Source: Anaerolineae bacterium (GTDB lineage Bacteria; Chloroflexota; Anaerolineae; Promineifilales; Promineifilaceae). From it: 64,000 bases of DNA. Position numbers and translations under genes: made by a program. The notes under the pieces were generated by a model. The model was not told the DNA's origin, ran no database searches, and worked only from the letters and a program-made list of their open reading frames with translations. Of this stretch, positions 1 to 64,000 are shown piece by piece. Where the stretch lies: the NCBI GenBank assembly GCA_020848035.1, contig JADLAX010000078.1, forward strand, positions 1-64,000. Direction: 5' to 3'. The stretch's first letter is position 1; the number at the start of each line of letters is the position of its first letter.

Positions 1-1257
1 ACCGTAGGACGCGGCACTTTTGTGAGTACGGCCGTACAACACCTCAGCCTGCAACCTACCGTCGGCCAATTCCTCACCCCAGACAGCGCCATCAACGATA
101 TGCTGGCCATCAACCAGGTCATCGGCGTGCGCTCCATGGCCATGGCCCACGCCGACCCGGCGCTGTTTCCCACCGACCTGTTTTGGGGGCAAATGGAACG
201 ATTGCGCCCAGAGGCCAACCAGCTGTTTAGCTACGGCCCCATCCAGGGCGACGCCGCCCTGCGGGTGGCCATCGCCCAGATGCTGCACGAAGACGGCATC
301 GTCGCCGCGCCCGACGACATTCTCATCACCTCGGGAGCGATGCAGTCGATTTCCCTGGCGGCGCAGGCAGTTTGCCAGCCAGGCGACGCGGTTTTGGTAG
401 AGCAGCCCACCTTTTTGGGCGTGCTCAACGTGCTCAAGGCGCAGGGATTACGGCCGTTACACCTGCCCATCCAGCCCGACGGCCCCGACCTGGCGCAGAT
501 GGAACAGCTCATCCAGACCCAGCGCCCGCGCTGCTTTTATACGGTGCCCAACTACCACAATCCCACCGGCACCACCACCAGCGCCGCCAAGCGGCAGGCC
601 ATCTACCAGCTGGCGCAGCAGCACAACCTGCTCATCATCGAAGACGACATTTACGGCAAGCTGGGCTTTTTTGGCCCGCCGCCGCCCAGCTACCGGCAGC
701 AAGACGGCGACGACCGGGTGCTTTACCTGAGCAGCTTCTCCAAAATGCTTATGCCCGGCCTGCGCGTGGGTTACCTGCTCATGCCGCCTGCCTGGCGCGA
801 CCAGCTGCTCACCCTGCGCCGCGCCACCGATTTGTGCGGCACCGGCTTGCTGCAACGGGCACTGGCCAATTTTGTCCAGGACGGCGGCCTGAAGCGGCAT
901 CTGCGGCGGGTGCTGCCCATTTACCAGGCGCGGCGGGATGCGCTGTTGACTGGTTTAAGACGGTGGATGCCAACGGCCGTTTGCTGGAGCGAGCCGCAAG
1001 GTGGCTTTAGCTGCTGGGTCAGCCTGCCCCGCTGCGCCCCGCCCGGCGTGCTGTACCATCAGGCGCTGCAAAACGGCTTCGCCTTCACCCCCGGCGAAGC
1101 GTACCTGCTGGACGACGACGGCCGCGAATATTTGCGGCTCTGCTTCGGCAACCTGGGCACCGATGGGATCGAAGCGGGTGTTAAGCTGCTTGCCACGCTC
1201 ATCCAACAGCAGCTCACCAGCGCCCCCTCCACCGGCGACTGGCTGCCCTTTGTTTAA
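1..1257 (+). CDS. MocR/PdxR-type GntR-aminotransferase fusion, 5' truncated by window edge
   Basis: The frame stays open to base 1 and reads TVGRGTFVSTAV, matching the end of a GntR wHTH (GRGTFV). It is followed by a class I/II aminotransferase domain (VPNYHNPTGTT, SSFSKMLMPGLRVGY). Confidence 0.8.
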   Translation, partial: TVGRGTFVSTAVQHLSLQPTVGQFLTPDSAINDMLAINQVIGVRSMAMAHADPALFPTDLFWGQMERLRPEANQLFSYGPIQGDAALRVAIAQMLHEDGIVAAPDDILITSGAMQSISLAAQAVCQPGDAVLVEQPTFLGVLNVLKAQGLRPLHLPIQPDGPDLAQMEQLIQTQRPRCFYTVPNYHNPTGTTTSAAKRQAIYQLAQQHNLLIIEDDIYGKLGFFGPPPPSYRQQDGDDRVLYLSSFSKMLMPGLRVGYLLMPPAWRDQLLTLRRATDLCGTGLLQRALANFVQDGGLKRHLRRVLPIYQARRDALLTGLRRWMPTAVCWSEPQGGFSCWVSLPRCAPPGVLYHQALQNGFAFTPGEAYLLDDDGREYLRLCFGNLGTDGIEAGVKLLATLIQQQLTSAPSTGDWLPFV

Positions 1258-1311
1258 TTTAATAGGACGCTGATGAACGCTGATTTTTTCGCAACCAACC
1301 AGGTAGCATTA

Positions 1312-1479
1312 CTCGTTCCCGCGCTCTGCGTGGGAATGACGACCAGGACGCTCCGCGTCCCGTGCGACGCGGTTGTAGCTTAAAAAAATATTCAGGTAAG
1401 CGTTGTGGGACGATTTTGCAAATCGTCCAGGCGATTTACAAAATCGCCCTACAGCATTCCACGCTCGGCGGGGAACGAG
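1312..1479. repeat. MITE-like/REP-like intergenic element, copy A (CTCGTTCCC...GGAACGAG ends)
   Basis: Inverted termini CTCGTTCCCGCGCTC / GGGGAACGAG; related to 9750-9852. Contains an internal double hairpin at about 1408-1449. Confidence 0.6.
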
Positions 1480-1536
1480 ACCTGTACAGTTTTCTGCGCT
1501 TGACCGCGTTTATCCGCGGCCCATTTTGGAGAATTT

Positions 1537-2931
1537 ATGAACCAGCAGCTTAAACACGACCAGACCCACCAGGCCGATCTGTTGGCGGCGACCTTCCAGG
1601 TGGCCAGCCAATTTTTAGAGGGGCTAGACGGCCGTCACGCGGCCGTTTTCCCCCACGACCAGTACCACCCCACCGACCTGCCCGAGGACGGCCTGGGGGC
1701 AGAAACGACCCTGGCCCAGTTCCGCCAGCGCTACGAAGACGGGCTGGCGGGCAGCGCCGGACCGCGCTACTTTGGCTTTGTCACCGGGGGCAGCACCCCC
1801 GCCGCGCTGGTGGGTGATTGGCTGGCCTCGGCCTACGACCAAAACCCGGCGGCCGACGAGGATTCCAACGCGCCGCAGGTAGAGCAGGAGGCGATTCACT
1901 GGCTGCGCCAGCTTTTTGGCCTGCCCGCTGACTTTGTGGGCACCTTCGTCAGCGGTGCCACGATTAGCAATTTTGTGGGATTGGCCCAGGCGCGTGAGTG
2001 GATGGGGCGGCAGCAGGGCATCAACGTAGCCGAGGATGGGCTGTGGGCGGTACGGCCGTTTCCCATCCTCGCCGCCACGCCCCATTCCAGCGCCAAAAAA
2101 GCGCTGGCCATGCTGGGCCTGGGTCGCCAGGCGATCACCCCCGTGCCCACGCTGCCCAACCGGGAAGCGATGGACGTGGCCGCCCTGGCCGAGATTTTGG
2201 CCACGCTGGACCAGCCCGCCGTGGTCATTGCCAGCGGCGGCACTGTGAATACCGTTGATTTTGACGATTTGCAGGCCATTGCCGCGCTCAAGCAAACGCA
2301 CAACTTCTGGCTGCACCTGGACGCCGCCTTTGGTGGTTTTGCCGCCTGCTCGCCCCAGTTTGCCCACCTGCTCACCGGGCAGGCCGCCGCCGATTCCATC
2401 ACCATCGACGCCCACAAATGGCTCAATGTGCCGTACGATTCGGCGATGACCTTCACCCGCCATCCCGAATTGCAGCTGGCGGCGTTTCAAAATTCGGCCG
2501 TTTACCTGGGCGACGTCAACGAAAATCCCAGCCTGGTGCACTGGACACCGCAAAATTCGCGTCGCTTCCGCGCCCTGCCTGCCTGGATGACCTTGCTGGC
2601 CTACGGCCGTTCCGGCTACCAGGACATCGTCGAGCGCAACTGCGCCCAGGCCCGCTGGCTGGGCGAACAAATTGTCCAGTCGGACCAGTTCCGCCTGCTG
2701 GCCCCGGTGCGGCTCAACTGCGTCTGTTTCACCCCGGCCAGCAACCCCAGCCTGGCAGAAATCCAGGCATTTTTGGCGAAAGTGCGGGACGACGGCCGTG
2801 TCTACCTGACCCAAACCGTCTACCAGGGCCAACCGGCCATTCGCGCCGCCTTTTCCAACTGGCAGACTGAGCAGCGGGATGTGGAAATTTGTTGGCAGGC
2901 GCTAAGCGAGTTGTTGGAGAGTGGAGATTAG
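1537..2931 (+). CDS. PLP-dependent group II decarboxylase / aminotransferase-fold enzyme
   Basis: HLDAAFGG and SITIDAHKWLNVPYDSAM (PLP lysine) motifs; group II decarboxylase layout. Confidence 0.8.
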   Translation: MNQQLKHDQTHQADLLAATFQVASQFLEGLDGRHAAVFPHDQYHPTDLPEDGLGAETTLAQFRQRYEDGLAGSAGPRYFGFVTGGSTPAALVGDWLASAYDQNPAADEDSNAPQVEQEAIHWLRQLFGLPADFVGTFVSGATISNFVGLAQAREWMGRQQGINVAEDGLWAVRPFPILAATPHSSAKKALAMLGLGRQAITPVPTLPNREAMDVAALAEILATLDQPAVVIASGGTVNTVDFDDLQAIAALKQTHNFWLHLDAAFGGFAACSPQFAHLLTGQAAADSITIDAHKWLNVPYDSAMTFTRHPELQLAAFQNSAVYLGDVNENPSLVHWTPQNSRRFRALPAWMTLLAYGRSGYQDIVERNCAQARWLGEQIVQSDQFRLLAPVRLNCVCFTPASNPSLAEIQAFLAKVRDDGRVYLTQTVYQGQPAIRAAFSNWQTEQRDVEICWQALSELLESGD

Positions 2932-2976
2932 AGATTGGAGATTGGAGACTCGCTCTATCTCCAATCTCTAATCTCC
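2923..2976. repeat. Perfect 20-bp inverted repeat hairpin (GGAGATTAGAGATTGGAGAT)
   Basis: Left arm 2923-2942, right arm 2957-2976, exact reverse complements with a 14-nt loop. The left arm overlaps the end of the upstream CDS. Confidence 0.9.
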
Positions 2977-2978
2977 TC

Positions 2979-3713
2979 ATGAGAATTATGTTAACTAAAG
3001 CGAGAACCCTTTCTCCCCCCACAACGGCCTTCTGGCAAGGCATCAAAGCCGAGCTGCCCATCACCATTGGCGTCATTCCGTTTGGCCTGATCTATGGCGT
3101 GCTGGGGCTGTCTGCCGGGCTGACGCCGCTGCAAGCCCAGGCGATGTCGTCAATTGTGTTTGCCGGATCGGCCCAATTTCTGGGGGCGCAGCTAATTGGC
3201 GTGGGCACACCGCTGCCCGTCTTGTGGCTGACGACGTTTATTGTGAACCTGCGCCACGTGCTGTACAGCACCGCGCTGGGGCCAGACGTGCAGCATCTGT
3301 CGCGCACCTGGCGCTGGCTGCTGGCCTATCTGCTCACCGACGAGGCGTATGCGGCAACGGCCGTTCACTACGGCAACCACCAAATCCCACTGGCGCACAA
3401 ACATTATTTCTGGCTGGGCGCCGGTTTGACGTTGTGGGGCGTGTGGCAGGCGAGTACGGCCGTTGGCATCCTGCTCGGCACCCAGGTGCCACCGGAATGG
3501 GGGCTAGATTTTACCCTGGCGCTCACCTTCATCGGCATCGTCGTGCCCAGCTTGAAGGACCGGCCCAACACGATGGCCGCGCTGACCGCCGGAGTGGTCG
3601 CCGTGCTGGCCTTTAACCTGCCGTACAAACTCGGTCTCATGCTGGCCACGCTCAGCGGCATCGCCGTCGGCGTCTGGCTGGAAAACCGGAAAGGGAAAAT
3701 GGGACGCGGATGA
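2979..3713 (+). CDS. azlC: AzlC family branched-chain amino acid permease
   Basis: Multi-TM; GVIPFGLIYGVLG and NLRHVLYSTAL motifs; followed by an AzlD-like gene. Confidence 0.85.
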   Translation: MRIMLTKARTLSPPTTAFWQGIKAELPITIGVIPFGLIYGVLGLSAGLTPLQAQAMSSIVFAGSAQFLGAQLIGVGTPLPVLWLTTFIVNLRHVLYSTALGPDVQHLSRTWRWLLAYLLTDEAYAATAVHYGNHQIPLAHKHYFWLGAGLTLWGVWQASTAVGILLGTQVPPEWGLDFTLALTFIGIVVPSLKDRPNTMAALTAGVVAVLAFNLPYKLGLMLATLSGIAVGVWLENRKGKMGRG

Positions 3714-3730
3714 ACGCAGATGCTTTGTAT

Positions 3731-3800
3731 TGTCATTCCCGCTCAGGCGGGAATCCACATCTATGCGGAAGAATGGATACCCGCCTACGCGGGTATGACA
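3731..3800. repeat. MITE-like repeat TGTCATTCCCGC...GCGGGTATGACA, copy 1
   Basis: Near-identical to 17106-17174; inverted ends. Confidence 0.75.
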
Positions 3801-3814
3801 GGTAAGGAGGAATC

Positions 3815-3857
3815 GGGCAGCTTCAGCTGCCCGCCGTTCGCAGCCTCAGCTGCGAAC
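3815..3857. repeat. Double hairpin (GGGCAGCTTCAGCTGCCC then GTTCGCAGCCTCAGCTGCGAAC)
   Basis: Two adjacent perfect stems read directly from the sequence. Confidence 0.8.
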
Positions 3858-3883
3858 TCCTCACCAAAACATGGAATTTTGAT

Positions 3884-4189
3884 ATGAATCTTTGGCTTGC
3901 AATTATCGGCATGGGCCTCATCACCTACGCCATTCGGCTGGTGCCTATCTGGCTGCTAGAGCGGACCACGATCAGTGCGGGCTGGCGGCAGGCGCTGCGT
4001 TTTGTGCCTGCGGCCGTTCTTTCCGCTATCATTTTGCCCGAGCTGTTTATGCCCGGCGGCACCTTCGATCTGTCGCTGGGCAATGCCAGGCTTTTAGCCG
4101 GTTTAGCCGCCATCCTCGTCGCCTGGCGCACCAAAAATATTTTGTGGACGCTGGCGGTGGGGATGGGGTTGTTGTGGATTCTGGGATGA
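3884..4189 (+). CDS. azlD: AzlD domain-containing protein
   Basis: About 100 aa with several TM segments; ITYAIRLVPIWLLER..RFVPAAVLSAIILPELF; adjacent to azlC. Confidence 0.85.
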   Translation: MNLWLAIIGMGLITYAIRLVPIWLLERTTISAGWRQALRFVPAAVLSAIILPELFMPGGTFDLSLGNARLLAGLAAILVAWRTKNILWTLAVGMGLLWILG

Positions 4190-4345
4190 AGGGGTGAAGG
4201 GGTGACAAGGTGACCGGGTGACAAGGTGACCGGGTGACAAGGTGACCGGGTGACAAGGTGAAGGGGTGACCGGGTGAAGGGGTGAACGGGTGAATTGCTT
4301 GGCTTATATCACTTGCCACTCGCCACTCGCCACTCGCCACTCGCA
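4190..4345. repeat. Short-word tandem repeats (GTGACAAGGTGACCGG units, then CACTCGC C units)
   Basis: Repeated 'gtgacaaggtgaccgg' followed by 'cactcgccactcgccactcgc'. Confidence 0.85.
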
Positions 4346-4361
4346 AACTTTCGAGGTGAAA

Positions 4362-5102
4362 ATGATTGAAGAATTTGTAGAAGTCGGGGTTGTCAAAGAG
4401 CTGTATCGCTTCCCGGTAAAGTCCATGCGTGGCGAGGCGCTGACGCAGGCGTTTGGCACCTGGCATGGGTTTCAGGGCGATCGGCGGTATGCATTTGTGC
4501 GCTCGGAAAATCGGTCTGGGTTCCCCTGGCTGACGGGGCGGGAGATTCCGCAAATAGTGCAATTTACGCCACGGATTACCGACCCCAGCGACATAGAAAA
4601 CTCGCCAGTGGATGTGGCACTGCCCGACGGCCGTATTCTCCCCATCGGCTCAACTGAACTCAACCAGGTATTGGCCGAGGCGTACGGCAAGCCGGTCCAC
4701 CTGATCAAAATTGAGCGTGGTGCGTTTGACAGCCAGGTTATTTCGGTGATGAGCACGGCCACGGTGGCTGAACTGAGCGCGATGGTGGGAACGGCCGTAA
4801 CCGCTCGCCGCTTCCGCCAAAACATCGTCATTGAACCGTTCGACGAGCAGCCCTTTGTCGAAGAACGCTGGCTGGACAGCAGCCTGGTGTTTGGCGATGA
4901 GTCAGAGGGATTGCGCATTCGCCTCAACCGCCGCATCCAGCGCTGCGTGATGATTAACATTGATCCCGAAACGGCCGAAAAAGAGCCAACGGTGCTCAAA
5001 ACCGTGGCCCAAACGCGGCAAAACTGCGTCGGCGTCTACGGCAGCCCGGAGCGCCCGGGCATGGTCCGTGTAGGGGACGTGGTGAGGCTGGTAAGAGTGT
5101 AG
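4362..5102 (+). CDS. MOSC domain-containing protein
   Basis: LYRFPVKSMRGEAL (MOSC N-term) and RIQRCVMINIDPET ... ARQNCVGVYG-like C-term. Confidence 0.8.
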   Translation: MIEEFVEVGVVKELYRFPVKSMRGEALTQAFGTWHGFQGDRRYAFVRSENRSGFPWLTGREIPQIVQFTPRITDPSDIENSPVDVALPDGRILPIGSTELNQVLAEAYGKPVHLIKIERGAFDSQVISVMSTATVAELSAMVGTAVTARRFRQNIVIEPFDEQPFVEERWLDSSLVFGDESEGLRIRLNRRIQRCVMINIDPETAEKEPTVLKTVAQTRQNCVGVYGSPERPGMVRVGDVVRLVRV

Positions 5103-5110
5103 CTATCACC

Positions 5111-5167
5111 GAGGCCTGAGCCTGTCGAAGGTCGGCCTTCGACAGGCCTTCGACAGGCTCAGGCCTC
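5111..5167. repeat. Long imperfect palindrome (GAGGCCTGAGCCTGTCGAAGG...CCTTCGACAGGCTCAGGCCTC)
   Basis: Inverted arms read directly; intergenic. Confidence 0.85.
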
Positions 5168-5193
5168 GTTCAACGACTTATAAGGAACTTACG

Positions 5194-5511
5194 ATGGAAG
5201 CATTCACAATCGAACAACTCCTTGCGAAACAAGCCGCGGGCGGCGAGCTGTACCATGAATTTTTGCGCCATCCCTCCCTGAGCCTGGGGCTGTACGTGCT
5301 GCCCGCAGGTGGCGTGGACCCGCAGCAGCCGCACAACGAGGACGAGGTGTATTACATCGTCAGCGGCCAGGGGCAGATTGATGTGGCCGACGAGACCCGG
5401 CCGGTGCAGCCGGGCAGCATCATCTTTGTGGCGGCGCACGTGCCGCACAAATTCCATTCCATCACCGAGGAACTCAAAATCCTGGTCTTTTTTGCCCCGG
5501 CGGAGACATAG
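5194..5511 (+). CDS. Cupin domain protein
   Basis: Cupin motifs: PHNEDEVYYIVSGQGQI ... VQPGSIIFVAAHVPHKF. Confidence 0.85.
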   Translation: MEAFTIEQLLAKQAAGGELYHEFLRHPSLSLGLYVLPAGGVDPQQPHNEDEVYYIVSGQGQIDVADETRPVQPGSIIFVAAHVPHKFHSITEELKILVFFAPAET

Positions 5512-5541
5512 GAATTTGCCACAGAGGGCACAGAGGAAAAA

Positions 5542-6429
5542 ATGCGTACCTACCCTTTTATGCAGGTTGATGCGTTTACGGAACGGCCGTTAGCCGGAAA
5601 CCCCTGCGCCATCATTTTTAATGCCGATGATTTGAGCGCCGAGCAAATGTTGGCCATCGCCAAAGAGATGAACCTGTCCGAAACTGCCTTTGTGCTCAAA
5701 TCACAGATTGCCGATGTGCGGGCGCGCTACTTCACCCCCGCCGAGGAAATTCCGCTGGCGGGCCATCCGACCATTGCCACCATTCACGCCCTCGTCGAGC
5801 GCGGCGACGTTGTGCTTCACGGTGATTACACGAAAATTTCGCTCGAATTGCAAGTCGGGCCAATCCCGATTGAACTGTACCCCGCGCCAACTGGCGTTTG
5901 CGTGGTGATGAACCAGAAGAAGCCAGAGTTTTTGGCAACGCTCTCTCCAGAAGAAGTGATGCCTCACTTTGGCCTGGAAGCGGCCGACTGCCTGCCCGAC
6001 GCCCTGCCGCAAATTGTCAGCACCGGCACACCCCAGCTGATGATCCCCGTGCGCGATTTTGCTGCGCTGCGCCGCGCCTGGCTGAACAGCGCCACCTACG
6101 CCGCTTTCCGCGACCGCGCTGGCTTTTTCAGCCCGCACCTGTTTTGCCTTCAAGGAATCACCGACCAGGGCGACACCTTCGCCCGCCATTTCGGCGTGCC
6201 GCCGGACACGATGGAAGATCCGTTTACCGGCTCGGCCACCGGCGGTATGGCGGCCTATTTATGGCACCACCGCCTGCTCAACAAACCCACCTTCACCGCT
6301 GAGCAAGGCCACTGGATGAACCGCCCCGGCCAGGCCCAGGTGGAAGTCGTCGGTCCGCCGGATGACATTAAAACGGTGAAAGTGGGCGGAACGGCCGTTA
6401 CCGTCATGATCGGCCAGCTAACCATCTAA
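5542..6429 (+). CDS. PhzF family isomerase/epimerase-like protein
   Basis: MRTYPFMQVDAFTERPLAGNPCAI; LSETAFVL; EIPLAGHPTIAT; EDPFTGSATGGMAAYLW. Confidence 0.9.
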   Translation: MRTYPFMQVDAFTERPLAGNPCAIIFNADDLSAEQMLAIAKEMNLSETAFVLKSQIADVRARYFTPAEEIPLAGHPTIATIHALVERGDVVLHGDYTKISLELQVGPIPIELYPAPTGVCVVMNQKKPEFLATLSPEEVMPHFGLEAADCLPDALPQIVSTGTPQLMIPVRDFAALRRAWLNSATYAAFRDRAGFFSPHLFCLQGITDQGDTFARHFGVPPDTMEDPFTGSATGGMAAYLWHHRLLNKPTFTAEQGHWMNRPGQAQVEVVGPPDDIKTVKVGGTAVTVMIGQLTI

Positions 6430-6433
6430 AAAC

Positions 6434-6489
6434 TGAAGCGTGAAGCGTGAAACGTGAGAAGAATCACGTTTCACACTTCACGCATCACG
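6434..6489. repeat. Word-repeat hairpin (GTGAAGCGTGAAACGTGA / TCACGTTTCACACTTCACG)
   Basis: Complementary arms built of degenerate GTGAAGC/GTGAAAC words. Confidence 0.8.
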
Positions 6490-6507
6490 CAAAAATCTGG
6501 AGCAACA

Positions 6508-7068
6508 ATGAAAGAGTACACCCAACTAGCCAACACCGACGTCCGCCGCGCCGACCGCGCCGTCACCGATGAGGCATGGATTCGCACCCTGCTGCACCGC
6601 GCCCCCGTGGGCGTGCTGGCCTTCAACCAGGGCGACCAGCCGTTCCTCAACAGCAACTTGTACGTCTACGATGAGGCGGCGCACGCCATTTACATGCACA
6701 CCGCCCGCGTCGGCCGTACCCCGGCCAACCTGGCCAGCGAGACCAAAATCTGCTTCACCATTTTTGAGATGGGCCGCCTGCTGCCCGCCGACGAAGCGCT
6801 GGAGTTCAGCGTGGAGTACAGCGGGGTGACCGTGTTTGGTACGGCCGTTACCGTCGACGACCCCACCGAAGCCCAACACGGCCTCCAACTGCTGCTGGAC
6901 AAATACGCCCCCCACCTCAAACCAGACGTCCATTACCGGGGCATCACGCCAGAGGAATTGAAGCGAACGGCCGTTTACCGCCTCAACATCCACGAATGGA
7001 GCGGCAAAAAGAAGGAAGTGGCCGAGGATTTTCCGGGGGCGTTTTATTACGGGCAGGAAGAACAGTAA
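6508..7068 (+). CDS. Pyridoxamine 5'-phosphate oxidase family protein (FMN-binding split barrel)
   Basis: APVGVLAFNQGDQPFLNSNLYVYDEAAHAIYMHTARVGRTPANL. Confidence 0.8.
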   Translation: MKEYTQLANTDVRRADRAVTDEAWIRTLLHRAPVGVLAFNQGDQPFLNSNLYVYDEAAHAIYMHTARVGRTPANLASETKICFTIFEMGRLLPADEALEFSVEYSGVTVFGTAVTVDDPTEAQHGLQLLLDKYAPHLKPDVHYRGITPEELKRTAVYRLNIHEWSGKKKEVAEDFPGAFYYGQEEQ

Positions 7069-7070
7069 GA

Positions 7071-7133
7071 AGTAAAAAGTGAAAAGTGAAAAGTGGGCGT
7101 ATACTTTTTACTTTTCACTTATCACTTTTCACT
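7071..7133. repeat. Word-repeat hairpin (AGTAAAAAGTGAAAAGTGAAAAGTG / CTTTTTACTTTTCACTTATCACTTTTCACT)
   Basis: Complementary arms of AAAAGTG words. Confidence 0.8.
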
Positions 7134-7202
7134 CACTCCCCGCAGCACTTTTCAGCCAAATCGCCAGTCGCCAGCCAAAAGTGAACGCGTTATAGTACGG
7201 GC

Positions 7203-8030
7203 ATGGAACCAACACATCCGCCGGGCATTCATCCTGAACACGACGTCAGTCATAAACGGCCGCTTGCCTACCACGAGCTGCGCGACATCATCGACCTGAG
7301 CCTGTGGGCCGGGCAGCTGCTCTTGCAGCACGGTGCCACCAGCCAGCGTGTCGAAGAGTCCGTGCACCGCATTGGCACCGGGCTGGGCTGCGACTGGCTG
7401 GACATCCTCGTGTCGCCCAACGTCATCAGCATCACTGCCACCAGCGGCTCTGAATTCCGCACCAAGCTGCGCCGCGTCGTCTCGTTGGGCGTGGACCTGG
7501 GTAAAGTCACCGCGCTCAACGACCTCAGCCGCCGCATCATCAACGGCGAGCTGGACCGCTTCCAGGCGCGCACCGAGCTGGAGCACATCGACCACATGCC
7601 GCGCAGCTACAACCGCTGGCTGGTGGTCGTCATGGTCGGGCTGGCCTGCGCCGCCTTTAGCCGCCTCTTTGGCGGCGATTGGATCATTTTTGGCATCACC
7701 TTTGCCGCCTCGGCCGTGGCGATGGTTTTGCGGCAGGAGCTGGCGCACCGTCACTTCAATCCGCTGCTGGTGGTGGTTGCCTGCGCCTTTGTGGCGGGCT
7801 GCCTGGCCAGCACCGCCGGATTATTCCACTTGAGCGATCAGCCAGAGACGGCGTTGGCTGCGGCCGTTTTGCTGCTGGTCCCCGGCGTGCCGCTCATCAA
7901 TGCGGCGCAAGACCTCATTCGCGGCCACATGATCACCGGTCTTGCCCGCGGCGTCACCGGCCTGCTTATCTCCCTGGCCATTGCCCTGGGCCTGCTGCTC
8001 GCCCTCAGCCTGACGGGGGTGACGCTGTGA
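7203..8030 (+). CDS. Threonine/serine exporter ThrE-like, N-terminal (DUF1212-type) subunit
   Basis: LLLQHGATSQRVEESVHRIG N-terminal motif followed by multiple TM helices. Confidence 0.8.
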   Translation: MEPTHPPGIHPEHDVSHKRPLAYHELRDIIDLSLWAGQLLLQHGATSQRVEESVHRIGTGLGCDWLDILVSPNVISITATSGSEFRTKLRRVVSLGVDLGKVTALNDLSRRIINGELDRFQARTELEHIDHMPRSYNRWLVVVMVGLACAAFSRLFGGDWIIFGITFAASAVAMVLRQELAHRHFNPLLVVVACAFVAGCLASTAGLFHLSDQPETALAAAVLLLVPGVPLINAAQDLIRGHMITGLARGVTGLLISLAIALGLLLALSLTGVTL

Positions 8031-8500
8031 ATCCGCTGCTGCTGGCGCTGCTGGAAGATGCCTTCTGGTCGGCGATTGCCGCCGTGGGGTTTGCCATTTT
8101 GTTCAACGTGCCGCGCCGCGCCCTGCCCGGCTGTGCCCTTGCCGCCGCCCTGGGCCACGCCCTGCGCACCTGGGTCATGCAGCTGGGGCTGCCCATCGAA
8201 CCCGCTACGCTGCTGTCGGCCACCATGATTGGCTTTCTAGGCGATTACCTGGCGCGCCGCTTTGAGTCGCCCACCGCCATTTTTACCGTCCCGGCGGTTA
8301 TTCCGATGGTGCCTGGCACCTTCGCCTTCCGCACCATGCTGGGCATTTTGGAAATCACCACCATGGGCGTCTTTGGCAGCACGCCAGTGCTGGTGGAAGC
8401 CAGCCTCAATGCCGTCAAAACGGGCCTGATTCTGGCCGCCCTGGCCGGGGGGATCATCGCGCCGCGATTGTTGTTCCGGCGGAATACGCCGGTTGTGTGA
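8027..8500 (+). CDS. Threonine/serine exporter family, C-terminal (ThrE_2-type) subunit
   Basis: Starts at GTG overlapping the upstream stop (GTGA); small TM protein with VPAVIPMVPGTFAFRTMLG. Confidence 0.75.
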   Translation: MNPLLLALLEDAFWSAIAAVGFAILFNVPRRALPGCALAAALGHALRTWVMQLGLPIEPATLLSATMIGFLGDYLARRFESPTAIFTVPAVIPMVPGTFAFRTMLGILEITTMGVFGSTPVLVEASLNAVKTGLILAALAGGIIAPRLLFRRNTPVV

Positions 8501-8566
8501 GATGTAATTGGGCATTGAGTAATTATGTCAATTCCCCAATTACTTCTTCAAGGAGGATGCAGCACA

Positions 8567-9067
8567 ATGCCTATTACCATTCACCCCCTGCAGGCGGCGG
8601 ACTGGACGGCCGTTGCCCACATTTACGCCGCTGGGATTGCTACCGGGGAAGCGACCTTTGAAACCGAGGTGCCGGGTTGGGAAACGTGGGATGCCAGTCG
8701 TCTGCGCCACAGCCGCTTTGTGGCCCGATCCGCGGCGGGCGAGGTGGTGGGCTGGGCGGCGCTTTCGGCCGTTTCCAGCCGCTGCGTCTATGCGGGCGTG
8801 GCCGAGGTGAGCGTCTACGTCGCCCCGGCCAGCTGGGGGCAGGGCATCGGCAAACAGCTGCTGCAAACGCTAATCGACAGCGCGGAAGCGGCGGGAATCT
8901 GGACGCTTCAGGCGGGCATCTTCCCGGAAAACGTGGCCAGCGTGACGCTGCATGAGAAGCTCGGCTTTCGCGTGGTGGGACGGCGGGAGAAGTTGGGGCA
9001 GCAGTACGGCCGTTGGCGCGATGTCCTCTTCCTGGAGCGGCGCAGCCAAATTGTCGGTGTCGAGTAG
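8567..9067 (+). CDS. GNAT family N-acetyltransferase (phosphinothricin acetyltransferase-like)
   Basis: AGIATGEATFET; VAEVSVYVAPASWGQGIGKQLLQTLI; ENVASVTLHEKLGFRVVG; AGGAGG RBS at about 8551. Confidence 0.9.
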   Translation: MPITIHPLQAADWTAVAHIYAAGIATGEATFETEVPGWETWDASRLRHSRFVARSAAGEVVGWAALSAVSSRCVYAGVAEVSVYVAPASWGQGIGKQLLQTLIDSAEAAGIWTLQAGIFPENVASVTLHEKLGFRVVGRREKLGQQYGRWRDVLFLERRSQIVGVE

Positions 9068-9097
9068 TAAGATTGGTCCAATTTGGGGGCAGCGCTA

Positions 9098-9736
9098 ATG
9101 CAGTTGTATGAAATTCGGCAGTGTGAAGCTGAGGCGTGCCAGTTTCGCTTTCCGGTTGCGGCGGGTGATCCGGCGGGGGCGCGCTGCCCGCACTGCGGCA
9201 CCGCCACGGCGCTGGCTGCCACGCCGCAGGCTGGTGGTGCCCCATCGTTGCCAACAGCACCGCGTTTTACCCGGCTGGCGCTGCTGCTGGACAACATTCG
9301 CAGCCTGTACAACGTGGGAGCAATCATGCGTACGGCCGATGGCGCGGGTATCACCCACCTGCACCTGGGCGGCATCACCGCCCCACCGACCCATCCCAGG
9401 CTGGCCAAAACCGCCCTCGGCGCAGAGAGCGCCCTGCCCTGGACCCAGCATCGCAACAGCGTGCAGGCCGTGCGTCAACTCAAGTCTGAGGGATATGTGG
9501 TGTGGGTATTGGAGGAGGGGGAAACGGCCGTAAATCTCTTCACCACCCCGCTATCCGCAGCCGCCAACCAGCCAATCCTGCTCGTCATTGGCAACGAAAA
9601 AGTGGGGGTCGATCCGGAAATTGTGGCCCTGGCCGACCACGTTTTTGCTCTGCCGATGAGCGGCGTCAAAAACTCCCTCAACGTTGCCGTTGCCTTTGGC
9701 ATCGCCATTTACCAAATTCAGTTTAGGTCAGGATAG
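9098..9736 (+). CDS. TrmH/SpoU family RNA 2'-O-methyltransferase with N-terminal Zn-ribbon-like segment
   Basis: LLLDNIRSLYNVGAIMRTADGAGI ... LVIGNEKVGVDPEIVALAD ... LPMSGVKNSLNVAVAFGIA; CEAEAC...CPHC N-term. Confidence 0.9.
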   Translation: MQLYEIRQCEAEACQFRFPVAAGDPAGARCPHCGTATALAATPQAGGAPSLPTAPRFTRLALLLDNIRSLYNVGAIMRTADGAGITHLHLGGITAPPTHPRLAKTALGAESALPWTQHRNSVQAVRQLKSEGYVVWVLEEGETAVNLFTTPLSAAANQPILLVIGNEKVGVDPEIVALADHVFALPMSGVKNSLNVAVAFGIAIYQIQFRSG

Positions 9737-9749
9737 TAGCCACGAGTTT

Positions 9750-9852
9750 CTCGTTCCCACGCTCGGCGTGGGAATGCCGTCGGCGGCGCTCTGCGACGCG
9801 TAGGGGACGCTGGAGCGTCCCGATCTGCATTCCACGCGGAGCGTGGAACGAG
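9750..9852. repeat. MITE-like/REP-like intergenic element, copy B
   Basis: CTCGTTCCCACGCTCGGCGTGGGAATG ... CATTCCACGCGGAGCGTGGAACGAG; shared termini with 1312-1479. Confidence 0.7.
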
Positions 9853-9866
9853 AGGGCAAAAGAGGG

Positions 9867-12110
9867 TTACGGGGTAGTCACGCAGCGGAAGCCGACGTTG
9901 GGCACCAGGCGGAATTCGGGGGCGCGCTCGCTGGCGCGGTTGGTGATGCGTAAATCTTCGGCAGGGCTGTCGTAGCCGCCACCGCGCAGGACGTAATCAT
10001 CGGTGACGCTGACGGCCGGGCCGGTGGGATTTTCCGCCGGGCTGCGGTCGTAATAAATTGGGTCATAGCCGTCGGCGACCCACTCCCAGACGTTGCCCGC
10101 CATGTGGTGCAGGCCAAACGGACTCACGCCTTCGGGCAGGCTGTCGACCGGCTGCAAATTGGCGAAGGTTCCGGCAAAAACGGCCGTAATGGTGCCATCT
10201 TCATCAATTGCTAACTCGTTGCCCCAGGGATAGATACGGCCGTCCCCACCCCCCGCCGCCAATTCCCACTCCGCCTCGGTGGGCAGCCGCCCGCCCACCC
10301 ACTGGCAGTACGCATTCGCCCCATGCCAGCTGACGTTGTTAATGGGAAACGCTTCAAATCCGGCCACCGGCACGTACTTGATGGTGTCATCGGTGAGGTA
10401 ACTTTGCGTCGTTTCAAAATTGGTCGAGAGGCAGGTAAAGCCGTTGCAGGCGTTGACGTAATCGCCCAGCGTGTTGAGGAAGGCGGCGTACTGCGCCACG
10501 CTCACCTCGTACCGATCGATGGCAAAGGCGTCCAGCGTCACCTCGTGGCGCGAACGCTCGTCGGCTTCAGCTAATTCATCGGCATCCGTGGCCCCCATCA
10601 TAAACGTCGTGGCCGGGATGAGCACCTGGGGCATGCCATCCAACTCGCGCGTTTGCACGATGAGCGGCGTGGGTGTGGGCAAATTGGTCGCCGTGGCCGT
10701 GGGCTGGGGCGTTGGTGTGTGCGTGGGGGAAGGTGTCGCGCTGGGCTGAGGCGTGTTGGTGGCAGTGGCGATGGGCACGGCCGTTTCCACCACCGCCACC
10801 TGAATCATCGTTGCGGAGGGAACGGCCGTTTCCGTCACAGTAGGCAGAATTGTGGATGTTGCAGTAGGCAAAGGCGTTGCCGTGGCGGTGGGTGGCAGTC
10901 CACCATTTTGCGCCAGGTAAACCAGATCATCCACCGAGCGCCCTTCCCAGACAAAAAACCAGCCTGCGGCCCCGGTCAACCCCACCACCAGCAGCAAAAA
11001 CAGCAGGAAGAAGAGGCAGGAACGGCCGTTGTTCGTTTTCACCTTCTCTGGCTTTGGCGTGGGCGTGACGGTGTGCTGCGCCTGGCCCATCACCGTGGCG
11101 GCGGGCGGCGGCGGCAGCGAGCGCGGCGCGGCGGAAATGGGCAGGCCGGGCACGGCGGGCGGCGGCGGCATGACACGCGGCGGCGCGGCAGGCGCAGTGT
11201 GAAGCGTGGTCGTGCCAGGCAGGTTAAGGTCAAAATCGTCTGGTTGGGTGATGGCTTGTTCAACGGCCGTTGCCAGCAAATTCCCATTGGCATACCGGTC
11301 GCCCGGTTCCTTGGCCAGCGCTTTGAGGATCACCGCCGACAGCGCCGGGCTTAAATCGGGCCGGATTTCATGCGGCGCGGTTGGCAGTTCGCTCATCTGC
11401 TTCAGGGCGATTTCCAGCGGTTCCGCACCTTCAAACGGCCGTTGCCCGGTAAACATCTGGTACAAAATCACGCCCACCGCATACAAATCGCTCTGCGGCA
11501 CCACCCGCGCCGACGACATCGCCTGCTCCGGGGCGACGTAGTGGGGCGAGCCAAAAATATCGCCCTGCGTGTCGCTGTCGGCCAGCATGGCCAGGCCAAA
11601 GTCGGTGAGGTAGGAACGCCTGCGCTGCGCATCGCCAAAGTCGCCGTCTTCGCCCAGCATGATGTTCGACGGCTTCACGTCCCGGTGAATGATCCCCTTG
11701 CTGTGGGCATAGTCGAGCGCCCCGCACAACTCCCGGACCAATCGCGCCGCCTCCAGGGCCGGCAGCCACTCATCCCGCGCCCGCAAATCGTCCAGGTAGC
11801 TGCGCAAATCCTGGCCGGGAATGTACTGCATCGCCATGTAAAACAGGCCAGACACCTCGCCGTAGCGATACAGCCGCACGATGTGGGGATGCTCCAGCTG
11901 GGCAATGGCCTGCGCCTCTCGCTCAAAACGGGCCCGGTACGACTCATCGGCGCGGTAGATGGCATCAATCACCTTGATGGCCACGTCCCGCTTCAGCCGC
12001 ACGTCCCGCCCCCGGTAAACACGCGCCATCCCGCCCCGCCCCAGCAGAGCGACCAGTTCGTATTCATCCAGCTGCTGCCCGATGAGCGGGTCTTGGTTCA
12101 AGTTTGTCAT
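9867..12110 (-). CDS. Ser/Thr protein kinase with TM segment and C-terminal FGE/SUMF1 domain
   Basis: GRGGMARVYRGRD, IIHRDVKPSNIML, DFGLA kinase motifs; Pro/Thr-rich linker; FMMGATDADE...YPWGNE..GNVWEWVADGY...RGGGYD FGE motifs. Confidence 0.92.
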   Translation of the reverse strand: MTNLNQDPLIGQQLDEYELVALLGRGGMARVYRGRDVRLKRDVAIKVIDAIYRADESYRARFEREAQAIAQLEHPHIVRLYRYGEVSGLFYMAMQYIPGQDLRSYLDDLRARDEWLPALEAARLVRELCGALDYAHSKGIIHRDVKPSNIMLGEDGDFGDAQRRRSYLTDFGLAMLADSDTQGDIFGSPHYVAPEQAMSSARVVPQSDLYAVGVILYQMFTGQRPFEGAEPLEIALKQMSELPTAPHEIRPDLSPALSAVILKALAKEPGDRYANGNLLATAVEQAITQPDDFDLNLPGTTTLHTAPAAPPRVMPPPPAVPGLPISAAPRSLPPPPAATVMGQAQHTVTPTPKPEKVKTNNGRSCLFFLLFLLLVVGLTGAAGWFFVWEGRSVDDLVYLAQNGGLPPTATATPLPTATSTILPTVTETAVPSATMIQVAVVETAVPIATATNTPQPSATPSPTHTPTPQPTATATNLPTPTPLIVQTRELDGMPQVLIPATTFMMGATDADELAEADERSRHEVTLDAFAIDRYEVSVAQYAAFLNTLGDYVNACNGFTCLSTNFETTQSYLTDDTIKYVPVAGFEAFPINNVSWHGANAYCQWVGGRLPTEAEWELAAGGGDGRIYPWGNELAIDEDGTITAVFAGTFANLQPVDSLPEGVSPFGLHHMAGNVWEWVADGYDPIYYDRSPAENPTGPAVSVTDDYVLRGGGYDSPAEDLRITNRASERAPEFRLVPNVGFRCVTTP

Positions 12111-12131
12111 TGAAATATTGGCGGCAAAAAA

Positions 12132-14555
12132 TTACCGACTAAACAGGCCACGTTTGTCGTAGGACGTGGTGGCGATGCGGTGCAGGTCGCGCACAAACTG
12201 GTTCAGACCTGCGGCGAAGGAGTCGAGCTGGTCGGCGATGATGCGGACGGCGAGATCGTGGCGGCCAACGGCCGTTAACAACCCCACATGCGGCCGAAAA
12301 TCGCGCAAAGTCACGTGCATCATCTCTTCGTCATCGGTGATCACCGCCCAGGCCAGCTCCTTTTTCTCGTTGTCGTCTTTGGCCGTCATGAAGCGCGTCA
12401 GGCTGCTGCCCGGCGACACGCGCCCGACGTTGGAAAAGACCTCGCGCCCCTTGATGAGATCATTGAGCACGTCAAACTGGTCTGGGATTTTGTCCAGCAG
12501 CCGCTGCAGCGGCACGGGCAGATGGGCCAGCAGGCGAATCGTGTCCAGGCTGATGCTCTCCCCGGTGCTGGCGCGCACCTTGGCCCGGTTCAGCACTTCG
12601 CCAAACCCGGCCAGGATCGTCAGGTATGATTTTTGCAGCTTCTCGAACTGGCCGTAGATGTGCTGCCGGTTGCGCGTGGCCCGCTCGTAGTTGCGCAGCG
12701 CCGCCAGAGTGCGCTGGTGATGGCCGATCAGGTCCAGGTTGTCCAGCGGCACCTCAAAGGTCATCGGGTAAACGCGGTCACGCGGGCTGCGGCGGCTGGC
12801 GTCCACCGGGATGAGAATGACGGGGTTGCTGCTCGGGCTTTGGAGGGCGTCCAGGGCGGATTTGGCGGCGGCGGCGGTACGGCCGTCAGCCAACAGCTCC
12901 TCCAACTGCGTCACCAACTCCGGCGCGGGGCGGTAGGCCAGGGCATGGACCGTGCGGTAGAGCACCAGCAAATCATTCACCGTCATGCGCAGCAAATCGT
13001 TGCGCTGCTTGAACAGTTCGCGCAGCTCCAAAATGGCGGGCAGGTCAATGGCCGACGTCTCGGCGCTGGCCTCCACCGCTACCTGCGGCGCGGCCTGCAG
13101 GCGCTGCCGGTCGGCGGGGCGCAGCGCCAGCGCGGGCGCATACGGCCGATTCTGCGGCGCGGTCACCGGCGGCATGCTGTGCAAATAAACCGCCCAGGAC
13201 AGCGCCTCGTTGGTCAAAATTTCGGCCACCGCCGCGCCCCAAATGCCGTCAAAAAAGATGTGCGACAGGTCGAACACAAAGGTTTCGCCCGTGTCGAAAA
13301 TAGTCATCGGCTGGTCGCCAACGGCCCGTTCCGCCTGGCGCAGGTTGGCCAGCGGCTGGTGGCGCGACTGCTGATCGGTGTTGATCCAGATGGGGGCCAG
13401 GCGCAGGCTGGTCAGCTCCTGGCGCAGCCCTTCGCTGGTGCCGGACAAAAATTCGGGGAAGGCCGAGCGTTTTACCTGGGCCAGCTCGGCCAGGTTGGCA
13501 GGCGGCGGCTGGTCGGCCTGGTACATCAAATTGGTGATGTAGCCGCGCATGGTGGCCACGTTGAGGGGACGGCCGTTTTTGTCGGCACAGGCGGGTATCA
13601 GGTAATAGCGCCCACGATGAATGATGCCAATCTGCATTTGCTCCAGGGGAATGGGCTTGCGGTCTTCGCCGTAGAGCGACGGCTCCAGGTAGGCGCGGAT
13701 GCTAAGCTGCTGCTGGTAAGCAGGCAGCGACTGCGCTTCGGCGGCAGCAATTCGCTTTTGCCACGTTTCCTGCACGGCGGGCGGCAGCTGCAACACGGCT
13801 TCGGCCAGGAAAGCGTCAAATTTGCGGCGGCGGTAGGTGGGATAATCTTCTTGGGGCTGCACGTCGACGCCACGGCCGTACGGCCGTAATCGTTCCCAGC
13901 GCGGGTAGAGGGCGGCAAAGCGGGCGTGGTGGGGCAAATCGGCGGTCACTTCGCGCAGGATGGTGGTGTAGACACGTTCGCGCCATTCGTTTTCCAACAG
14001 GTTGTAATATTGGTGCAGGGTGTAAACGGCCGTCATTGCCAGCGCCGTCACCCGGTCCACCGGGGAAAGCTGCATCTGATGCTGGCGCAGCGTCGTGTCG
14101 AAGCCGTGGGTTTCGTAAGCGTGGCGGGCGGTGTCGTCGCGCAGGGCATAATCGACGTAAAACTGCCAGATGCCTTCAGGGAAGGAAGCGTCTATCTCTT
14201 TTCCGGCCAGCTTGAGCAAATTTTGGTAGGCCCACAAAACGGCCGCTGGCCCGGCAAAAAAGGTACCAAACACGGCTTTGTCGATGAGCGCCTGCTCGAC
14301 GCCTTTGAACAGCAGGTGAATATCGCGCCGCACCGTGGCCGCCGGGGGGATGCGGCTGGGCAGGCGCAGCAGGCCGTTCAGGATCACGCCAGGGACGTTA
14401 CCGGCGGGGGTATTTTTGGCGATAGCTGCAACCAGCTTATCGATTTCGGGCAAAGACAAGGACGACAACTCGTGCACCTTCCGGGTGTGGGCAATATTAC
14501 GAAGAGTATGAAGGGTCGCCTGGGTGGCGTCAATGGCGCGTTTACTATCGTCCAC
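12132..14555 (-). CDS. Large protein of uncertain function; possible CoA-dependent acyltransferase/condensation-like fold (HxxxDG)
   Basis: 807 aa; contains FVFDLSHIFFDGIWGAAVAEIL, resembling the HxxxDG signature. No other family recognised. Confidence 0.6.
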   Translation of the reverse strand: MDDSKRAIDATQATLHTLRNIAHTRKVHELSSLSLPEIDKLVAAIAKNTPAGNVPGVILNGLLRLPSRIPPAATVRRDIHLLFKGVEQALIDKAVFGTFFAGPAAVLWAYQNLLKLAGKEIDASFPEGIWQFYVDYALRDDTARHAYETHGFDTTLRQHQMQLSPVDRVTALAMTAVYTLHQYYNLLENEWRERVYTTILREVTADLPHHARFAALYPRWERLRPYGRGVDVQPQEDYPTYRRRKFDAFLAEAVLQLPPAVQETWQKRIAAAEAQSLPAYQQQLSIRAYLEPSLYGEDRKPIPLEQMQIGIIHRGRYYLIPACADKNGRPLNVATMRGYITNLMYQADQPPPANLAELAQVKRSAFPEFLSGTSEGLRQELTSLRLAPIWINTDQQSRHQPLANLRQAERAVGDQPMTIFDTGETFVFDLSHIFFDGIWGAAVAEILTNEALSWAVYLHSMPPVTAPQNRPYAPALALRPADRQRLQAAPQVAVEASAETSAIDLPAILELRELFKQRNDLLRMTVNDLLVLYRTVHALAYRPAPELVTQLEELLADGRTAAAAKSALDALQSPSSNPVILIPVDASRRSPRDRVYPMTFEVPLDNLDLIGHHQRTLAALRNYERATRNRQHIYGQFEKLQKSYLTILAGFGEVLNRAKVRASTGESISLDTIRLLAHLPVPLQRLLDKIPDQFDVLNDLIKGREVFSNVGRVSPGSSLTRFMTAKDDNEKKELAWAVITDDEEMMHVTLRDFRPHVGLLTAVGRHDLAVRIIADQLDSFAAGLNQFVRDLHRIATTSYDKRGLFSR

Positions 14556-14650
14556 AAGACGTTGCCTTTGCGTATGCTTTGAGGTCGGTACTACAAAAGG
14601 TGCGGGCTAATTATGCCGAATATAGAGGTTTCTGTAAACCATAAACCCCC

Positions 14651-14725
14651 ACCCTGGCCCTCCCCCTCGCAGGGGGAGGGAATCTGGCTCCCTCTCCCTC
14701 GCAGGGAGAGGGTTGGGGTGAGGGT
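14651..14725. repeat. Double-hairpin repeat (CCCTCCCCCT..AGGGGGAGGG, CCCTCTCCCT..AGGGAGAGGG), copy 1
   Basis: 75 bp; near-identical to 40317-40391 in inferred structure and length. Confidence 0.85.
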
Positions 14726-14731
14726 AAAGTC

Positions 14732-17053
14732 CTACTCCACGCGAATGGTGGTGAGAATGCGGTGGTCGCTGCCGTCGTCCAGCAGCAGGCGCACGCCGGT
14801 GATGGGATCATAGAGGCCAATTTCGATCTGGTAGACACCGGGCGGGGCGAGCGGATCGAGGGGAATGGCGTAGGCATCGCGGATAATTTCGTCGGTGCGC
14901 CAGGTGGTGGTGGGGCGACGGCCGTTTTCCGGTTCGTTATCCTGCTGCCCCCACAAAAAATTATTGCTGTTGATGTTGTACACCTCGCCCAGCACGTGGG
15001 TAAACACCTTAAACCGCTGGCCAATTTGCCCGGCCCCTTGCCAGTACAGCGTCAGCGGGATGGCCTCGCCGGGGCTGAACGTCGTCTCGCCTAAATCGTA
15101 ACCGAGCAGGCGGATGCCCTGCTCAAACGAAGCATCAACGCGGTTTTGAATGGTGACGTCGGCGGGGGTGAGGAAGTTGGCTTCTTTCTGACGGATGGTG
15201 AGGTGGCCGAAAACGGCCGTGCCCTCCGCCGTCTCAGCGTAAAACTGGTACGGTCCCGAGGTCAAATCGGCCGAAACGAGCAAATCCACCTGCTGTCGGA
15301 CCGGTTCGGCGCTGGTGGGCGCGGCCACGGTAGCCAGCAAAAACGGCACACCGCCGCTGGCAGGCCGTACGCCAATGTCTACCGGTTCGGCCGTGCTGCC
15401 GCCCGCCCAGTACAAAAAGAGGTGCATCGTTTCGCCGCTGTGAAAGTCGTGGGTTTGCAAATCGTAGCCGGTGAGGTGGGGAACGGCCGTATCCAAGACA
15501 AACGGCGCTTCTGTCTCGATTAGCGTTTCCATCTTGGCCGCCCGGTCTGGCGTGCGGGCAAAAAAGAGCAGCTGCTTATCGCCGTATGGGTAAGACAGTT
15601 CGCCTGCGGCTCGTTCGGTCAGCCAGTTCACCACATGCTGTTCGGGATCACCAATCGCGGCGTACTGGGTGCGCACCAGCCAGAGGCCCTCATGCTGCTG
15701 CCAGATGGGGTCGAGGAAGTCGTGGGCCTGCTGCGGCGTCATCTGCCACGCGCCGGGAATGCCGTGCCAGAAATCGGCGTAGTGGTAGGCAAAAATGGGC
15801 CAATCGGTGTCGTTGTAGAGCACCACGGCATCGTCTGGCTGCCGGTACGCTGCGATTGTGGCCGTCAGCGAGGGAAAATCGTCGAAAAGGACGCGGTTGT
15901 TGTGGTAGCTGTTGAGGCCAAACAGGGCGGCATACACGGCCAGCCCGGCGGCCAAAAAACCGAGGGGACGAGAACGCCTGCGTTGAGCGATGTCGAAACG
16001 GCCGTTGCTCAACCCATCAATCCCCCAGCCCAGCAGCACCGCAAACGCCGCCAAAAAGATGATGAGATAGCGCGGCGCCAGCGGCGGCGAGTAGAAAAAG
16101 GAGGCTTTGGGCAGGGAAACGAGGTAGACCACCAGCGCAGGCAGCAGCAGCCCCAGCAGCAGCAGGGCCAGCTTTTGCTGCTCCAACGGCCGTTTTCGCG
16201 CCCGCCAGCCAATCAACCCCACGCCCAGCAAAAACACCAGCAGCACCGGCACGGTGAGCGTAGCGTACTGGTCCACATCCAGCGGAATGCCGACGGTGAG
16301 CACGGTCCAGTAAATTTTGAGGAAGCTCCACGGCTCGACGGGGTTGGCCTGGGACCAGGTGGGGATGCGGCTCAGGGCGTAGAAAAGCCACGGCGCATAA
16401 AGCAGCAGCACGGCCGTTTGCGCCAGCGACCACTGCCAAAAATTGCGCCAGCGGTCGGCGGCGCGGGGCCAGACGAAAAAGAGCCAGACCAGGTTGGCCG
16501 TCACCAGGACCATGACGGCCAGGTAGAGGTTGTACAGCCCCAAAACCATGAAGAGGATGTAGAGGAGCCAGTCGCGGCGACGGCCGACTTGCCACACACC
16601 CACCGCCGCCCACAGCGCCCACGCCCCCAACAGCGCCGCCAGGGCGTACATGCGCATCTCTTGCGCCCAACCAATGTCAAACCGAGAAATGGTGATGAAT
16701 AACGCTGCGAGGAGTCCGGTGAAACGGCCGTTGATCCGCTTGCCCAATAAATACGTGGCCGGTATGGTCAGCAGGCCGAAAATGGCCGAGAGCAGGCGCA
16801 GGCCAAATTCGGATTCGCCGCTGAGCAGCCGCCAGAAGTGGAGGAGCCAGAAGTAAAGGGGAGGGTGCACATCGTGGGCGGTCCAGCTGGCGATGGCCGC
16901 CAGCGACTGCCGGGCGGCCCAGGCGGCCAGCCCTTCGTCCCACCAGACGCTTTTGTCCCCCAAAGCCACCACCCGCAGGCCAAAGCCCAGCAACATCAGC
17001 CCCACCAACAGCCAGCGGGTGCCCCTCTCTGAATCGTACCGTCGCGCAAACAT
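14732..17053 (-). CDS. Glycosyltransferase family 39-like membrane protein
   Basis: GDKSVWWDEGLAAWAARQSLAAIASWTAHDVHPPLYFWLLHFW N-term motif; many TM helices. Confidence 0.85.
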   Translation of the reverse strand: MFARRYDSERGTRWLLVGLMLLGFGLRVVALGDKSVWWDEGLAAWAARQSLAAIASWTAHDVHPPLYFWLLHFWRLLSGESEFGLRLLSAIFGLLTIPATYLLGKRINGRFTGLLAALFITISRFDIGWAQEMRMYALAALLGAWALWAAVGVWQVGRRRDWLLYILFMVLGLYNLYLAVMVLVTANLVWLFFVWPRAADRWRNFWQWSLAQTAVLLLYAPWLFYALSRIPTWSQANPVEPWSFLKIYWTVLTVGIPLDVDQYATLTVPVLLVFLLGVGLIGWRARKRPLEQQKLALLLLGLLLPALVVYLVSLPKASFFYSPPLAPRYLIIFLAAFAVLLGWGIDGLSNGRFDIAQRRRSRPLGFLAAGLAVYAALFGLNSYHNNRVLFDDFPSLTATIAAYRQPDDAVVLYNDTDWPIFAYHYADFWHGIPGAWQMTPQQAHDFLDPIWQQHEGLWLVRTQYAAIGDPEQHVVNWLTERAAGELSYPYGDKQLLFFARTPDRAAKMETLIETEAPFVLDTAVPHLTGYDLQTHDFHSGETMHLFLYWAGGSTAEPVDIGVRPASGGVPFLLATVAAPTSAEPVRQQVDLLVSADLTSGPYQFYAETAEGTAVFGHLTIRQKEANFLTPADVTIQNRVDASFEQGIRLLGYDLGETTFSPGEAIPLTLYWQGAGQIGQRFKVFTHVLGEVYNINSNNFLWGQQDNEPENGRRPTTTWRTDEIIRDAYAIPLDPLAPPGVYQIEIGLYDPITGVRLLLDDGSDHRILTTIRVE

Positions 17054-17105
17054 CGGGCGAATTAAAGCCTAATTGGAAACGGCCGTCAATGTGTAAGGCT
17101 TCGTC

Positions 17106-17174
17106 TGTCATTCCCGCGCAGGCGGGAATCTACTCAAGCGAAGAAAGTGGATACCCGCCTGCGCGGGTATGACA
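17106..17174. repeat. MITE-like repeat TGTCATTCCCGC...GCGGGTATGACA, copy 2
   Basis: Matches 3731-3800 with the same inverted ends. Confidence 0.75.
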
Positions 17175-17198
17175 CTACAATTTCCAATCTGACCTGAT

Positions 17199-18704
17199 TC
17201 AGCGCTTGACGTTGCGCCACACGGCCGTTTCTCCCCACGGATCATAAACAGCGGATTCGGCTACCTGAACGTTCTTGCCGCCACCCTGGAGCAGCTCAAA
17301 AACGGCCGCTCCCAACCAGCCATCATCGTCCAGCGGGGCAGGCTGCCAGTTGGGTAGATGCTCTGGCAGGTAGTTGGTGCTGGTGTGGCGGCGGCGGAAA
17401 GTTGGCTCGTGCAGGATGGCCAGCAGGTAAGGAATGTTGGTTGTGACGCCTAACACTACCGTCTGCTGCAGGGCGCGAATCATCTTGCCGATGGCCTCTT
17501 CGCGGCTGTGGCCCCAGGTGATCACCTTGGCCAGCATTGGATCGTAGTAGGGCGAAACGGCCGTGCCCGACTCAATGCCATCATCCACGCGAATGCCAGG
17601 GCCAGACGGCCGTTCGTACATCACAATCTGGCCAATCGACGGCAAAAAGTTGTTGGCGGGATCTTCCGCATAAACGCGGCATTCGATGGCGTGGCCGCGC
17701 TGGCGCAGATCGTCTTGGGTGAAGGGCAGCGCCTCGCCCGCAGCAATGCGAATCTGCCAGACGGCAATGTCGAGACCCGTCACCAGCTCGGTGATGGGAT
17801 GCTCCACCTGAAGCCGGGTGTTCATCTCCAAAAAGTAGAAACCGCCCTTTTCATCAACGATAAATTCCACCGTACCCGCGCTGCTGTACCCCACCGCCTG
17901 GGCCAGGGAAACGGCCGCTGCCGCCATGCGCTGCCGCAATCCCTCATCCTGGATCACCGGGGCGGGTGTTTCTTCGATGATTTTTTGGTGGCGGCGCTGA
18001 ATGCTGCATTCGCGCTCGAACAGGTGCAGCACGTGGCCGTGCTGGTCGCCCAATACCTGGATTTCCACGTGATGAATCTCGGTGAAATATTTTTCCACCA
18101 GGACGTGATCGTCGCCGAAGGAGTTTTTGGCCTCGCCGCGGGCGGCCTGCACCGCGTCGGCAAATTCGGCGGCAGACCAGACAACGCGCATCCCTTTGCC
18201 GCCACCGCCCGCGCTGGCCTTGATGAGAATGGGATAGTCAATGTGGGCAACGGCCGTTTGCAATTCCGCCGCACTTAGCCCCGCCCCATCCACGCCGGGC
18301 ACGATTGGCACACCCGCTTGCTCGGCCAGCTCGCGCGATTTGGCCTTGCTGCCCATCAATTCCATTGCCGCCGGGCTGGGACCGATAAAAACAATGCCTT
18401 TTTCCGCACAGGCAGCGGCAAAAGCGGCATTTTCGCTCAAAAAGCCGTAGCCAGGATGGATCGCCTCAGCGCCACATGCCTGGGCGATGTCCAGGATGGC
18501 GGACTGGTTCAGGTAGGTGTCCGTGGCGCTGGTGCCGGGCAGGTTGTACCGCTGGTCGGCCAGCCGCACCCAGGGCGCGTCTGCATCGGCATCGGAATAG
18601 ATGGCAACGGCCGTAATCCCCAGTTCATGGCAGGCCACAATCAGCCGCCGCGCAATTTCCCCTCGATTGGCAATCAACACTTTCTGAAACATACTTTTTC
18701 CCAT
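17199..18704 (-). CDS. accC: Biotin carboxylase subunit (acetyl-/acyl-CoA carboxylase)
   Basis: MFQKVLIANRGEIARRLIVACHELGI; GYGFLSENAAFA; EMNTRLQVEHPITELVTG; VDDGIESGTAVSPYYDPMLAKVI. Confidence 0.92.
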   Translation of the reverse strand: MGKSMFQKVLIANRGEIARRLIVACHELGITAVAIYSDADADAPWVRLADQRYNLPGTSATDTYLNQSAILDIAQACGAEAIHPGYGFLSENAAFAAACAEKGIVFIGPSPAAMELMGSKAKSRELAEQAGVPIVPGVDGAGLSAAELQTAVAHIDYPILIKASAGGGGKGMRVVWSAAEFADAVQAARGEAKNSFGDDHVLVEKYFTEIHHVEIQVLGDQHGHVLHLFERECSIQRRHQKIIEETPAPVIQDEGLRQRMAAAAVSLAQAVGYSSAGTVEFIVDEKGGFYFLEMNTRLQVEHPITELVTGLDIAVWQIRIAAGEALPFTQDDLRQRGHAIECRVYAEDPANNFLPSIGQIVMYERPSGPGIRVDDGIESGTAVSPYYDPMLAKVITWGHSREEAIGKMIRALQQTVVLGVTTNIPYLLAILHEPTFRRRHTSTNYLPEHLPNWQPAPLDDDGWLGAAVFELLQGGGKNVQVAESAVYDPWGETAVWRNVKR

Positions 18705-18770
18705 ACCTACCCATAGAGTGAGCCAATCTTGCAGCGTGGCCCACGCTCGGTCAGTCATTCTAGACGGTTG

Positions 18771-19592
18771 TCAGCTTGATTCGCGGCGATTTTTCGCCTG
18801 AACCAACCAGGAAGTCGCAAAATCAACGGCCGTTTTCTGGTGAAACAGGCGGCATTCGGCCAGACCAATTTTGCCAATCTGTACCGAATGGATTTGCTCA
18901 AAATCTGCGCCAATGTGGGCAAAAGGCTCGTCGTCGTAATCCACATCCTGATACTGCTGCCAGACGCGACGGCCGTTGCGCCAGATTGGCGCACCCTGCG
19001 GCACCGTGGGCCGCACGCCCGCCCGAACTTCTGCCAGGTGAAACGACGTGTTGTTGCCGTAGCCCACGCCCAGCAGCAGCACAAAGCCGTCCAGCTCATA
19101 AATCCGGGCCAGGGGCGACTGTTCCCCCATGCCAAATTCCAGCTGGTGATCGGCAGTGATGGCCGCTGCATGGCGGCCCCAGGCAGCAAACGACACCTGC
19201 GGATGATGGCTGCGGAACACGCCAGGCCAGGTGCGGAACAGCTCGGGAATGACGCCCATGCCCCGCGTCGGCGTCAGCTGCGGATCGAAGGCGGGCATCG
19301 TGTCGCGAATGATTTGGTGCCACGCTTCCGGCGCGGGCGGATGCTGCCAGGGGGCCGGGTCGGAATAATCGCTGGAGTGGGTGGGCATCACCAGCGTGCC
19401 CGCCGGGGTCAGCGCTTCTTGCAGCGCCTGGATGACGCTTACCGGCCCGCCCGGCACGTAACCAATCTGGCTCAGGCTGGAATGGACCAGCAGCACCAAA
19501 CCCGGCTGCACCCCCAGCGCATGCAGCTGTTCGATGAGCATCGTTTTGGTGAACGGGTGCGGGGAGTTTTGCATAACGGCCGTTTCTGTCAT
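18771..19592 (-). CDS. AAC(3) family N-acetyltransferase
   Basis: VLLVHSSLSQIGYVPGG...LMPTHSSDYSDPAPW...TRGMGVIPELFRTWPGVFRSHHPQVSFAAWG. Confidence 0.88.
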   Translation of the reverse strand: MTETAVMQNSPHPFTKTMLIEQLHALGVQPGLVLLVHSSLSQIGYVPGGPVSVIQALQEALTPAGTLVMPTHSSDYSDPAPWQHPPAPEAWHQIIRDTMPAFDPQLTPTRGMGVIPELFRTWPGVFRSHHPQVSFAAWGRHAAAITADHQLEFGMGEQSPLARIYELDGFVLLLGVGYGNNTSFHLAEVRAGVRPTVPQGAPIWRNGRRVWQQYQDVDYDDEPFAHIGADFEQIHSVQIGKIGLAECRLFHQKTAVDFATSWLVQAKNRRESS

Positions 19593-19653
19593 AAATCACT
19601 TTTTAGCCACAGATGGCGCAGATTGCTCTGGCTTTTTGGTTTTGTGAGTCGGG

Positions 19654-19716
19654 CATGAAACGTGAAGCGTGAAACGTGACGTTTCTCAGGTCACGTTTCA
19701 CGTTTCACGCATCACG
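19654..19716. repeat. Word-repeat hairpin (CATGAAACGTGAAGCGTGAAACGTGA / TCACGTTTCACGTTTCACGCATCACG)
   Basis: Complementary arms of GTGAAAC words. Confidence 0.85.
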
Positions 19717-19784
19717 GCTGGTAAATCCCCTGAATTCCTGAAAAACCATTTTCCCTCTTTCCCTCTGCGCCCTCCGCGGTGAAA

Positions 19785-20561
19785 TCACTCTGCCTGCCAC
19801 CACGGTTTGCGCTTTTGCAGGAAGGAACTCATGCCTTCGCGCCCTTCGTCGCTGTCGCGCAGGCTGGCAATGAGCTCGGCGGTGTAGCCGCGCATCGCCG
19901 CTTTGGGCTGGTAGGCCACCTGGCGAATGAGCGCTTTGGCCGCAGCCTGGGCACCGGGGGCGGCCTGGAGGAGCTGGTGGATGCGGTCGGAGACGGCCGT
20001 ATCCAACTCCTCATCGGCCACCACATGGTTCACCAACCCGATTTGCTGCGCCTTGGTCGCGCCAAACCGCTCGCCGGTCAGGAACAGTTCACGCGCCTCG
20101 TTGGGGCCAATCTTACCCAGCACAAACGGCGAAATGACGGCAGGCACAATGCCCAGGCGCGTCTCGCTAAAACCAAACTGCGCCCGATCCACGGCCACGA
20201 CGATGTCGCAGCAGCTCACCAGCCCCACGCCGCCGCCAATCGCCGCCCCGTTAATCCGGCCAATGACTGGCCGGGAACACTGTTCGACCATCAGCATCAG
20301 GTCAAAAATCGCTTCGCCATCCTGCACATTTTCGGCAAAAGTGTAGTCGGCGGCCGCCCGCATGAAGCTCAAATCGGCCCCGGCACAGAAGGAACGGCCG
20401 TTGCCCGTCAGCACCACCACGCGAATTTCATCAGGGATTGTTTGGAAAACGGCCGTTAGCGCCCCAATCATGCCCGGCGTCAGCGCATTGTGCACCTCCG
20501 GCCGGTCCAGCGCCACCGTCAACACCGCCCCATCCTGCCTCACCTCAATCTCACTCACCAC
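19785..20561 (-). CDS. Enoyl-CoA hydratase/isomerase family protein
   Basis: ALDRPEVHNALTPGMIGAL; GNGRSFCAGADLSFM; GRINGAAIGGGVGLVSCCDIVVA. Confidence 0.92.
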   Translation of the reverse strand: MVSEIEVRQDGAVLTVALDRPEVHNALTPGMIGALTAVFQTIPDEIRVVVLTGNGRSFCAGADLSFMRAAADYTFAENVQDGEAIFDLMLMVEQCSRPVIGRINGAAIGGGVGLVSCCDIVVAVDRAQFGFSETRLGIVPAVISPFVLGKIGPNEARELFLTGERFGATKAQQIGLVNHVVADEELDTAVSDRIHQLLQAAPGAQAAAKALIRQVAYQPKAAMRGYTAELIASLRDSDEGREGMSSFLQKRKPWWQAE

Positions 20562-20609
20562 ACCCTCTCCTCAGTTAACCATTAACCATTTACAATTAAC
20601 CATCAACCA

Positions 20610-21401
20610 TTACCACACCGTCTTCATCGCCCCGCCATCCACAATCAGCGTTTCGCCGGTGATGTAGCTGGCCGCGTCCGACAGCAAAAACGCCCCGGCC
20701 CGGCCAAACTCCTCGATGGTGCCATAACGGCCCCAGGGAATTTGTTTTTCCTGCAGCGCCTGCTGTTCCGCCACGCTGCGCCCCGCATTTTTGGCCCCAA
20801 TCGCATCCAGCGACTTCACCCGGTCGGTGAAGATCCGCCCAGGCACAAGATTGTTTACCCGAATCTGCTCCGGGGCCAATTCACGCGACAGGCTCTTGAG
20901 CAGGCTCACCACGCCGGAGCGCATCACGTTGGACAGCAGCAAAATATCAATCGGTTCCTTCACGGATGAGGAAGTGACGGCCACAATCGAGCCGCCGCCC
21001 CGCGCCCGCAGATGCGGCAGCACGGCGCGAATCATCCGCACGCTGCTCAGCAGCGTCAGCTCAAACGCCGCCTGCCAGACCGCGTCGTCGAAATCGTCAA
21101 AACCCCCGGCAGGTGGACCGCCCGCGTTTACCACCAGGCCATCCACGCCGCCAAATGTGGCCACGGTGGCCTCGACCCAGCGGTTGATCGAAGCGGCATC
21201 CCGCGCATCGAGCACGCTGCCCAGCGTTGCCGCGCCGGTTTCGCGGTGCAGCGTGTCGGCCGCCGCCACAATGTCTGCCTCGGTGCGGCTGCCAATGGAT
21301 ACCTTCGCACCTTCCTGAGCCACCGCCTGGGCGATGCCGTAGCCCAGCCCCTTGCTGGCGGCGGCCACCATGATCACCTTGTCTTTTAAGCCCAACTCCA
21401 T
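20610..21401 (-). CDS. SDR family oxidoreductase
   Basis: KVIMVAAASKGLGYGIAQAVAQEGAKV; LVVNAGGPP; C-terminal SDR glycine motif (DAASYITGETLIVDGGAMKTVW). Confidence 0.9.
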   Translation of the reverse strand: MELGLKDKVIMVAAASKGLGYGIAQAVAQEGAKVSIGSRTEADIVAAADTLHRETGAATLGSVLDARDAASINRWVEATVATFGGVDGLVVNAGGPPAGGFDDFDDAVWQAAFELTLLSSVRMIRAVLPHLRARGGGSIVAVTSSSVKEPIDILLLSNVMRSGVVSLLKSLSRELAPEQIRVNNLVPGRIFTDRVKSLDAIGAKNAGRSVAEQQALQEKQIPWGRYGTIEEFGRAGAFLLSDAASYITGETLIVDGGAMKTVW

Positions 21402-21402
21402 C

Positions 21403-22158
21403 TCAACTCCTGATTTCGACCGTTTCGCCATCGGCGGGAATGCGCAGCCGCGCGTCGGAGATGCCCTGGGCGGCGGCCGCCGCGCGCAGGTCGGCGCGGC
21501 TCACCGTGCCGTGATCCAGCGATTCCAGGTGCACGGCAATAACAGTGGCGTTGGGGGCCGATTGGCAAACGGCCGTTGTCTGCCCCGCATCCATCACAAT
21601 TGGCAAACTGTCGCCAAATTTCGCCCCGCTGGAATGCGTCACAATCACATCGGGCTGGGTTTGGGCGACAATCTCGGCCACCGGTTCGTACCAGACCGTG
21701 TCTCCCATCCAGTACACGGTTGGCTCACCCATCGCTTGCCAGACAAAGCCGGAGACGTGGCCCATGCGCTCGGCCAGTTCGGCATAGCCGTGCCGCCCCG
21801 GCGTGCGGGTGAAGGTGATGCCCTGCCAGGTGTGTTGCGTGGCCACAGGCGTAACATTTACAAATCCCCTGGCGCGAATCGTCGCTTCATCCACCGGCTG
21901 GCACAAAATGGGGAGCGTTTTGGGCAGCAGGTTCATGGCCACCTCGTCAAAATGGTCGGGATGCAGGTGGGACACCAACACCATCTCCACGCCATCAATC
22001 ACCGCTTCCGGCGGCATCGGCAGCTCCACAATCGGATTCTGCGAAATCCCGGCAAAGGAGCGGATGGTTTCTTTGGCCGCCAAAAAGGGATCGATGAGGA
22101 ACAAACGGCCGTTAAACCTCACCCTTAACGTCGCATTCCGAATCAGCTGAATCTCCAT
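21403..22158 (-). CDS. MBL-fold metal-dependent hydrolase (UlaG-like)
   Basis: LVSHLHPDHFDEVAMN; THSSGAKFGD; small beta-lactamase-like protein. Confidence 0.8.
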   Translation of the reverse strand: MEIQLIRNATLRVRFNGRLFLIDPFLAAKETIRSFAGISQNPIVELPMPPEAVIDGVEMVLVSHLHPDHFDEVAMNLLPKTLPILCQPVDEATIRARGFVNVTPVATQHTWQGITFTRTPGRHGYAELAERMGHVSGFVWQAMGEPTVYWMGDTVWYEPVAEIVAQTQPDVIVTHSSGAKFGDSLPIVMDAGQTTAVCQSAPNATVIAVHLESLDHGTVSRADLRAAAAAQGISDARLRIPADGETVEIRS

Positions 22159-22215
22159 CTTGCCTCATCTCTCTGTGTCACTCTGCGGTTCTCCGTGTAA
22201 CTCTGTGTTCCTGTC

Positions 22216-24387
22216 TTAATGAATTTGCACCGGGTCCTTAATTGCCCCGCGGTCGAACAGCGGTTTTTCGTAGCCTTCGTCCCAGCCTTCGGGGGCGGTG
22301 GTGGGTTGGATGGTTACGGCCGTATTCTTGTAATCCGGTATCTTGGCCCGATCGTCCACCCGATCCAGCGTCAGCAAGTTGGCCGCCGCCTCGGCGAAGT
22401 GGAACGGAATGAAGATCGTCTTGGGCAGCGAGCGCTCCGTCACCAGCAAGCGCAGCGTAATTTCGCCGCGACGCGAGGCCACTTTGACCCAATCGCCCGT
22501 CGCCAGGTTCAAATCTCTGGCATCATCAGGGTGCATCTCGCAGGTAGCTTCCGGGTAGACGTTTTCCAGCGAGGAGCGGCCGGTCATCGTGCTGCCGCTC
22601 CAGTGGTACAGCACCCGACCGGTGCTCAGGTTAAACGGATACTCCGCGTCGGGCTGCTCAGAGCGTGTGCCGTAGGTCACTTCCCAGAATTTGCCCCGGC
22701 CGCGCGGGAAGCCATCGGCAAACAGGAAGGGCGTGCCGGGATGGTCGAAGCTGGGGCAGGGCCAATGCACGCCGCCCTCACGCTCCAGCCGGTCGTAGTC
22801 GATGCCCCAGAAGTCGGGCGTTAATTGGCGCATCTCTTCCCAGATGTCGCTGGGGTGGGCAAAGTTGAAGCCGTGGGTCAGGTTCAGCCCCAGCCGCTGC
22901 TCGATGCGCCGACCGAGATCACACAGGATGTCCCAGTCGGGTCGGGAGTTGGCGATGGGGGGAACGGCCGTACGGCAGCGCTGCACCCGTCGGTCGGTAT
23001 TGGTAAAGGTGCCATCCTTCTCGGCAAAGCTGGTGGCGGGCAAAATCACGTCCGCCATCTCGCCCGTCTCGTTGATGAAGATGTCCTGGCACACCATAAA
23101 CTCCAGCTGCTCCAGCGAATGGCGCGTGTGGTGCTGATTCGGCTCGCTCATCATCGGGTTCTCGCCCAGCACAAACATCGCTTTAACCGAACCATGCAGC
23201 GCCTCTGTCACCATCTCCGTGGCCGTCAAACCGGGCACTGGATTCAGTTCGGTGCCCCAAAACTGCTCAAACTTCGCCTTAATTTCGGGATCGGCCACGT
23301 TTTGGTACGCCGTAAACACACCAGGCAGGCCGCCGCTGTCGGAGCAGCCCTGCACGTTGTTCTGGCCGCGCAGAGGATTCAACCCCGTGCCCGATTTGCC
23401 CACGTGGCCGCACATCAGCGCCAGGTTCACCAGCGAAAGCGTGTTGTCCGTGCCGTGCGTGCTCTGGCTGATGCCCATGCCCCAGTAGATGGAAGCCCGC
23501 TCGGCTTTGGCATAGAGCCGCGCCGCTGACCGAATGTCGTCGGCCGGTACGCCGCTGACCGATTCGGCCCACTCCGGCGTCAACGTTTCCAACGATTCCA
23601 GATAGTCGCTAAACCCTTCGGTCCGCTCGGCAATAAACGCTTCGTCGTACAGCTTTTCTTTCACCACCACGTGGGCCATTGCCTGGAAAACGGCCACGTC
23701 GGTGCCTGGATTTTGGCGCAGCCAGAGGGTGGCAAAGTCGGTCATCTCAATGCGGCGCGGATCAATCACAATGAGTTTGGCCCCGTTTTTGCGCACCGCC
23801 TTCTTAAGGAAGTTGGAGATAACCGGATGCGTTTCCGTGGTGTTGGAGCCAGTGACGATAAACGCTTCCAAATCTTCCATCTCGGCAATGGAGTTGGACA
23901 TAGCGCTGGAGCCGATGGAAAGCTGCAAGCCAGTGACCGATCCAGCATGGCACAGCCGGGCGCAGTGATCGACATTGTTGGTGCGGATGAGGGCACGCAT
24001 CACTTTTTGGAAGATGTAGTTATCTTCGTTGGTTGCTTTGGCGCTGGCGTAGCTGGCAATGGCGTCGCCGCCGTGGGCCTGGGCGATGCGAGTCAGCTCA
24101 TCGGCCACGTAGTCCAGCGCCTCGTCCCAGGTGGCTTCGCGCCACACCGGTTTGGCGCTGCGCCCTTCCTCGCGGTTGGCGCGAATGAGCGGCGTTTTGA
24201 TCCGGCCAGGATGCTTGACATAATCAGTGCCAAAGCGCCCCTTGACGCATAACATGCCGTAATTGGGCGCGGCGTCAAACGGCGCTTCGACGGCATAGAT
24301 GTAATTATTTTTCACCTGCAAATGCAGCTGGCAGCCCACGCCGCAGTAGGGGCAGGTGGTTCGGACTGTTTTATCGGGGGTAATCAT
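22216..24387 (-). CDS. fdhA: Formate dehydrogenase alpha subunit (molybdopterin oxidoreductase)
   Basis: TTCPYCGVGCQLHLQV [4Fe-4S] motif; NNVDHCARLCHAGSVTGL; LRGQNNVQGCSDSGGLPGVF; STGRVLYHWSGSTMTGRS. Confidence 0.93.
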   Translation of the reverse strand: MITPDKTVRTTCPYCGVGCQLHLQVKNNYIYAVEAPFDAAPNYGMLCVKGRFGTDYVKHPGRIKTPLIRANREEGRSAKPVWREATWDEALDYVADELTRIAQAHGGDAIASYASAKATNEDNYIFQKVMRALIRTNNVDHCARLCHAGSVTGLQLSIGSSAMSNSIAEMEDLEAFIVTGSNTTETHPVISNFLKKAVRKNGAKLIVIDPRRIEMTDFATLWLRQNPGTDVAVFQAMAHVVVKEKLYDEAFIAERTEGFSDYLESLETLTPEWAESVSGVPADDIRSAARLYAKAERASIYWGMGISQSTHGTDNTLSLVNLALMCGHVGKSGTGLNPLRGQNNVQGCSDSGGLPGVFTAYQNVADPEIKAKFEQFWGTELNPVPGLTATEMVTEALHGSVKAMFVLGENPMMSEPNQHHTRHSLEQLEFMVCQDIFINETGEMADVILPATSFAEKDGTFTNTDRRVQRCRTAVPPIANSRPDWDILCDLGRRIEQRLGLNLTHGFNFAHPSDIWEEMRQLTPDFWGIDYDRLEREGGVHWPCPSFDHPGTPFLFADGFPRGRGKFWEVTYGTRSEQPDAEYPFNLSTGRVLYHWSGSTMTGRSSLENVYPEATCEMHPDDARDLNLATGDWVKVASRRGEITLRLLVTERSLPKTIFIPFHFAEAAANLLTLDRVDDRAKIPDYKNTAVTIQPTTAPEGWDEGYEKPLFDRGAIKDPVQIH

Positions 24388-24412
24388 TGGAAATCCTCCA
24401 AATCTATAAACT

Positions 24413-24826
24413 TCACCACGTTACTTCCAAAGGTAAAAATCTCATCAAATTAGCAAAACCTGCATAAGAAAAAGCCAATCCGAGCAAAAAGCAGAAGAGC
24501 AGAATGATTCGACCCTGCCAAAGCCAGTACCGGTTTGAGCAAAAGCCAAGTGTGCGTTTTCCCCAACTACCAATCGCCAAAAAGTAAAGCAGACTCATAT
24601 ATTGATCGGCCGTTCTCGTCCAAGCTGCAATAGAATTTACAATACCCATGATCAAAAGCAATAAGCCAAAAATAGTCAGAAACAAGGCTTCGATAATTGA
24701 TTTTGAGTTTTCTCTGTCAACTGATCGGAAGGATATTGATTCCGAAAAAACGAAAAAAACAGCGAGCAAGATAAACCAAACGGCCTGAATACTGTAATTA
24801 AATTTCTTAACTGTTTGATCTCTCAT
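24413..24826 (-). CDS. Hypothetical membrane protein
   Basis: About 137 aa with three or four hydrophobic segments; AT-richer than its surroundings. Confidence 0.55.
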   Translation of the reverse strand: MRDQTVKKFNYSIQAVWFILLAVFFVFSESISFRSVDRENSKSIIEALFLTIFGLLLLIMGIVNSIAAWTRTADQYMSLLYFLAIGSWGKRTLGFCSNRYWLWQGRIILLFCFLLGLAFSYAGFANLMRFLPLEVTW

Positions 24827-24902
24827 TTCTAAATTCTTTCAACTCTGCCTTGTTGCTTCGCGTCCAAGGACAAAGTCTGAAAACTGGCCACGGCACTTTT
24901 AG

Positions 24903-25460
24903 TTACCCCAATTTTTCGTAGTCAAATTCATTAATAATGGCATAACGCATAAAGCTACCTTTTGATTCGGCTTTTCTCAACTTTTGGACAACTTTCGGCG
25001 GCACATTGAAGTAACGAAATCGGCCAGTTCGATTAAACAACACATCAAGCTCTTTCTTAGCTGGATCGTACTTGAAAGCACAAATCATGCTGGAGTCGAC
25101 ATCTTCCCAAACGGGTTTTGCAGGTTGCACGGATGTTGTGTGTTCAACCATCAACGTCAGCATTTCATCATCCGTTGTCCACAGCCGATGAAGCTGCCCG
25201 GCAGGCCAGCGCACGCGCTCACCCTCAAAAATTGGCGATTGCTCTTTGCCTACGCTCGTAAACCCGGAACCTCCCAGACAAATGACATCAATGTCAATCT
25301 CGGCGGCATGTTCATGAATCGTGGCCTGTTTATCAAAACGCAGCATGGCGATGCTCAGGTGCGGCAGCGAAAGCAAAGCTTTACTGGAAACGTTGAGGCA
25401 GCCTTCTTGGGTGAGTGGGGTCCAGAACGGCCGTTTCACGGGCAAAACTTCTAACGTCAT
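24903..25460 (-). CDS. Cupin-like domain fused to C-terminal KTSC-like domain
   Basis: HEHAAEIDIDVICLGGSGF..GERVRWPAGQLHRLW cupin-like; SSMICAFKYDPAKKELDVLFNRTGRFRYFNVPPKVVQKLRKAESKGSFMRYAI matches a KTSC-type pattern. Confidence 0.65.
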   Translation of the reverse strand: MTLEVLPVKRPFWTPLTQEGCLNVSSKALLSLPHLSIAMLRFDKQATIHEHAAEIDIDVICLGGSGFTSVGKEQSPIFEGERVRWPAGQLHRLWTTDDEMLTLMVEHTTSVQPAKPVWEDVDSSMICAFKYDPAKKELDVLFNRTGRFRYFNVPPKVVQKLRKAESKGSFMRYAIINEFDYEKLG

Positions 25461-25735
25461 GCTTTCTCAACCTCTTCCATCCAGGCAGGTGTTAAATCGT
25501 AATACAGCACGTCTGGATCAATATCTGCCCCATTTGGCCAGGCAATCGTCCCGCCCTCAATGCTTACATCCTGAAACTGTTCTGGGTCTTCACGAATCGA
25601 GTCAAAGATCGGACCATGAAGAAATTTTTCTAAATCGATCACTTTTTCAGAGCCATCCTCGAAGAAGATACGCATGGAATAGCCTTCCAAAGGCTCCGCC
25701 TTGTTAACTTTTACTCGTTTGCCTAGCTGAGTCAT
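25457..25735 (-). CDS. DUF2442-like protein
   Basis: VKVNKAEPLEGYSMRIFFEDGSEKVIDLEKFL..GTIAWPNGADIDPDVLY; overlaps the downstream KTSC gene. Confidence 0.75.
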   Translation of the reverse strand: MTQLGKRVKVNKAEPLEGYSMRIFFEDGSEKVIDLEKFLHGPIFDSIREDPEQFQDVSIEGGTIAWPNGADIDPDVLYYDLTPAWMEEVEKA

Positions 25736-25797
25736 TTCAAATACTCCCGTTTTTTATTCAAGCGGCTCAATTCTGTTTAGGCCCTGCATTTGTCGTG

Positions 25798-26013
25798 CTA
25801 ACTCCCAATTTTCTCGTAATTCATTCCGATAAAGGGTTGCCCCTCCACAACCATACCATGGGCTCGTCGGGGCAAGTTACCACGCAGTATTTCCAGCGTC
25901 TCAATGGTGTAGATCGCTTCTTGGTCTCCATATTGCGCATGAAAATGCGGCGGTGAATGATCATTGAAGTACATGTAAATGATGATGCCGAAGAATCGAC
26001 TTATCTGTGGCAT
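25798..26013 (-). CDS. DUF4160-like protein
   Basis: MPQISRFFGIIIYMYFNDHSPPHFHAQYGDQEAIY is the characteristic DUF4160 N-terminus. Confidence 0.85.
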   Translation of the reverse strand: MPQISRFFGIIIYMYFNDHSPPHFHAQYGDQEAIYTIETLEILRGNLPRRAHGMVVEGQPFIGMNYEKIGS

Positions 26014-26060
26014 TTTTCACTCCGATACGGCCGTTTCACTGGCAAAACTTCCAGCTTCAT
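26001..26060 (-). pseudogene. 19-codon remnant duplicating the N-terminus of the cupin-KTSC gene
   Basis: Minus strand from 26060 reads MKLEVLPVKRPYRSEKCHR*, versus MTLEVLPVKRPFWTPL at 25460. Confidence 0.65.
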
Positions 26061-26082
26061 GCTTTTTCAACCTTTTGCCGTT

Positions 26083-26526
26083 TCACAACCCACCACCCAC
26101 CAATTCTCGAATCTCCTGCACCAGTTCGGCAGGTGACAGGATGCGTAGGCTGCTTTGGGCGGCCACTTTTGGCGTGAAATCTTTGCTGTTGAGTGTCACC
26201 AAGCGATCAACCTGGGCGGAAACGGCCGTTGCCAAAATCGGTGCATCTTTCGCTTCAATAATCTTTGCCCATCGCTGCACTTCTTCATCCGTTGGCGGCG
26301 GCACAATTTCTAGCTGAAGCTGGGCCATTTGCCGGGCAAAATTGGGCAGGGCTCGCGGCAGCTTCTTGCGCAAGTTACGTTCCACCTCTTCCAGCACCAA
26401 TCGAGAAACCACCAGCCGGAACAGCCCAATTTCGGCCATGAGCAAAACGGCGCTGCTGGCTCCCGTGCGGGAAGCGGCTCCGGCAATCAACACGTTGGCA
26501 TCGGCAAAAACTTTACGGAGTTCCAC
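26083..26526 (-). CDS. PIN-domain toxin-like protein
   Basis: VFADANVLIAGAASRTGASS; EAKDAPILATAVSAQVDRLVTLNSKDF. GTG start overlapping the antitoxin-like gene. Confidence 0.8.
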   Translation of the reverse strand: MELRKVFADANVLIAGAASRTGASSAVLLMAEIGLFRLVVSRLVLEEVERNLRKKLPRALPNFARQMAQLQLEIVPPPTDEEVQRWAKIIEAKDAPILATAVSAQVDRLVTLNSKDFTPKVAAQSSLRILSPAELVQEIRELVGGGL

Positions 26527-26809
26527 CGTACCGTTCCTGGTAAACTGCCTGCCGTTCTTCTGCCAACCCTTCCAGCAAATCTGCCAGCGAGACCCCCGCT
26601 TCATCCATCAGGGCCGAAAATTGCTTCGATAGTTCGGGCAGCAGCAGCTTCTTGGGCGTCAGGAACACGACATCACCAATTTCAACCAGATTCAGCACAT
26701 CCGGCTCAATGGCTTCGGCAGCCCACTTGTCGCGCACCGACTGCGGAATGGTGATTTGTCCACGTTCGCGCAGCCGGACGGTTGTTTGTTTAATTTCGTA
26801 ATCGCTCAT
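26513..26809 (-). CDS. AbrB/SpoVT-type antitoxin-like protein
   Basis: RLRERGQITIPQSVRDKW swapped-hairpin AbrB motif; upstream of the PIN gene. Confidence 0.8.
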   Translation of the reverse strand: MSDYEIKQTTVRLRERGQITIPQSVRDKWAAEAIEPDVLNLVEIGDVVFLTPKKLLLPELSKQFSALMDEAGVSLADLLEGLAEERQAVYQERYGGTP

Positions 26810-26857
26810 CGCATTCTCCGAAAATCAGATTTTCGGAATTTTAGCACAGAAAGTGGC

Positions 26858-27334
26858 TTATTGATACTCTGGATGATTGGCAATGAACTTGTCCAGACCG
26901 GCAACGGCCGTTTCCCGCACCCGTTTCCGCATCATCGGCGTCCAGCCCACCAGCGTACCCGGTAAGCCCAGCGCCATGCGCATCCAGCGGTAAAAGTCAA
27001 AAGTGTCGGCGTGGCGGAGGATACGGCCGTCACCAAACTCAAAACGCGCCTCAATCACATTATGCACCTTGCGCCCCGTCGAGAAGGTGTAAGTCGCTTC
27101 CCACTTTGCCTGGCCGCTGTTTTGCGTCGCCACCACATCACGAAAAGTAATCTGCAAATCCTTGCCGCGCTCGCACAGCATGTGCCACATCGCCATCGCC
27201 CGCTGGCCGTGCAAATCGCCAAAGGCGGGGTCGGAAAAGTGAATATCGGGATGGTAGCAGGCGTTCATACCCGCATGATCCCGCTGCTGAAACGCCGTGT
27301 AAAAGTTACGAATAAGCTGCTGATTCTCCTGCAT
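26858..27334 (-). CDS. SnoaL-like/NTF2-fold protein
   Basis: LIRNFYTAFQQRDHAGMNACYHPDIHFSDPAFGDLHG. Confidence 0.8.
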   Translation of the reverse strand: MQENQQLIRNFYTAFQQRDHAGMNACYHPDIHFSDPAFGDLHGQRAMAMWHMLCERGKDLQITFRDVVATQNSGQAKWEATYTFSTGRKVHNVIEARFEFGDGRILRHADTFDFYRWMRMALGLPGTLVGWTPMMRKRVRETAVAGLDKFIANHPEYQ

Positions 27335-27818
27335 CGTGTTCCTTTGCCGGTGGTGGTTCCGGCGCATCAACCATGCCGACCGATACGTCATCGGGCGTGG
27401 AGCGGCGCGGGCTGAGGTTCAGCACCGGGTCCGCCTGCGCCAGGCGATGCTCGATGATTTGTTCCGGCAGCAGCAGGGCGTACGGCTGCAAAACGGGCAG
27501 CCCCCAGATCAACCGCGCCTTGTCACACTCGGCGCTGGGCAGGCCATCCTCCCACGCAACCCGGAATTCACGGCAGGGCGACGGCCGTTCCGCATAAATC
27601 GTACAGCGCACACAAGAGCCAACCTGCCCCTCCAGCGCCACACACCGGGGCGCTTTGCTGTTGGTGCCCGCCATCACCCGCCGCAGATCGTTTAATTTTT
27701 CTGTTAAAGCAATGGGCACCGATCCCGCAACGGCCGGATCGGCCTCTGCCCAATAAAATGAAACCCGAAAACTCGCACAACATGCACCGCACCGCAGACA
27801 GACATGCTCCGCACTCAT
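27306..27818 (-). CDS. YkgJ-type cysteine-cluster protein
   Basis: CLRCGACCASFRVSFYWAE ... CVRCTIYAERPSPCREF. Confidence 0.85.
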   Translation of the reverse strand: MSAEHVCLRCGACCASFRVSFYWAEADPAVAGSVPIALTEKLNDLRRVMAGTNSKAPRCVALEGQVGSCVRCTIYAERPSPCREFRVAWEDGLPSAECDKARLIWGLPVLQPYALLLPEQIIEHRLAQADPVLNLSPRRSTPDDVSVGMVDAPEPPPAKEHDAGESAAYS

Positions 27819-27879
27819 AAAGTTTTACGCTTATAGACGACTCCTTTTCACACGCAAAAATCTCTATCACTTTTGAATT

Positions 27880-27949
27880 GGACACTGATTTTCACTGATC
27901 AACGCTGATTTTTGTTCTTATCTGTGTCAATCAGCGTTCATCAGTGTCC
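27880..27949. repeat. Word-repeat hairpin (GGACACTGATTTTCACTGATCAACGCTGATT / AATCAGCGTTCATCAGTGTCC)
   Basis: Complementary arms; the same word occurs at 1264-1286. Confidence 0.75.
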
Positions 27950-27952
27950 GGT

Positions 27953-28657
27953 TTATTCCTTCTTTTTAGCGTTTTTGCCACGACCGCCGCGCGTTTGCTG
28001 GAAAATCGAATCCGGATCCACCCCCTGCTCCAGCAGCGCCTGCCGCTTGGGCTTGAGCGCCCCGGTAGGGCAAACACCGACACACTGCCCGCAGAAAACA
28101 CACGTCGTGTCCATCATCCCGTGGCCGTTGAAGGTGCCAATTTGGGTGTGGTAGCCACGGCCGTCAAAATTCAGGGCAAAAGCAAACTGGGCATCTTCGG
28201 CACAGACCTGCACGCAGCGCCAGCAGTTGATGCATTGGTTGTAATCGCGAATGTAGAACGGATTGTCGTCGTAGACCGGCGCGGTGCGCGGTTCGGCATC
28301 GGCAAAACGCAGCGGATCCGCGTCGTAGCTGTCCAGCAGGTCCAGAATGTTGGGCGATTCGTCCACGTTAACCGTGGCCGCCAGCATCTCCAAAATGGTA
28401 CGCCGCCCGCGCTGCACATTCTCGGAATTGGTCACAATTTCCATGCCGTCGGCACACGCCGTCACGCAGGCGGCCAGCTGCACCCGGAACCCGGCTTCCA
28501 CCGAGCAAATGCGGCACAGCCCGTTGGCCGTCAGGTGGGGGTGGTAACAAATCACCGGAATCTCAATCCCAATCTGCGCCGCTGCGTCTAAAATCGTCGT
28601 GCCTTTGGGAACGGTCACTTCCTGGCCATCTATTTTTAGCGTTACAGTATCACTCAT
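27953..28657 (-). CDS. Fe-S subunit (2Fe-2S plus 4Fe-4S; NuoG-N/HoxU-like), formate dehydrogenase-associated
   Basis: [57 protein letters not shown]. Confidence 0.88.
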
Positions 28658-28678
28658 TCTTTTCTCCAGAGAAACCTA

Positions 28679-29041
28679 CTAAAAGAATTTGCCCGATATG
28701 ATGCTGACGAAGAGCGCAATAATTGGCACCACGAACAAATAAACAAGACATCCTGCAAAAAAGCCAGGAAAAGCTTTGGCCTGTGGCTCTTCGCTAAACT
28801 TGAGCCCTTCAAAGCCAAACCGGCTTAACAACCGATTGGCCCCCCAGCCAAAAACAAGCAGGAGCACAAATGGAATGCCCAAGTAGGCGATCATTGTAAG
28901 AAGGGAAGTATCGGGCGTTGGTTCAAAACGTTGTGAGAATGGCATGGAAAGGTGACAAGCAGCATTCGCAACAATGCCACCAATAAACCCTTTCACAAAA
29001 GGATGATTGATTGTCCACTTGTTGACGGATGAGCTAGACAT
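28679..29041 (-). CDS. Hypothetical membrane protein
   Basis: 120 aa with three hydrophobic stretches. Confidence 0.55.
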   Translation of the reverse strand: MSSSSVNKWTINHPFVKGFIGGIVANAACHLSMPFSQRFEPTPDTSLLTMIAYLGIPFVLLLVFGWGANRLLSRFGFEGLKFSEEPQAKAFPGFFAGCLVYLFVVPIIALFVSIISGKFF

Positions 29042-29873
29042 TGTTAGTTCTTATTATCCTTTCGGGATGGGTATAAATCCGCATCCGGTCCTGGCGCAGG
29101 TAGGCGACGATGGTGATGTGCCAGGCATCGGCCAGGGCCACGGAGAGGCTGGTGGGTGAGGTACGGGAACAGACGATGGGGGTACCCAACCGCCGCGCCT
29201 TGTTGATCATCTCGCTAGAAATACGGCCGCTGCTCAACAAAATCTTCCCTTCCGTCGCCAGCCCACCCAGCAGGGCCGCCCCGCGCAGCTTGTCCAGGCA
29301 GTTGTGACGGCCGATATCTTCCATTTGCAGCAGCACTTTGTCGGGGGTGGCGAGTACGGCCGTATGAATCCCCCGTGCCTGCTGGTACAGCTCCGCCCCC
29401 ATATGCGTCTCGCGCATCAGGTTGGCCAGCTGCTCCGGCGTCGCCGTCAAATCAGACACCAGCGGTTCGTGCTGCTGCGACAAATCATCAAACGTCACCC
29501 CGCCGCCGCAGCCCGCCGTGATGATAAATTTGCGCGGCTTGGCAAAGTTCAGGTCGTGCAGCCAGACGTCCACGCAGGTGCCGCTTTTGGCCAGGCGCAG
29601 GTGGCGAATCTCCGCTGCGCTCTGAATGATGCCCTCATTGGCCAGAAAACCCACCGCCATCGGCTCCAAATCGCGCGGCGAGGCCATAAACGTGGCCAGC
29701 TCTTCACCGTTCACGGAAATGCACACCTGGGCTTCTTCCACCACCCAGCCGTCCACATCTTGCGGTTCGCCCACGCCCACGGTGATGTATTGCGCTGGCT
29801 GAACGCCAACCGATTTTTCGATGACGGAATGATCGCTGCCGTTACTTGCCACTTGCCACCTGCCACCTGCCAC
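29034..29873 (-). CDS. fdhD: Formate dehydrogenase accessory sulfurtransferase FdhD
   Basis: FIITAGCGGGVTFDDL, GIHTAVLATPDKVLLQMEDIGRHNCLDKLRG, SSGRISSEMINKARRLGTPIVCSRTSPTSLSV. Confidence 0.93.
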   Translation of the reverse strand: MAGGRWQVASNGSDHSVIEKSVGVQPAQYITVGVGEPQDVDGWVVEEAQVCISVNGEELATFMASPRDLEPMAVGFLANEGIIQSAAEIRHLRLAKSGTCVDVWLHDLNFAKPRKFIITAGCGGGVTFDDLSQQHEPLVSDLTATPEQLANLMRETHMGAELYQQARGIHTAVLATPDKVLLQMEDIGRHNCLDKLRGAALLGGLATEGKILLSSGRISSEMINKARRLGTPIVCSRTSPTSLSVALADAWHITIVAYLRQDRMRIYTHPERIIRTNNV

Positions 29874-31607
29874 TCATTCCACCAACTCCGGCCATAACCC
29901 TATCGCGCTCATGATGGCCGAAGCGGCCGTTTGCCCCAACCCGCACAACGATGTCTGCGTCATGGTAAAGCCCACGTCCAGCAGCAGCTGCCTGTCGCCG
30001 GGCTGCGCCTCACCCTGGTGGATGCGGTTCAGGATTTCTAGCTGGCGCTGGGTGCCAATCTGGCAGGGGAAACATTTGCCGCAGCTTTCGTGGGCAAAAA
30101 AGTGGGCCAGTTCAAAGAGGTGCTGCTGGAGATCGGCCGTTTCGTCAAACACCATAATCACGCCCGAGCCCAGCGGAAAACCCGCCGCCCGGGCATCTTC
30201 GTAGGTCAGCGGTGTATCCAGCTTGTCTGGTCCGATGAACGCGCCTGCCGCGCCGCCCATGAGCACCGCCTGCACCGCGTGGCCGCCGGGCACACCGCCC
30301 GCCAGCTCAATCATCTGGCGCACCGTCAGCCCAAAAGGCACTTCGTACACCCCCGGGTCGGCCACGTTGCCGCTCAGGCAAAACAGCTTGGTGCCCGGCG
30401 ATTTTTCCGTGCCGTGCTCTGTCCATTCCGCCTCGCCCACGCTGAGCGCGGCCAGCATCGCCACCAGCGTTTCCACGTTGTTCACCGAGGTGGGCTGGCC
30501 AAACAGCCCGTGGGTGGTGGGAAACGGCGGTTTGATGCGCGGGAAGCCGCGCTTACCTTCGATGGCTTCAAACAGGGCCGTCTCCTCGCCGCAAATGTAC
30601 GCCCCGGCGCCCAACCGCACGTGCACCGTAAAGTTGAAGCCCGGCTTACCCAAAATATTCTTGCCCAGGTAGCCCGCCTCATACGCCCGGTCTACCGCGT
30701 TGTGCAGCCGGGTGTGCGCCCGGGGATACTCGCCGCGCAGAAAAATCCAGCCATTTTCCGCGCCGACGGCATACGCCGCCACGGTCATCGCTTCAATCAG
30801 AGCAAACGGATCTTCTTCCATCAGGCAGCGGTCTTTGAAGGTGCCGGGTTCGCTCTCGTCGGCATTGACCACGATGTGCTTTTGGCGCGGATCGTCCGAC
30901 GCGCCGCGGGTGAAAAACCATTTGCGCCCCAGGGGGAACATCGCCCCACCGCGCCCCAAAATGCCAAAACTGTCCACCGTTTCGATCAGGGCCTCAGGCG
31001 TCTGGGCCACCGCCTGGCGCAGCCCCTTGTAGCCACCAGCGGCCTCGTATTCGGCCAGGCTCATCGGGTCGATTTTGCCAATGCGCTTGAGCTTGATGAA
31101 AGGCCCGCCGCGCGGCCGGGCCAGCGGTTCGGGATGGGTGCCGTCGAGAAAAGCGGGCACGTTGTCGACGGCGAGGCTGCCTGCCGGGCGCTCGCCGTTG
31201 AGGGCACAGGGAGCGTGTTCACACATGCCCAGGCAAGGCACGGTTTCAAAGGTGAGACGGCCGTCTTCACTCGTTTCGCCCGGTTCCAGCCCCAATTTGC
31301 CTTCGATGGCCTGGATGACGGCATGGCTGCCCGCCTGGCTGCACGCCAAATCCTCACACACGCGGATGACATGGCGGGCCGTCGGCTGGCTGTAAAACAT
31401 CGAGTAAAACGCAACCACGCCGTGAATGTCGGCCAGGGGCACACGCAGCGTTTTGCCGATGGCTTCCTGCACTTCGGGCGGCAGCCAGCCGTAGATGTCT
31501 TGGGCCTGATGGAGAAGGGGGAGAAGGGCTTCGCGTTTACGGCCGTTGTACTTTTCCAACAGCGGGGTCAGCAGGGTCAGGTCAATCGTTTGCACAGCAG
31601 TGGTCAC
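29874..31607 (-). CDS. Fused NuoE-NuoF-like NADH dehydrogenase subunit
   Basis: NuoE part (VCEDLACSQAG...VPCLGMCEHAPC) followed in frame by NuoF part (GRGGAMFPLGRKW, SEPGTFKDRCLME, GAGAYICGEETALFEAIEGKRG, ESCGKCFPCQIGT). Confidence 0.9.
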   Translation of the reverse strand: MTTAVQTIDLTLLTPLLEKYNGRKREALLPLLHQAQDIYGWLPPEVQEAIGKTLRVPLADIHGVVAFYSMFYSQPTARHVIRVCEDLACSQAGSHAVIQAIEGKLGLEPGETSEDGRLTFETVPCLGMCEHAPCALNGERPAGSLAVDNVPAFLDGTHPEPLARPRGGPFIKLKRIGKIDPMSLAEYEAAGGYKGLRQAVAQTPEALIETVDSFGILGRGGAMFPLGRKWFFTRGASDDPRQKHIVVNADESEPGTFKDRCLMEEDPFALIEAMTVAAYAVGAENGWIFLRGEYPRAHTRLHNAVDRAYEAGYLGKNILGKPGFNFTVHVRLGAGAYICGEETALFEAIEGKRGFPRIKPPFPTTHGLFGQPTSVNNVETLVAMLAALSVGEAEWTEHGTEKSPGTKLFCLSGNVADPGVYEVPFGLTVRQMIELAGGVPGGHAVQAVLMGGAAGAFIGPDKLDTPLTYEDARAAGFPLGSGVIMVFDETADLQQHLFELAHFFAHESCGKCFPCQIGTQRQLEILNRIHQGEAQPGDRQLLLDVGFTMTQTSLCGLGQTAASAIMSAIGLWPELVE

Positions 31608-31954
31608 TAGGCACCTCTTGGTTCTATTGCCTATTGGTCTGGTGAAATAGTGGGTAAGAGCCAGGCCAGGTTTTAGTTTTTCGGCCCAGGAAGACCATAA
31701 AACGGCCGGGGCCGATTGATGCTGAATCGATCCCATTGTAACTGAGATAAATCAGTTTACCAATGAGAAGCCTTTTCACCTGCATTTCAAAATATGGCGT
31801 AGGGGCGGGACGGCGCGGTATGGTTTGGCCTAAAATCGGTCATCTTATCTCCGCGCCATCTCGCCCTGCCTGGTGGTGACGGCCGTTTTGGGTGAGACAG
31901 GCGGGAGGCAAGACCCTTCTTCTGGCCAGGATCTTGGCCTGCCTGTCCCACCTA

Positions 31955-33064
31955 TCACGAGCCAGGATTGATCACAGTCACCTGGTAGCTAAACGATTGC
32001 GGCGATCCCCCAATCACCACATTGTGGAGGGTCACCTGGTACGTGGTGTCCGACCCGGGGGCGCTGCCAAAACTGTCGCCCGGCTCCCAAACCAGCGTAT
32101 TTTCGCCATACCCATTGGCCACCGGGCTAACCGTCACGCTCAGCGGCGAGCCATTTTTGCTCATCGTCACCGACGCGCCGGAAAAATCGGCCCCGGCGTA
32201 GGCAAAAGACCAGCGGGGATAGACTACCTGGTACGGCACATAACCCGGCGGCGGCCAGGCCACAAACGCTTCACGTGTGTCCGGGCGCGGTCCCCACATG
32301 TTGGCCGAATCAAACACCCACAGCGCATTCGCCGCCGCTTTACCCGACGTCGCTGGAATGTCACCCGTGCCCATGAATTTGGTTTGCGGGTACAAAATCC
32401 AGCGGCGATGGCCCACGAAATAGTTGCCGCCACCTGGATCATAGATGTAACCGCTAATCGCCGACGGGCCGTAGACGCCCAGGTACAAATTAGAGCTGCC
32501 CGCCCCTTCAGCGCCAGCGGCCGTGTAACAGGCCCAGCTGGTGCCTGGCGCATGGCTCAGATCATTTTGGGCGCTCATCATCAGCGCGGCCGCCTGCGCC
32601 TTGCTGTTGTAATCGGCGGCAAAACCCTGCACAGCAGGCACTCCCGCCATGGCCCGGAAAAAGTTGATGCGCCGCAAAACAGCTTCCTTAAACGCCGCCG
32701 AGGTGCTGCCAGGGTTACAGCTGCCCACATTGCCCGCCCAGCCGTGGGGCACCCCTTCCGAGGCGAGGTATTCTGTTTGGTAAAAGGCGACCACCTGCGC
32801 CCGGTTTTGCGTATCTACCCAGGGGCCAATTTCTTCCGGGCGAAGCACCAGCGGCAGGTAAACAAAGTTGCTGTCTCCCGCAACCACCTTTGGTGGCACC
32901 AGGGTGGTCGTTGGTTGGGGCGGGAAGGTTGGCGGTGGCGGTAGGGGTGGCAGTTGGTCGGCCTGGGTGTAACGGCCGTTTACCAGCAAAACCAGCACAC
33001 CAACCAGCAAAACAATCGGGAGCAGCTTGAGGGGTTGTTTCATCTTGTTCATCCTTTTTGGCAT
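31955..33064 (-). CDS. Secreted CAP (SCP/PR1-like) domain protein
   Basis: Signal peptide; LRRINFFRAMAGVPAVQG...SHAPGTSWACYT...VGHRRWILYPQTKFMG. Confidence 0.8.
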   Translation of the reverse strand: MPKRMNKMKQPLKLLPIVLLVGVLVLLVNGRYTQADQLPPLPPPPTFPPQPTTTLVPPKVVAGDSNFVYLPLVLRPEEIGPWVDTQNRAQVVAFYQTEYLASEGVPHGWAGNVGSCNPGSTSAAFKEAVLRRINFFRAMAGVPAVQGFAADYNSKAQAAALMMSAQNDLSHAPGTSWACYTAAGAEGAGSSNLYLGVYGPSAISGYIYDPGGGNYFVGHRRWILYPQTKFMGTGDIPATSGKAAANALWVFDSANMWGPRPDTREAFVAWPPPGYVPYQVVYPRWSFAYAGADFSGASVTMSKNGSPLSVTVSPVANGYGENTLVWEPGDSFGSAPGSDTTYQVTLHNVVIGGSPQSFSYQVTVINPGS

Positions 33065-33244
33065 TGACCCATTTTAGCGAAATTTCGTTGTCCCGCTATT
33101 TCTACCGCCAGGGCCGCCCGGCACCTTAACCTGTTTTGTAATTGAAAATAGGTACGCTACGCAAAAGAGCCGTATTGTAACAATCAACTTTTTTCACAAC
33201 TCGCCGCAGTCCATAAGCTGTATCAGTCTAAATTCAGGAGTGTA

Positions 33245-36200
33245 TTGGATTCTATGAAGAGAAACGTTATTTCCCTGGGACCCGCCTTTTTTCTAGCAGT
33301 ATTCATTTTACCCGCCCTTATTTCCATCTTTAGGCACGCAAATACGGCCCATGCTGCCACACTAACCGTCAACATCTTCTACGATGAAAACGACACGGTT
33401 TGTGATTCCAGCTGCTCCATCCGCGATGCCATTGCCCAGGCGGTGAACGGCGATGACATTACCATTCCTCCTGGCACTTACACCCTGTCCGCCACCAACG
33501 GCGCGCTGGCCGTCGCCAAAAATCTCACCTTCAACGGCGACAACGCCACAACAACATTCATTGATGCCCAAAATACCAGTCGCGTTTTTAATGTAACCGC
33601 TGGTACCGTCACCCTGAATAATTTAACCCTGCAAAACGGCGTCGAAGTGAATGGTGCAGGCATGTTCATCAGCGGGCTAAGCACCAGCGTCACCCTGAAC
33701 AGCGCGGTCGTAATCAGCAACACGGCTTCGGGCAGCGGTGGGGGCTTTTATGTACAAAGCGGCACGCTCATTTTGCAAAACAGCGACGTAATGACAAATA
33801 CGGCCGCTTTAGACGGCGGTGGTATCTACAGCCATCGCGGGGCCGTTACCAGCAGCAGCAGCCGAATCAACTACAACGTAGCGCTGCGCGGCGGTGGGGT
33901 GCACGTCAATCAGGATTCCGCCATTTTTACCCTGAACAGCGGTGAAGTTTCCTACAACCAGGGTAACCAACTGGTAGATTCTTTTCCCGGCGGCGGCATT
34001 TTTGTCGGTGCGGGCCAGGCCATTCTTAATGGCGGCGAAGTCAAGTTCAACACCGCCTATCGCGGCGGCGGCATCCTGATCAGCAGCGGCCAGGCCACCC
34101 TGAACAACGCCCAAATCATCAGCAATACCGCCACCTACGGCGGTGGTGTGTATGTCTATAACCTCGCGGCCCAGTTTACCCAAACTGCGGGTACCATTGC
34201 CTACAACAGCGCCATCGGCCCGATCGATTTTGGCGGGGGCGGCCTGTACATTTTTAATGGCTCGGCCGCCCTGCTTGGCGGAGAAGTGGTGACCAATACG
34301 GCCGCTTCCCACGGCGGTGCGCTGGAACTACGTTTTGGGACCTTAACCCTCGACGGGGCCACCCTGAGCGGCAACGAAGCGGGCCACATGGGTGGAGCCA
34401 TCTACAACAGCGGCGGCGAGGCCACCATTCACAACAGCCTCATCAGCCACAACACGGCCGGGGACGGCGGCGGTGGCCTGGCCACCAATTACGACAGCGC
34501 CCCCAGCCAGACCCTGATTGAAAACAGCACCTTGCTCAACAACAGCACCTCGACCACCACCAGCGGTGGCGCTGTTCTGGCCACCGGGCAATCGTCCGTG
34601 GCTGGCGGTGTCATCACCCTGACCAACGTAACCCTCAGCGGCAACGGCGCGGGCGCGGGCGCGGGTCTGGCCAATGAACAGGGCAGTACGGCCGTTCTCA
34701 CCAACGTCACCATCGCCGACAACAGCGCCAATAACAACGGCGGCGGCCTCAGCAACGGCAGCGGTGGCAGCCTCACCGTGGGCAACAGCATCATTTTTGG
34801 CAACAGCGCCGCCTCCGGCCCCGATTGCAGCGGCACCATCACCAGCGCAGGCCACAACATCAGCACCTGCGGCCTTAGCGGCAGCGGCGACGGCAGCAGC
34901 GATCCGCTGCTAGAGCCGCTGGCCCTCAACGACGGCAGCACGCTCAACTACGCCCTGGCCGACGGCAGCCCGGCGCGTGACGGCGGCAGCAACACCCTCT
35001 GCCCGGCAGCCGACCAGCGCGGCAACCTGCGCCCCATCGACGGCGATGGCGACAACACGTCCACCTGCGACGTCGGCAGCTATGAACACGGTCTGGGCTT
35101 CTTCATCACCGATGCCAGCCTGACCGAAGGCAATTCTGGCAGCGCTCAGCTGAGCTTTGTCATCACCCGCTCCTTCATCACCAGCACCACCACCACGGTG
35201 GATTACGCCACCGTGGATGGCACGGCCTTGGCTGGCACGGACTACACGGCCGTTCCCAGCACCACCCTCACCTTCCTGCCCGCGACCATGACCCAAACGG
35301 TCACCGTGGACGTTTTGGGCGATACGCTGGACGAGATCGATGAGCAGTTCACCGTCGTCCTGGGCAACCAGTCGGCTGGCGTGCTGGTGGGCGACTTCAG
35401 CGGCGCCGCCACCATTCTGGACGATGACGACCCGCCATCACTCACCCTCGAAGACACGGCACTGTTTGAAGGCGACAGCGGCACCGTTACGGCCGTTTTC
35501 ACCGCCACCCTTTCCGCGCCCAGCGGCAAAACCATCACCGTGGACTTTGACACGGTGGACGGCACGGCCGTCGCCAACGGCGATTACGACGCCGCCAGTA
35601 ACACCATCACCTTTGCTCCTGGCGAGACCGAACAAACCGTTGACATTATCGTTAACGGCGACCTGCTGGACGAAGAAGACAGCGAAACATTCACCGTTGC
35701 GCTGAGCAACGCCAGCAACGTGACCCTGGCGGACAGCAGCGCGGAAGGCACCATCCTCGACGATGATCCGCTGCCCACCCTGAGCATCGCCAATGCCAGC
35801 GTCACCGAAGGCAACAGCGGTACAACCACGATGAACTTCCTGGTTACCCTGGATGCACCCAGCGGCCGTACCGTCACCGTCACCTACGCCACCAGCGCGG
35901 GCACGGCCACAGCGGGTGTGGATTACGTGGCGACCAGCGGCTCGCTCACCTTCGTTGCTGGCGATACCCAGGAAACGATCAGCGTCACCGTGAATGGCGA
36001 CGCCATCGACGAAATCAACGAAACCTTCCTGGTGACGATCAGCACGCCCACCAACGCCACGCTGGATGACGCCGAGGCCACTGGCACCATCACCGACGAT
36101 GATCCTCAGCCCACTGCCAGCATCAACGATGTGTCGGTGGAAGAGGGGGACAGCGGCACGGTAACGGCCGTTTTCACCGTCACCCTCTCCGCCGCCAGCA

Positions 36201-36484
36201 CCAAAATAATCACCATCAACTACAGCAGCAGCAATGGAACGGCCGTTGCTGGGGAAGATTTTACGGCCGTGGCCCCCGCCACGCTCACCTTCAACCCTGG
36301 CGATCCGCTCAGCCAGACCATCAGCGTCACCATCCAGGGCGACGAAGAGACCGAGCCGGATGAGCAGTTTTTCATCAACCTCAGCGGCGGCAGCAACGTC
36401 ACCTTGAGCGACAACCAGGGCATCGGCACCATCCGCAACGATGACGGCCACTTCCTCTACCTGCCGTTCATCGTCAAGCCCTAA
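33245..36484 (+). CDS. Giant secreted right-handed beta-helix protein with Calx-beta repeats (paralog 1)
   Basis: Signal peptide; CSIRDAI; GGG(I/L)/SxNTA parallel beta-helix repeats; repeated SVTEGNSGTT..VDYATVDGTA..DDD Calx-beta units; C-term FLYLPFIVKP. Confidence 0.88.
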   Translation: MDSMKRNVISLGPAFFLAVFILPALISIFRHANTAHAATLTVNIFYDENDTVCDSSCSIRDAIAQAVNGDDITIPPGTYTLSATNGALAVAKNLTFNGDNATTTFIDAQNTSRVFNVTAGTVTLNNLTLQNGVEVNGAGMFISGLSTSVTLNSAVVISNTASGSGGGFYVQSGTLILQNSDVMTNTAALDGGGIYSHRGAVTSSSSRINYNVALRGGGVHVNQDSAIFTLNSGEVSYNQGNQLVDSFPGGGIFVGAGQAILNGGEVKFNTAYRGGGILISSGQATLNNAQIISNTATYGGGVYVYNLAAQFTQTAGTIAYNSAIGPIDFGGGGLYIFNGSAALLGGEVVTNTAASHGGALELRFGTLTLDGATLSGNEAGHMGGAIYNSGGEATIHNSLISHNTAGDGGGGLATNYDSAPSQTLIENSTLLNNSTSTTTSGGAVLATGQSSVAGGVITLTNVTLSGNGAGAGAGLANEQGSTAVLTNVTIADNSANNNGGGLSNGSGGSLTVGNSIIFGNSAASGPDCSGTITSAGHNISTCGLSGSGDGSSDPLLEPLALNDGSTLNYALADGSPARDGGSNTLCPAADQRGNLRPIDGDGDNTSTCDVGSYEHGLGFFITDASLTEGNSGSAQLSFVITRSFITSTTTTVDYATVDGTALAGTDYTAVPSTTLTFLPATMTQTVTVDVLGDTLDEIDEQFTVVLGNQSAGVLVGDFSGAATILDDDDPPSLTLEDTALFEGDSGTVTAVFTATLSAPSGKTITVDFDTVDGTAVANGDYDAASNTITFAPGETEQTVDIIVNGDLLDEEDSETFTVALSNASNVTLADSSAEGTILDDDPLPTLSIANASVTEGNSGTTTMNFLVTLDAPSGRTVTVTYATSAGTATAGVDYVATSGSLTFVAGDTQETISVTVNGDAIDEINETFLVTISTPTNATLDDAEATGTITDDDPQPTASINDVSVEEGDSGTVTAVFTVTLSAASTKIITINYSSSNGTAVAGEDFTAVAPATLTFNPGDPLSQTISVTIQGDEETEPDEQFFINLSGGSNVTLSDNQGIGTIRNDDGHFLYLPFIVKP

Positions 36485-36514
36485 CCCGGACGAGCCAGAA
36501 AGATAGTTATCAAC

Positions 36515-36563
36515 AGATTACGCAGATTGAACAGATAAAAAATCTACTCAATCTGCGTAATCT
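36515..36563. terminator. Hairpin downstream of paralog 1 (AGATTACGCAGATTGA / TCAATCTGCGTAATCT)
   Basis: 16-bp perfect stem just after a stop codon; no clear U-tract. Confidence 0.45.
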
Positions 36564-36720
36564 TTGCTTGTCTCTTGACTGCTGCACCAAAATTTTCCGG
36601 AACGGGTGCCCCGTGCCACCCGTTCCGAACCCGTAACCAACTTTGTAACCCAACCTTGTTACCGTGTTCTGGGCCAACCACCCACTCAAACAACCCGCTG
36701 TAGTGAGGACCACTTTTTGT

Positions 36721-39700
36721 ATGACCAAACCCAAAGGATTTGCCCTCGGCCTGGCCATCAGCCAGGTTCTCATCGCCCTGCCGCTGCTCTTCTGGCTCTT
36801 CCAGCACCCCACGCCGGTATCGGCGGCCAACCTCACCGTCAACACCTTCAGCGACCTCAACGACGGCAGCTGCGGCGACGGCTCCTGCTCGCTGCGCGAC
36901 GCGGTAACCAGCGCCACCGCCGGGGACACCATCTACCTGCCCGCAGGCAGCTACCTGCTCTCAGCCGGGCTGGGGCAGATCAACGTGGGCAAGAGCCTGA
37001 CGTTTGTGGGCCAGGGGGCAACGGCCGTTGCCACCCTCATCGACGGCAGCAACGCCACCCGCCTGTTTAACATCACCGCAGGCAGCGTCACCTTTACCAA
37101 CCTCACCCTGCAAAACGGCCAGCCCGCCAGCGGCAGCGGCGGGGCCATCAGCAGCAGCTCCACCGGCACGCTGACGCTGGACAACACCATCGTGCGCAAC
37201 AACAGCTCGCCCACCCACGGCGGCGGCGTTTACCTGACGGGCGGCACATTAAACGTGATCAATGGCAGCGAGGTGACGGGCAATACGGCCGTCCTGCACA
37301 CCTCAGGCAACGGCGGCGGCCTTTACACCAGCCAGGGCACCATCAACCTCACCGACAGCACGGTGGCCGACAACAGCGCCCAGTTCGGCGGCGGCATCGG
37401 CCTGAACCAGAGCAACGCCCAGCTGAACATCACCAACAGCCAAATTTTGCGCAACCAGGGGCTGATTGAGAACGATTTTACCGGCGGCGGCATCAACGGC
37501 GGCGCAGGCAGTATCATCATGCACAGCGGGCTCATCAGCGGCAACACCGCCTTTCGCGGCGGCGGTGCGCTGGTCAACGCTGGCAGCTTCACCCTCAACG
37601 GCGGCACCATCACCGACAACGAATCCAACTACGGCGGCGGCATTTATCTGCGCAGTTCCACATCACTGCTCACCATGAACGGCGGGCAAATCAATGGCAA
37701 TCGCTCGGTGGCAACCATTTTTGGCGGCGGAGCCTTGTACATTTTCCAGGGCCAGGCGGTGCAAAATGGCGGCGAGATGAACAACAATACCGCCATAAAT
37801 CTCGGCGGCGCGATGGAAGTGCGCCAGGGCAGCTTCACCATGAACGGCGGCACCATTTCGGGCAACAGCGCGGGCAATGTGGGCGGGGCCATCTACAACG
37901 ACATAGGCACCGTCACCCTCAACCACGGCACGCTGACCGGCAACAGCAGCGCCAGCGGCGGCGGTGCGCTGGCCACCGGAGCCACCAGCCACAACACCGT
38001 CAACAGCAGCGTCATCTACAACAACAGCGCCCCCGGCCAGCCCGGCGGCGGCATTCACAACACCGGCACGCTCACCCTCACCAACGTCACCCTCAGCGGC
38101 AACAGCGCCGCCAATGGCGGCGGGCTGTACAACACCGGCACCGCCACACTGAGCAACGTGACGGTTTATGAGAATACGGCCGTCACCAACGGCGGCGGTC
38201 TCTACGGCAGCAGCGGCACGCTCAACCTCGTCAACACCCTGCTCGGCGGCAACAGCGCCGCCAGCGGCGCTGACTGCGCCGGAACGATTGTCTCCCAGGG
38301 CCACAACCTCATCCAAAGCAGCAGCGGCTGCACCGTCAGCGGCAGCACCACAGGTAACATCGGCGGCAATCCGCAGCTGGAACCCCTGGCGCTGAACGGC
38401 GGCAGCACCCTCAACCATGCCCTGAGCAGCAGCAGCCCGGCGCTGGACGCAGGCAGCAACCCCAGCTGCGCCAGCAGCGATCAGCGGAATGCCCCCCGCC
38501 CGGTTGACGGCCTGGGCGATACCTTTGCCCTGTGCGACATTGGCGCATTTGAGTATGGCATCCAGCTGGAAATTGGCCCCGCCACCGTCCTTGAAGGGGA
38601 CAGCGGCACCGTGGCCGCCACGTTTGTCGTCACCCGCTCGCTGCGCACCAGCGGCACCGACACAGTCACCTACGCTACCGTGGCCGATACCGCCGACGGC
38701 AGCGATTTTACGGCCGTTCCGCCCACCCAGCTCACCTTCACCCCCGGCGTCATCAGCCAAACCATCACCGTGGATGTACTGGGCGATGTGCTGGAGGAAA
38801 ACGACGAGACGTTTTTGGTCCAGCTCAGCAGCCCCTCACCCGGCGTCTTTTTCAGCCAGGCCAGCGGGCTGGGCACCATCGTGGACGATGACGGCGCGCC
38901 GAAGTTGTCCATTGCCGACGTGAGCCTCAGCGAAGGCAACAGCGGCAGCCAGGTGGCCACCTTTGTCGTGAATCTCTCCCTGGCCTGGGCGGATCCGGTC
39001 ACCGTGAATTACGCCACCAGCAGCGGCACGGCCGTTGCCCCCAGCGACTACCAGTCGCAAAGCGGCCAGCTCACCTTCATCCCCGGCGACACCCAGGAAA
39101 CCATCGCCATCACCATTTTTGGCGACACGATGGATGAGTGGGACGAAACGTTCCTGGTCACCCTGAGCAATGCCACCAACGCCACCATCAGCGACAACCA
39201 GGCCACCGGCACCCTCAGCAACGACGACACACCCCCGTCCCTGAGCATTGCCGACACCAGCCTCAGCGAAGGCAGCAGCGGCACAAAGACGGCCGTTTTC
39301 ACCGTCACCCTCGCGGCAATCAGCGGCAAAACGGTCACCGTCGATTTTGCTACGATGGATGAAACGGCCGTGGCTCCCGCCGACTACACCGCCCAAACCA
39401 ACAGCCTCAGCTTTGCCCCTGGTGAAACGCAAAAAAACATTTCCGTCAGCGTCGTTGGCGACACAGTCGATGAGATCGATGAAACCTTTCTGGTCAACCT
39501 GAGCAGCCCCAGCAGCGCCACCCTGGGCGATGAACAGGCCCGCGCCACCCTCAGCAACGATGACACGCCGCCCAGCGTCAGCATCAACCACGTCACTGCC
39601 AGCGAAGGCGGCAGCGCCGGGTTTACCGTCTCGCTCAGCCAGGCCAGCGGCAAGCCCATCACCGTGCCCTACAGCACCCTGGCCAACAGCGCCACGGCGG

Positions 39701-40269
39701 GCGTCGATTTTGCCGTCACCAGCGGCGAACTCAGCTTTGCCCCCGGCGAAACCAGCCAGCCGCTCACCGTTCCGGTGCTCGACGATGCGCTGGACGAAGT
39801 GGATGAAACGTTTTGGGTCGTTCTGAGCAGCCCGACCAACGCCAGCCTCGCCGCCGAAGCGCAGGGCCAGGCCACCATCACCGACAATGACAACCCGCCC
39901 GTCCTGTCCATCAGCGGCACCACCGTCACCGAGGGAGACAGCGGCCTGGTAACGGCCGTTTTCACCGTCACGCTCTCCCAGGCCAGCAGCAAAGTGATCA
40001 CCGTGGCAGTTAACTCCAGCAATGGGTCAGCGACGGCGGGGGTGGATTATACGGCCGTAGCCACCACCCTCACCTTCACCCCCGGCAGCCCGCTTAGCCA
40101 GACCGTCAGCGTCAATGTGCTGGGCGACGAAACGGCCGAAAGCAGCGAAACGTTCCTGCTCACCCTTAGCAGCCCCAGCAGCGCCACCCTGGGCCAAAGC
40201 CAGGCCACCGCCACCATCCTCGACGATGACGGCGTGTTTATCTACCTGCCCTTCGTCATCAAACCGTAG
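36721..40269 (+). CDS. Giant secreted beta-helix plus Calx-beta protein (paralog 2)
   Basis: Same architecture: CSLRDAVTSATAGDTIYLPAGSYLL; Calx-beta repeats; C-term FIYLPFVIKP. Confidence 0.88.
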   Translation: MTKPKGFALGLAISQVLIALPLLFWLFQHPTPVSAANLTVNTFSDLNDGSCGDGSCSLRDAVTSATAGDTIYLPAGSYLLSAGLGQINVGKSLTFVGQGATAVATLIDGSNATRLFNITAGSVTFTNLTLQNGQPASGSGGAISSSSTGTLTLDNTIVRNNSSPTHGGGVYLTGGTLNVINGSEVTGNTAVLHTSGNGGGLYTSQGTINLTDSTVADNSAQFGGGIGLNQSNAQLNITNSQILRNQGLIENDFTGGGINGGAGSIIMHSGLISGNTAFRGGGALVNAGSFTLNGGTITDNESNYGGGIYLRSSTSLLTMNGGQINGNRSVATIFGGGALYIFQGQAVQNGGEMNNNTAINLGGAMEVRQGSFTMNGGTISGNSAGNVGGAIYNDIGTVTLNHGTLTGNSSASGGGALATGATSHNTVNSSVIYNNSAPGQPGGGIHNTGTLTLTNVTLSGNSAANGGGLYNTGTATLSNVTVYENTAVTNGGGLYGSSGTLNLVNTLLGGNSAASGADCAGTIVSQGHNLIQSSSGCTVSGSTTGNIGGNPQLEPLALNGGSTLNHALSSSSPALDAGSNPSCASSDQRNAPRPVDGLGDTFALCDIGAFEYGIQLEIGPATVLEGDSGTVAATFVVTRSLRTSGTDTVTYATVADTADGSDFTAVPPTQLTFTPGVISQTITVDVLGDVLEENDETFLVQLSSPSPGVFFSQASGLGTIVDDDGAPKLSIADVSLSEGNSGSQVATFVVNLSLAWADPVTVNYATSSGTAVAPSDYQSQSGQLTFIPGDTQETIAITIFGDTMDEWDETFLVTLSNATNATISDNQATGTLSNDDTPPSLSIADTSLSEGSSGTKTAVFTVTLAAISGKTVTVDFATMDETAVAPADYTAQTNSLSFAPGETQKNISVSVVGDTVDEIDETFLVNLSSPSSATLGDEQARATLSNDDTPPSVSINHVTASEGGSAGFTVSLSQASGKPITVPYSTLANSATAGVDFAVTSGELSFAPGETSQPLTVPVLDDALDEVDETFWVVLSSPTNASLAAEAQGQATITDNDNPPVLSISGTTVTEGDSGLVTAVFTVTLSQASSKVITVAVNSSNGSATAGVDYTAVATTLTFTPGSPLSQTVSVNVLGDETAESSETFLLTLSSPSSATLGQSQATATILDDDGVFIYLPFVIKP

Positions 40270-40316
40270 GTTCTTGCGGAATTCACCTGATTGTTACCCC
40301 TGTAGGAGCGACCCCC

Positions 40317-40391
40317 ACCCTTAACCCTCCCCCTGGCAGGGGGAGGGAATTGGCTCCCTCTCCCTCCCAGGGAGAGGGCTGGGGTGAGGGT
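40317..40391. repeat. Double-hairpin repeat, copy 2
   Basis: Matches 14651-14725. Confidence 0.85.
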
Positions 40392-40527
40392 GTTTTCCCG
40401 ATTAAAGAGTTCAATCACAATTTCCCCGCATCACACCTCTGTAACATGCATTGTAACCAGGCCCGGCTAAGGTACAGCCTATCAACCGCTGTATCGTGAA
40501 TTTCCTTGCTTTGGAGAACACCATCCT

Positions 40528-43500
40528 ATGAACCGTCATCATCTTCTGCCCCGGCTGGCCATTGGCCCCGCCCTCATCCTTGTTCCGCTGCTCCTGCTGC
40601 TGCTGTGGCCAACGTCCTCAGTGCTGGCCGCCGACTGGACCGTCAACACCACCAGCGACGCCAGCGACGGCAGCTGCAACGATGGCACCTGCTCCCTGCG
40701 TGATGCCATCCTGCTGGCCGCCCCCAACGACGTCATCGAACTGCCCGCGGGCAGCTACGTGCTGTCACCGGCGCTGGGGGCGCTCAATGTGGCCAAATCG
40801 CTAGAAATCGTGGGCACGGGCGGAACGGCCGTTGCCACCCTCATCGACGGCAACCACAGCACGCGCCTCTTCAACATCAGCGCAGGTACCACCACCCTAC
40901 GCAACCTGACCCTGCAAAATGGCCAGCCGGCCAGCGGCAGCGGCGGCGGCATCAACGCCACCGGCGTCGGCAGCGTGGTGTTAGACAATGCCGTGGTGCG
41001 CGGCAGCGTCAGCCCCAGCCACGGCGGCGGCATCATGCTGTCGGGCGGCTCGCTCACCATCCAAAACGGCAGCGAAATCAGCGGTAACAGCGCCAGCCAA
41101 AACGGCGGCGGCATCTACAGCAACAACGGCGCCATCACCCTGACCGACAGCGTCGTAGCCCAAAACAGCGCCAGCGGCGGTGGCGGCATTGCCCTCAACC
41201 AGCCCAGCGCCACCCTGGCCATGACCAACAGCCAGATTCTCAACAACAGCGGCACCGCCCCCGGCCCCAACAGCTTCCCTGGCGGTGGCATCCTGGTCAT
41301 TACCGGCTCCGCCACCATCCACAGCGGCCTCATCAGCGGCAACACCGCCTACCGTGGCGCGGGCATTCTGGTGAGCAACGGTACCGCCACCATTAATGGC
41401 GGCACCCTCACCGACAATGAATCGAACTACGGCGGTGCGGTTTATGTGCGCCAGAGCGCTGCCCTGCTCACCATCAACGGCGGCAGCATCACGGCAAATC
41501 GCTCCGTGGCCACCATTTTTGGCGGCGGGGCTTTGTACATTTTCCAGGGCAGCGTGGTGCAAAACGGCGGCGAGATCACAAATAATACGGCCGTCAACTT
41601 CGGCGGCGCGATGGAAGTGCGCTTCGGCAGCTACACCATGAACGGCGGCAGCCTCAGCGGCAACAGCGCGGGCAGCTGGGGCGGGGCCATCTACAACGAC
41701 GGCGGTACCGTCACCATCAACAGCGGCACGCTGGCGGGCAACAGCAGCAGCAGCTTTGGTGGAGCGATTGCCACCGGCAGCACCAGCGTAAACACCCTGA
41801 CCAACGCTACGCTCAGCGGCAACAGCGCCGCTGCGGGCGGCGGTGTGTACAACACCGGCACCACCACCCTCAACAACGTCACCATTTTTGGCAACAGCGG
41901 CGGCCTCAGCCAGCAAGGCGGCACGCTGAGCCTGGGCAACAGCATCGTCGCGGGCAACGGCAGCGACTGCGCTGGCGCGATCACGTCGCTCGGCTACAAC
42001 CTCATCCAAAACAGCGCAGGCTGCAGCCTCAGCGGCAATACCACCGGCAACCTCGGCGGCGACCCGCAGCTTGGCCCCCTGGCCAATAACGGCGGCAGCA
42101 GCCAGACACACGCCATCGCCTTTGGCAGCCCGGCGCTGGACGCGGCCAATAACGCCACCTGCGCCGCCACCGACCAGCGCGGCCTCGTCCGCCCGCAGGA
42201 CGGCAACGGCGACAGCAGCGCCGTGTGCGACATGGGTGCGTTTGAATTGGCAACCTTCACTGGACCGACCCCCACGCCGACCAACACGGCCACGGCCACC
42301 AACACGGTGGCTCCCACCAACACGGTGGCCCCCACCAATACGGTGGCCCCCACCGCCACGGCGACGGCCACCAGCACCATTGCGCCGACCAACACCGCCA
42401 CCATTGGCCCCAGCCCCACGGCGACAAACACGGCCGTTCCCACCAACACCGCCACGGCCACCAGCACCACAGCGCCAACCAACACGCCGGAACCGAGCAC
42501 CAGCTACACCTTCACCGCCGTAGCCGACACCACCCTGCTGAGCAACCGGCCCACCACCAATTTTGGCCTCTCCACCCAGCTCAGCCTGGACGCCGCGCCA
42601 CACATCTGGTCGCTGCTGCGCTTCAACGTCGCCGGGCTGCCCGGCAGCGTCACCGGGGCCACCCTGCGCCTCTTCACCACCACCGATTCCAGCGTTGGCC
42701 TGACCGCCGCAGGGGTTGCCGATAACAGTTGGGGGGAAACGGCCGTTACCTACAACACCGCCCCCACCCCCGGCAGCCCGCTCAACAGCTCCGGCAGCAT
42801 CACCGCAGGCAGCTGGGTAGAAATTGACGTTACCGGCCACATCACCGGCGACGGCCAGTTTAGCCTGGCCCTCACCAGCAGCGACGCCAACCGCATCGTG
42901 CTCAACAGCCGCGAAACCGGCACTCCGCCCGAGCTGGTGGTGCACGTCGCCCTGGGCCCGACCCCCACGCCCACCAACACCGTACCACCTACCGCCACGG
43001 CCACCGCCACCAACACGCCGCTGCCCACCAACACCCCCACCGTTGGTCCCAGCCCCACGCCAACCAACACCGTGGCCCCCACCGCCACGGCCACGCAGAC
43101 GGCCACGCCCGTGCCCGGCAGCCTGAGTACCATTTATCTCAGTCTCAGCACCGATGCCACCGTGGGCGGCATTAACGCGGCCGATGAAGATGTGCTGGCC
43201 TACGATCTCAGCAGCGGCACCTGGTCACTCGTGATTGATGGCTCGGATTTGGGCTTTGGCATCAACGACATCGACGGGCTGCATCGGCTGAGTGACGGCC
43301 GTTTCCTCATCAGCCTGGAGCGCGACCTGAACCTGGGCAGCCTGGGCATGGTCGATGACGCTGAACTGCTGGAGTTCATCCCCACCAGCCTGGGCAGCAC
43401 CACCAGCGGCACCCTGCTGCGCTACCTGGACGGCACCGACGTAGGACTCACCGCAGCGGGTGAAGATATCGACTCGGCCGGACTGACGCCAGACGGCCGT

Positions 43501-43875
43501 CCCGTAGTCAGCACCCTCGGCACCTATTCCGTGGGCATCAGCGGCGACAGCAGTGACCTCATTGTGCTGAACAACGCCGTGCTGGGCGAAAACAGCAGCG
43601 GCACCTGGGCCATCTACTTCGATGGCTCCGACGTGGGCCTCACCGACACCAGCGAAAACCTCAGCGCCAGCTGGATCGACAGCAGCAGCGGCAGCATCTA
43701 CCTCGCCACCAGCGGCGCATTCAGCGTCAGCGGGGCCAGCGGCAGCGCCAGCGACATCTTCGTCTGTGCCCCGCTCAGCCTGGGCGAAACCACCAGCTGC
43801 ACCTATTCGCTTTTCTGGAATGGGGGCAACGTCGGCCTGAATGGACTGGCCATCGACGCCTTTTCAATTGACTGA
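40528..43875 (+). CDS. Secreted beta-helix protein with Thr/Pro-rich linkers and DNRLRE-like domain (paralog 3)
   Basis: [25 protein letters not shown]; beta-helix; [17 protein letters not shown] linkers; [34 protein letters not shown]. Confidence 0.85.
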
Positions 43876-43894
43876 TCTGGCCGGAGAACATTTT

Positions 43895-44006
43895 GGGTCT
43901 TCAGGATTTCGTGGGGTAGGGGCAGACCCCCGTGTCTGCCCACTCTGGGCGCACACGGGGGTGCGCCCCTACAAATGGTGTCAACCCCGAAAAATCCTGA
44001 AGACCC
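43895..44006. mobile_element. MITE-like element: TIR GGGTCTTCAGGATTT/AAATCCTGAAGACCC enclosing a GTAGGGGC...GCCCCTAC double hairpin
   Basis: TIRs read directly; a third end copy, CACGAAATCCTGAAGACCC, lies at 44476-44494. Confidence 0.65.
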
Positions 44007-44011
44007 GTTTT

Positions 44012-44353
44012 TTATTCGACAGAAAGAATATGCACTTTGGCGTGGGAAATCGTTTCAAACGGCCCAATGTGCATCTTCAGCGTAAAACCATGGTGTAAAT
44101 CGGGGAAATCGTCTACCTGCTGCCAGGTCGCTGCCAGGGCAAAGGCAATTAGCTCCTGAAAGCGGGCGGCATTTTGCTGCGCCAGGGCTTCCACGCTGAC
44201 CACATGCTCAAATGGTATGGCCAGCCAGTGAATGGCACCTTCGGGGTGCAGACTTTGAATGAGCGCCATCTGAGCCGCCTCATCCTTGTGAATGATCTTG
44301 GCAGGCTCTTCGCCCTGCAAAATAGCGCAAAACAAACAATCGTGTTCAGACAT
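44012..44353 (-). CDS. HIT family protein
   Basis: CLFCAILQGEEPAKIIHKDEAA...HWLAIPFEHVVSVEAL. The C-terminal HxHxH is degenerate (DLHHGFTLKMHIG). Confidence 0.8.
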   Translation of the reverse strand: MSEHDCLFCAILQGEEPAKIIHKDEAAQMALIQSLHPEGAIHWLAIPFEHVVSVEALAQQNAARFQELIAFALAATWQQVDDFPDLHHGFTLKMHIGPFETISHAKVHILSVE

Positions 44354-44411
44354 CTATACCTCCAGAACTTGAAACAATGAGGCTCTTTAGGAATTCAGGT
44401 GGTTTACAGCC

Positions 44412-44467
44412 CGTGAAGCGTGAAACGTGACCAGAGGGCCATCACGTTTCACGCTTCACGTTTCACG
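44412..44467. repeat. Word-repeat hairpin (GTGAAGCGTGAAACGTGA / TCACGTTTCACGCTTCACG)
   Basis: Complementary arms; same words as 6434-6489 and 19654-19716. Confidence 0.85.
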
Positions 44468-44540
44468 CCAGACCTCACGAAATCCTGAAGACCCAACAAT
44501 AATTAATAATTGGACACTGAAAAACCCCACGAATGGCCGC

Positions 44541-46877
44541 TTATCCTTTGGTCAGCGCGGGGGTGGCCGTGCCGAAGGTCACCAGCTCTTTTTTGGAGCG
44601 GGTAATGGCCCACCACAACACCACCAGGATGACGATGACGATAACGGCCGTTAGCAGCGTCATCTGATCATACTGCACAATGATCGGCGCGAGAATCAGG
44701 CTGACAATATTGACCACCTTGATCATCGGGTTCAGCGCCGGTCCCGCCGTGTCCTTCAATGGATCGCCGACTGTGTCGCCTACCACGCTGGCGGTGTGCC
44801 GCGCCGAACCTTTGCCCAAATTGCGCCCCGGATCGCGCACCTCGTCCTCGATCTTTTTCTTGGCGTTGTCCCAGGCACCGCCCGCGTTCGACATGAACAC
44901 CGCCAGCAGCTGCCCCGACAAAATGATGCCCGCCTGGAAACCGCCCAGCGCCTCCACGCGCAGCAGCAGCCCCACGGCAATCGGCGTCAAAATGGCAATC
45001 AGCGCCAGGTTGATCAGGTCACGCTGCGCCGCCGTTGTGGAAATGGTCACCGCCCGGCGGTAATCGGGCTTCACCGTGCCTTCCAGGATGCCCGGCTGCC
45101 GGAACTGCCGCCGCACCTCGGCCACCATCTGGCCCGCCGCCCGGCTCACCGACTTGATGGCCAGCGAGGAAAACAGCCAGGGCAGCGCCCCGCCCAGCAG
45201 CAGGCCAATAAACACCAGCGGCTCCGACACGCGAATGCCCGAGGCCAGCGCCTCTGGATCGATGCGGGTCACGTCGGTAATAAATGAACCAAAGAGAGAA
45301 ACGGCCGCAATCACCGCCGACCCGATGGCAATGCCCTTGGTAATCGCTTTGGTGGTGTTGCCCACCGCGTCCAGGTCAGCCATGATTTGCCGCGCCGCCG
45401 CATCCAGCCCGGCCATCTCGCCGATGCCGTTGGCGTTGTCCACAATCGGCCCGAAGGAATCCATGGCCACGTTGTTGCCCGTCAGCGTCAGCATGCCGAT
45501 GCCGGTCATGGCCACGCCGTACAGCACAAACGTCACCTGGATAACCCCCGCCGTAAAACCAGACCCAGCCACAACAAATTCAGCCACCGGCAGGCCGCTG
45601 TAGAGCAGAATCGCCGCGCCAATGGTGATGGCAATCACCACCGCCGACCAGACGCTGGATTCATAGCCCACGCCCAATCCAGACAAAATGGTAGTGGCCG
45701 GGCCGCTTTCGGTGCTCTTTTTAATCTCCTCCACCGGTTTGGCATGAGACCCGGTAAAGTAATCCGTCAGCCGATCGATGAGAATGGCCAGCATAACGCC
45801 TGCCGTGGTAGACAGAAACGGCCGCCACCAACCGCCCGGCACGCCGTCCATATAAAAGAACGCCACCAGGCCAAACAGCACCACTGAAATCGCCGCCGAG
45901 GTGAGGAAGCCACGGAAGATCGCCGTCATGGCGTCGCCACGGCCGTTTGATTGCCCTTTCACCAGGTAAGTACCCACGATCGAGGCCAGCACGCCAATGC
46001 CACGCACCAGCAGCGGATACAAAATCCACTCAACGTGCCCGGTAACGGCCGTTAACGCAATGCCCAAAATCAGGCCAGACACAATCGTCACCTCGTACGA
46101 CTCAAAGATGTCGGCAGCCATGCCCGCACAGTCGCCCACATTATCACCTACGAGATCGGCAATAACGGCCGCATTGCGCGGATCGTCCTCGGCCATGCCC
46201 TGTTCCACCTTGCCCACCAGGTCCGCGCCCACGTCAGCCGCCTTGGTGAAGATGCCACCGCCTACCCGCATAAACAGGGCCAGCAGCGTGCCGCCAAAGC
46301 CAAAACCCAGCAGCGCATCTGGGGCCGCCTTGCCAAAGTAGACAAACAAGATGGTGCCACCAAACAGCCCCAGCCCATCCGTCAGCATCCCGGTGATGGT
46401 GCCTGCGCGATAGGCGATTTTAAGCGCCTCGCGGAAGCTGGTGCGGGCCGCCGCCGCCACCCGCACGTTGCCCTGCACCGCCATACGCATGCCAATCTGC
46501 CCCACGGTCAGCGAAAAGCTGGCGCCAAAAATAAAGCCAATCGCCCGACCCAGGCCGACAATCAGGCGGATACTTTCTTCACTCCGCCCGGCAAACCGCT
46601 CCATCGCCTCCGGCGTCGGCTCCACAATGTAGACGCTCAAGAAAAGCAAAATGGTAAGTAAAACAATAAAAGGGAGGATTGTGCGCAGCTGGCGCGACAG
46701 ATATGCATCTGCCCCCTGCCGGATGGCATCCCATACCTCCTGCATTTCTGCCGTGCCTTTATCCTCGCGCAAAATTTGTCGTCGCAAGAAAACTGCATAA
46801 CCCAAGCCCAGTATTGCGATTGCCAAAACGGACCAGACGGCAATCGTTTCAAACGTTGTTAAGCCCATCGTACTCAT
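44541..46877 (-). CDS. hppA: Membrane-bound proton/sodium-translocating pyrophosphatase
   Basis: GGGIFTKAADVGADLVGKVEQGMAEDDPRNAAVIADLVGDNVGDCAGMAADIFESYE; DTVGDPLKDTAGPALNPMIKV. Confidence 0.95.
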   Translation of the reverse strand: MSTMGLTTFETIAVWSVLAIAILGLGYAVFLRRQILREDKGTAEMQEVWDAIRQGADAYLSRQLRTILPFIVLLTILLFLSVYIVEPTPEAMERFAGRSEESIRLIVGLGRAIGFIFGASFSLTVGQIGMRMAVQGNVRVAAAARTSFREALKIAYRAGTITGMLTDGLGLFGGTILFVYFGKAAPDALLGFGFGGTLLALFMRVGGGIFTKAADVGADLVGKVEQGMAEDDPRNAAVIADLVGDNVGDCAGMAADIFESYEVTIVSGLILGIALTAVTGHVEWILYPLLVRGIGVLASIVGTYLVKGQSNGRGDAMTAIFRGFLTSAAISVVLFGLVAFFYMDGVPGGWWRPFLSTTAGVMLAILIDRLTDYFTGSHAKPVEEIKKSTESGPATTILSGLGVGYESSVWSAVVIAITIGAAILLYSGLPVAEFVVAGSGFTAGVIQVTFVLYGVAMTGIGMLTLTGNNVAMDSFGPIVDNANGIGEMAGLDAAARQIMADLDAVGNTTKAITKGIAIGSAVIAAVSLFGSFITDVTRIDPEALASGIRVSEPLVFIGLLLGGALPWLFSSLAIKSVSRAAGQMVAEVRRQFRQPGILEGTVKPDYRRAVTISTTAAQRDLINLALIAILTPIAVGLLLRVEALGGFQAGIILSGQLLAVFMSNAGGAWDNAKKKIEDEVRDPGRNLGKGSARHTASVVGDTVGDPLKDTAGPALNPMIKVVNIVSLILAPIIVQYDQMTLLTAVIVIVILVVLWWAITRSKKELVTFGTATPALTKG

Positions 46878-47182
46878 AAAGCCAAACCTCCTTTACGCAC
46901 CAGGTGCCACTCGTCTGAATCTTCCAGCGTCAGGTAAAGCAGAAACCAGAGAAGTATGTGATTGGTAACCATCAGGGGGATGAGCCAGTTGCTCAATAAG
47001 CAAAACCAGTCAAGCAAGGTTCACATGAGTGGCATTATGTCACAATCGCGCCAGGGGCAATGAGTAACACAAGTCACGCCAAAAAGTGACATCTGTCATT
47101 TGCTGAAACCAAGAAATTGTGGATCGGGATTAGCCCGGCCGTTCGTTGACGCCCCTATCACCTGCTCGTATACTTTTCCCCC

Positions 47183-48349
47183 ATGCAAACATCCCAACGC
47201 CTGACCCTATTTCGTGAATCCGTCATTCGAGACATGACCCGCCTGGCGCTCAAGCACAACGCCATCAACCTCAGCCAGGGCTTCCCCGATTTTGACACGC
47301 CCGAACCGGTGAAAGAAGCGGCCGTTCGCGCCATTCAAAGCGGCCTCAACCAGTACGCCATCACCTGGGGCTACCCGCCGCTGCGCGAAAAGCTGGCCGA
47401 GCTGTACACCGCCCGGCTTGGCTGGGCCGTACACCCGGACCAGCACGTCACCGTCACCTGCGGCGTGAGTGAGGGGATCATTACGGCCGTTCAATCCATC
47501 CTCAACCCCGGCGACGAAATTCTTATTCTGGAACCAGCTCACGACAATTTTCGGCCGTCGGCGTTTATTGCCAACGCGGTGCCTGTGTCGGTGGCCCTGG
47601 ATGCGCCAGATTATCGGCTGGAGGTGGCCAAACTGCGCGCCGCCGTGACGCCCAAAACCAGGGCGATGCTGCTCAACACACCGCACAACCCCACCGGGCG
47701 CGTGTTTGATGCCGAAGAAATTGCTGGCGTGGTCGAGGTGGTGCTGGAAAATGACCTGGTGCTGATCACCGACGAGATTTACGACCGCATTTTGTACGAC
47801 GGCCGTAGCCACCAATCCCCCGGCAGCCTGCCCCAGCTAAAGGATCGCACCATCACCATCGGCGGGCTGGGCAAAACGTTTGCCATGACCGGCTGGCGGC
47901 TGGGCTACGTCATCGCCCCAGAGCGCTTTGCCGAGGGCATCCGCACCCTGCACGACTACACGACCATTTGCGCCGCCACGCCGCTGCAAGCCGCTGCCGT
48001 GGCCGCCCTGGCCATGCCCGAGAGCTTCTTCGCGCAAACCACCCGCGATTATCACCAGCGCCGCGCCCTGATGATGGAAATTTTGACCCAGGTGGGCTTC
48101 CAGGCCAGCACGCCGCAAGGTGCCTACTACATCATGGCCGATTACAGCCAGCTGCCCATCCCGCAGGCCAGCCTGCCGCCAACCGAGTTTGCCTATTTTA
48201 TGGCGTCTGATGTGGGGGTGGCCGTGGTGCCGGGGAACAGCTTTTACTCGCTAGAGGGATACGGCCGTTCCACTATCCGCTTTGCCTTTCCCAAGAAGCT
48301 CACCACCCTGGAACAAGCGGGTGAGCGCCTCCTCAAACTATCACGCTGA
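47183..48349 (+). CDS. Class I/II aminotransferase (methionine/kynurenine aminotransferase-like)
   Basis: NLSQGFPDFDTPEPVKEAA; NTPHNPTGRVF; TITIGGLGKTFAMTGWRLGYV. Confidence 0.9.
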   Translation: MQTSQRLTLFRESVIRDMTRLALKHNAINLSQGFPDFDTPEPVKEAAVRAIQSGLNQYAITWGYPPLREKLAELYTARLGWAVHPDQHVTVTCGVSEGIITAVQSILNPGDEILILEPAHDNFRPSAFIANAVPVSVALDAPDYRLEVAKLRAAVTPKTRAMLLNTPHNPTGRVFDAEEIAGVVEVVLENDLVLITDEIYDRILYDGRSHQSPGSLPQLKDRTITIGGLGKTFAMTGWRLGYVIAPERFAEGIRTLHDYTTICAATPLQAAAVAALAMPESFFAQTTRDYHQRRALMMEILTQVGFQASTPQGAYYIMADYSQLPIPQASLPPTEFAYFMASDVGVAVVPGNSFYSLEGYGRSTIRFAFPKKLTTLEQAGERLLKLSR

Positions 48350-48479
48350 ACGCAAGGGCGCAGCTTGCCCGGAACTATTCTGTCACAGGGCATAATCTGT
48401 CACCTTGTCACCTTGTCACTTTGTCACGTATATCCAGCGGATGGAATGCTGCGGGGAACCCTACCTGATAAGCAAGAAA

Positions 48480-50387
48480 TCAGGTAATGGGAAGGGAAAT
48501 GTCGAAGGTTGTGCCCTGGCCGGGTTTGCTGTCAACGTAGATCGAACCGCCCAGGCCTTGAATGAAGTCGCGGGTCCAAAAGAGGCCAAAGCCCATGCCG
48601 GTGCCTGGTTTGGTGCTCCACCCCATCTCAAAAATGTGCGGCAGTTCTTCCGGGCGAATGCCCACGCCGGTGTCGCGCACCACAATTTGCAGCCGTTTGG
48701 GCGACTGCAAGCGGCTGGTGACCACCAGCGCCCCGGACTTTTTCTGGCCCAAGATCGCCTCATAGCCATTTTTCAGAATGACACGAAACGCTTCGCTGAG
48801 CATGTCGGGCGCGGTGTGGATGGCGGGCAAATCGTCGGCCAGGTCCAGGCGCAGCGTCAGGGTGCAGTCATGGGCGAGGGCGAGGGTGGTTTCGGTAACG
48901 GCCGTTTCCTCCAGCCGCCACTCGGGGAAAAGGTCACGCACCGCCCGGCGCAGGCAGGTGTTCACCACCACCGCCCGATCGACCTTTTGCTGCCACGGCT
49001 CGTGCAGACTGTCCAGCAGATGCATCGACTTTTCCACACGATCTACCATTTTGGCATTGATCGCGGCCAGCTCACCCTGCTCTTTATCTGAAAGGTCGTC
49101 GGCACTTTGCAGCAGCTGAAGATAGGTGCTGATGAGGCTCAGGTGGTTGCTCAGGCCGTGCACCGCCGCCGTGGCGCTGAAGGCCATCCGCCCAAACAGC
49201 GAGGCGATGTGGCGCTGCTCTTCCGCCTCGCGGTAGAGCCGGGCGTTGCGGATGCCCGCCGCCGCCTGCTGACCAAAGGTGGTCAAAAGGGAGGTTTCCC
49301 AGGAGGAAAAATGATCGCGCCGGGAAGCAACAAAGAGGTTGCCCACCACCTCATCTTCGACAAAAAAGGGCACGGCGATGACCTGGCGGATGCCCAACAT
49401 GCGCTGGGCAAAATCGGCCAGTGGTTTGCTGACAAACGGCCGTAACAAATCATACAAATGGTCTGAGGTGAGGAATTTTTGCGGACGGCCGTCGATACCC
49501 TTCACCGCGCGCACGCTCAGGTTGGCCTGGAAGCGCGGCTTATCCAAAAACACCACCGACTTCGGGCTGACGAGCGACATGCCCGCCTTACGCTCCAGGT
49601 GGGTCAGAATTTGCGGGGTGTCGTCCAGGGCGTAGGCTCGCACCGGCAGCGCGTTGCCGTTTTCCAGCGTCGCTACCATCGCTCCCTCGTAGCCCAGCTC
49701 CTGCACCACGGCATCCACCACGCTTTGCAGCACCTGGGTTTCGTCGGTCATGCGCGCCTGCAGGCCAAAGATGACCCGCTCCAGCGACTCCATCGCCGTT
49801 AAGCGATAGTTGTTCTGGATGGCGGCAGCGCCCAGACTGCCAAACGCTTCGAGGAAATCGCCATCGCGCCGGGTGAAACTGTCTTGCGACAAGGCCATGA
49901 TAGCCCCGACCACTTCGTTTTGCACCACCAGCGGCACGGCGATCACCTGGGTGATGTTGAGTTCGCGCTGGATTTCATCGGCGGTGGCCCGGTCGGTTAA
50001 CGGCCGTAACAAATCATACAATCGCTCGGAGACGAGGTGCTGCTGGCCTGGCTGCTGCAAAATGTTGGCGCTCACGCCGTTCACCGCGCTGACGCCCAGG
50101 TTGTAGCGGTGCCGGGCATCGTTGAGGTACATCAGCGCCTGGCCTGGCTCCAGGTGGACGTGGCTTTGGGCAAATACTTGCTGCAAACGGCCGTTGGGCA
50201 CGGTAAAAGCCGAGGCGCGCACGTACAGCCCCATGTCATTTTCCACGGTAGCTGCCAGGGCACCTAAACAGCCCAGCCGGTTTACCACGTCATCCACAAT
50301 TTGCTGCAAAACGGATTGAAGGCGGGGTGAAACGTGGCTATGATGTTTGCGATTCAGTTGTAACACGGCTTTCCTTTCCCTTGCCAT
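48480..50387 (-). CDS. Multi-GAF sensor histidine kinase
   Basis: GAF-like repeats; IVVRDTGVGIRPEELPHIFEMGWSTKPGTGMGFGLFWTRDFIQGLGGSI HATPase. Confidence 0.88.
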   Translation of the reverse strand: MARERKAVLQLNRKHHSHVSPRLQSVLQQIVDDVVNRLGCLGALAATVENDMGLYVRASAFTVPNGRLQQVFAQSHVHLEPGQALMYLNDARHRYNLGVSAVNGVSANILQQPGQQHLVSERLYDLLRPLTDRATADEIQRELNITQVIAVPLVVQNEVVGAIMALSQDSFTRRDGDFLEAFGSLGAAAIQNNYRLTAMESLERVIFGLQARMTDETQVLQSVVDAVVQELGYEGAMVATLENGNALPVRAYALDDTPQILTHLERKAGMSLVSPKSVVFLDKPRFQANLSVRAVKGIDGRPQKFLTSDHLYDLLRPFVSKPLADFAQRMLGIRQVIAVPFFVEDEVVGNLFVASRRDHFSSWETSLLTTFGQQAAAGIRNARLYREAEEQRHIASLFGRMAFSATAAVHGLSNHLSLISTYLQLLQSADDLSDKEQGELAAINAKMVDRVEKSMHLLDSLHEPWQQKVDRAVVVNTCLRRAVRDLFPEWRLEETAVTETTLALAHDCTLTLRLDLADDLPAIHTAPDMLSEAFRVILKNGYEAILGQKKSGALVVTSRLQSPKRLQIVVRDTGVGIRPEELPHIFEMGWSTKPGTGMGFGLFWTRDFIQGLGGSIYVDSKPGQGTTFDISLPIT

Positions 50388-50499
50388 TTAGGCAAGACAC
50401 TTGCCATTTGGGCAAGACACTTGCCATTTGGGCAAGGCACTTGCCATTTGGGCAAGACACTTGCCTGCTGCGCAAGACACTTGCCGGGTGCGCAAGGTG
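50380..50499. repeat. Six-unit tandem array of 20-bp hairpins (CTTGCCATTTGGGCAAGACA)
   Basis: Six consecutive 20-mers, each with CTTGC/GCAAG arms; overlaps the kinase start codon. Confidence 0.92.
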
Positions 50500-50739
50500 C
50501 AGGGCGCAAAATTCCGCTGCGAAGATCACACAAGGCGGTGCCCTTTCCACTACGGGCTCATTGTAACGATTCCACCCCAACTCGCAGTAAAAAAGAAGCA
50601 AAAAGCGGGCAATTAGGAGCTTTTTCCTAGCTGCCCGCGACTGTTGTTAGAAGTTTCGTGAGAAATTGGCTAGTTCTGGTTAGCGGTGAACCGAAATCGC
50701 CTGATTACCGCCCACCGATTACCGATTACTGATCACCGT

Positions 50740-51882
50740 CTACGGCCGTTGCAAAATATGGGTCACAATCGTCGCGCCGCTGCCGCCAATGTTTTGTGTC
50801 ATGGCGATTTTGGCGTCGGGGATTTGCGCCGCGCCCGCATCGCCGCGCAGCTGGAGGGTGGCCTCGGCCAGCTGGTACAGCCCGGTAGCCCCCACGGGAT
50901 GCCCCCGCGCCTTCAGCCCGCCCATGGTGCAGATGGGAATACGGCCGTCCGGGAAAATCGCCCCCTCTTGCGCCAATCGTACCCCCTGCCCGCGCTCGGC
51001 AAAGCCGGTGGCTTCCAGCGACAGGGCGGCCATGACGCTGAAGGCATCGTGCAGTTCAAACAGGTCAATGTCCTGCGGGCCGACGCCGGCCTGGGCATAC
51101 GCTCGCTGCGCCGACAGCTCGGCGGCGGTCAGCCAGAGCAGGTCGTGCCGGTCGTGCACCGCCAGCGTATCCGTGGCCGAAGCCGACCCGGTAATGCGCA
51201 CCGCCTGGGGTGCTTTGTCGGCGGGTACCAGCAGCAGCGCCGCCGCGCCATCGCCAATGGGCGAGGCGTCGAACAGGCTGATGGGATCGGCCACGATGCG
51301 CCCCTTGTCGTAAATGCGCTGGGTGATGGGTTCCTGGAACATGGCATTGGGATTTTTGGCCCCGTTGCTGTGGGCGTTCAGGGCAAAGGGGGCAAAGTCG
51401 GGGCGCTGGTAGCCGTACTCGTGCATGTACCGGCGCATGATCAGCGCATTCAGCCCAACAAAGGTGACGCCGTGAATGATTTCGTAATCGGCATCGGCGG
51501 CGGTGGTGAGGGCGGCGGTGGTCTCTTTGAACACCGTCTCGGTCATCTTCTCCACGCCAATGACGAGCACGGCATCCAGCTCGCCGCTGGCCACGGCCAG
51601 CAAGCCCTGGCGCATGGCCGACCCGGCCGAGCCACAGGCGGCTTCCATTTTCACGGCTTCCACACCGTGCTGGTTTAAATGATCGGCAATGAGAGCACCC
51701 AGCTGCATTTGCTGGTTGAGCAGGCCGCTGGTCATGTTGCCGACGTAGATGGCATCAACGCGCTCGACTCCGGCGTCTTGCATGGCAGCACGACCGGCGG
51801 CCACAGCCAGCTGGCGAATCGATCGATCCCACTGCTCGCGAACGGCCGTTTGCCCCACGCCTAAAATGGCTACTTCACGCAT
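50740..51882 (-). CDS. Thiolase family protein (acetyl-CoA acetyltransferase-like)
   Basis: MREVAILGVGQTAV; KMEAACGSAGSAMRQGL; ELHDAFSVMAAL; CTMGGLKARGHPVGATG. Confidence 0.88.
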   Translation of the reverse strand: MREVAILGVGQTAVREQWDRSIRQLAVAAGRAAMQDAGVERVDAIYVGNMTSGLLNQQMQLGALIADHLNQHGVEAVKMEAACGSAGSAMRQGLLAVASGELDAVLVIGVEKMTETVFKETTAALTTAADADYEIIHGVTFVGLNALIMRRYMHEYGYQRPDFAPFALNAHSNGAKNPNAMFQEPITQRIYDKGRIVADPISLFDASPIGDGAAALLLVPADKAPQAVRITGSASATDTLAVHDRHDLLWLTAAELSAQRAYAQAGVGPQDIDLFELHDAFSVMAALSLEATGFAERGQGVRLAQEGAIFPDGRIPICTMGGLKARGHPVGATGLYQLAEATLQLRGDAGAAQIPDAKIAMTQNIGGSGATIVTHILQRP

Positions 51883-51907
51883 AAAAGTCTCCGTAGTGGT
51901 TAGTTTG

Positions 51908-51953
51908 TTAGTGGCTGGTGGCTGGCTTTCACGAGCCACTAACCACCAGCCAC
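51908..51953. repeat. Word-repeat hairpin (TTAGTGGCTGGTGGCTGG / CCACTAACCACCAGCCAC)
   Basis: Complementary arms; related words at 53258-53307. Confidence 0.75.
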
Positions 51954-52057
51954 AAAAATCAAAAAGAGCTGGACTCTCAATCGAATCCAGCTCTGAGTAT
52001 CTTGCCATTTTGCCGCCAGAAACTATCAGAAAGGGTGCTGGCGGCTCTCAAATGGTG

Positions 52058-53134
52058 TCAGTTTACGTGAATGGTGTGGGTCCAGTTGAAGCGGTCGGGG
52101 AGACGGCCGTATTGAATCCCCGTCAGCTCATCATACAAATGTTTAGACACCGGCCCTGGCTGGTTGTCATTGATGACGTACGCCTCATCCTTGAAGCCAA
52201 ACTTGCCAACGGGAGCGATGACCGCGGCCGTACCGCAGCCAAACACCTCGGTAATCTTGCCGCTCTGCACGTCGGCCAGCATCTGGTGCACGTCTACCGG
52301 CTCCTCGGCCACTTCGTAGCCCAAATCGCGCCCCAACTCGATGACCGATTTACGGGTGATGCCGGGCAGGATGGAGCCAGTCAGCGGCGGGGTGACGATC
52401 TTGCGGCCTTCGTAGACAAAACAGATGTTCATCGCGCCTACCTCTTCCACGGTGCGGCCTTCGATGGCGTCCAGCCAGAGCACCTGGGAGTACCCTTTTT
52501 GTTTGGCCTGCTCGCCGACGTACAGGCTGGCGGCATAGTTGCCGCCCGTTTTGGCGTCGCCCACACCGCCGCGCACCGCCCGGCGGTAGGTGTCGGAGAT
52601 GTAAACGGGCACGGGGTTGAAGCCACCTTTGAAGTAGGCACCCACTGGCCCCACGATGACATAGTGCAGGTAGCTGCTGCTGGCGTGCACACCCAGGGCG
52701 GCGTCGGTGGCAATCATGGTGGGGCGAATGTAGAGGCTGGCCCCGGCGGCCGCAGGCACCCATTCATGCTCCAGCTCGATGAGCTTGATGATGGCGTTGA
52801 GATGATCTTCTTCGTCGACCACGGCCATGGACATGCGGCGGGCGGAGTTGTTGAAGCGCTTCATGTTTTCCCACGGCCGAAACAGGTTTATGTGGCCATC
52901 GGCGCGGCGGTACGCTTTGGTGCCTTCGAAGATTTCCTGAGCGTAATGGAAAACGGCCGTTGACGGCGGCAGGCTAAAGTTCTCGTACGGGCCAATTTTG
53001 GCGTCGTGCCACCCTTGCTCTGGAGTGTACTTCTGGCTAAACATCCGGTTGGAAAATTTATTGCCAAAACCAAAATCGTCGGTTGGGGGCGTTTTTAGAG
53101 CGATCGGGTCCAGTTCAACTACTTCAATTTCCAT
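52058..53134 (-). CDS. ilvE: Branched-chain amino acid aminotransferase
   Basis: FGNKFSNRMFSQKYTPEQGWHDAKIGPYENFSLPPSTAVFHYAQEIFEGTKAYR; LPGITRKSVIELGRDLGYEV. Confidence 0.92.
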   Translation of the reverse strand: MEIEVVELDPIALKTPPTDDFGFGNKFSNRMFSQKYTPEQGWHDAKIGPYENFSLPPSTAVFHYAQEIFEGTKAYRRADGHINLFRPWENMKRFNNSARRMSMAVVDEEDHLNAIIKLIELEHEWVPAAAGASLYIRPTMIATDAALGVHASSSYLHYVIVGPVGAYFKGGFNPVPVYISDTYRRAVRGGVGDAKTGGNYAASLYVGEQAKQKGYSQVLWLDAIEGRTVEEVGAMNICFVYEGRKIVTPPLTGSILPGITRKSVIELGRDLGYEVAEEPVDVHQMLADVQSGKITEVFGCGTAAVIAPVGKFGFKDEAYVINDNQPGPVSKHLYDELTGIQYGRLPDRFNWTHTIHVN

Positions 53135-53474
53135 TGTTATCTCCTTCGAAAATAAGCCGCGGATTGCGCGGATTAACGCGGATTAAATCTGTGAAAATCC
53201 GTGTTCTTTTCATTCATGGTGTTGAGCCTGCGCTCATGAAGTCTCCTGTGCCAGGGTGGCTGGTGGTTGGTGGCTAGTAAGAGCAACCAGCCACGAACCA
53301 CTAATACAGTCCGGCGGAAATCCACATAACGTTATTATGACAAGTTGCCGGACTGTTTAAGTATTGCGCCTTCGTCAATAACCTTAGGCGAACTTTCGGG
53401 GCGCAATACTAGCCACCCCCATCTTTTCTTATTGGCGGGATTGTACTTGCATTTGGCAGATGATCCACCTGCTT

Positions 53475-53957
53475 TTAGCGTGATGCATCCGGGCCGAAGA
53501 GGTGGCTGAGGCGCTGTTTGTACTCCTCGTAGTCGGTGAGCTGGCGAGGGTAGCTGGTGTGCATCAGGGGCGAGGTGATGAGGAAATCGGCCGTGGTGCG
53601 GTTGGTGGCCACGGGGATGTTCCACACGGTCGCCAGGCGCAGCAGCGCCTTCACGTCCGGGTCGTGGGGCTGGGCTTGCAGCGGGTCCCAGAAAAAGATG
53701 AGGGTATCAATTTCACCCTCAGCAATTTTGGCCCCGATTTGCTGGTCGCCGCCCAGCGGGCCGCTCATCAGCTTGGTGATTTCCAGGCCCAGCTCAGTTT
53801 CCAGCAGCCAGCCGGTGGTGCCAGAAGCGTACAGGGTATGCTGTTGCAGCACATCCAGATTGTACCTGGCCCAGACGAGCAAATCATCCTTCTTATGATC
53901 GTGGGCCACCAGGGCAATTTTTTTACGCGCGGCCATGAGCAGTTCTTGCTGTGCCAT
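53475..53957 (-). CDS. mgsA: Methylglyoxal synthase
   Basis: [20 protein letters not shown]...[41 protein letters not shown]. Confidence 0.93.
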
Positions 53958-54074
53958 TTTTTCTCCTAATGTCGTGGTGGCTGGCAACCATCCGTCACCC
54001 GCTGCCACTGCGCCAATCATTTTGTGGCGTAGTTGTACCGAATGCCACGCCTTTTGCCAACGTGTGGGAGGGGA

Positions 54075-57000
54075 TTACGGCCGTTCCTCACTCGGGGCCA
54101 CCGGCAAATAAACCGAAAACTGCGTCCCTTCATCCAGCTTACTGCTCACTTCGATTTGCCCCTGGTGCAATTCCACAATCTCCTTGACGATAGCCAGCCC
54201 CAGCCCAGTGCCAGGAATGTTCGACTGGCCCGTGCGCTGGCCGCGATAAAAGCGGTCAAATAGATGGGGCAGCTCCTCTTCATCAATGCCAATGCCATCA
54301 TCGGAAACGCACAGACAGACCAGAGACTCACTGTGTAAAAACGTCTCCACCACAATTCGGCCGCCAGCCAGGTTGTAGTTGATGGCGTTGGCCACCAAAT
54401 TGTTGACCAACTGCGACAGCTGCGTCTGGTTACCCCACACCAGGGGCAAATCCGGCCCAAACTGACCCGTTATTTGTAAGCCAAACCCCTCGGCACGGGC
54501 CTGGTGCCCCAGCAAAATTTCTTCCACAACCTGGTTGAGCGCCACCGGCCCTAGCTCCAGGTTGGGTGCACCAATCTCCAGGCGAGATAAACCCAGGGTC
54601 GCATTGACCAGATCGGTCAGGCGGGCTGCCTGCTGCTGCAGCACCGTGATGTAATGTGCATGTTTGTCGGGATTGCCGTGCTGGAGCAAATCGATGTAAA
54701 TGCTGAGGTTGGCAATGGGTGTACGCAGTTCGTGCGAGACGTCGGCAATAAACTTGGTTTTGAGTTTGTCCAGCTCTTGCAGCCGTTCGTTGGCCGTCTC
54801 CAGGTCGTAGGTGCGGCTGGCGACACGCGCTTCCAGGGTTTGCATAACGTACAGCCGCTGCAAACCGTTGGCGACAATGTTGCACATCGCCTTGAGGGTG
54901 CGAATTTCATCGTCGGCAAACTCATAGACCTTGTCCAACCCCAGGTGGATGACGCCCAAGATACCCTCTTCGCTGGTGAGCGGCAGGGCAATGGTGGAGC
55001 GTACCTGGGTAAGAGAGTCTACGGGTTCGCCGGGCACGGTTTCGTGCTGGGGATCGGTGTTGATGTTGAGGCTAACATACGGCTGCCCGGTTTGGGCGAC
55101 ATGGCCCGTAATGCCCACACCCAGGGGGTACGCAATGCCGTTGTCGTAAAAGTCGGTGGGGTAGCTGGCCTGGGAGACAACGGCCGTTCCTGTCTCGTTC
55201 AAAAGAAAAGCCACCCCTACCCGTGCCGACAAAATATCCACCATCGCCTGAAGCACCGCCTGCAAAATCACCGGCACCGTCTCGGAAGAGCGCAGCGCCG
55301 CCGAGACGGTGCTGAGCGCTTCCAGCTCGGTCACGCGGCGCTGAATTTCGGTGAAGAGCTGAGCGTGCTGTAAGGCCAGCGTGGCCTGGCTGGCAAACGC
55401 CGTCAACCATTCTTCATGGCGACGCTGGTAAAAATTCGCTTCGTATTTATCGACCATCAAAAAGGCAATTGGGGTGTCACCCACCACCAGGGGCACCCCC
55501 AGCCAGGATTTCACCTTCCCCACAAGTGACTGCCATGCTGGATTTTTGGTGGTATTGGTAATGAGCAACGGCCGTTTCGTTTCATACATCGTGCGCATCG
55601 TGGACATCTGCTGAATCTGCAAACGATCAATCTCGTTCAGCGTTCGGACTTCATCAGGCAAGAGCTGGTCGGCGGCAAAATGACGGCGGCGCACAATAAC
55701 GGCCTCATCATTTTCGACAAGCGCAAAATTGGCCATGTCATAAGGAATCACCCGCCCTATTTCCTCCAAAATGCGGTCCAAAATTTGCTCAAAGTCCAGC
55801 GTACTGGTCAGGGTTTGGCTGGCTGCTTGCAGCGCTTCCAACAAAACTCGCTGCTCTTTTTCAGCCGCCAACAGGTAATTTTTGAAGATGGCCAGCGACA
55901 GCTGCCGGGCAATTTGAACCCCTAAAGTGATCTCCTCCTGGGTAAACGTGCGCGGCCGCTTAAAACCTACGATCAATACACCCACATACTGCTCATCGGC
56001 CACCATGGGCAGGGCCAGCAAGCTGCGCGATGGCAGCAGGCTCCCTTTACCTGCCAGGTAGGGTGATTCAAGCACATTTTCAACCACCAATACCTGTCGG
56101 CTGCGCTGCACCTCGGCAGAAATGGAAACTTCACCTTCTTCCCGGTGCACCGACAAATACGGTTCGGTGCTCTCGCCATAGGCAATAACTGGCCGGGAGC
56201 GCTGCTCTCCTTCATCCCACAGCGAAATGTAGCAGTGATCGGCGGCAAACAACCCCACCAACCGGCTGGCCAGCACCGAAAGCGTGGTCTCAAAATCCTC
56301 AGGGCTGATGGCGGCCTGGGTAATATCGTTGAGCAGCGCCTGGTTGTAGGCCGACTGCTCGATCGTTTTGTGGGTTTCGGTGATGTAAGCCTGGGTGCGC
56401 CGCTCGACGGTTAAATCTTCCAGGGAACAGGAGAGGCCGAGAAAAATGCGGTTATTGTCGTATACTGGGCGAATGGCCAGCAGCAGCCAGGTTTTGACGG
56501 CAGATTCAGCCAAACGGCCGTCACCCACCACAATTTCTTGCTGGTAACTCTGCTCAGGATATTGCTGAACGGCCGTAGCCAACTGCGCCAGCTCAGCCCC
56601 ATTGGCCACGTCCGGCATCAACCGTTTTAACAGGTCGCCAAACGTGAGCGTTTGTTTATCTTGCAGCAGTTGAATGGGCAGGTGGCGCAGCGAAAAAGCA
56701 TTGGCATCTACCAGCACCAGCTGCTCGTCAAACACCAGCAGGCCGATAGTTACCGTATCCACCACCTGCTTCATCGCCAGCTGCATCGGCGAAAAGAAGC
56801 GATAGGTGCTCACCACCCAGGCCGCGCCCGCCGCTGCAAAAACGGGGGTCAGCATGTTACGCAGCGCCGGAGGCAAATTGAACCAGGGCAGGTACAGCAG
56901 CAAGACCCCCATGAAAAAGAGCAGCAAAACCCAGGCGGCCCGCCGCAGTCGCTCCGGCAGCAGCGGGGTAAAAGCAAACCAGCCAATGGGCAGAATCAGC

Positions 57001-57494
57001 AGGGCGTTAAACAAGGAGATGCAAAGCGTGTAAAAAATGGGGCCGAGACGGCCGTTTAATACCCGATTCACCGACACGTACCCCCCGGCGTACTGCTCCG
57101 GATCAAAGCGGAAAAACCAGCCAATGCCCGTTAGCCAATCGAGGACACCGACCAGCAGTACCACGCCCAGCAGCAGCAGCAGCGGCCCAGACAGCCAGCG
57201 CGTCAGCCGGTGCTGCGGCACAAAGGCGTTAAACAACAACAGCCAGAGCAGCGGCCCAGACAACAACATAGTCAGCGCGTGCGCCCGTGAAGCGCTGTAA
57301 ATGCTGACCACATCGTTCGTTGTGCTCACCACCAAAATGTTGTAGCTGCTTACCGTCAGCGTGAACATATACAAGGCAAACAGCTGGTTGCTGCGCTGCT
57401 TTGGCTGGAGCATCAGAATATACATCATCAGCACAAGCTCAATACTAATGATGACAAACGCGGATAGATAAAATATGGAAGTAGAGGTCATGTA
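54075..57494 (-). CDS. Hybrid-length sensor histidine kinase: 7TM N-term, PAS, multiple GAF, HisKA, HATPase
   Basis: N-terminal TM helices; FIADVSHELRTPIANLSIYIDLL; NNLVANAINYN; VSDDGIGIDEEELPHLFDRFYRG; GTGLGLAIVKEIVELH. Confidence 0.9.
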   Translation of the reverse strand, partial: YMTSTSIFYLSAFVIISIELVLMMYILMLQPKQRSNQLFALYMFTLTVSSYNILVVSTTNDVVSIYSASRAHALTMLLSGPLLWLLLFNAFVPQHRLTRWLSGPLLLLLGVVLLVGVLDWLTGIGWFFRFDPEQYAGGYVSVNRVLNGRLGPIFYTLCISLFNALLILPIGWFAFTPLLPERLRRAAWVLLLFFMGVLLLYLPWFNLPPALRNMLTPVFAAAGAAWVVSTYRFFSPMQLAMKQVVDTVTIGLLVFDEQLVLVDANAFSLRHLPIQLLQDKQTLTFGDLLKRLMPDVANGAELAQLATAVQQYPEQSYQQEIVVGDGRLAESAVKTWLLLAIRPVYDNNRIFLGLSCSLEDLTVERRTQAYITETHKTIEQSAYNQALLNDITQAAISPEDFETTLSVLASRLVGLFAADHCYISLWDEGEQRSRPVIAYGESTEPYLSVHREEGEVSISAEVQRSRQVLVVENVLESPYLAGKGSLLPSRSLLALPMVADEQYVGVLIVGFKRPRTFTQEEITLGVQIARQLSLAIFKNYLLAAEKEQRVLLEALQAASQTLTSTLDFEQILDRILEEIGRVIPYDMANFALVENDEAVIVRRRHFAADQLLPDEVRTLNEIDRLQIQQMSTMRTMYETKRPLLITNTTKNPAWQSLVGKVKSWLGVPLVVGDTPIAFLMVDKYEANFYQRRHEEWLTAFASQATLALQHAQLFTEIQRRVTELEALSTVSAALRSSETVPVILQAVLQAMVDILSARVGVAFLLNETGTAVVSQASYPTDFYDNGIAYPLGVGITGHVAQTGQPYVSLNINTDPQHETVPGEPVDSLTQVRSTIALPLTSEEGILGVIHLGLDKVYEFADDEIRTLKAMCNIVANGLQRLYVMQTLEARVASRTYDLETANERLQELDKLKTKFIADVSHELRTPIANLSIYIDLLQHGNPDKHAHYITVLQQQAARLTDLVNATLGLSRLEIGAPNLELGPVALNQVVEEILLGHQARAEGFGLQITGQFGPDLPLVWGNQTQLSQLVNNLVANAINYNLAGGRIVVETFLHSESLVCLCVSDDGIGIDEEELPHLFDRFYRGQRTGQSNIPGTGLGLAIVKEIVELHQGQIEVSSKLDEGTQFSVYLPVAPSEERP

Positions 57495-57706
57495 TTTTTG
57501 GGAAATCAGCCACCGTCTGAATTGGGCTGGCTGGAAAATCAACCCCTGGTTGCAACAAACGGCCGCTCACTCAATCTAAATGGATTATAACATCGTCATT
57601 CAACATTCTCTGCTCTCATTTTGTCAATCCAGTTTTCGCCTGTAGCCCATTGGTAACCTGAAATGCGGCGCTTGCCGGGTGAGGCGGCATTGCTTATGAT
57701 GGAAGC

Positions 57707-58465
57707 ATGTATCCGATTTGGGGGCGCTTAGGCCCTTTTTTTGTCTACGGCTACACGGCCGTATTTGCCGTCGGCCTGCTGTTAACCTGGGGCCTTATGC
57801 ATTGGCAGGCTGGCAAAACAACGCTGCCTCGCTGGCCCGATGCCGCTTTGGCGGCGCTGCTCACCGGCTGGATGGGGGCGCGGCTGGGCTTCCTCTGGCT
57901 CAACTGGGGCTATTTTATGGAACGGCCGTCTGAACTCACCCATCTCTGGCAGGGCGGACAAACCGCTTACGGGGCACTTAGCGGCGGGCTGCTGGGGCTG
58001 GGATTGTGGTGCTGGTGGCAGAAACGGCCGTTCCTGCCCACCGCCGCCTTCTTTGCCCCCGGCCTGCTGCTGCTCATCACCACTGGCTGGGCGGCGTGCT
58101 GGGTAGAGGGCTGCGCCTACGGCCAGACAACGCTGCTTGGTCCGTTCTCGGCCAACCTGCCCGACCAATACGGCGTGTTTGCCGTGCGCACCCAGACCCA
58201 ACTGCTGGGCGTGGCGTTAAACCTGCTGGCGCTGGCCGTTGTGCTGCTGTGGCAAAAGCGGTGGGGGAACGGCCGTCTCTTCCCCCTCACCCTGCTGCTG
58301 GCCAACCTCATCCACCTCGGCCTCACCTTCCTGCGCGGCGATGCGGCCCCGCGGCTGGCAGGCTGGCGGCTGGACAGCTGGCTGGCCCTGCTGTTCGCCA
58401 TTGTTGGATTATTGCTGCTACAATACGGCCGTCAAAAAAGCAAGCAAGGGGCACGTGGCAAGTAG
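57707..58465 (+). CDS. Prolipoprotein diacylglyceryl transferase (Lgt)-like membrane protein
   Basis: GPFFVYGYTAVFAVGLLLTWGL; LTGWMGARLGFLWLNWGYF; GGQTAYGALSGGLLG; CWVEGCAYG. Confidence 0.75.
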   Translation: MYPIWGRLGPFFVYGYTAVFAVGLLLTWGLMHWQAGKTTLPRWPDAALAALLTGWMGARLGFLWLNWGYFMERPSELTHLWQGGQTAYGALSGGLLGLGLWCWWQKRPFLPTAAFFAPGLLLLITTGWAACWVEGCAYGQTTLLGPFSANLPDQYGVFAVRTQTQLLGVALNLLALAVVLLWQKRWGNGRLFPLTLLLANLIHLGLTFLRGDAAPRLAGWRLDSWLALLFAIVGLLLLQYGRQKSKQGARGK

Positions 58466-58490
58466 CATGTAACCTTCGCACCAGGCACAC

Positions 58491-58583
58491 TTGCAACCTG
58501 CAACCTGCAACCTGCAACCTGCAACCTGCAACCTGCAACCTGCAACCTGCAACCTGCACATCTGCAACTTGCACACCTGCAAC
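58491..58583. repeat. 7-bp tandem repeat (CAACCTG)n
   Basis: About nine consecutive copies, then degenerate ones, directly upstream of the next CDS. Confidence 0.95.
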
Positions 58584-58591
58584 CAAAACCT

Positions 58592-59443
58592 ATGAAACTC
58601 AAAGTCGGACTCGCCCAAATAACCCCCAAACTCGGCGACCTGGAAGCCAATCTGGAACGCCACCTGCAAGCCATCGAAGAAGCGGCCGAAAGTGGCGTGG
58701 AGCTGCTGGTTTTCCCCGAGCTTTCGCTGACCGGCTACCGCTTGCGTGACCTCGCCTTTAGCGTCGCCATTCAGCCCACCTACAAAAACCCCATCTTTGC
58801 CCGCCTGCTGGATGCCAGCCGCGTCATGGACCTGGTGGTGGGCTTTGTCGAGGCCGACATGCGGCAGAAATTTTTCATTTCCGCCGCCTACCTGGCAGGT
58901 GGCGAGGTGGTGCATTTGCACCGCAAAGTGTACCTGCCCACCTACGGCATGTTCGACGAAGGCCGCTACTTCGCCTGGGGCGATCAGTTACGCGCCTTCA
59001 ACACCCGCTTTGGCCGGGTGGGCATCCTCATCTGCGAAGATTTCTGGCACGTCAGCGCCGCCTACACCCTCTGGCTCGATGGGGCGGACCTGCTCATCCT
59101 CACCTCGTCGTCCCCAGGGCGTGGCCTGGCCACCGAGCAAAAAATCGGCAGCGCCAAGTGGGTAGAGCACATCAACCAGGCGTATGCCAGCATGTTTACC
59201 AACTTTATCCTGCACACCAACCGCACCGGCTTTGAAGACGGCGTCACCTTTTATGGTGGCTCCACCATTTTTGGCCCGGAAGGCAACCTGCTGAACCAGG
59301 GACCGTATTACGAAGAAGCCATCGTTACCGCCCGGCTGGACCTGAACGAACTGCGCCGCGCCCGTATCCGCCTGCCCCTGCTGCGCGACGAGCGCGTGGG
59401 CCTCACCCGCCGCGAGTTGGGCCGCATTTTGAAAGACAAATAG
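58592..59443 (+). CDS. Nitrilase/carbon-nitrogen hydrolase family protein
   Basis: LLVFPELSLTGYRLRDLAF; HRKVYLPTYGMFDEGRYF; VGILICEDFWHVSAAYTLWLDGADLLILTSSSP. Confidence 0.9.
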   Translation: MKLKVGLAQITPKLGDLEANLERHLQAIEEAAESGVELLVFPELSLTGYRLRDLAFSVAIQPTYKNPIFARLLDASRVMDLVVGFVEADMRQKFFISAAYLAGGEVVHLHRKVYLPTYGMFDEGRYFAWGDQLRAFNTRFGRVGILICEDFWHVSAAYTLWLDGADLLILTSSSPGRGLATEQKIGSAKWVEHINQAYASMFTNFILHTNRTGFEDGVTFYGGSTIFGPEGNLLNQGPYYEEAIVTARLDLNELRRARIRLPLLRDERVGLTRRELGRILKDK

Positions 59444-59451
59444 AGCGTAAT

Positions 59452-59505
59452 TGAGTCATTGGGTAATTGGCGCTCAAATTACCCAATGACCCAATTACCT
59501 AATGA
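59452..59505. repeat. Word-repeat hairpin (AATTGAGTCATTGGGTAATTGG / AATTACCCAATGACCCAATTACC)
   Basis: Complementary arms; a similar word is at 8502-8548. Confidence 0.8.
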
Positions 59506-59517
59506 CGGTTGAAAAAT

Positions 59518-60459
59518 ATGAATACTCAAGACCCCAACCCCACCGACGACGACATCAACGAAGGCCACCGCTCTGGCTTTGTGGCCGTCATTGGCCGGCC
59601 CAACGTGGGCAAAAGCACGCTCATCAACGGCCTGCTGCAAGAAAAGATCAACATCGTCTCACCCCGGCCGCAAACCACACGCAGCCGCCAGCTGGGCATC
59701 CTCACCACGGCCGATTACCAGATTATCTTCATGGACACGCCCGGCCTGATGCAGCCGCGCCACAAGCTGGACGAATTTATGGTGGAAACGGCCGTTGACT
59801 CCCTCAACGAAGCCGACGTGGTGCTTTTCCTGGTGGACGGCAGCGAACCGGTTGGCCCCGGCGACCAGGCGATCGCCGCGCAGCTGCACGGGCTGGACGA
59901 CAGCAGCACCGTCATCCTGGCCATCAACAAAAGCGATGTGACCGCCCCGGAAAACGTCATGCCACACACCGAGGCGTACCGCGCCCTGCTGCCCAGTGCC
60001 ACCTGGATATTCTTTTCGGCACGGACGGGCAACGGCCGTAACGAACTCCTCGACCTCATTGTGCAGGCCCTGCCCGAAGGGCCGCGCTACTACCCCGCCG
60101 ACCAGGTCACCGACATCTACCTGCGCGACATGGCTGCCGAATTTGTCCGCGAACAGGTCATGCTCCAGCTGCGCGACGAGATTCCCTACAGCGTCGCCGT
60201 CCAGGTGGAGCAGTTCAAAGAGCGCGACAACGGCACCACCTACATCGGGGCCAACATCATCGTCGAGCGCGACAACCACAAAGCGATTGTCATTGGCGCC
60301 AAAGGCAGCCAGCTGCGCCAGATCGGCGCGGCGGCCCGTAAAGAGCTGGAAGAACTGCTGGAAGGCAAGGTCTTCCTGGAGCTGTGGGTCAAAGTCGAGC
60401 CCAAATGGCGGCACAACGAGCAGGCCCTCAAACGGCTCGGCTACACCAAACCCGAGTAG
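59518..60459 (+). CDS. era: GTPase Era
   Basis: GRPNVGKSTLINGLLQEKINIVSPRPQTTR; DTPG; KH domain: NHKAIVIGAKGSQLRQIGAAARKELEELLEGKVFLELWVKVEPKWR. Confidence 0.95.
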   Translation: MNTQDPNPTDDDINEGHRSGFVAVIGRPNVGKSTLINGLLQEKINIVSPRPQTTRSRQLGILTTADYQIIFMDTPGLMQPRHKLDEFMVETAVDSLNEADVVLFLVDGSEPVGPGDQAIAAQLHGLDDSSTVILAINKSDVTAPENVMPHTEAYRALLPSATWIFFSARTGNGRNELLDLIVQALPEGPRYYPADQVTDIYLRDMAAEFVREQVMLQLRDEIPYSVAVQVEQFKERDNGTTYIGANIIVERDNHKAIVIGAKGSQLRQIGAAARKELEELLEGKVFLELWVKVEPKWRHNEQALKRLGYTKPE

Positions 60460-60675
60460 GGGCGGCCCCCCGTGGCCGCCCAAACAGCGTGAACAGAACG
60501 TTATTCCCCGAAAAATTGATTGAATCAGGATTGATATTCAGAACATTCGTGCTAAAATCACCCGCATTGGCCGCACCGGGCGCTGTGTTTGTTGAGCCAA
60601 TTTTTCTGGGCGCACGAATTTAAGCGAGAGCAATTGCGTGACCACGGCAAACTCTCTCGCCCTTGCTTCAGGAGA

Positions 60676-61737
60676 ATGGATATGACAAACGATGAAGATC
60701 AGGTTGTAAGCCGCCGCAATTTCATCAGAGCCGCCGCCCTGACGGCCGTGGCCGCCACCGCCACCGGGGCCGGTGCCGCGCTGTACAACGAGGCGCTCTC
60801 GGCTCCCGCCAGCATGACTGTTAACCCCGCCAACGCCGCAGTTCCTGCTGTGGGTACGGCCGTAATCCCCCCCAGCAGCACCGCCGCTGCCGACGCCTTT
60901 ACTCGCCTGGCCGCCGCCCAGGCGGAAAACGTGCGCCTGCAAGCCGCGCTCGACGCCGCCCAACGCCAGCTCACCAGCTTCCAGCAAAACAACCAGACCG
61001 CCGCCGACAGCAGCCAGGCGCTTTCCGTAGAGCTGGGCCAGGCCAACGAGCAGATCGGCATCCTGGCCGGGCTGATTGCCCTGTACGAACAGCTCGATGC
61101 CGTGGATGTGGCTGCGGCCGTCGAAAACGGCCTGACCAACTTTGGCGGCGAGGTGGAAACGATGCTGGCCGAGGTGCCTAGCCTGGCCGAAAGCATTCAG
61201 ATGGGCCGCCAGGCGCTGGAAAATTTTGAAGTCCAGGTGCCGATTTTGGACAACGGCCGTCTCTGGCTCATCGATCATCTCAGCAAAATTGAGGGGTATT
61301 TCCAGGCGGTGGAGCGCCTGCTCAGCGAGGCAGTGGAGCGGGTTGGCCCCTTCCTGCAAATGCTCAACGACTGGTTCGAGAGCCTGCGCAAATGGCTGCC
61401 TTTTGGCATAGGCCAGACGGCCGCTACCGTTATGGTCTCCATCACCGACCTGATCATGGAGACGCCCAACACAGTCAACGGGCTAGACACCAACATCACC
61501 CAACCGCTCAACGTCTGGCTCAACCGCGACCAGAACAACGAGACCGCCCTGCACCAGACCCTCATCAAGCCCCTGCGCGATGACCTGATGCCCAAAGCCG
61601 ACGGCGTCGTCAGCAAAACCCAGCACATGAACGAAACCTACAAAACGGCGCTCAAAGAACCGGTGGAAACGGCCGTTGCCAGCCAGCGCACCATTCGCAG
61701 TTTAATTACCAACTACCGTCAGCAGCACAGTGTTTGA
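60676..61737 (+). CDS. Tat-signal secreted/anchored coiled-coil protein of unknown function
   Basis: SRRNFIRAAALTAVAATATGAGA twin-arginine signal; heptad-rich 'LAAAQAENVRLQAALDAAQRQL'. Confidence 0.65.
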   Translation: MDMTNDEDQVVSRRNFIRAAALTAVAATATGAGAALYNEALSAPASMTVNPANAAVPAVGTAVIPPSSTAAADAFTRLAAAQAENVRLQAALDAAQRQLTSFQQNNQTAADSSQALSVELGQANEQIGILAGLIALYEQLDAVDVAAAVENGLTNFGGEVETMLAEVPSLAESIQMGRQALENFEVQVPILDNGRLWLIDHLSKIEGYFQAVERLLSEAVERVGPFLQMLNDWFESLRKWLPFGIGQTAATVMVSITDLIMETPNTVNGLDTNITQPLNVWLNRDQNNETALHQTLIKPLRDDLMPKADGVVSKTQHMNETYKTALKEPVETAVASQRTIRSLITNYRQQHSV

Positions 61738-61741
61738 AAGA

Positions 61742-61786
61742 AGTAAAAAGTGGACTGTTCACTTTTCACTTTTCACTTTTTACTGA
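61742..61786. repeat. Word-repeat hairpin (AGTAAAAAGTG / CACTTTTCACTTTTCACTTTTTACT)
   Basis: Complementary words; same words as 7071-7133. Confidence 0.7.
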
Positions 61787-61800
61787 TTACCGACCACCAC

Positions 61801-63018
61801 TCAAGTAGGCGCAGTATCCAGGGGCGGCGCAACGGCCAGGAAGTCGTAAGCGAAGCGCTGGCTGTAATTGCGGATGAGCTGCTCCACCCGCTCGTGCTGC
61901 GGCGAGGCGACAATCAGCCCAGCGTGCTGCTGTTTATGCACGCGGTACACAATTTCAGCGTCCTGGTAGCCAGACAGATCGGGCCACTCCTGCCGCGCCA
62001 GGCAAATCATCACCCCGGCGTACGCGCCCTTGTCCTCTGGCACCTGGTACTCCTGGCCACGCAGAGCGGCCGTTTCCAACCGCGCCCACTCCGCCCACAA
62101 ATTAATCCCGCTGGACGCTTCCACCAACTGTTCGATATTGGCCCCCCCAACGCGTGCGGCCGTTTCCAAAAAGTAAAATTCGCCGTCTGGCCCCTTGATA
62201 AACTCGGTGTGCGCCACGCCGCGCACCATGCCCAACGCCAAAATCAGCTGATTGTGCAGCTTGAGCAGCGCTTTCGTTTCTTTGTCCTTACGCGGCATCG
62301 TACGCGTCACAAAAACGCCGCCGTCGTGGGCCACATCAATGGGCGGCTGCAAATATTGGTGCGCCGTGGCAAAAACCACTTTACCCTGCCACACAATGGC
62401 GTCCACGTGGTAAACCGGCCCCGCCACGTACTGCTCCAGCAAAAAGTACGACTGCAAATCGCCCAATTCATCCAGCTTGCGCCACAGCATCTCAGCATGA
62501 TCCATGCGTTTGATGCCCATTGCCCCCGCCTCGGCGCGCGGCTTAAGCAGCCAGGGTGGCGGCACCCGGCCCATAAATTCACGCAGCTGATCGTAGTTGA
62601 AAACGGCCGTAAATTCCGGCACCCTAAACCCTTCCTGCCGCGCCTTCACCCGCATCGCCAGCTTATCACGAAAGTGGCGCATCACCGACTCGCCCATGTT
62701 GGGCAGGCGGAAATGCTCCCGCAGCGCCGCCGCTGTCAGCACGTCATAATCATCCAGCGGGATGATCTGGTCCACCGCCTTGCCGCGCATAAAGTAAGCA
62801 ATTGCATAAATGATGTCCGGCTGTTTAGACAACTGCGGCATGTAAAACACGTCGTCGATGCTGTCCCACGGCCACGGCTCGTTGTGCAGCTTGTCTCGCG
62901 TTACCAGCGCCACGCGGCAGCCCGCCGCTTTGGCGGCTGTTAAAAAAGTGGTTCCCTTAAAATAGCTGGCCAGGCACAAAATCGTCACCGGCTTTTCGGC
63001 AGAGTTCAAATCAGACAT
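61801..63018 (-). CDS. ATP-grasp domain protein
   Basis: PWLLKPRAEAGAMGIKRMDHAEMLW; YFLLEQYVAGPVYHVDAIVWQGKVV; FYFLETAARVGGANIEQLVEASSGINLW. Confidence 0.85.
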   Translation of the reverse strand: MSDLNSAEKPVTILCLASYFKGTTFLTAAKAAGCRVALVTRDKLHNEPWPWDSIDDVFYMPQLSKQPDIIYAIAYFMRGKAVDQIIPLDDYDVLTAAALREHFRLPNMGESVMRHFRDKLAMRVKARQEGFRVPEFTAVFNYDQLREFMGRVPPPWLLKPRAEAGAMGIKRMDHAEMLWRKLDELGDLQSYFLLEQYVAGPVYHVDAIVWQGKVVFATAHQYLQPPIDVAHDGGVFVTRTMPRKDKETKALLKLHNQLILALGMVRGVAHTEFIKGPDGEFYFLETAARVGGANIEQLVEASSGINLWAEWARLETAALRGQEYQVPEDKGAYAGVMICLARQEWPDLSGYQDAEIVYRVHKQQHAGLIVASPQHERVEQLIRNYSQRFAYDFLAVAPPLDTAPT

Positions 63019-63172
63019 ACATTCCTCGGATTATTGTTTTTGCAGCAGTTGTTTAGGGCGCTTTGGGACTTCAGGGGTTTAGCAGCGAATTGGCGCGAAT
63101 TTTCACGAAAATTCGCATTAATTCGCTGCGAAAATTAGTCTGACCCACCAAATCCGAAAAGCCCCACTTTTG

Positions 63173-63961
63173 CTAGATGAGCAGCAGAATGATGGTCACA
63201 ACTGCGGCAATCGTCAAGACAAAAAAGCTGATGATGAGCAAAATGACCAGCCAATCGGTGTCTTCTCGACTGGCCGGGCGGTAGCTGGTGGAGAAATTGG
63301 CCACCGCCACGGCCGAATCCTCTCCCATCGCCCCCTCTGCGCGGTCAACCGGAGCGGGCACGGGCGTGGTGGGCACATACGGTGCCAGCAGCTCCGGCGT
63401 CACCTCCAGCTCGTCCTCACTGTCCATCGCCTCAGACAGAATGGTGACCAACTTTTCGTCGAGAACGGCCGTACGCCGGTTAGCCGTAAACGCCGCTTCC
63501 TCAGACGTTTCTTCGGTCTCGGCCTGTATCTCGGGCGGTGCCAGCTTGCGCACCCAGACGGGCAGCTCGTTACCCGTGCTTTCGGGCACAGCAGCCGCCC
63601 GGGCTTTTACTGCCGTTAATGCCGTCAGCAGCTCCTCACTATCCGCCAAAACCTCGCGGGAATTGCCCGTCAACGCCCCCAGCGGATCGCTTTTCATCAC
63701 TTCAATGTCTCGGGCCAGCAAGTAATATTGCAAGCGTTCGGGGTCAAACATCAAATGGCCGCTGGCACGGACCTCATCCCCCACATACAGCTGGGTATCA
63801 TCCTTCGTATGGCAGTTTAAATAATGCATCTCTTCCGCCAAGACAAACCCATCTTTATGCAACCGACTCACCTTCCCCACCACAAACACCAGGCCCAATG
63901 GTAATTCAGGTGGCAGCTTCGAGGCCAAACGGCCGTTCAGCCGACTTACCGAAATGTCCAT
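63173..63961 (-). CDS. Hypothetical protein with C-terminal TM anchor
   Basis: Soluble N-term (VFVVGKVSRLHKDGFVLAEEMHYL..), acidic/Pro-rich middle, C-term WLVILLIISFFVLTIAAVVTIILLLI. Confidence 0.6.
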   Translation of the reverse strand: MDISVSRLNGRLASKLPPELPLGLVFVVGKVSRLHKDGFVLAEEMHYLNCHTKDDTQLYVGDEVRASGHLMFDPERLQYYLLARDIEVMKSDPLGALTGNSREVLADSEELLTALTAVKARAAAVPESTGNELPVWVRKLAPPEIQAETEETSEEAAFTANRRTAVLDEKLVTILSEAMDSEDELEVTPELLAPYVPTTPVPAPVDRAEGAMGEDSAVAVANFSTSYRPASREDTDWLVILLIISFFVLTIAAVVTIILLLI

Positions 63962-64000
63962 AACAAACTCCCAAAATCACGCTAAAAAACCTATTCTGGT

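What the first reader, a model, noticed from the sequence alone, without database searches (positions are those of the whole stretch)
1..64000. Highly iterated palindrome ACGGCCGT (often AACGGCCGTT) across the whole window: a HIP1-like system with a new word
Seen directly: a manual scan finds about 120 exact ACGGCCGT copies in 64 kb, for example 28, 450, 973, 2052, 4792, 6841, 10821, 13872, 20393, 20450, 26222, 31540, 36239, 36263, 39952, 46044, 54077, 58024 and 63929. That is about one per 0.5 kb. At about 60% GC roughly 2 are expected, so enrichment is tens-fold. Near variants (GCGGCCGT, TCGGCCGT, ACGGCCGC) add more. Established: cyanobacteria carry HIP1 (GCGATCGC) at comparable density, associated with methylation and of unresolved function. 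Inference: this genome maintains its own genome-wide octamer, possibly tied to a CGGCCG-recognising (EagI-type site) orphan methyltransferase, repair/mismatch bias, chromosome organisation, or DNA uptake. No methyltransferase for it is visible in this window.
Basis: partly seen in the sequence, partly recalled or inferred. Interest (0 to 1): 0.93.

Follow-up and report, generated by a model that had tools for sequence, protein, structure and literature searches.

The report
Chloroflexota genome saturated with one palindrome
This uncultured Chloroflexota bacterium carries the 8-letter palindrome ACGGCCGT about 12,900 times, at nearly every place where its proteins allow it, and relatives use altered versions of the word; this resembles the unexplained HIP1 repeats of cyanobacteria and gives new ways to test how such repeats are kept.

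Summary
ACGGCCGT occurs 124 times in the window (1.7-6 expected by Markov order 1-3) and 12,866 times in the 7.65-Mb genome; the reversed control word occurs 64 times. In 400 genomes sampled across the phylum no genome outside one Anaerolineae family shows it. Inside the family the core CGGCCG persists while the outer base changes (ACGGCCGT, TCGGCCGA, GCGGCCGC or mixed), one lineage has TGCCGGCA, and the deepest branches have little or none.

The sites are actively maintained. 97% of window sites aligned to a congener are identical where the amino acids are identical (control 31%). About 95% of all peptide positions that could encode the word do so. Core-breaking near-miss words are depleted. 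New here: octamer sites sit at a sharp local GC-skew switch (3' side C-rich, 5' side G-rich, about 40 bp), absent at control palindromes, nearly absent in hexamer-only relatives and at matching positions lacking the site.

This is a HIP-class system, not HIP1 itself. The predicted methyltransferase was not identified: the best phyletic candidate, a COG1743/DUF1156-like protein, also occurs in relatives without the word. The mechanism (repair drive, uptake drive or binding-site selection) stays open.

The parts
1..64000 (.). window carrying 124 copies of ACGGCCGT, mean spacing 520 bp; 121 in coding sequence (2.11 per kb), 3 in non-coding (0.46 per kb)
28..35 (.). HIP site ACGGCCGT (first copy)
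   Evidence: exact match
450..457 (.). HIP site
6841..6848 (.). HIP site
13872..13887 (.). two HIP sites abutting (13872-13879 and 13880-13887), the closest pair in the window
20394..20401 (.). HIP site (reader gave 20393)
36239..36246 (.). HIP site
36263..36270 (.). HIP site 24 bp further on
58024..58031 (.). HIP site
63929..63936 (.). HIP site (last copy)
17199..18758 (-). example gene inside the stretches aligned to G003, G001 and G002 in which site conservation was measured (519 aa)
29874..31736 (-). NuoE/F-like gene (PF01257, PF01512), part of the stretches aligned to G001-G003

Best explanation
ACGGCCGT is a highly iterated palindrome (HIP) of the same class as cyanobacterial HIP1 but with its own word. 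It belongs to one family of Anaerolineae (Chloroflexota) and most probably arose or became strong within that family. It is not a mobile repeat: copies form in place by substitution. A site-centred process that reads the palindrome, and responds to about 20-40 bp on either side, converts permissive sequence into the word and keeps it there, synonymously almost everywhere and often by amino-acid change (Thr-Ala-Val, [Tyr/His/Asn/Asp]-Gly-Arg, Arg-Pro). SHOWN: copy number, family restriction, word switching around a CGGCCG core, near-saturation of permissive peptides, synonymous conservation, depletion of near-miss words, and a HIP-coupled strand-antisymmetric C/G skew. INFERRED, and the mechanism I commit to (about 0.35 on its own): strand-directed repair started at, or terminated by, the modified palindrome, in which mismatches are resolved towards the word (a repair drive of the kind Elhai proposed). 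The outer base and flanks would be read by the repair or nicking factor rather than by the methyltransferase alone. Elhai's specific G-mC rule does not explain an outer A, T or G, because GGCC already contains GC.
For: Copy number and specificity. Family restriction: (outside the family at most 471 copies in 7.7 Mb). Word switching; rpoB tree with at least 8 changes of word state. Conservation: 60/78, 36/50 and 17/19 window sites identical in three congeners against 10.1, 7.5 and 6.4 expected; where amino acids are identical 56/58, 36/37 and 17/17 sites are kept against 31%, 34% and 54% in controls. Saturation by own word only: G000 118/127 and 315/329, TCGGCCGA 191/261 and 157/217, GCGGCCGC 212/256, TGCCGGCA 50/80; HIP-negative Anaerolineae 2/70. 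Core-breaking neighbours 241 observed, 363 expected (0.66) against 0.96 in HIP-negative sequence, outer-base neighbours enriched 2.2-fold. Coding preference. Antisymmetric flank skew in octamer genomes, near zero at orthologous positions without the site, no excess folding, background substitution rate in flanks. Realised sites are not limited to gaps: unrealised permissive places are only slightly nearer other sites than random.
Against: No methyltransferase, nickase or repair factor was shown to go with the word. G007 has the CGGCCG hexamer in excess but no hit for PF00145, PF01555 or the P0001 family, although it is 94% complete. Strong selection for a binding site would give the same saturation and conservation. 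The skew is a C/G exchange without matching A/T asymmetry, which no repair error signature known to me explains. Short gaps (<50-100 bp) are mildly under-represented in four of six genome sets, which fits selection for spacing or steric exclusion better than a purely local drive. Classic HIP1 on two cyanobacterial plasmids shows only weak skew, so the skew is not a constant property of HIPs.
Confidence: 0.5

Rival explanations
1. Selection for a binding site: an abundant chromosome-organising, replication or topology protein binds the palindrome with soft contacts in the flanks, and each site is favoured by selection.
For: Flank preference around the octamer looks like an extended footprint; mild repulsion of sites closer than 50-100 bp in four of six genome sets; flank skew and octamer state go together, hexamer-only genomes show almost none.
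Against: Near-saturation regardless of local density would demand appreciable selection on each of about 12,900 sites; flanks evolve at the background synonymous rate; the skew has a weak tail beyond 150 bp.
Confidence: 0.25
2. Uptake drive: the word is an import signal for natural transformation, and biased uptake plus recombination accumulates it, as proposed for Haemophilus USS and Neisseria DUS.
For: Comparable density; accumulation by substitution, effect on peptide composition and soft flanks are known or proposed for uptake sequences (established knowledge; PMC1939737, found and not read in full, treats their genome dynamics).
Against: Known uptake words are non-palindromic and favour intergenic sites (own knowledge); here the word is palindromic and 121 of 124 sites are coding. 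Uptake genes were not searched for.
Confidence: 0.12
3. Methyltransferase-linked mutation or protection alone: the modified CGGCCG core is kept by modification, the outer bases come from the enzyme's extended preference.
For: Core CGGCCG is conserved while the outer base changes; an orphan COG1743/DUF1156-like MTase is found in 40 of 52 family genomes; it is absent from G019 and the five g5 genomes, which have the core but no fixed outer base, and from G011, G023 and G013, which lack the core excess.
Against: The same protein is in the sister family without the word and in many HIP-negative phyla; g4 genomes have it but no fixed outer base; G014 has the octamer without it; independent contrasts are too few to test.
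Confidence: 0.13
4. A by-product of base composition, codon bias or a tandem or mobile repeat.
For: The word is GC-rich, and Thr-ACG plus Ala-GCC are common codons.
Against: Codon usage predicts 15.6 realised sites, 119 are seen; other words with the same codons are not enriched; conservation and loss go site by site in alignments; the reversed word is rare.
Confidence: 0.01

Closest known systems
Cyanobacterial HIP1 (GCGATCGC) and alternate HIPs, Elhai 2015, PMC4390886
   Same: Palindromic GC-rich octamer once per about 0.4-3 kb across the genome; deviations concentrated at the first and last base; occasional replacement by another word; tolerated in coding sequence. In a small cyanobacterial sample tested here 40/52 permissive peptides encode HIP1.
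   Different: Different phylum and core (CGGCCG); the outer base switches A, T, G or is free within one family; no universal cognate C5/N4 methyltransferase found; strong flank skew in octamer genomes, only weak at HIP1 on PCC 7002 pAQ7 and T. variabilis plasmid A.
DNA uptake sequences (Haemophilus USS, Neisseria DUS)
   Same: Very many copies of a short word, kept by substitution, affecting peptide composition (own knowledge)
M.Ssp6803II (GGm4CC) of Synechocystis, PMC6560206
   Same: A methyltransferase acting on GGCC, the centre of the word (abstract)
   Different: No orthologue tested; PF01555 proteins of full length are not universal in the family
COG1743/DUF1156-like DNA methyltransferases (P0001 family found here)
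   Same: Orphan MTase gene in most family genomes
   Different: Target unknown; widespread in organisms without the palindrome

Membership tests
HIP class (highly iterated palindromes) | one palindromic octamer enriched tens-fold genome-wide at about 300-2700 per Mb | tested here: met
   12,866 in 7.65 Mb = 1,681 per Mb; 20x over order-3 expectation in the window
HIP class (highly iterated palindromes) | single-base deviations concentrated at outer positions | tested here: met
   outer-base neighbours 2.2x, core-breaking neighbours 0.66x
HIP class (highly iterated palindromes) | alternate words in some relatives | tested here: met
   TCGGCCGA, GCGGCCGC, mixed CGGCCG, TGCCGGCA
HIP class (highly iterated palindromes) | methyltransferase specific for the core present when the word is frequent | tested here: inconclusive
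   no C5 or full-length N4/N6 family is universal; P0001 family is near-universal but not specific
HIP class (highly iterated palindromes) | core methylated in native DNA | not testable with these tools
   needs native long reads
HIP1 proper | word GCGATCGC | tested here: not met
   GCGATCGC occurs once in the window
DNA uptake sequences | non-palindromic word enriched in intergenic DNA | tested here: not met
   palindrome; 2.11 per kb coding, 0.46 per kb non-coding
DNA uptake sequences | preferential uptake by competent cells | not testable with these tools
   uncultured organism

The most novel reading that the evidence does not exclude
Octamer HIPs are the focus of a so far undescribed strand-symmetric DNA process that acts outward on both sides, rewrites C/G composition over about 40 bp and converts any permissive sequence into the word. 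The hexamer CGGCCG state without skew would be a separable precursor or relic. This would be a genome-wide sequence drive independent of known methyl-directed repair.
Probability: 0.3. Interest if true: 0.92.

Novelty: new variant of a known kind. Interest (0 to 1): 0.75.

Why it matters
HIP1 has been known in cyanobacteria since the 1990s without an agreed function or mechanism. A second phylum with the same phenomenon, with near-complete saturation and with several switched words inside one family, is a natural experiment for separating drive from selection. The HIP-coupled skew is a new quantitative footprint that any mechanism must explain. The literature searches held here found no report of a CGGCCG palindrome of this kind in Chloroflexota, nor of such a skew.

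Tried and rejected
Order-6 Markov test: uninformative because its 7-mers contain the signal. C5 methyltransferases: present in half the genomes; one orthologue shared by G019, G073 and G074 looked like the core enzyme, but its sequence resembles Dcm (recognised from memory of the family motifs), so a CCWGG-type target is more likely, and it was dropped. P0001 as sufficient cause: rejected by its presence in HIP-negative phyla and in the sister family. Hairpin or cruciform selection in the flanks: no pairing covariation, no excess folding over within-flank shuffles compared with a control palindrome. Deamination as source of the skew: A/T composition does not follow. Purifying selection on flank bases: synonymous identity equals background. 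Flank skew as a universal HIP property: weak at classic HIP1 on two cyanobacterial plasmids. A viral scan with the H+-PPase found nothing. A plasmid search meant to find cyanobacterial records returned mainly other organisms. No structure prediction was run, because it would not decide the target.

Full report
What was checked. Expected numbers are 1.7, 3.2, 6.3 and 15 under Markov orders 1 to 4, and no other palindromic octamer exceeds 11. The genome G000 (7.65 Mb, 104 contigs) has 12,866 copies and 64 of the reversed control. The enrichment is genome-wide and real.

Where it occurs. The organism is a Chloroflexota, class Anaerolineae: named records closest by one protein are uncultured Anaerolineae, Ardenticatenales and Promineifilum-type MAGs. 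Of 400 genomes drawn evenly from the phylum, none outside the window's family exceeds 471 copies. Within the family (52 genomes) most octamer genomes have 2,900-12,900 copies. Two genomes have TCGGCCGA instead (7,668 and 9,414 copies). One has GCGGCCGC (42 of 43 CGGCCG in a 20-kb sample). Genera g4 and g5 and G019 have CGGCCG with no fixed outer base (samples). G013 has 3,665 TGCCGGCA and almost no CGGCCG. G011, G029 and G023 show no excess. On an rpoB tree these last three, with the weak G022, lie towards the base, and the word state changes at least eight times. TCGGCCGA marks one clade (G009 and G033), of which G019 has become mixed. The simplest reading is a gain or strengthening within the family, followed by switches of the outer base and one change of core; support on several inner branches is modest.

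How it sits in the genome. 121 of 124 window sites are coding, 2.11 per kb against 0.46 per kb non-coding. They fall in three frames: Thr-Ala-Val (68), [Tyr/His/Asn/Asp]-Gly-Arg (37) and x-Arg-Pro-x (16). Of the peptide places that could encode the word, 118 of 127 in the window and 315 of 329 in 200 kb of another contig do so (one search gives 119 of 128 with 15.6 expected from codon usage). Permissive peptides are themselves 3.5-4 times more frequent than amino-acid composition predicts, so the word has changed proteins. The realised percentage is inflated by this. The unbiased measure is the number of unrealised places: 23 against 124 expected permissive places in G000, while HIP-negative Anaerolineae have 68 unrealised against 91 expected permissive. 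The effect follows each genome's own word: TCGGCCGA 191/261 and 157/217, GCGGCCGC 212/256, TGCCGGCA 50/80, and HIP1 40/52 in a small cyanobacterial sample, while foreign words are at background.

Conservation. Aligned to three congeners (78.5, 78.7 and 86.9% identity), 60 of 78, 36 of 50 and 17 of 19 window sites are identical, where trinucleotide-context rates predict 10.1, 7.5 and 6.4. Where the amino acids are identical, the site is kept in 56 of 58, 36 of 37 and 17 of 17 cases, against 31, 34 and 54% of other 8-base stretches. Sites are therefore lost almost only when the protein changes. Core-breaking one-base neighbours are depleted to 0.66 of expectation (0.96 in HIP-negative sequence), while neighbours with a changed outer base are enriched 2.2-fold. 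This is the pattern Elhai reports for HIP1 (PMC4390886).

A HIP-centred skew. In G000 the 3' side of each site, on both strands, is C-rich and G-poor, and the 5' side the reverse: skew (C-G)/(C+G) is +0.44 at 3-5 bp, +0.39 at 6-10, +0.23 at 11-20 and +0.09 at 21-40, with a weak tail. At fourfold-degenerate third positions 1-9 bp away it swings from -0.62 upstream to +0.67 downstream, so protein sequence is not the cause. At 10-20 bp A and T hardly change, so this is a C/G exchange rather than deamination. It is present in every ACGGCCGT sample, in TCGGCCGA and GCGGCCGC genomes, in G013 at TGCCGGCA and in a Leptolyngbya-type cyanobacterial sample. It is absent at TGGCCA, CAGCTG and other control palindromes, at CGGCCG in HIP-negative genomes, and nearly so in the hexamer-only g4 and g5 genomes. 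At positions where a congener lacks the site, its flanks show +0.09 or -0.02, while G000 with the site shows +0.29. There is no pairing covariation and no excess folding, and flanks evolve at the background synonymous rate. At classic HIP1 on PCC 7002 pAQ7 and T. variabilis plasmid A the skew is only weak. I found no earlier description, but only open-access papers could be searched.

Spacing. Short gaps are about half as common as random in G000 and rarer still in G033; G016 shows no such effect and long gaps are close to random. Unrealised permissive places are slightly nearer other sites than expected (about 2 s.d. pooled, computed by hand). This gives weak support to spacing selection or steric exclusion, and does not support a simple rule of one site per kilobase.

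The methyltransferase question. No C5 (PF00145, 24 of 52 genomes) or full-length N4/N6 family (PF01555) is universal. In G003, G062 and other octamer genomes the PF01555 search reduces mainly to weak split hits, of which the recurring one is a 656-aa COG1743/DUF1156-like protein, found in 40 of 52 genomes and apparently vertically inherited. It is missing from G019 and the g5 genomes (core without fixed outer base) and from G011, G023 and G013. It is also missing from the octamer genomes G014 and G005, which may be assembly gaps, and present in g4, which has no fixed outer base. It occurs in the sister family without the word and in HIP-negative Desulfobacterota, Latescibacterota and others. 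It is a lead, not a cause shown; independent contrasts are too few. None of the C5 or N4 genes of G000 lies on the window's contig C78.

Judgement. This is a HIP-class system in a second phylum, with new words and new quantitative features. That it is a maintained, non-mobile, word-specific system I hold at about 0.95. The mechanism is open: repair drive about 0.35, binding-site selection about 0.25, methyltransferase alone and uptake drive each a little over 0.1, something undescribed the rest.

Noticed in passing
window 14645-14730, 17106-17176, 27872-27950: Intergenic repeats of 70-85 bp with dozens of further copies in G001-G003 (REP/MITE-like).
   Followed up: no
G000 and relatives, genome-wide: GCCGGC is strongly avoided in several HIP genomes (864 in G000, 132 in G019, 51 in G016) and CGGCCG is avoided in the TGCCGGCA genome G013 (447): reciprocal avoidance of the two palindromes.
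   Followed up: no
G000:C26:214052-216019 (minus strand), not in window: 656-aa COG1743/DUF1156-like orphan methyltransferase, order motif I - Zn-ribbon-like middle - DPPY, conserved across many phyla; target unknown.
   Followed up: partly
G009:C1:577107-579030: The P0001 orthologue of this TCGGCCGA genome is in two overlapping frames (possible frameshift or sequencing error).
   Followed up: no
L001 (G001:C1, 16.8 kb): Contig without any ACGGCCGT excess but 25 GAGCTC; probably foreign DNA in this bin.
   Followed up: no
L215 (Burkholderiaceae bacterium CTSoil_111): TGCCGGCA 9 times in 22 kb: possible HIP-like word in Proteobacteria.
   Followed up: no
G019, genome-wide: CGGCCG at 5.1 per kb (21,019 in 4.1 Mb), 365 of 460 permissive hexamer places realised in the sample, yet little flank skew.
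   Followed up: partly
L093 (G003:C2): SPPY-type methyltransferase next to a NurA-like gene, probably a defence locus.
   Followed up: no
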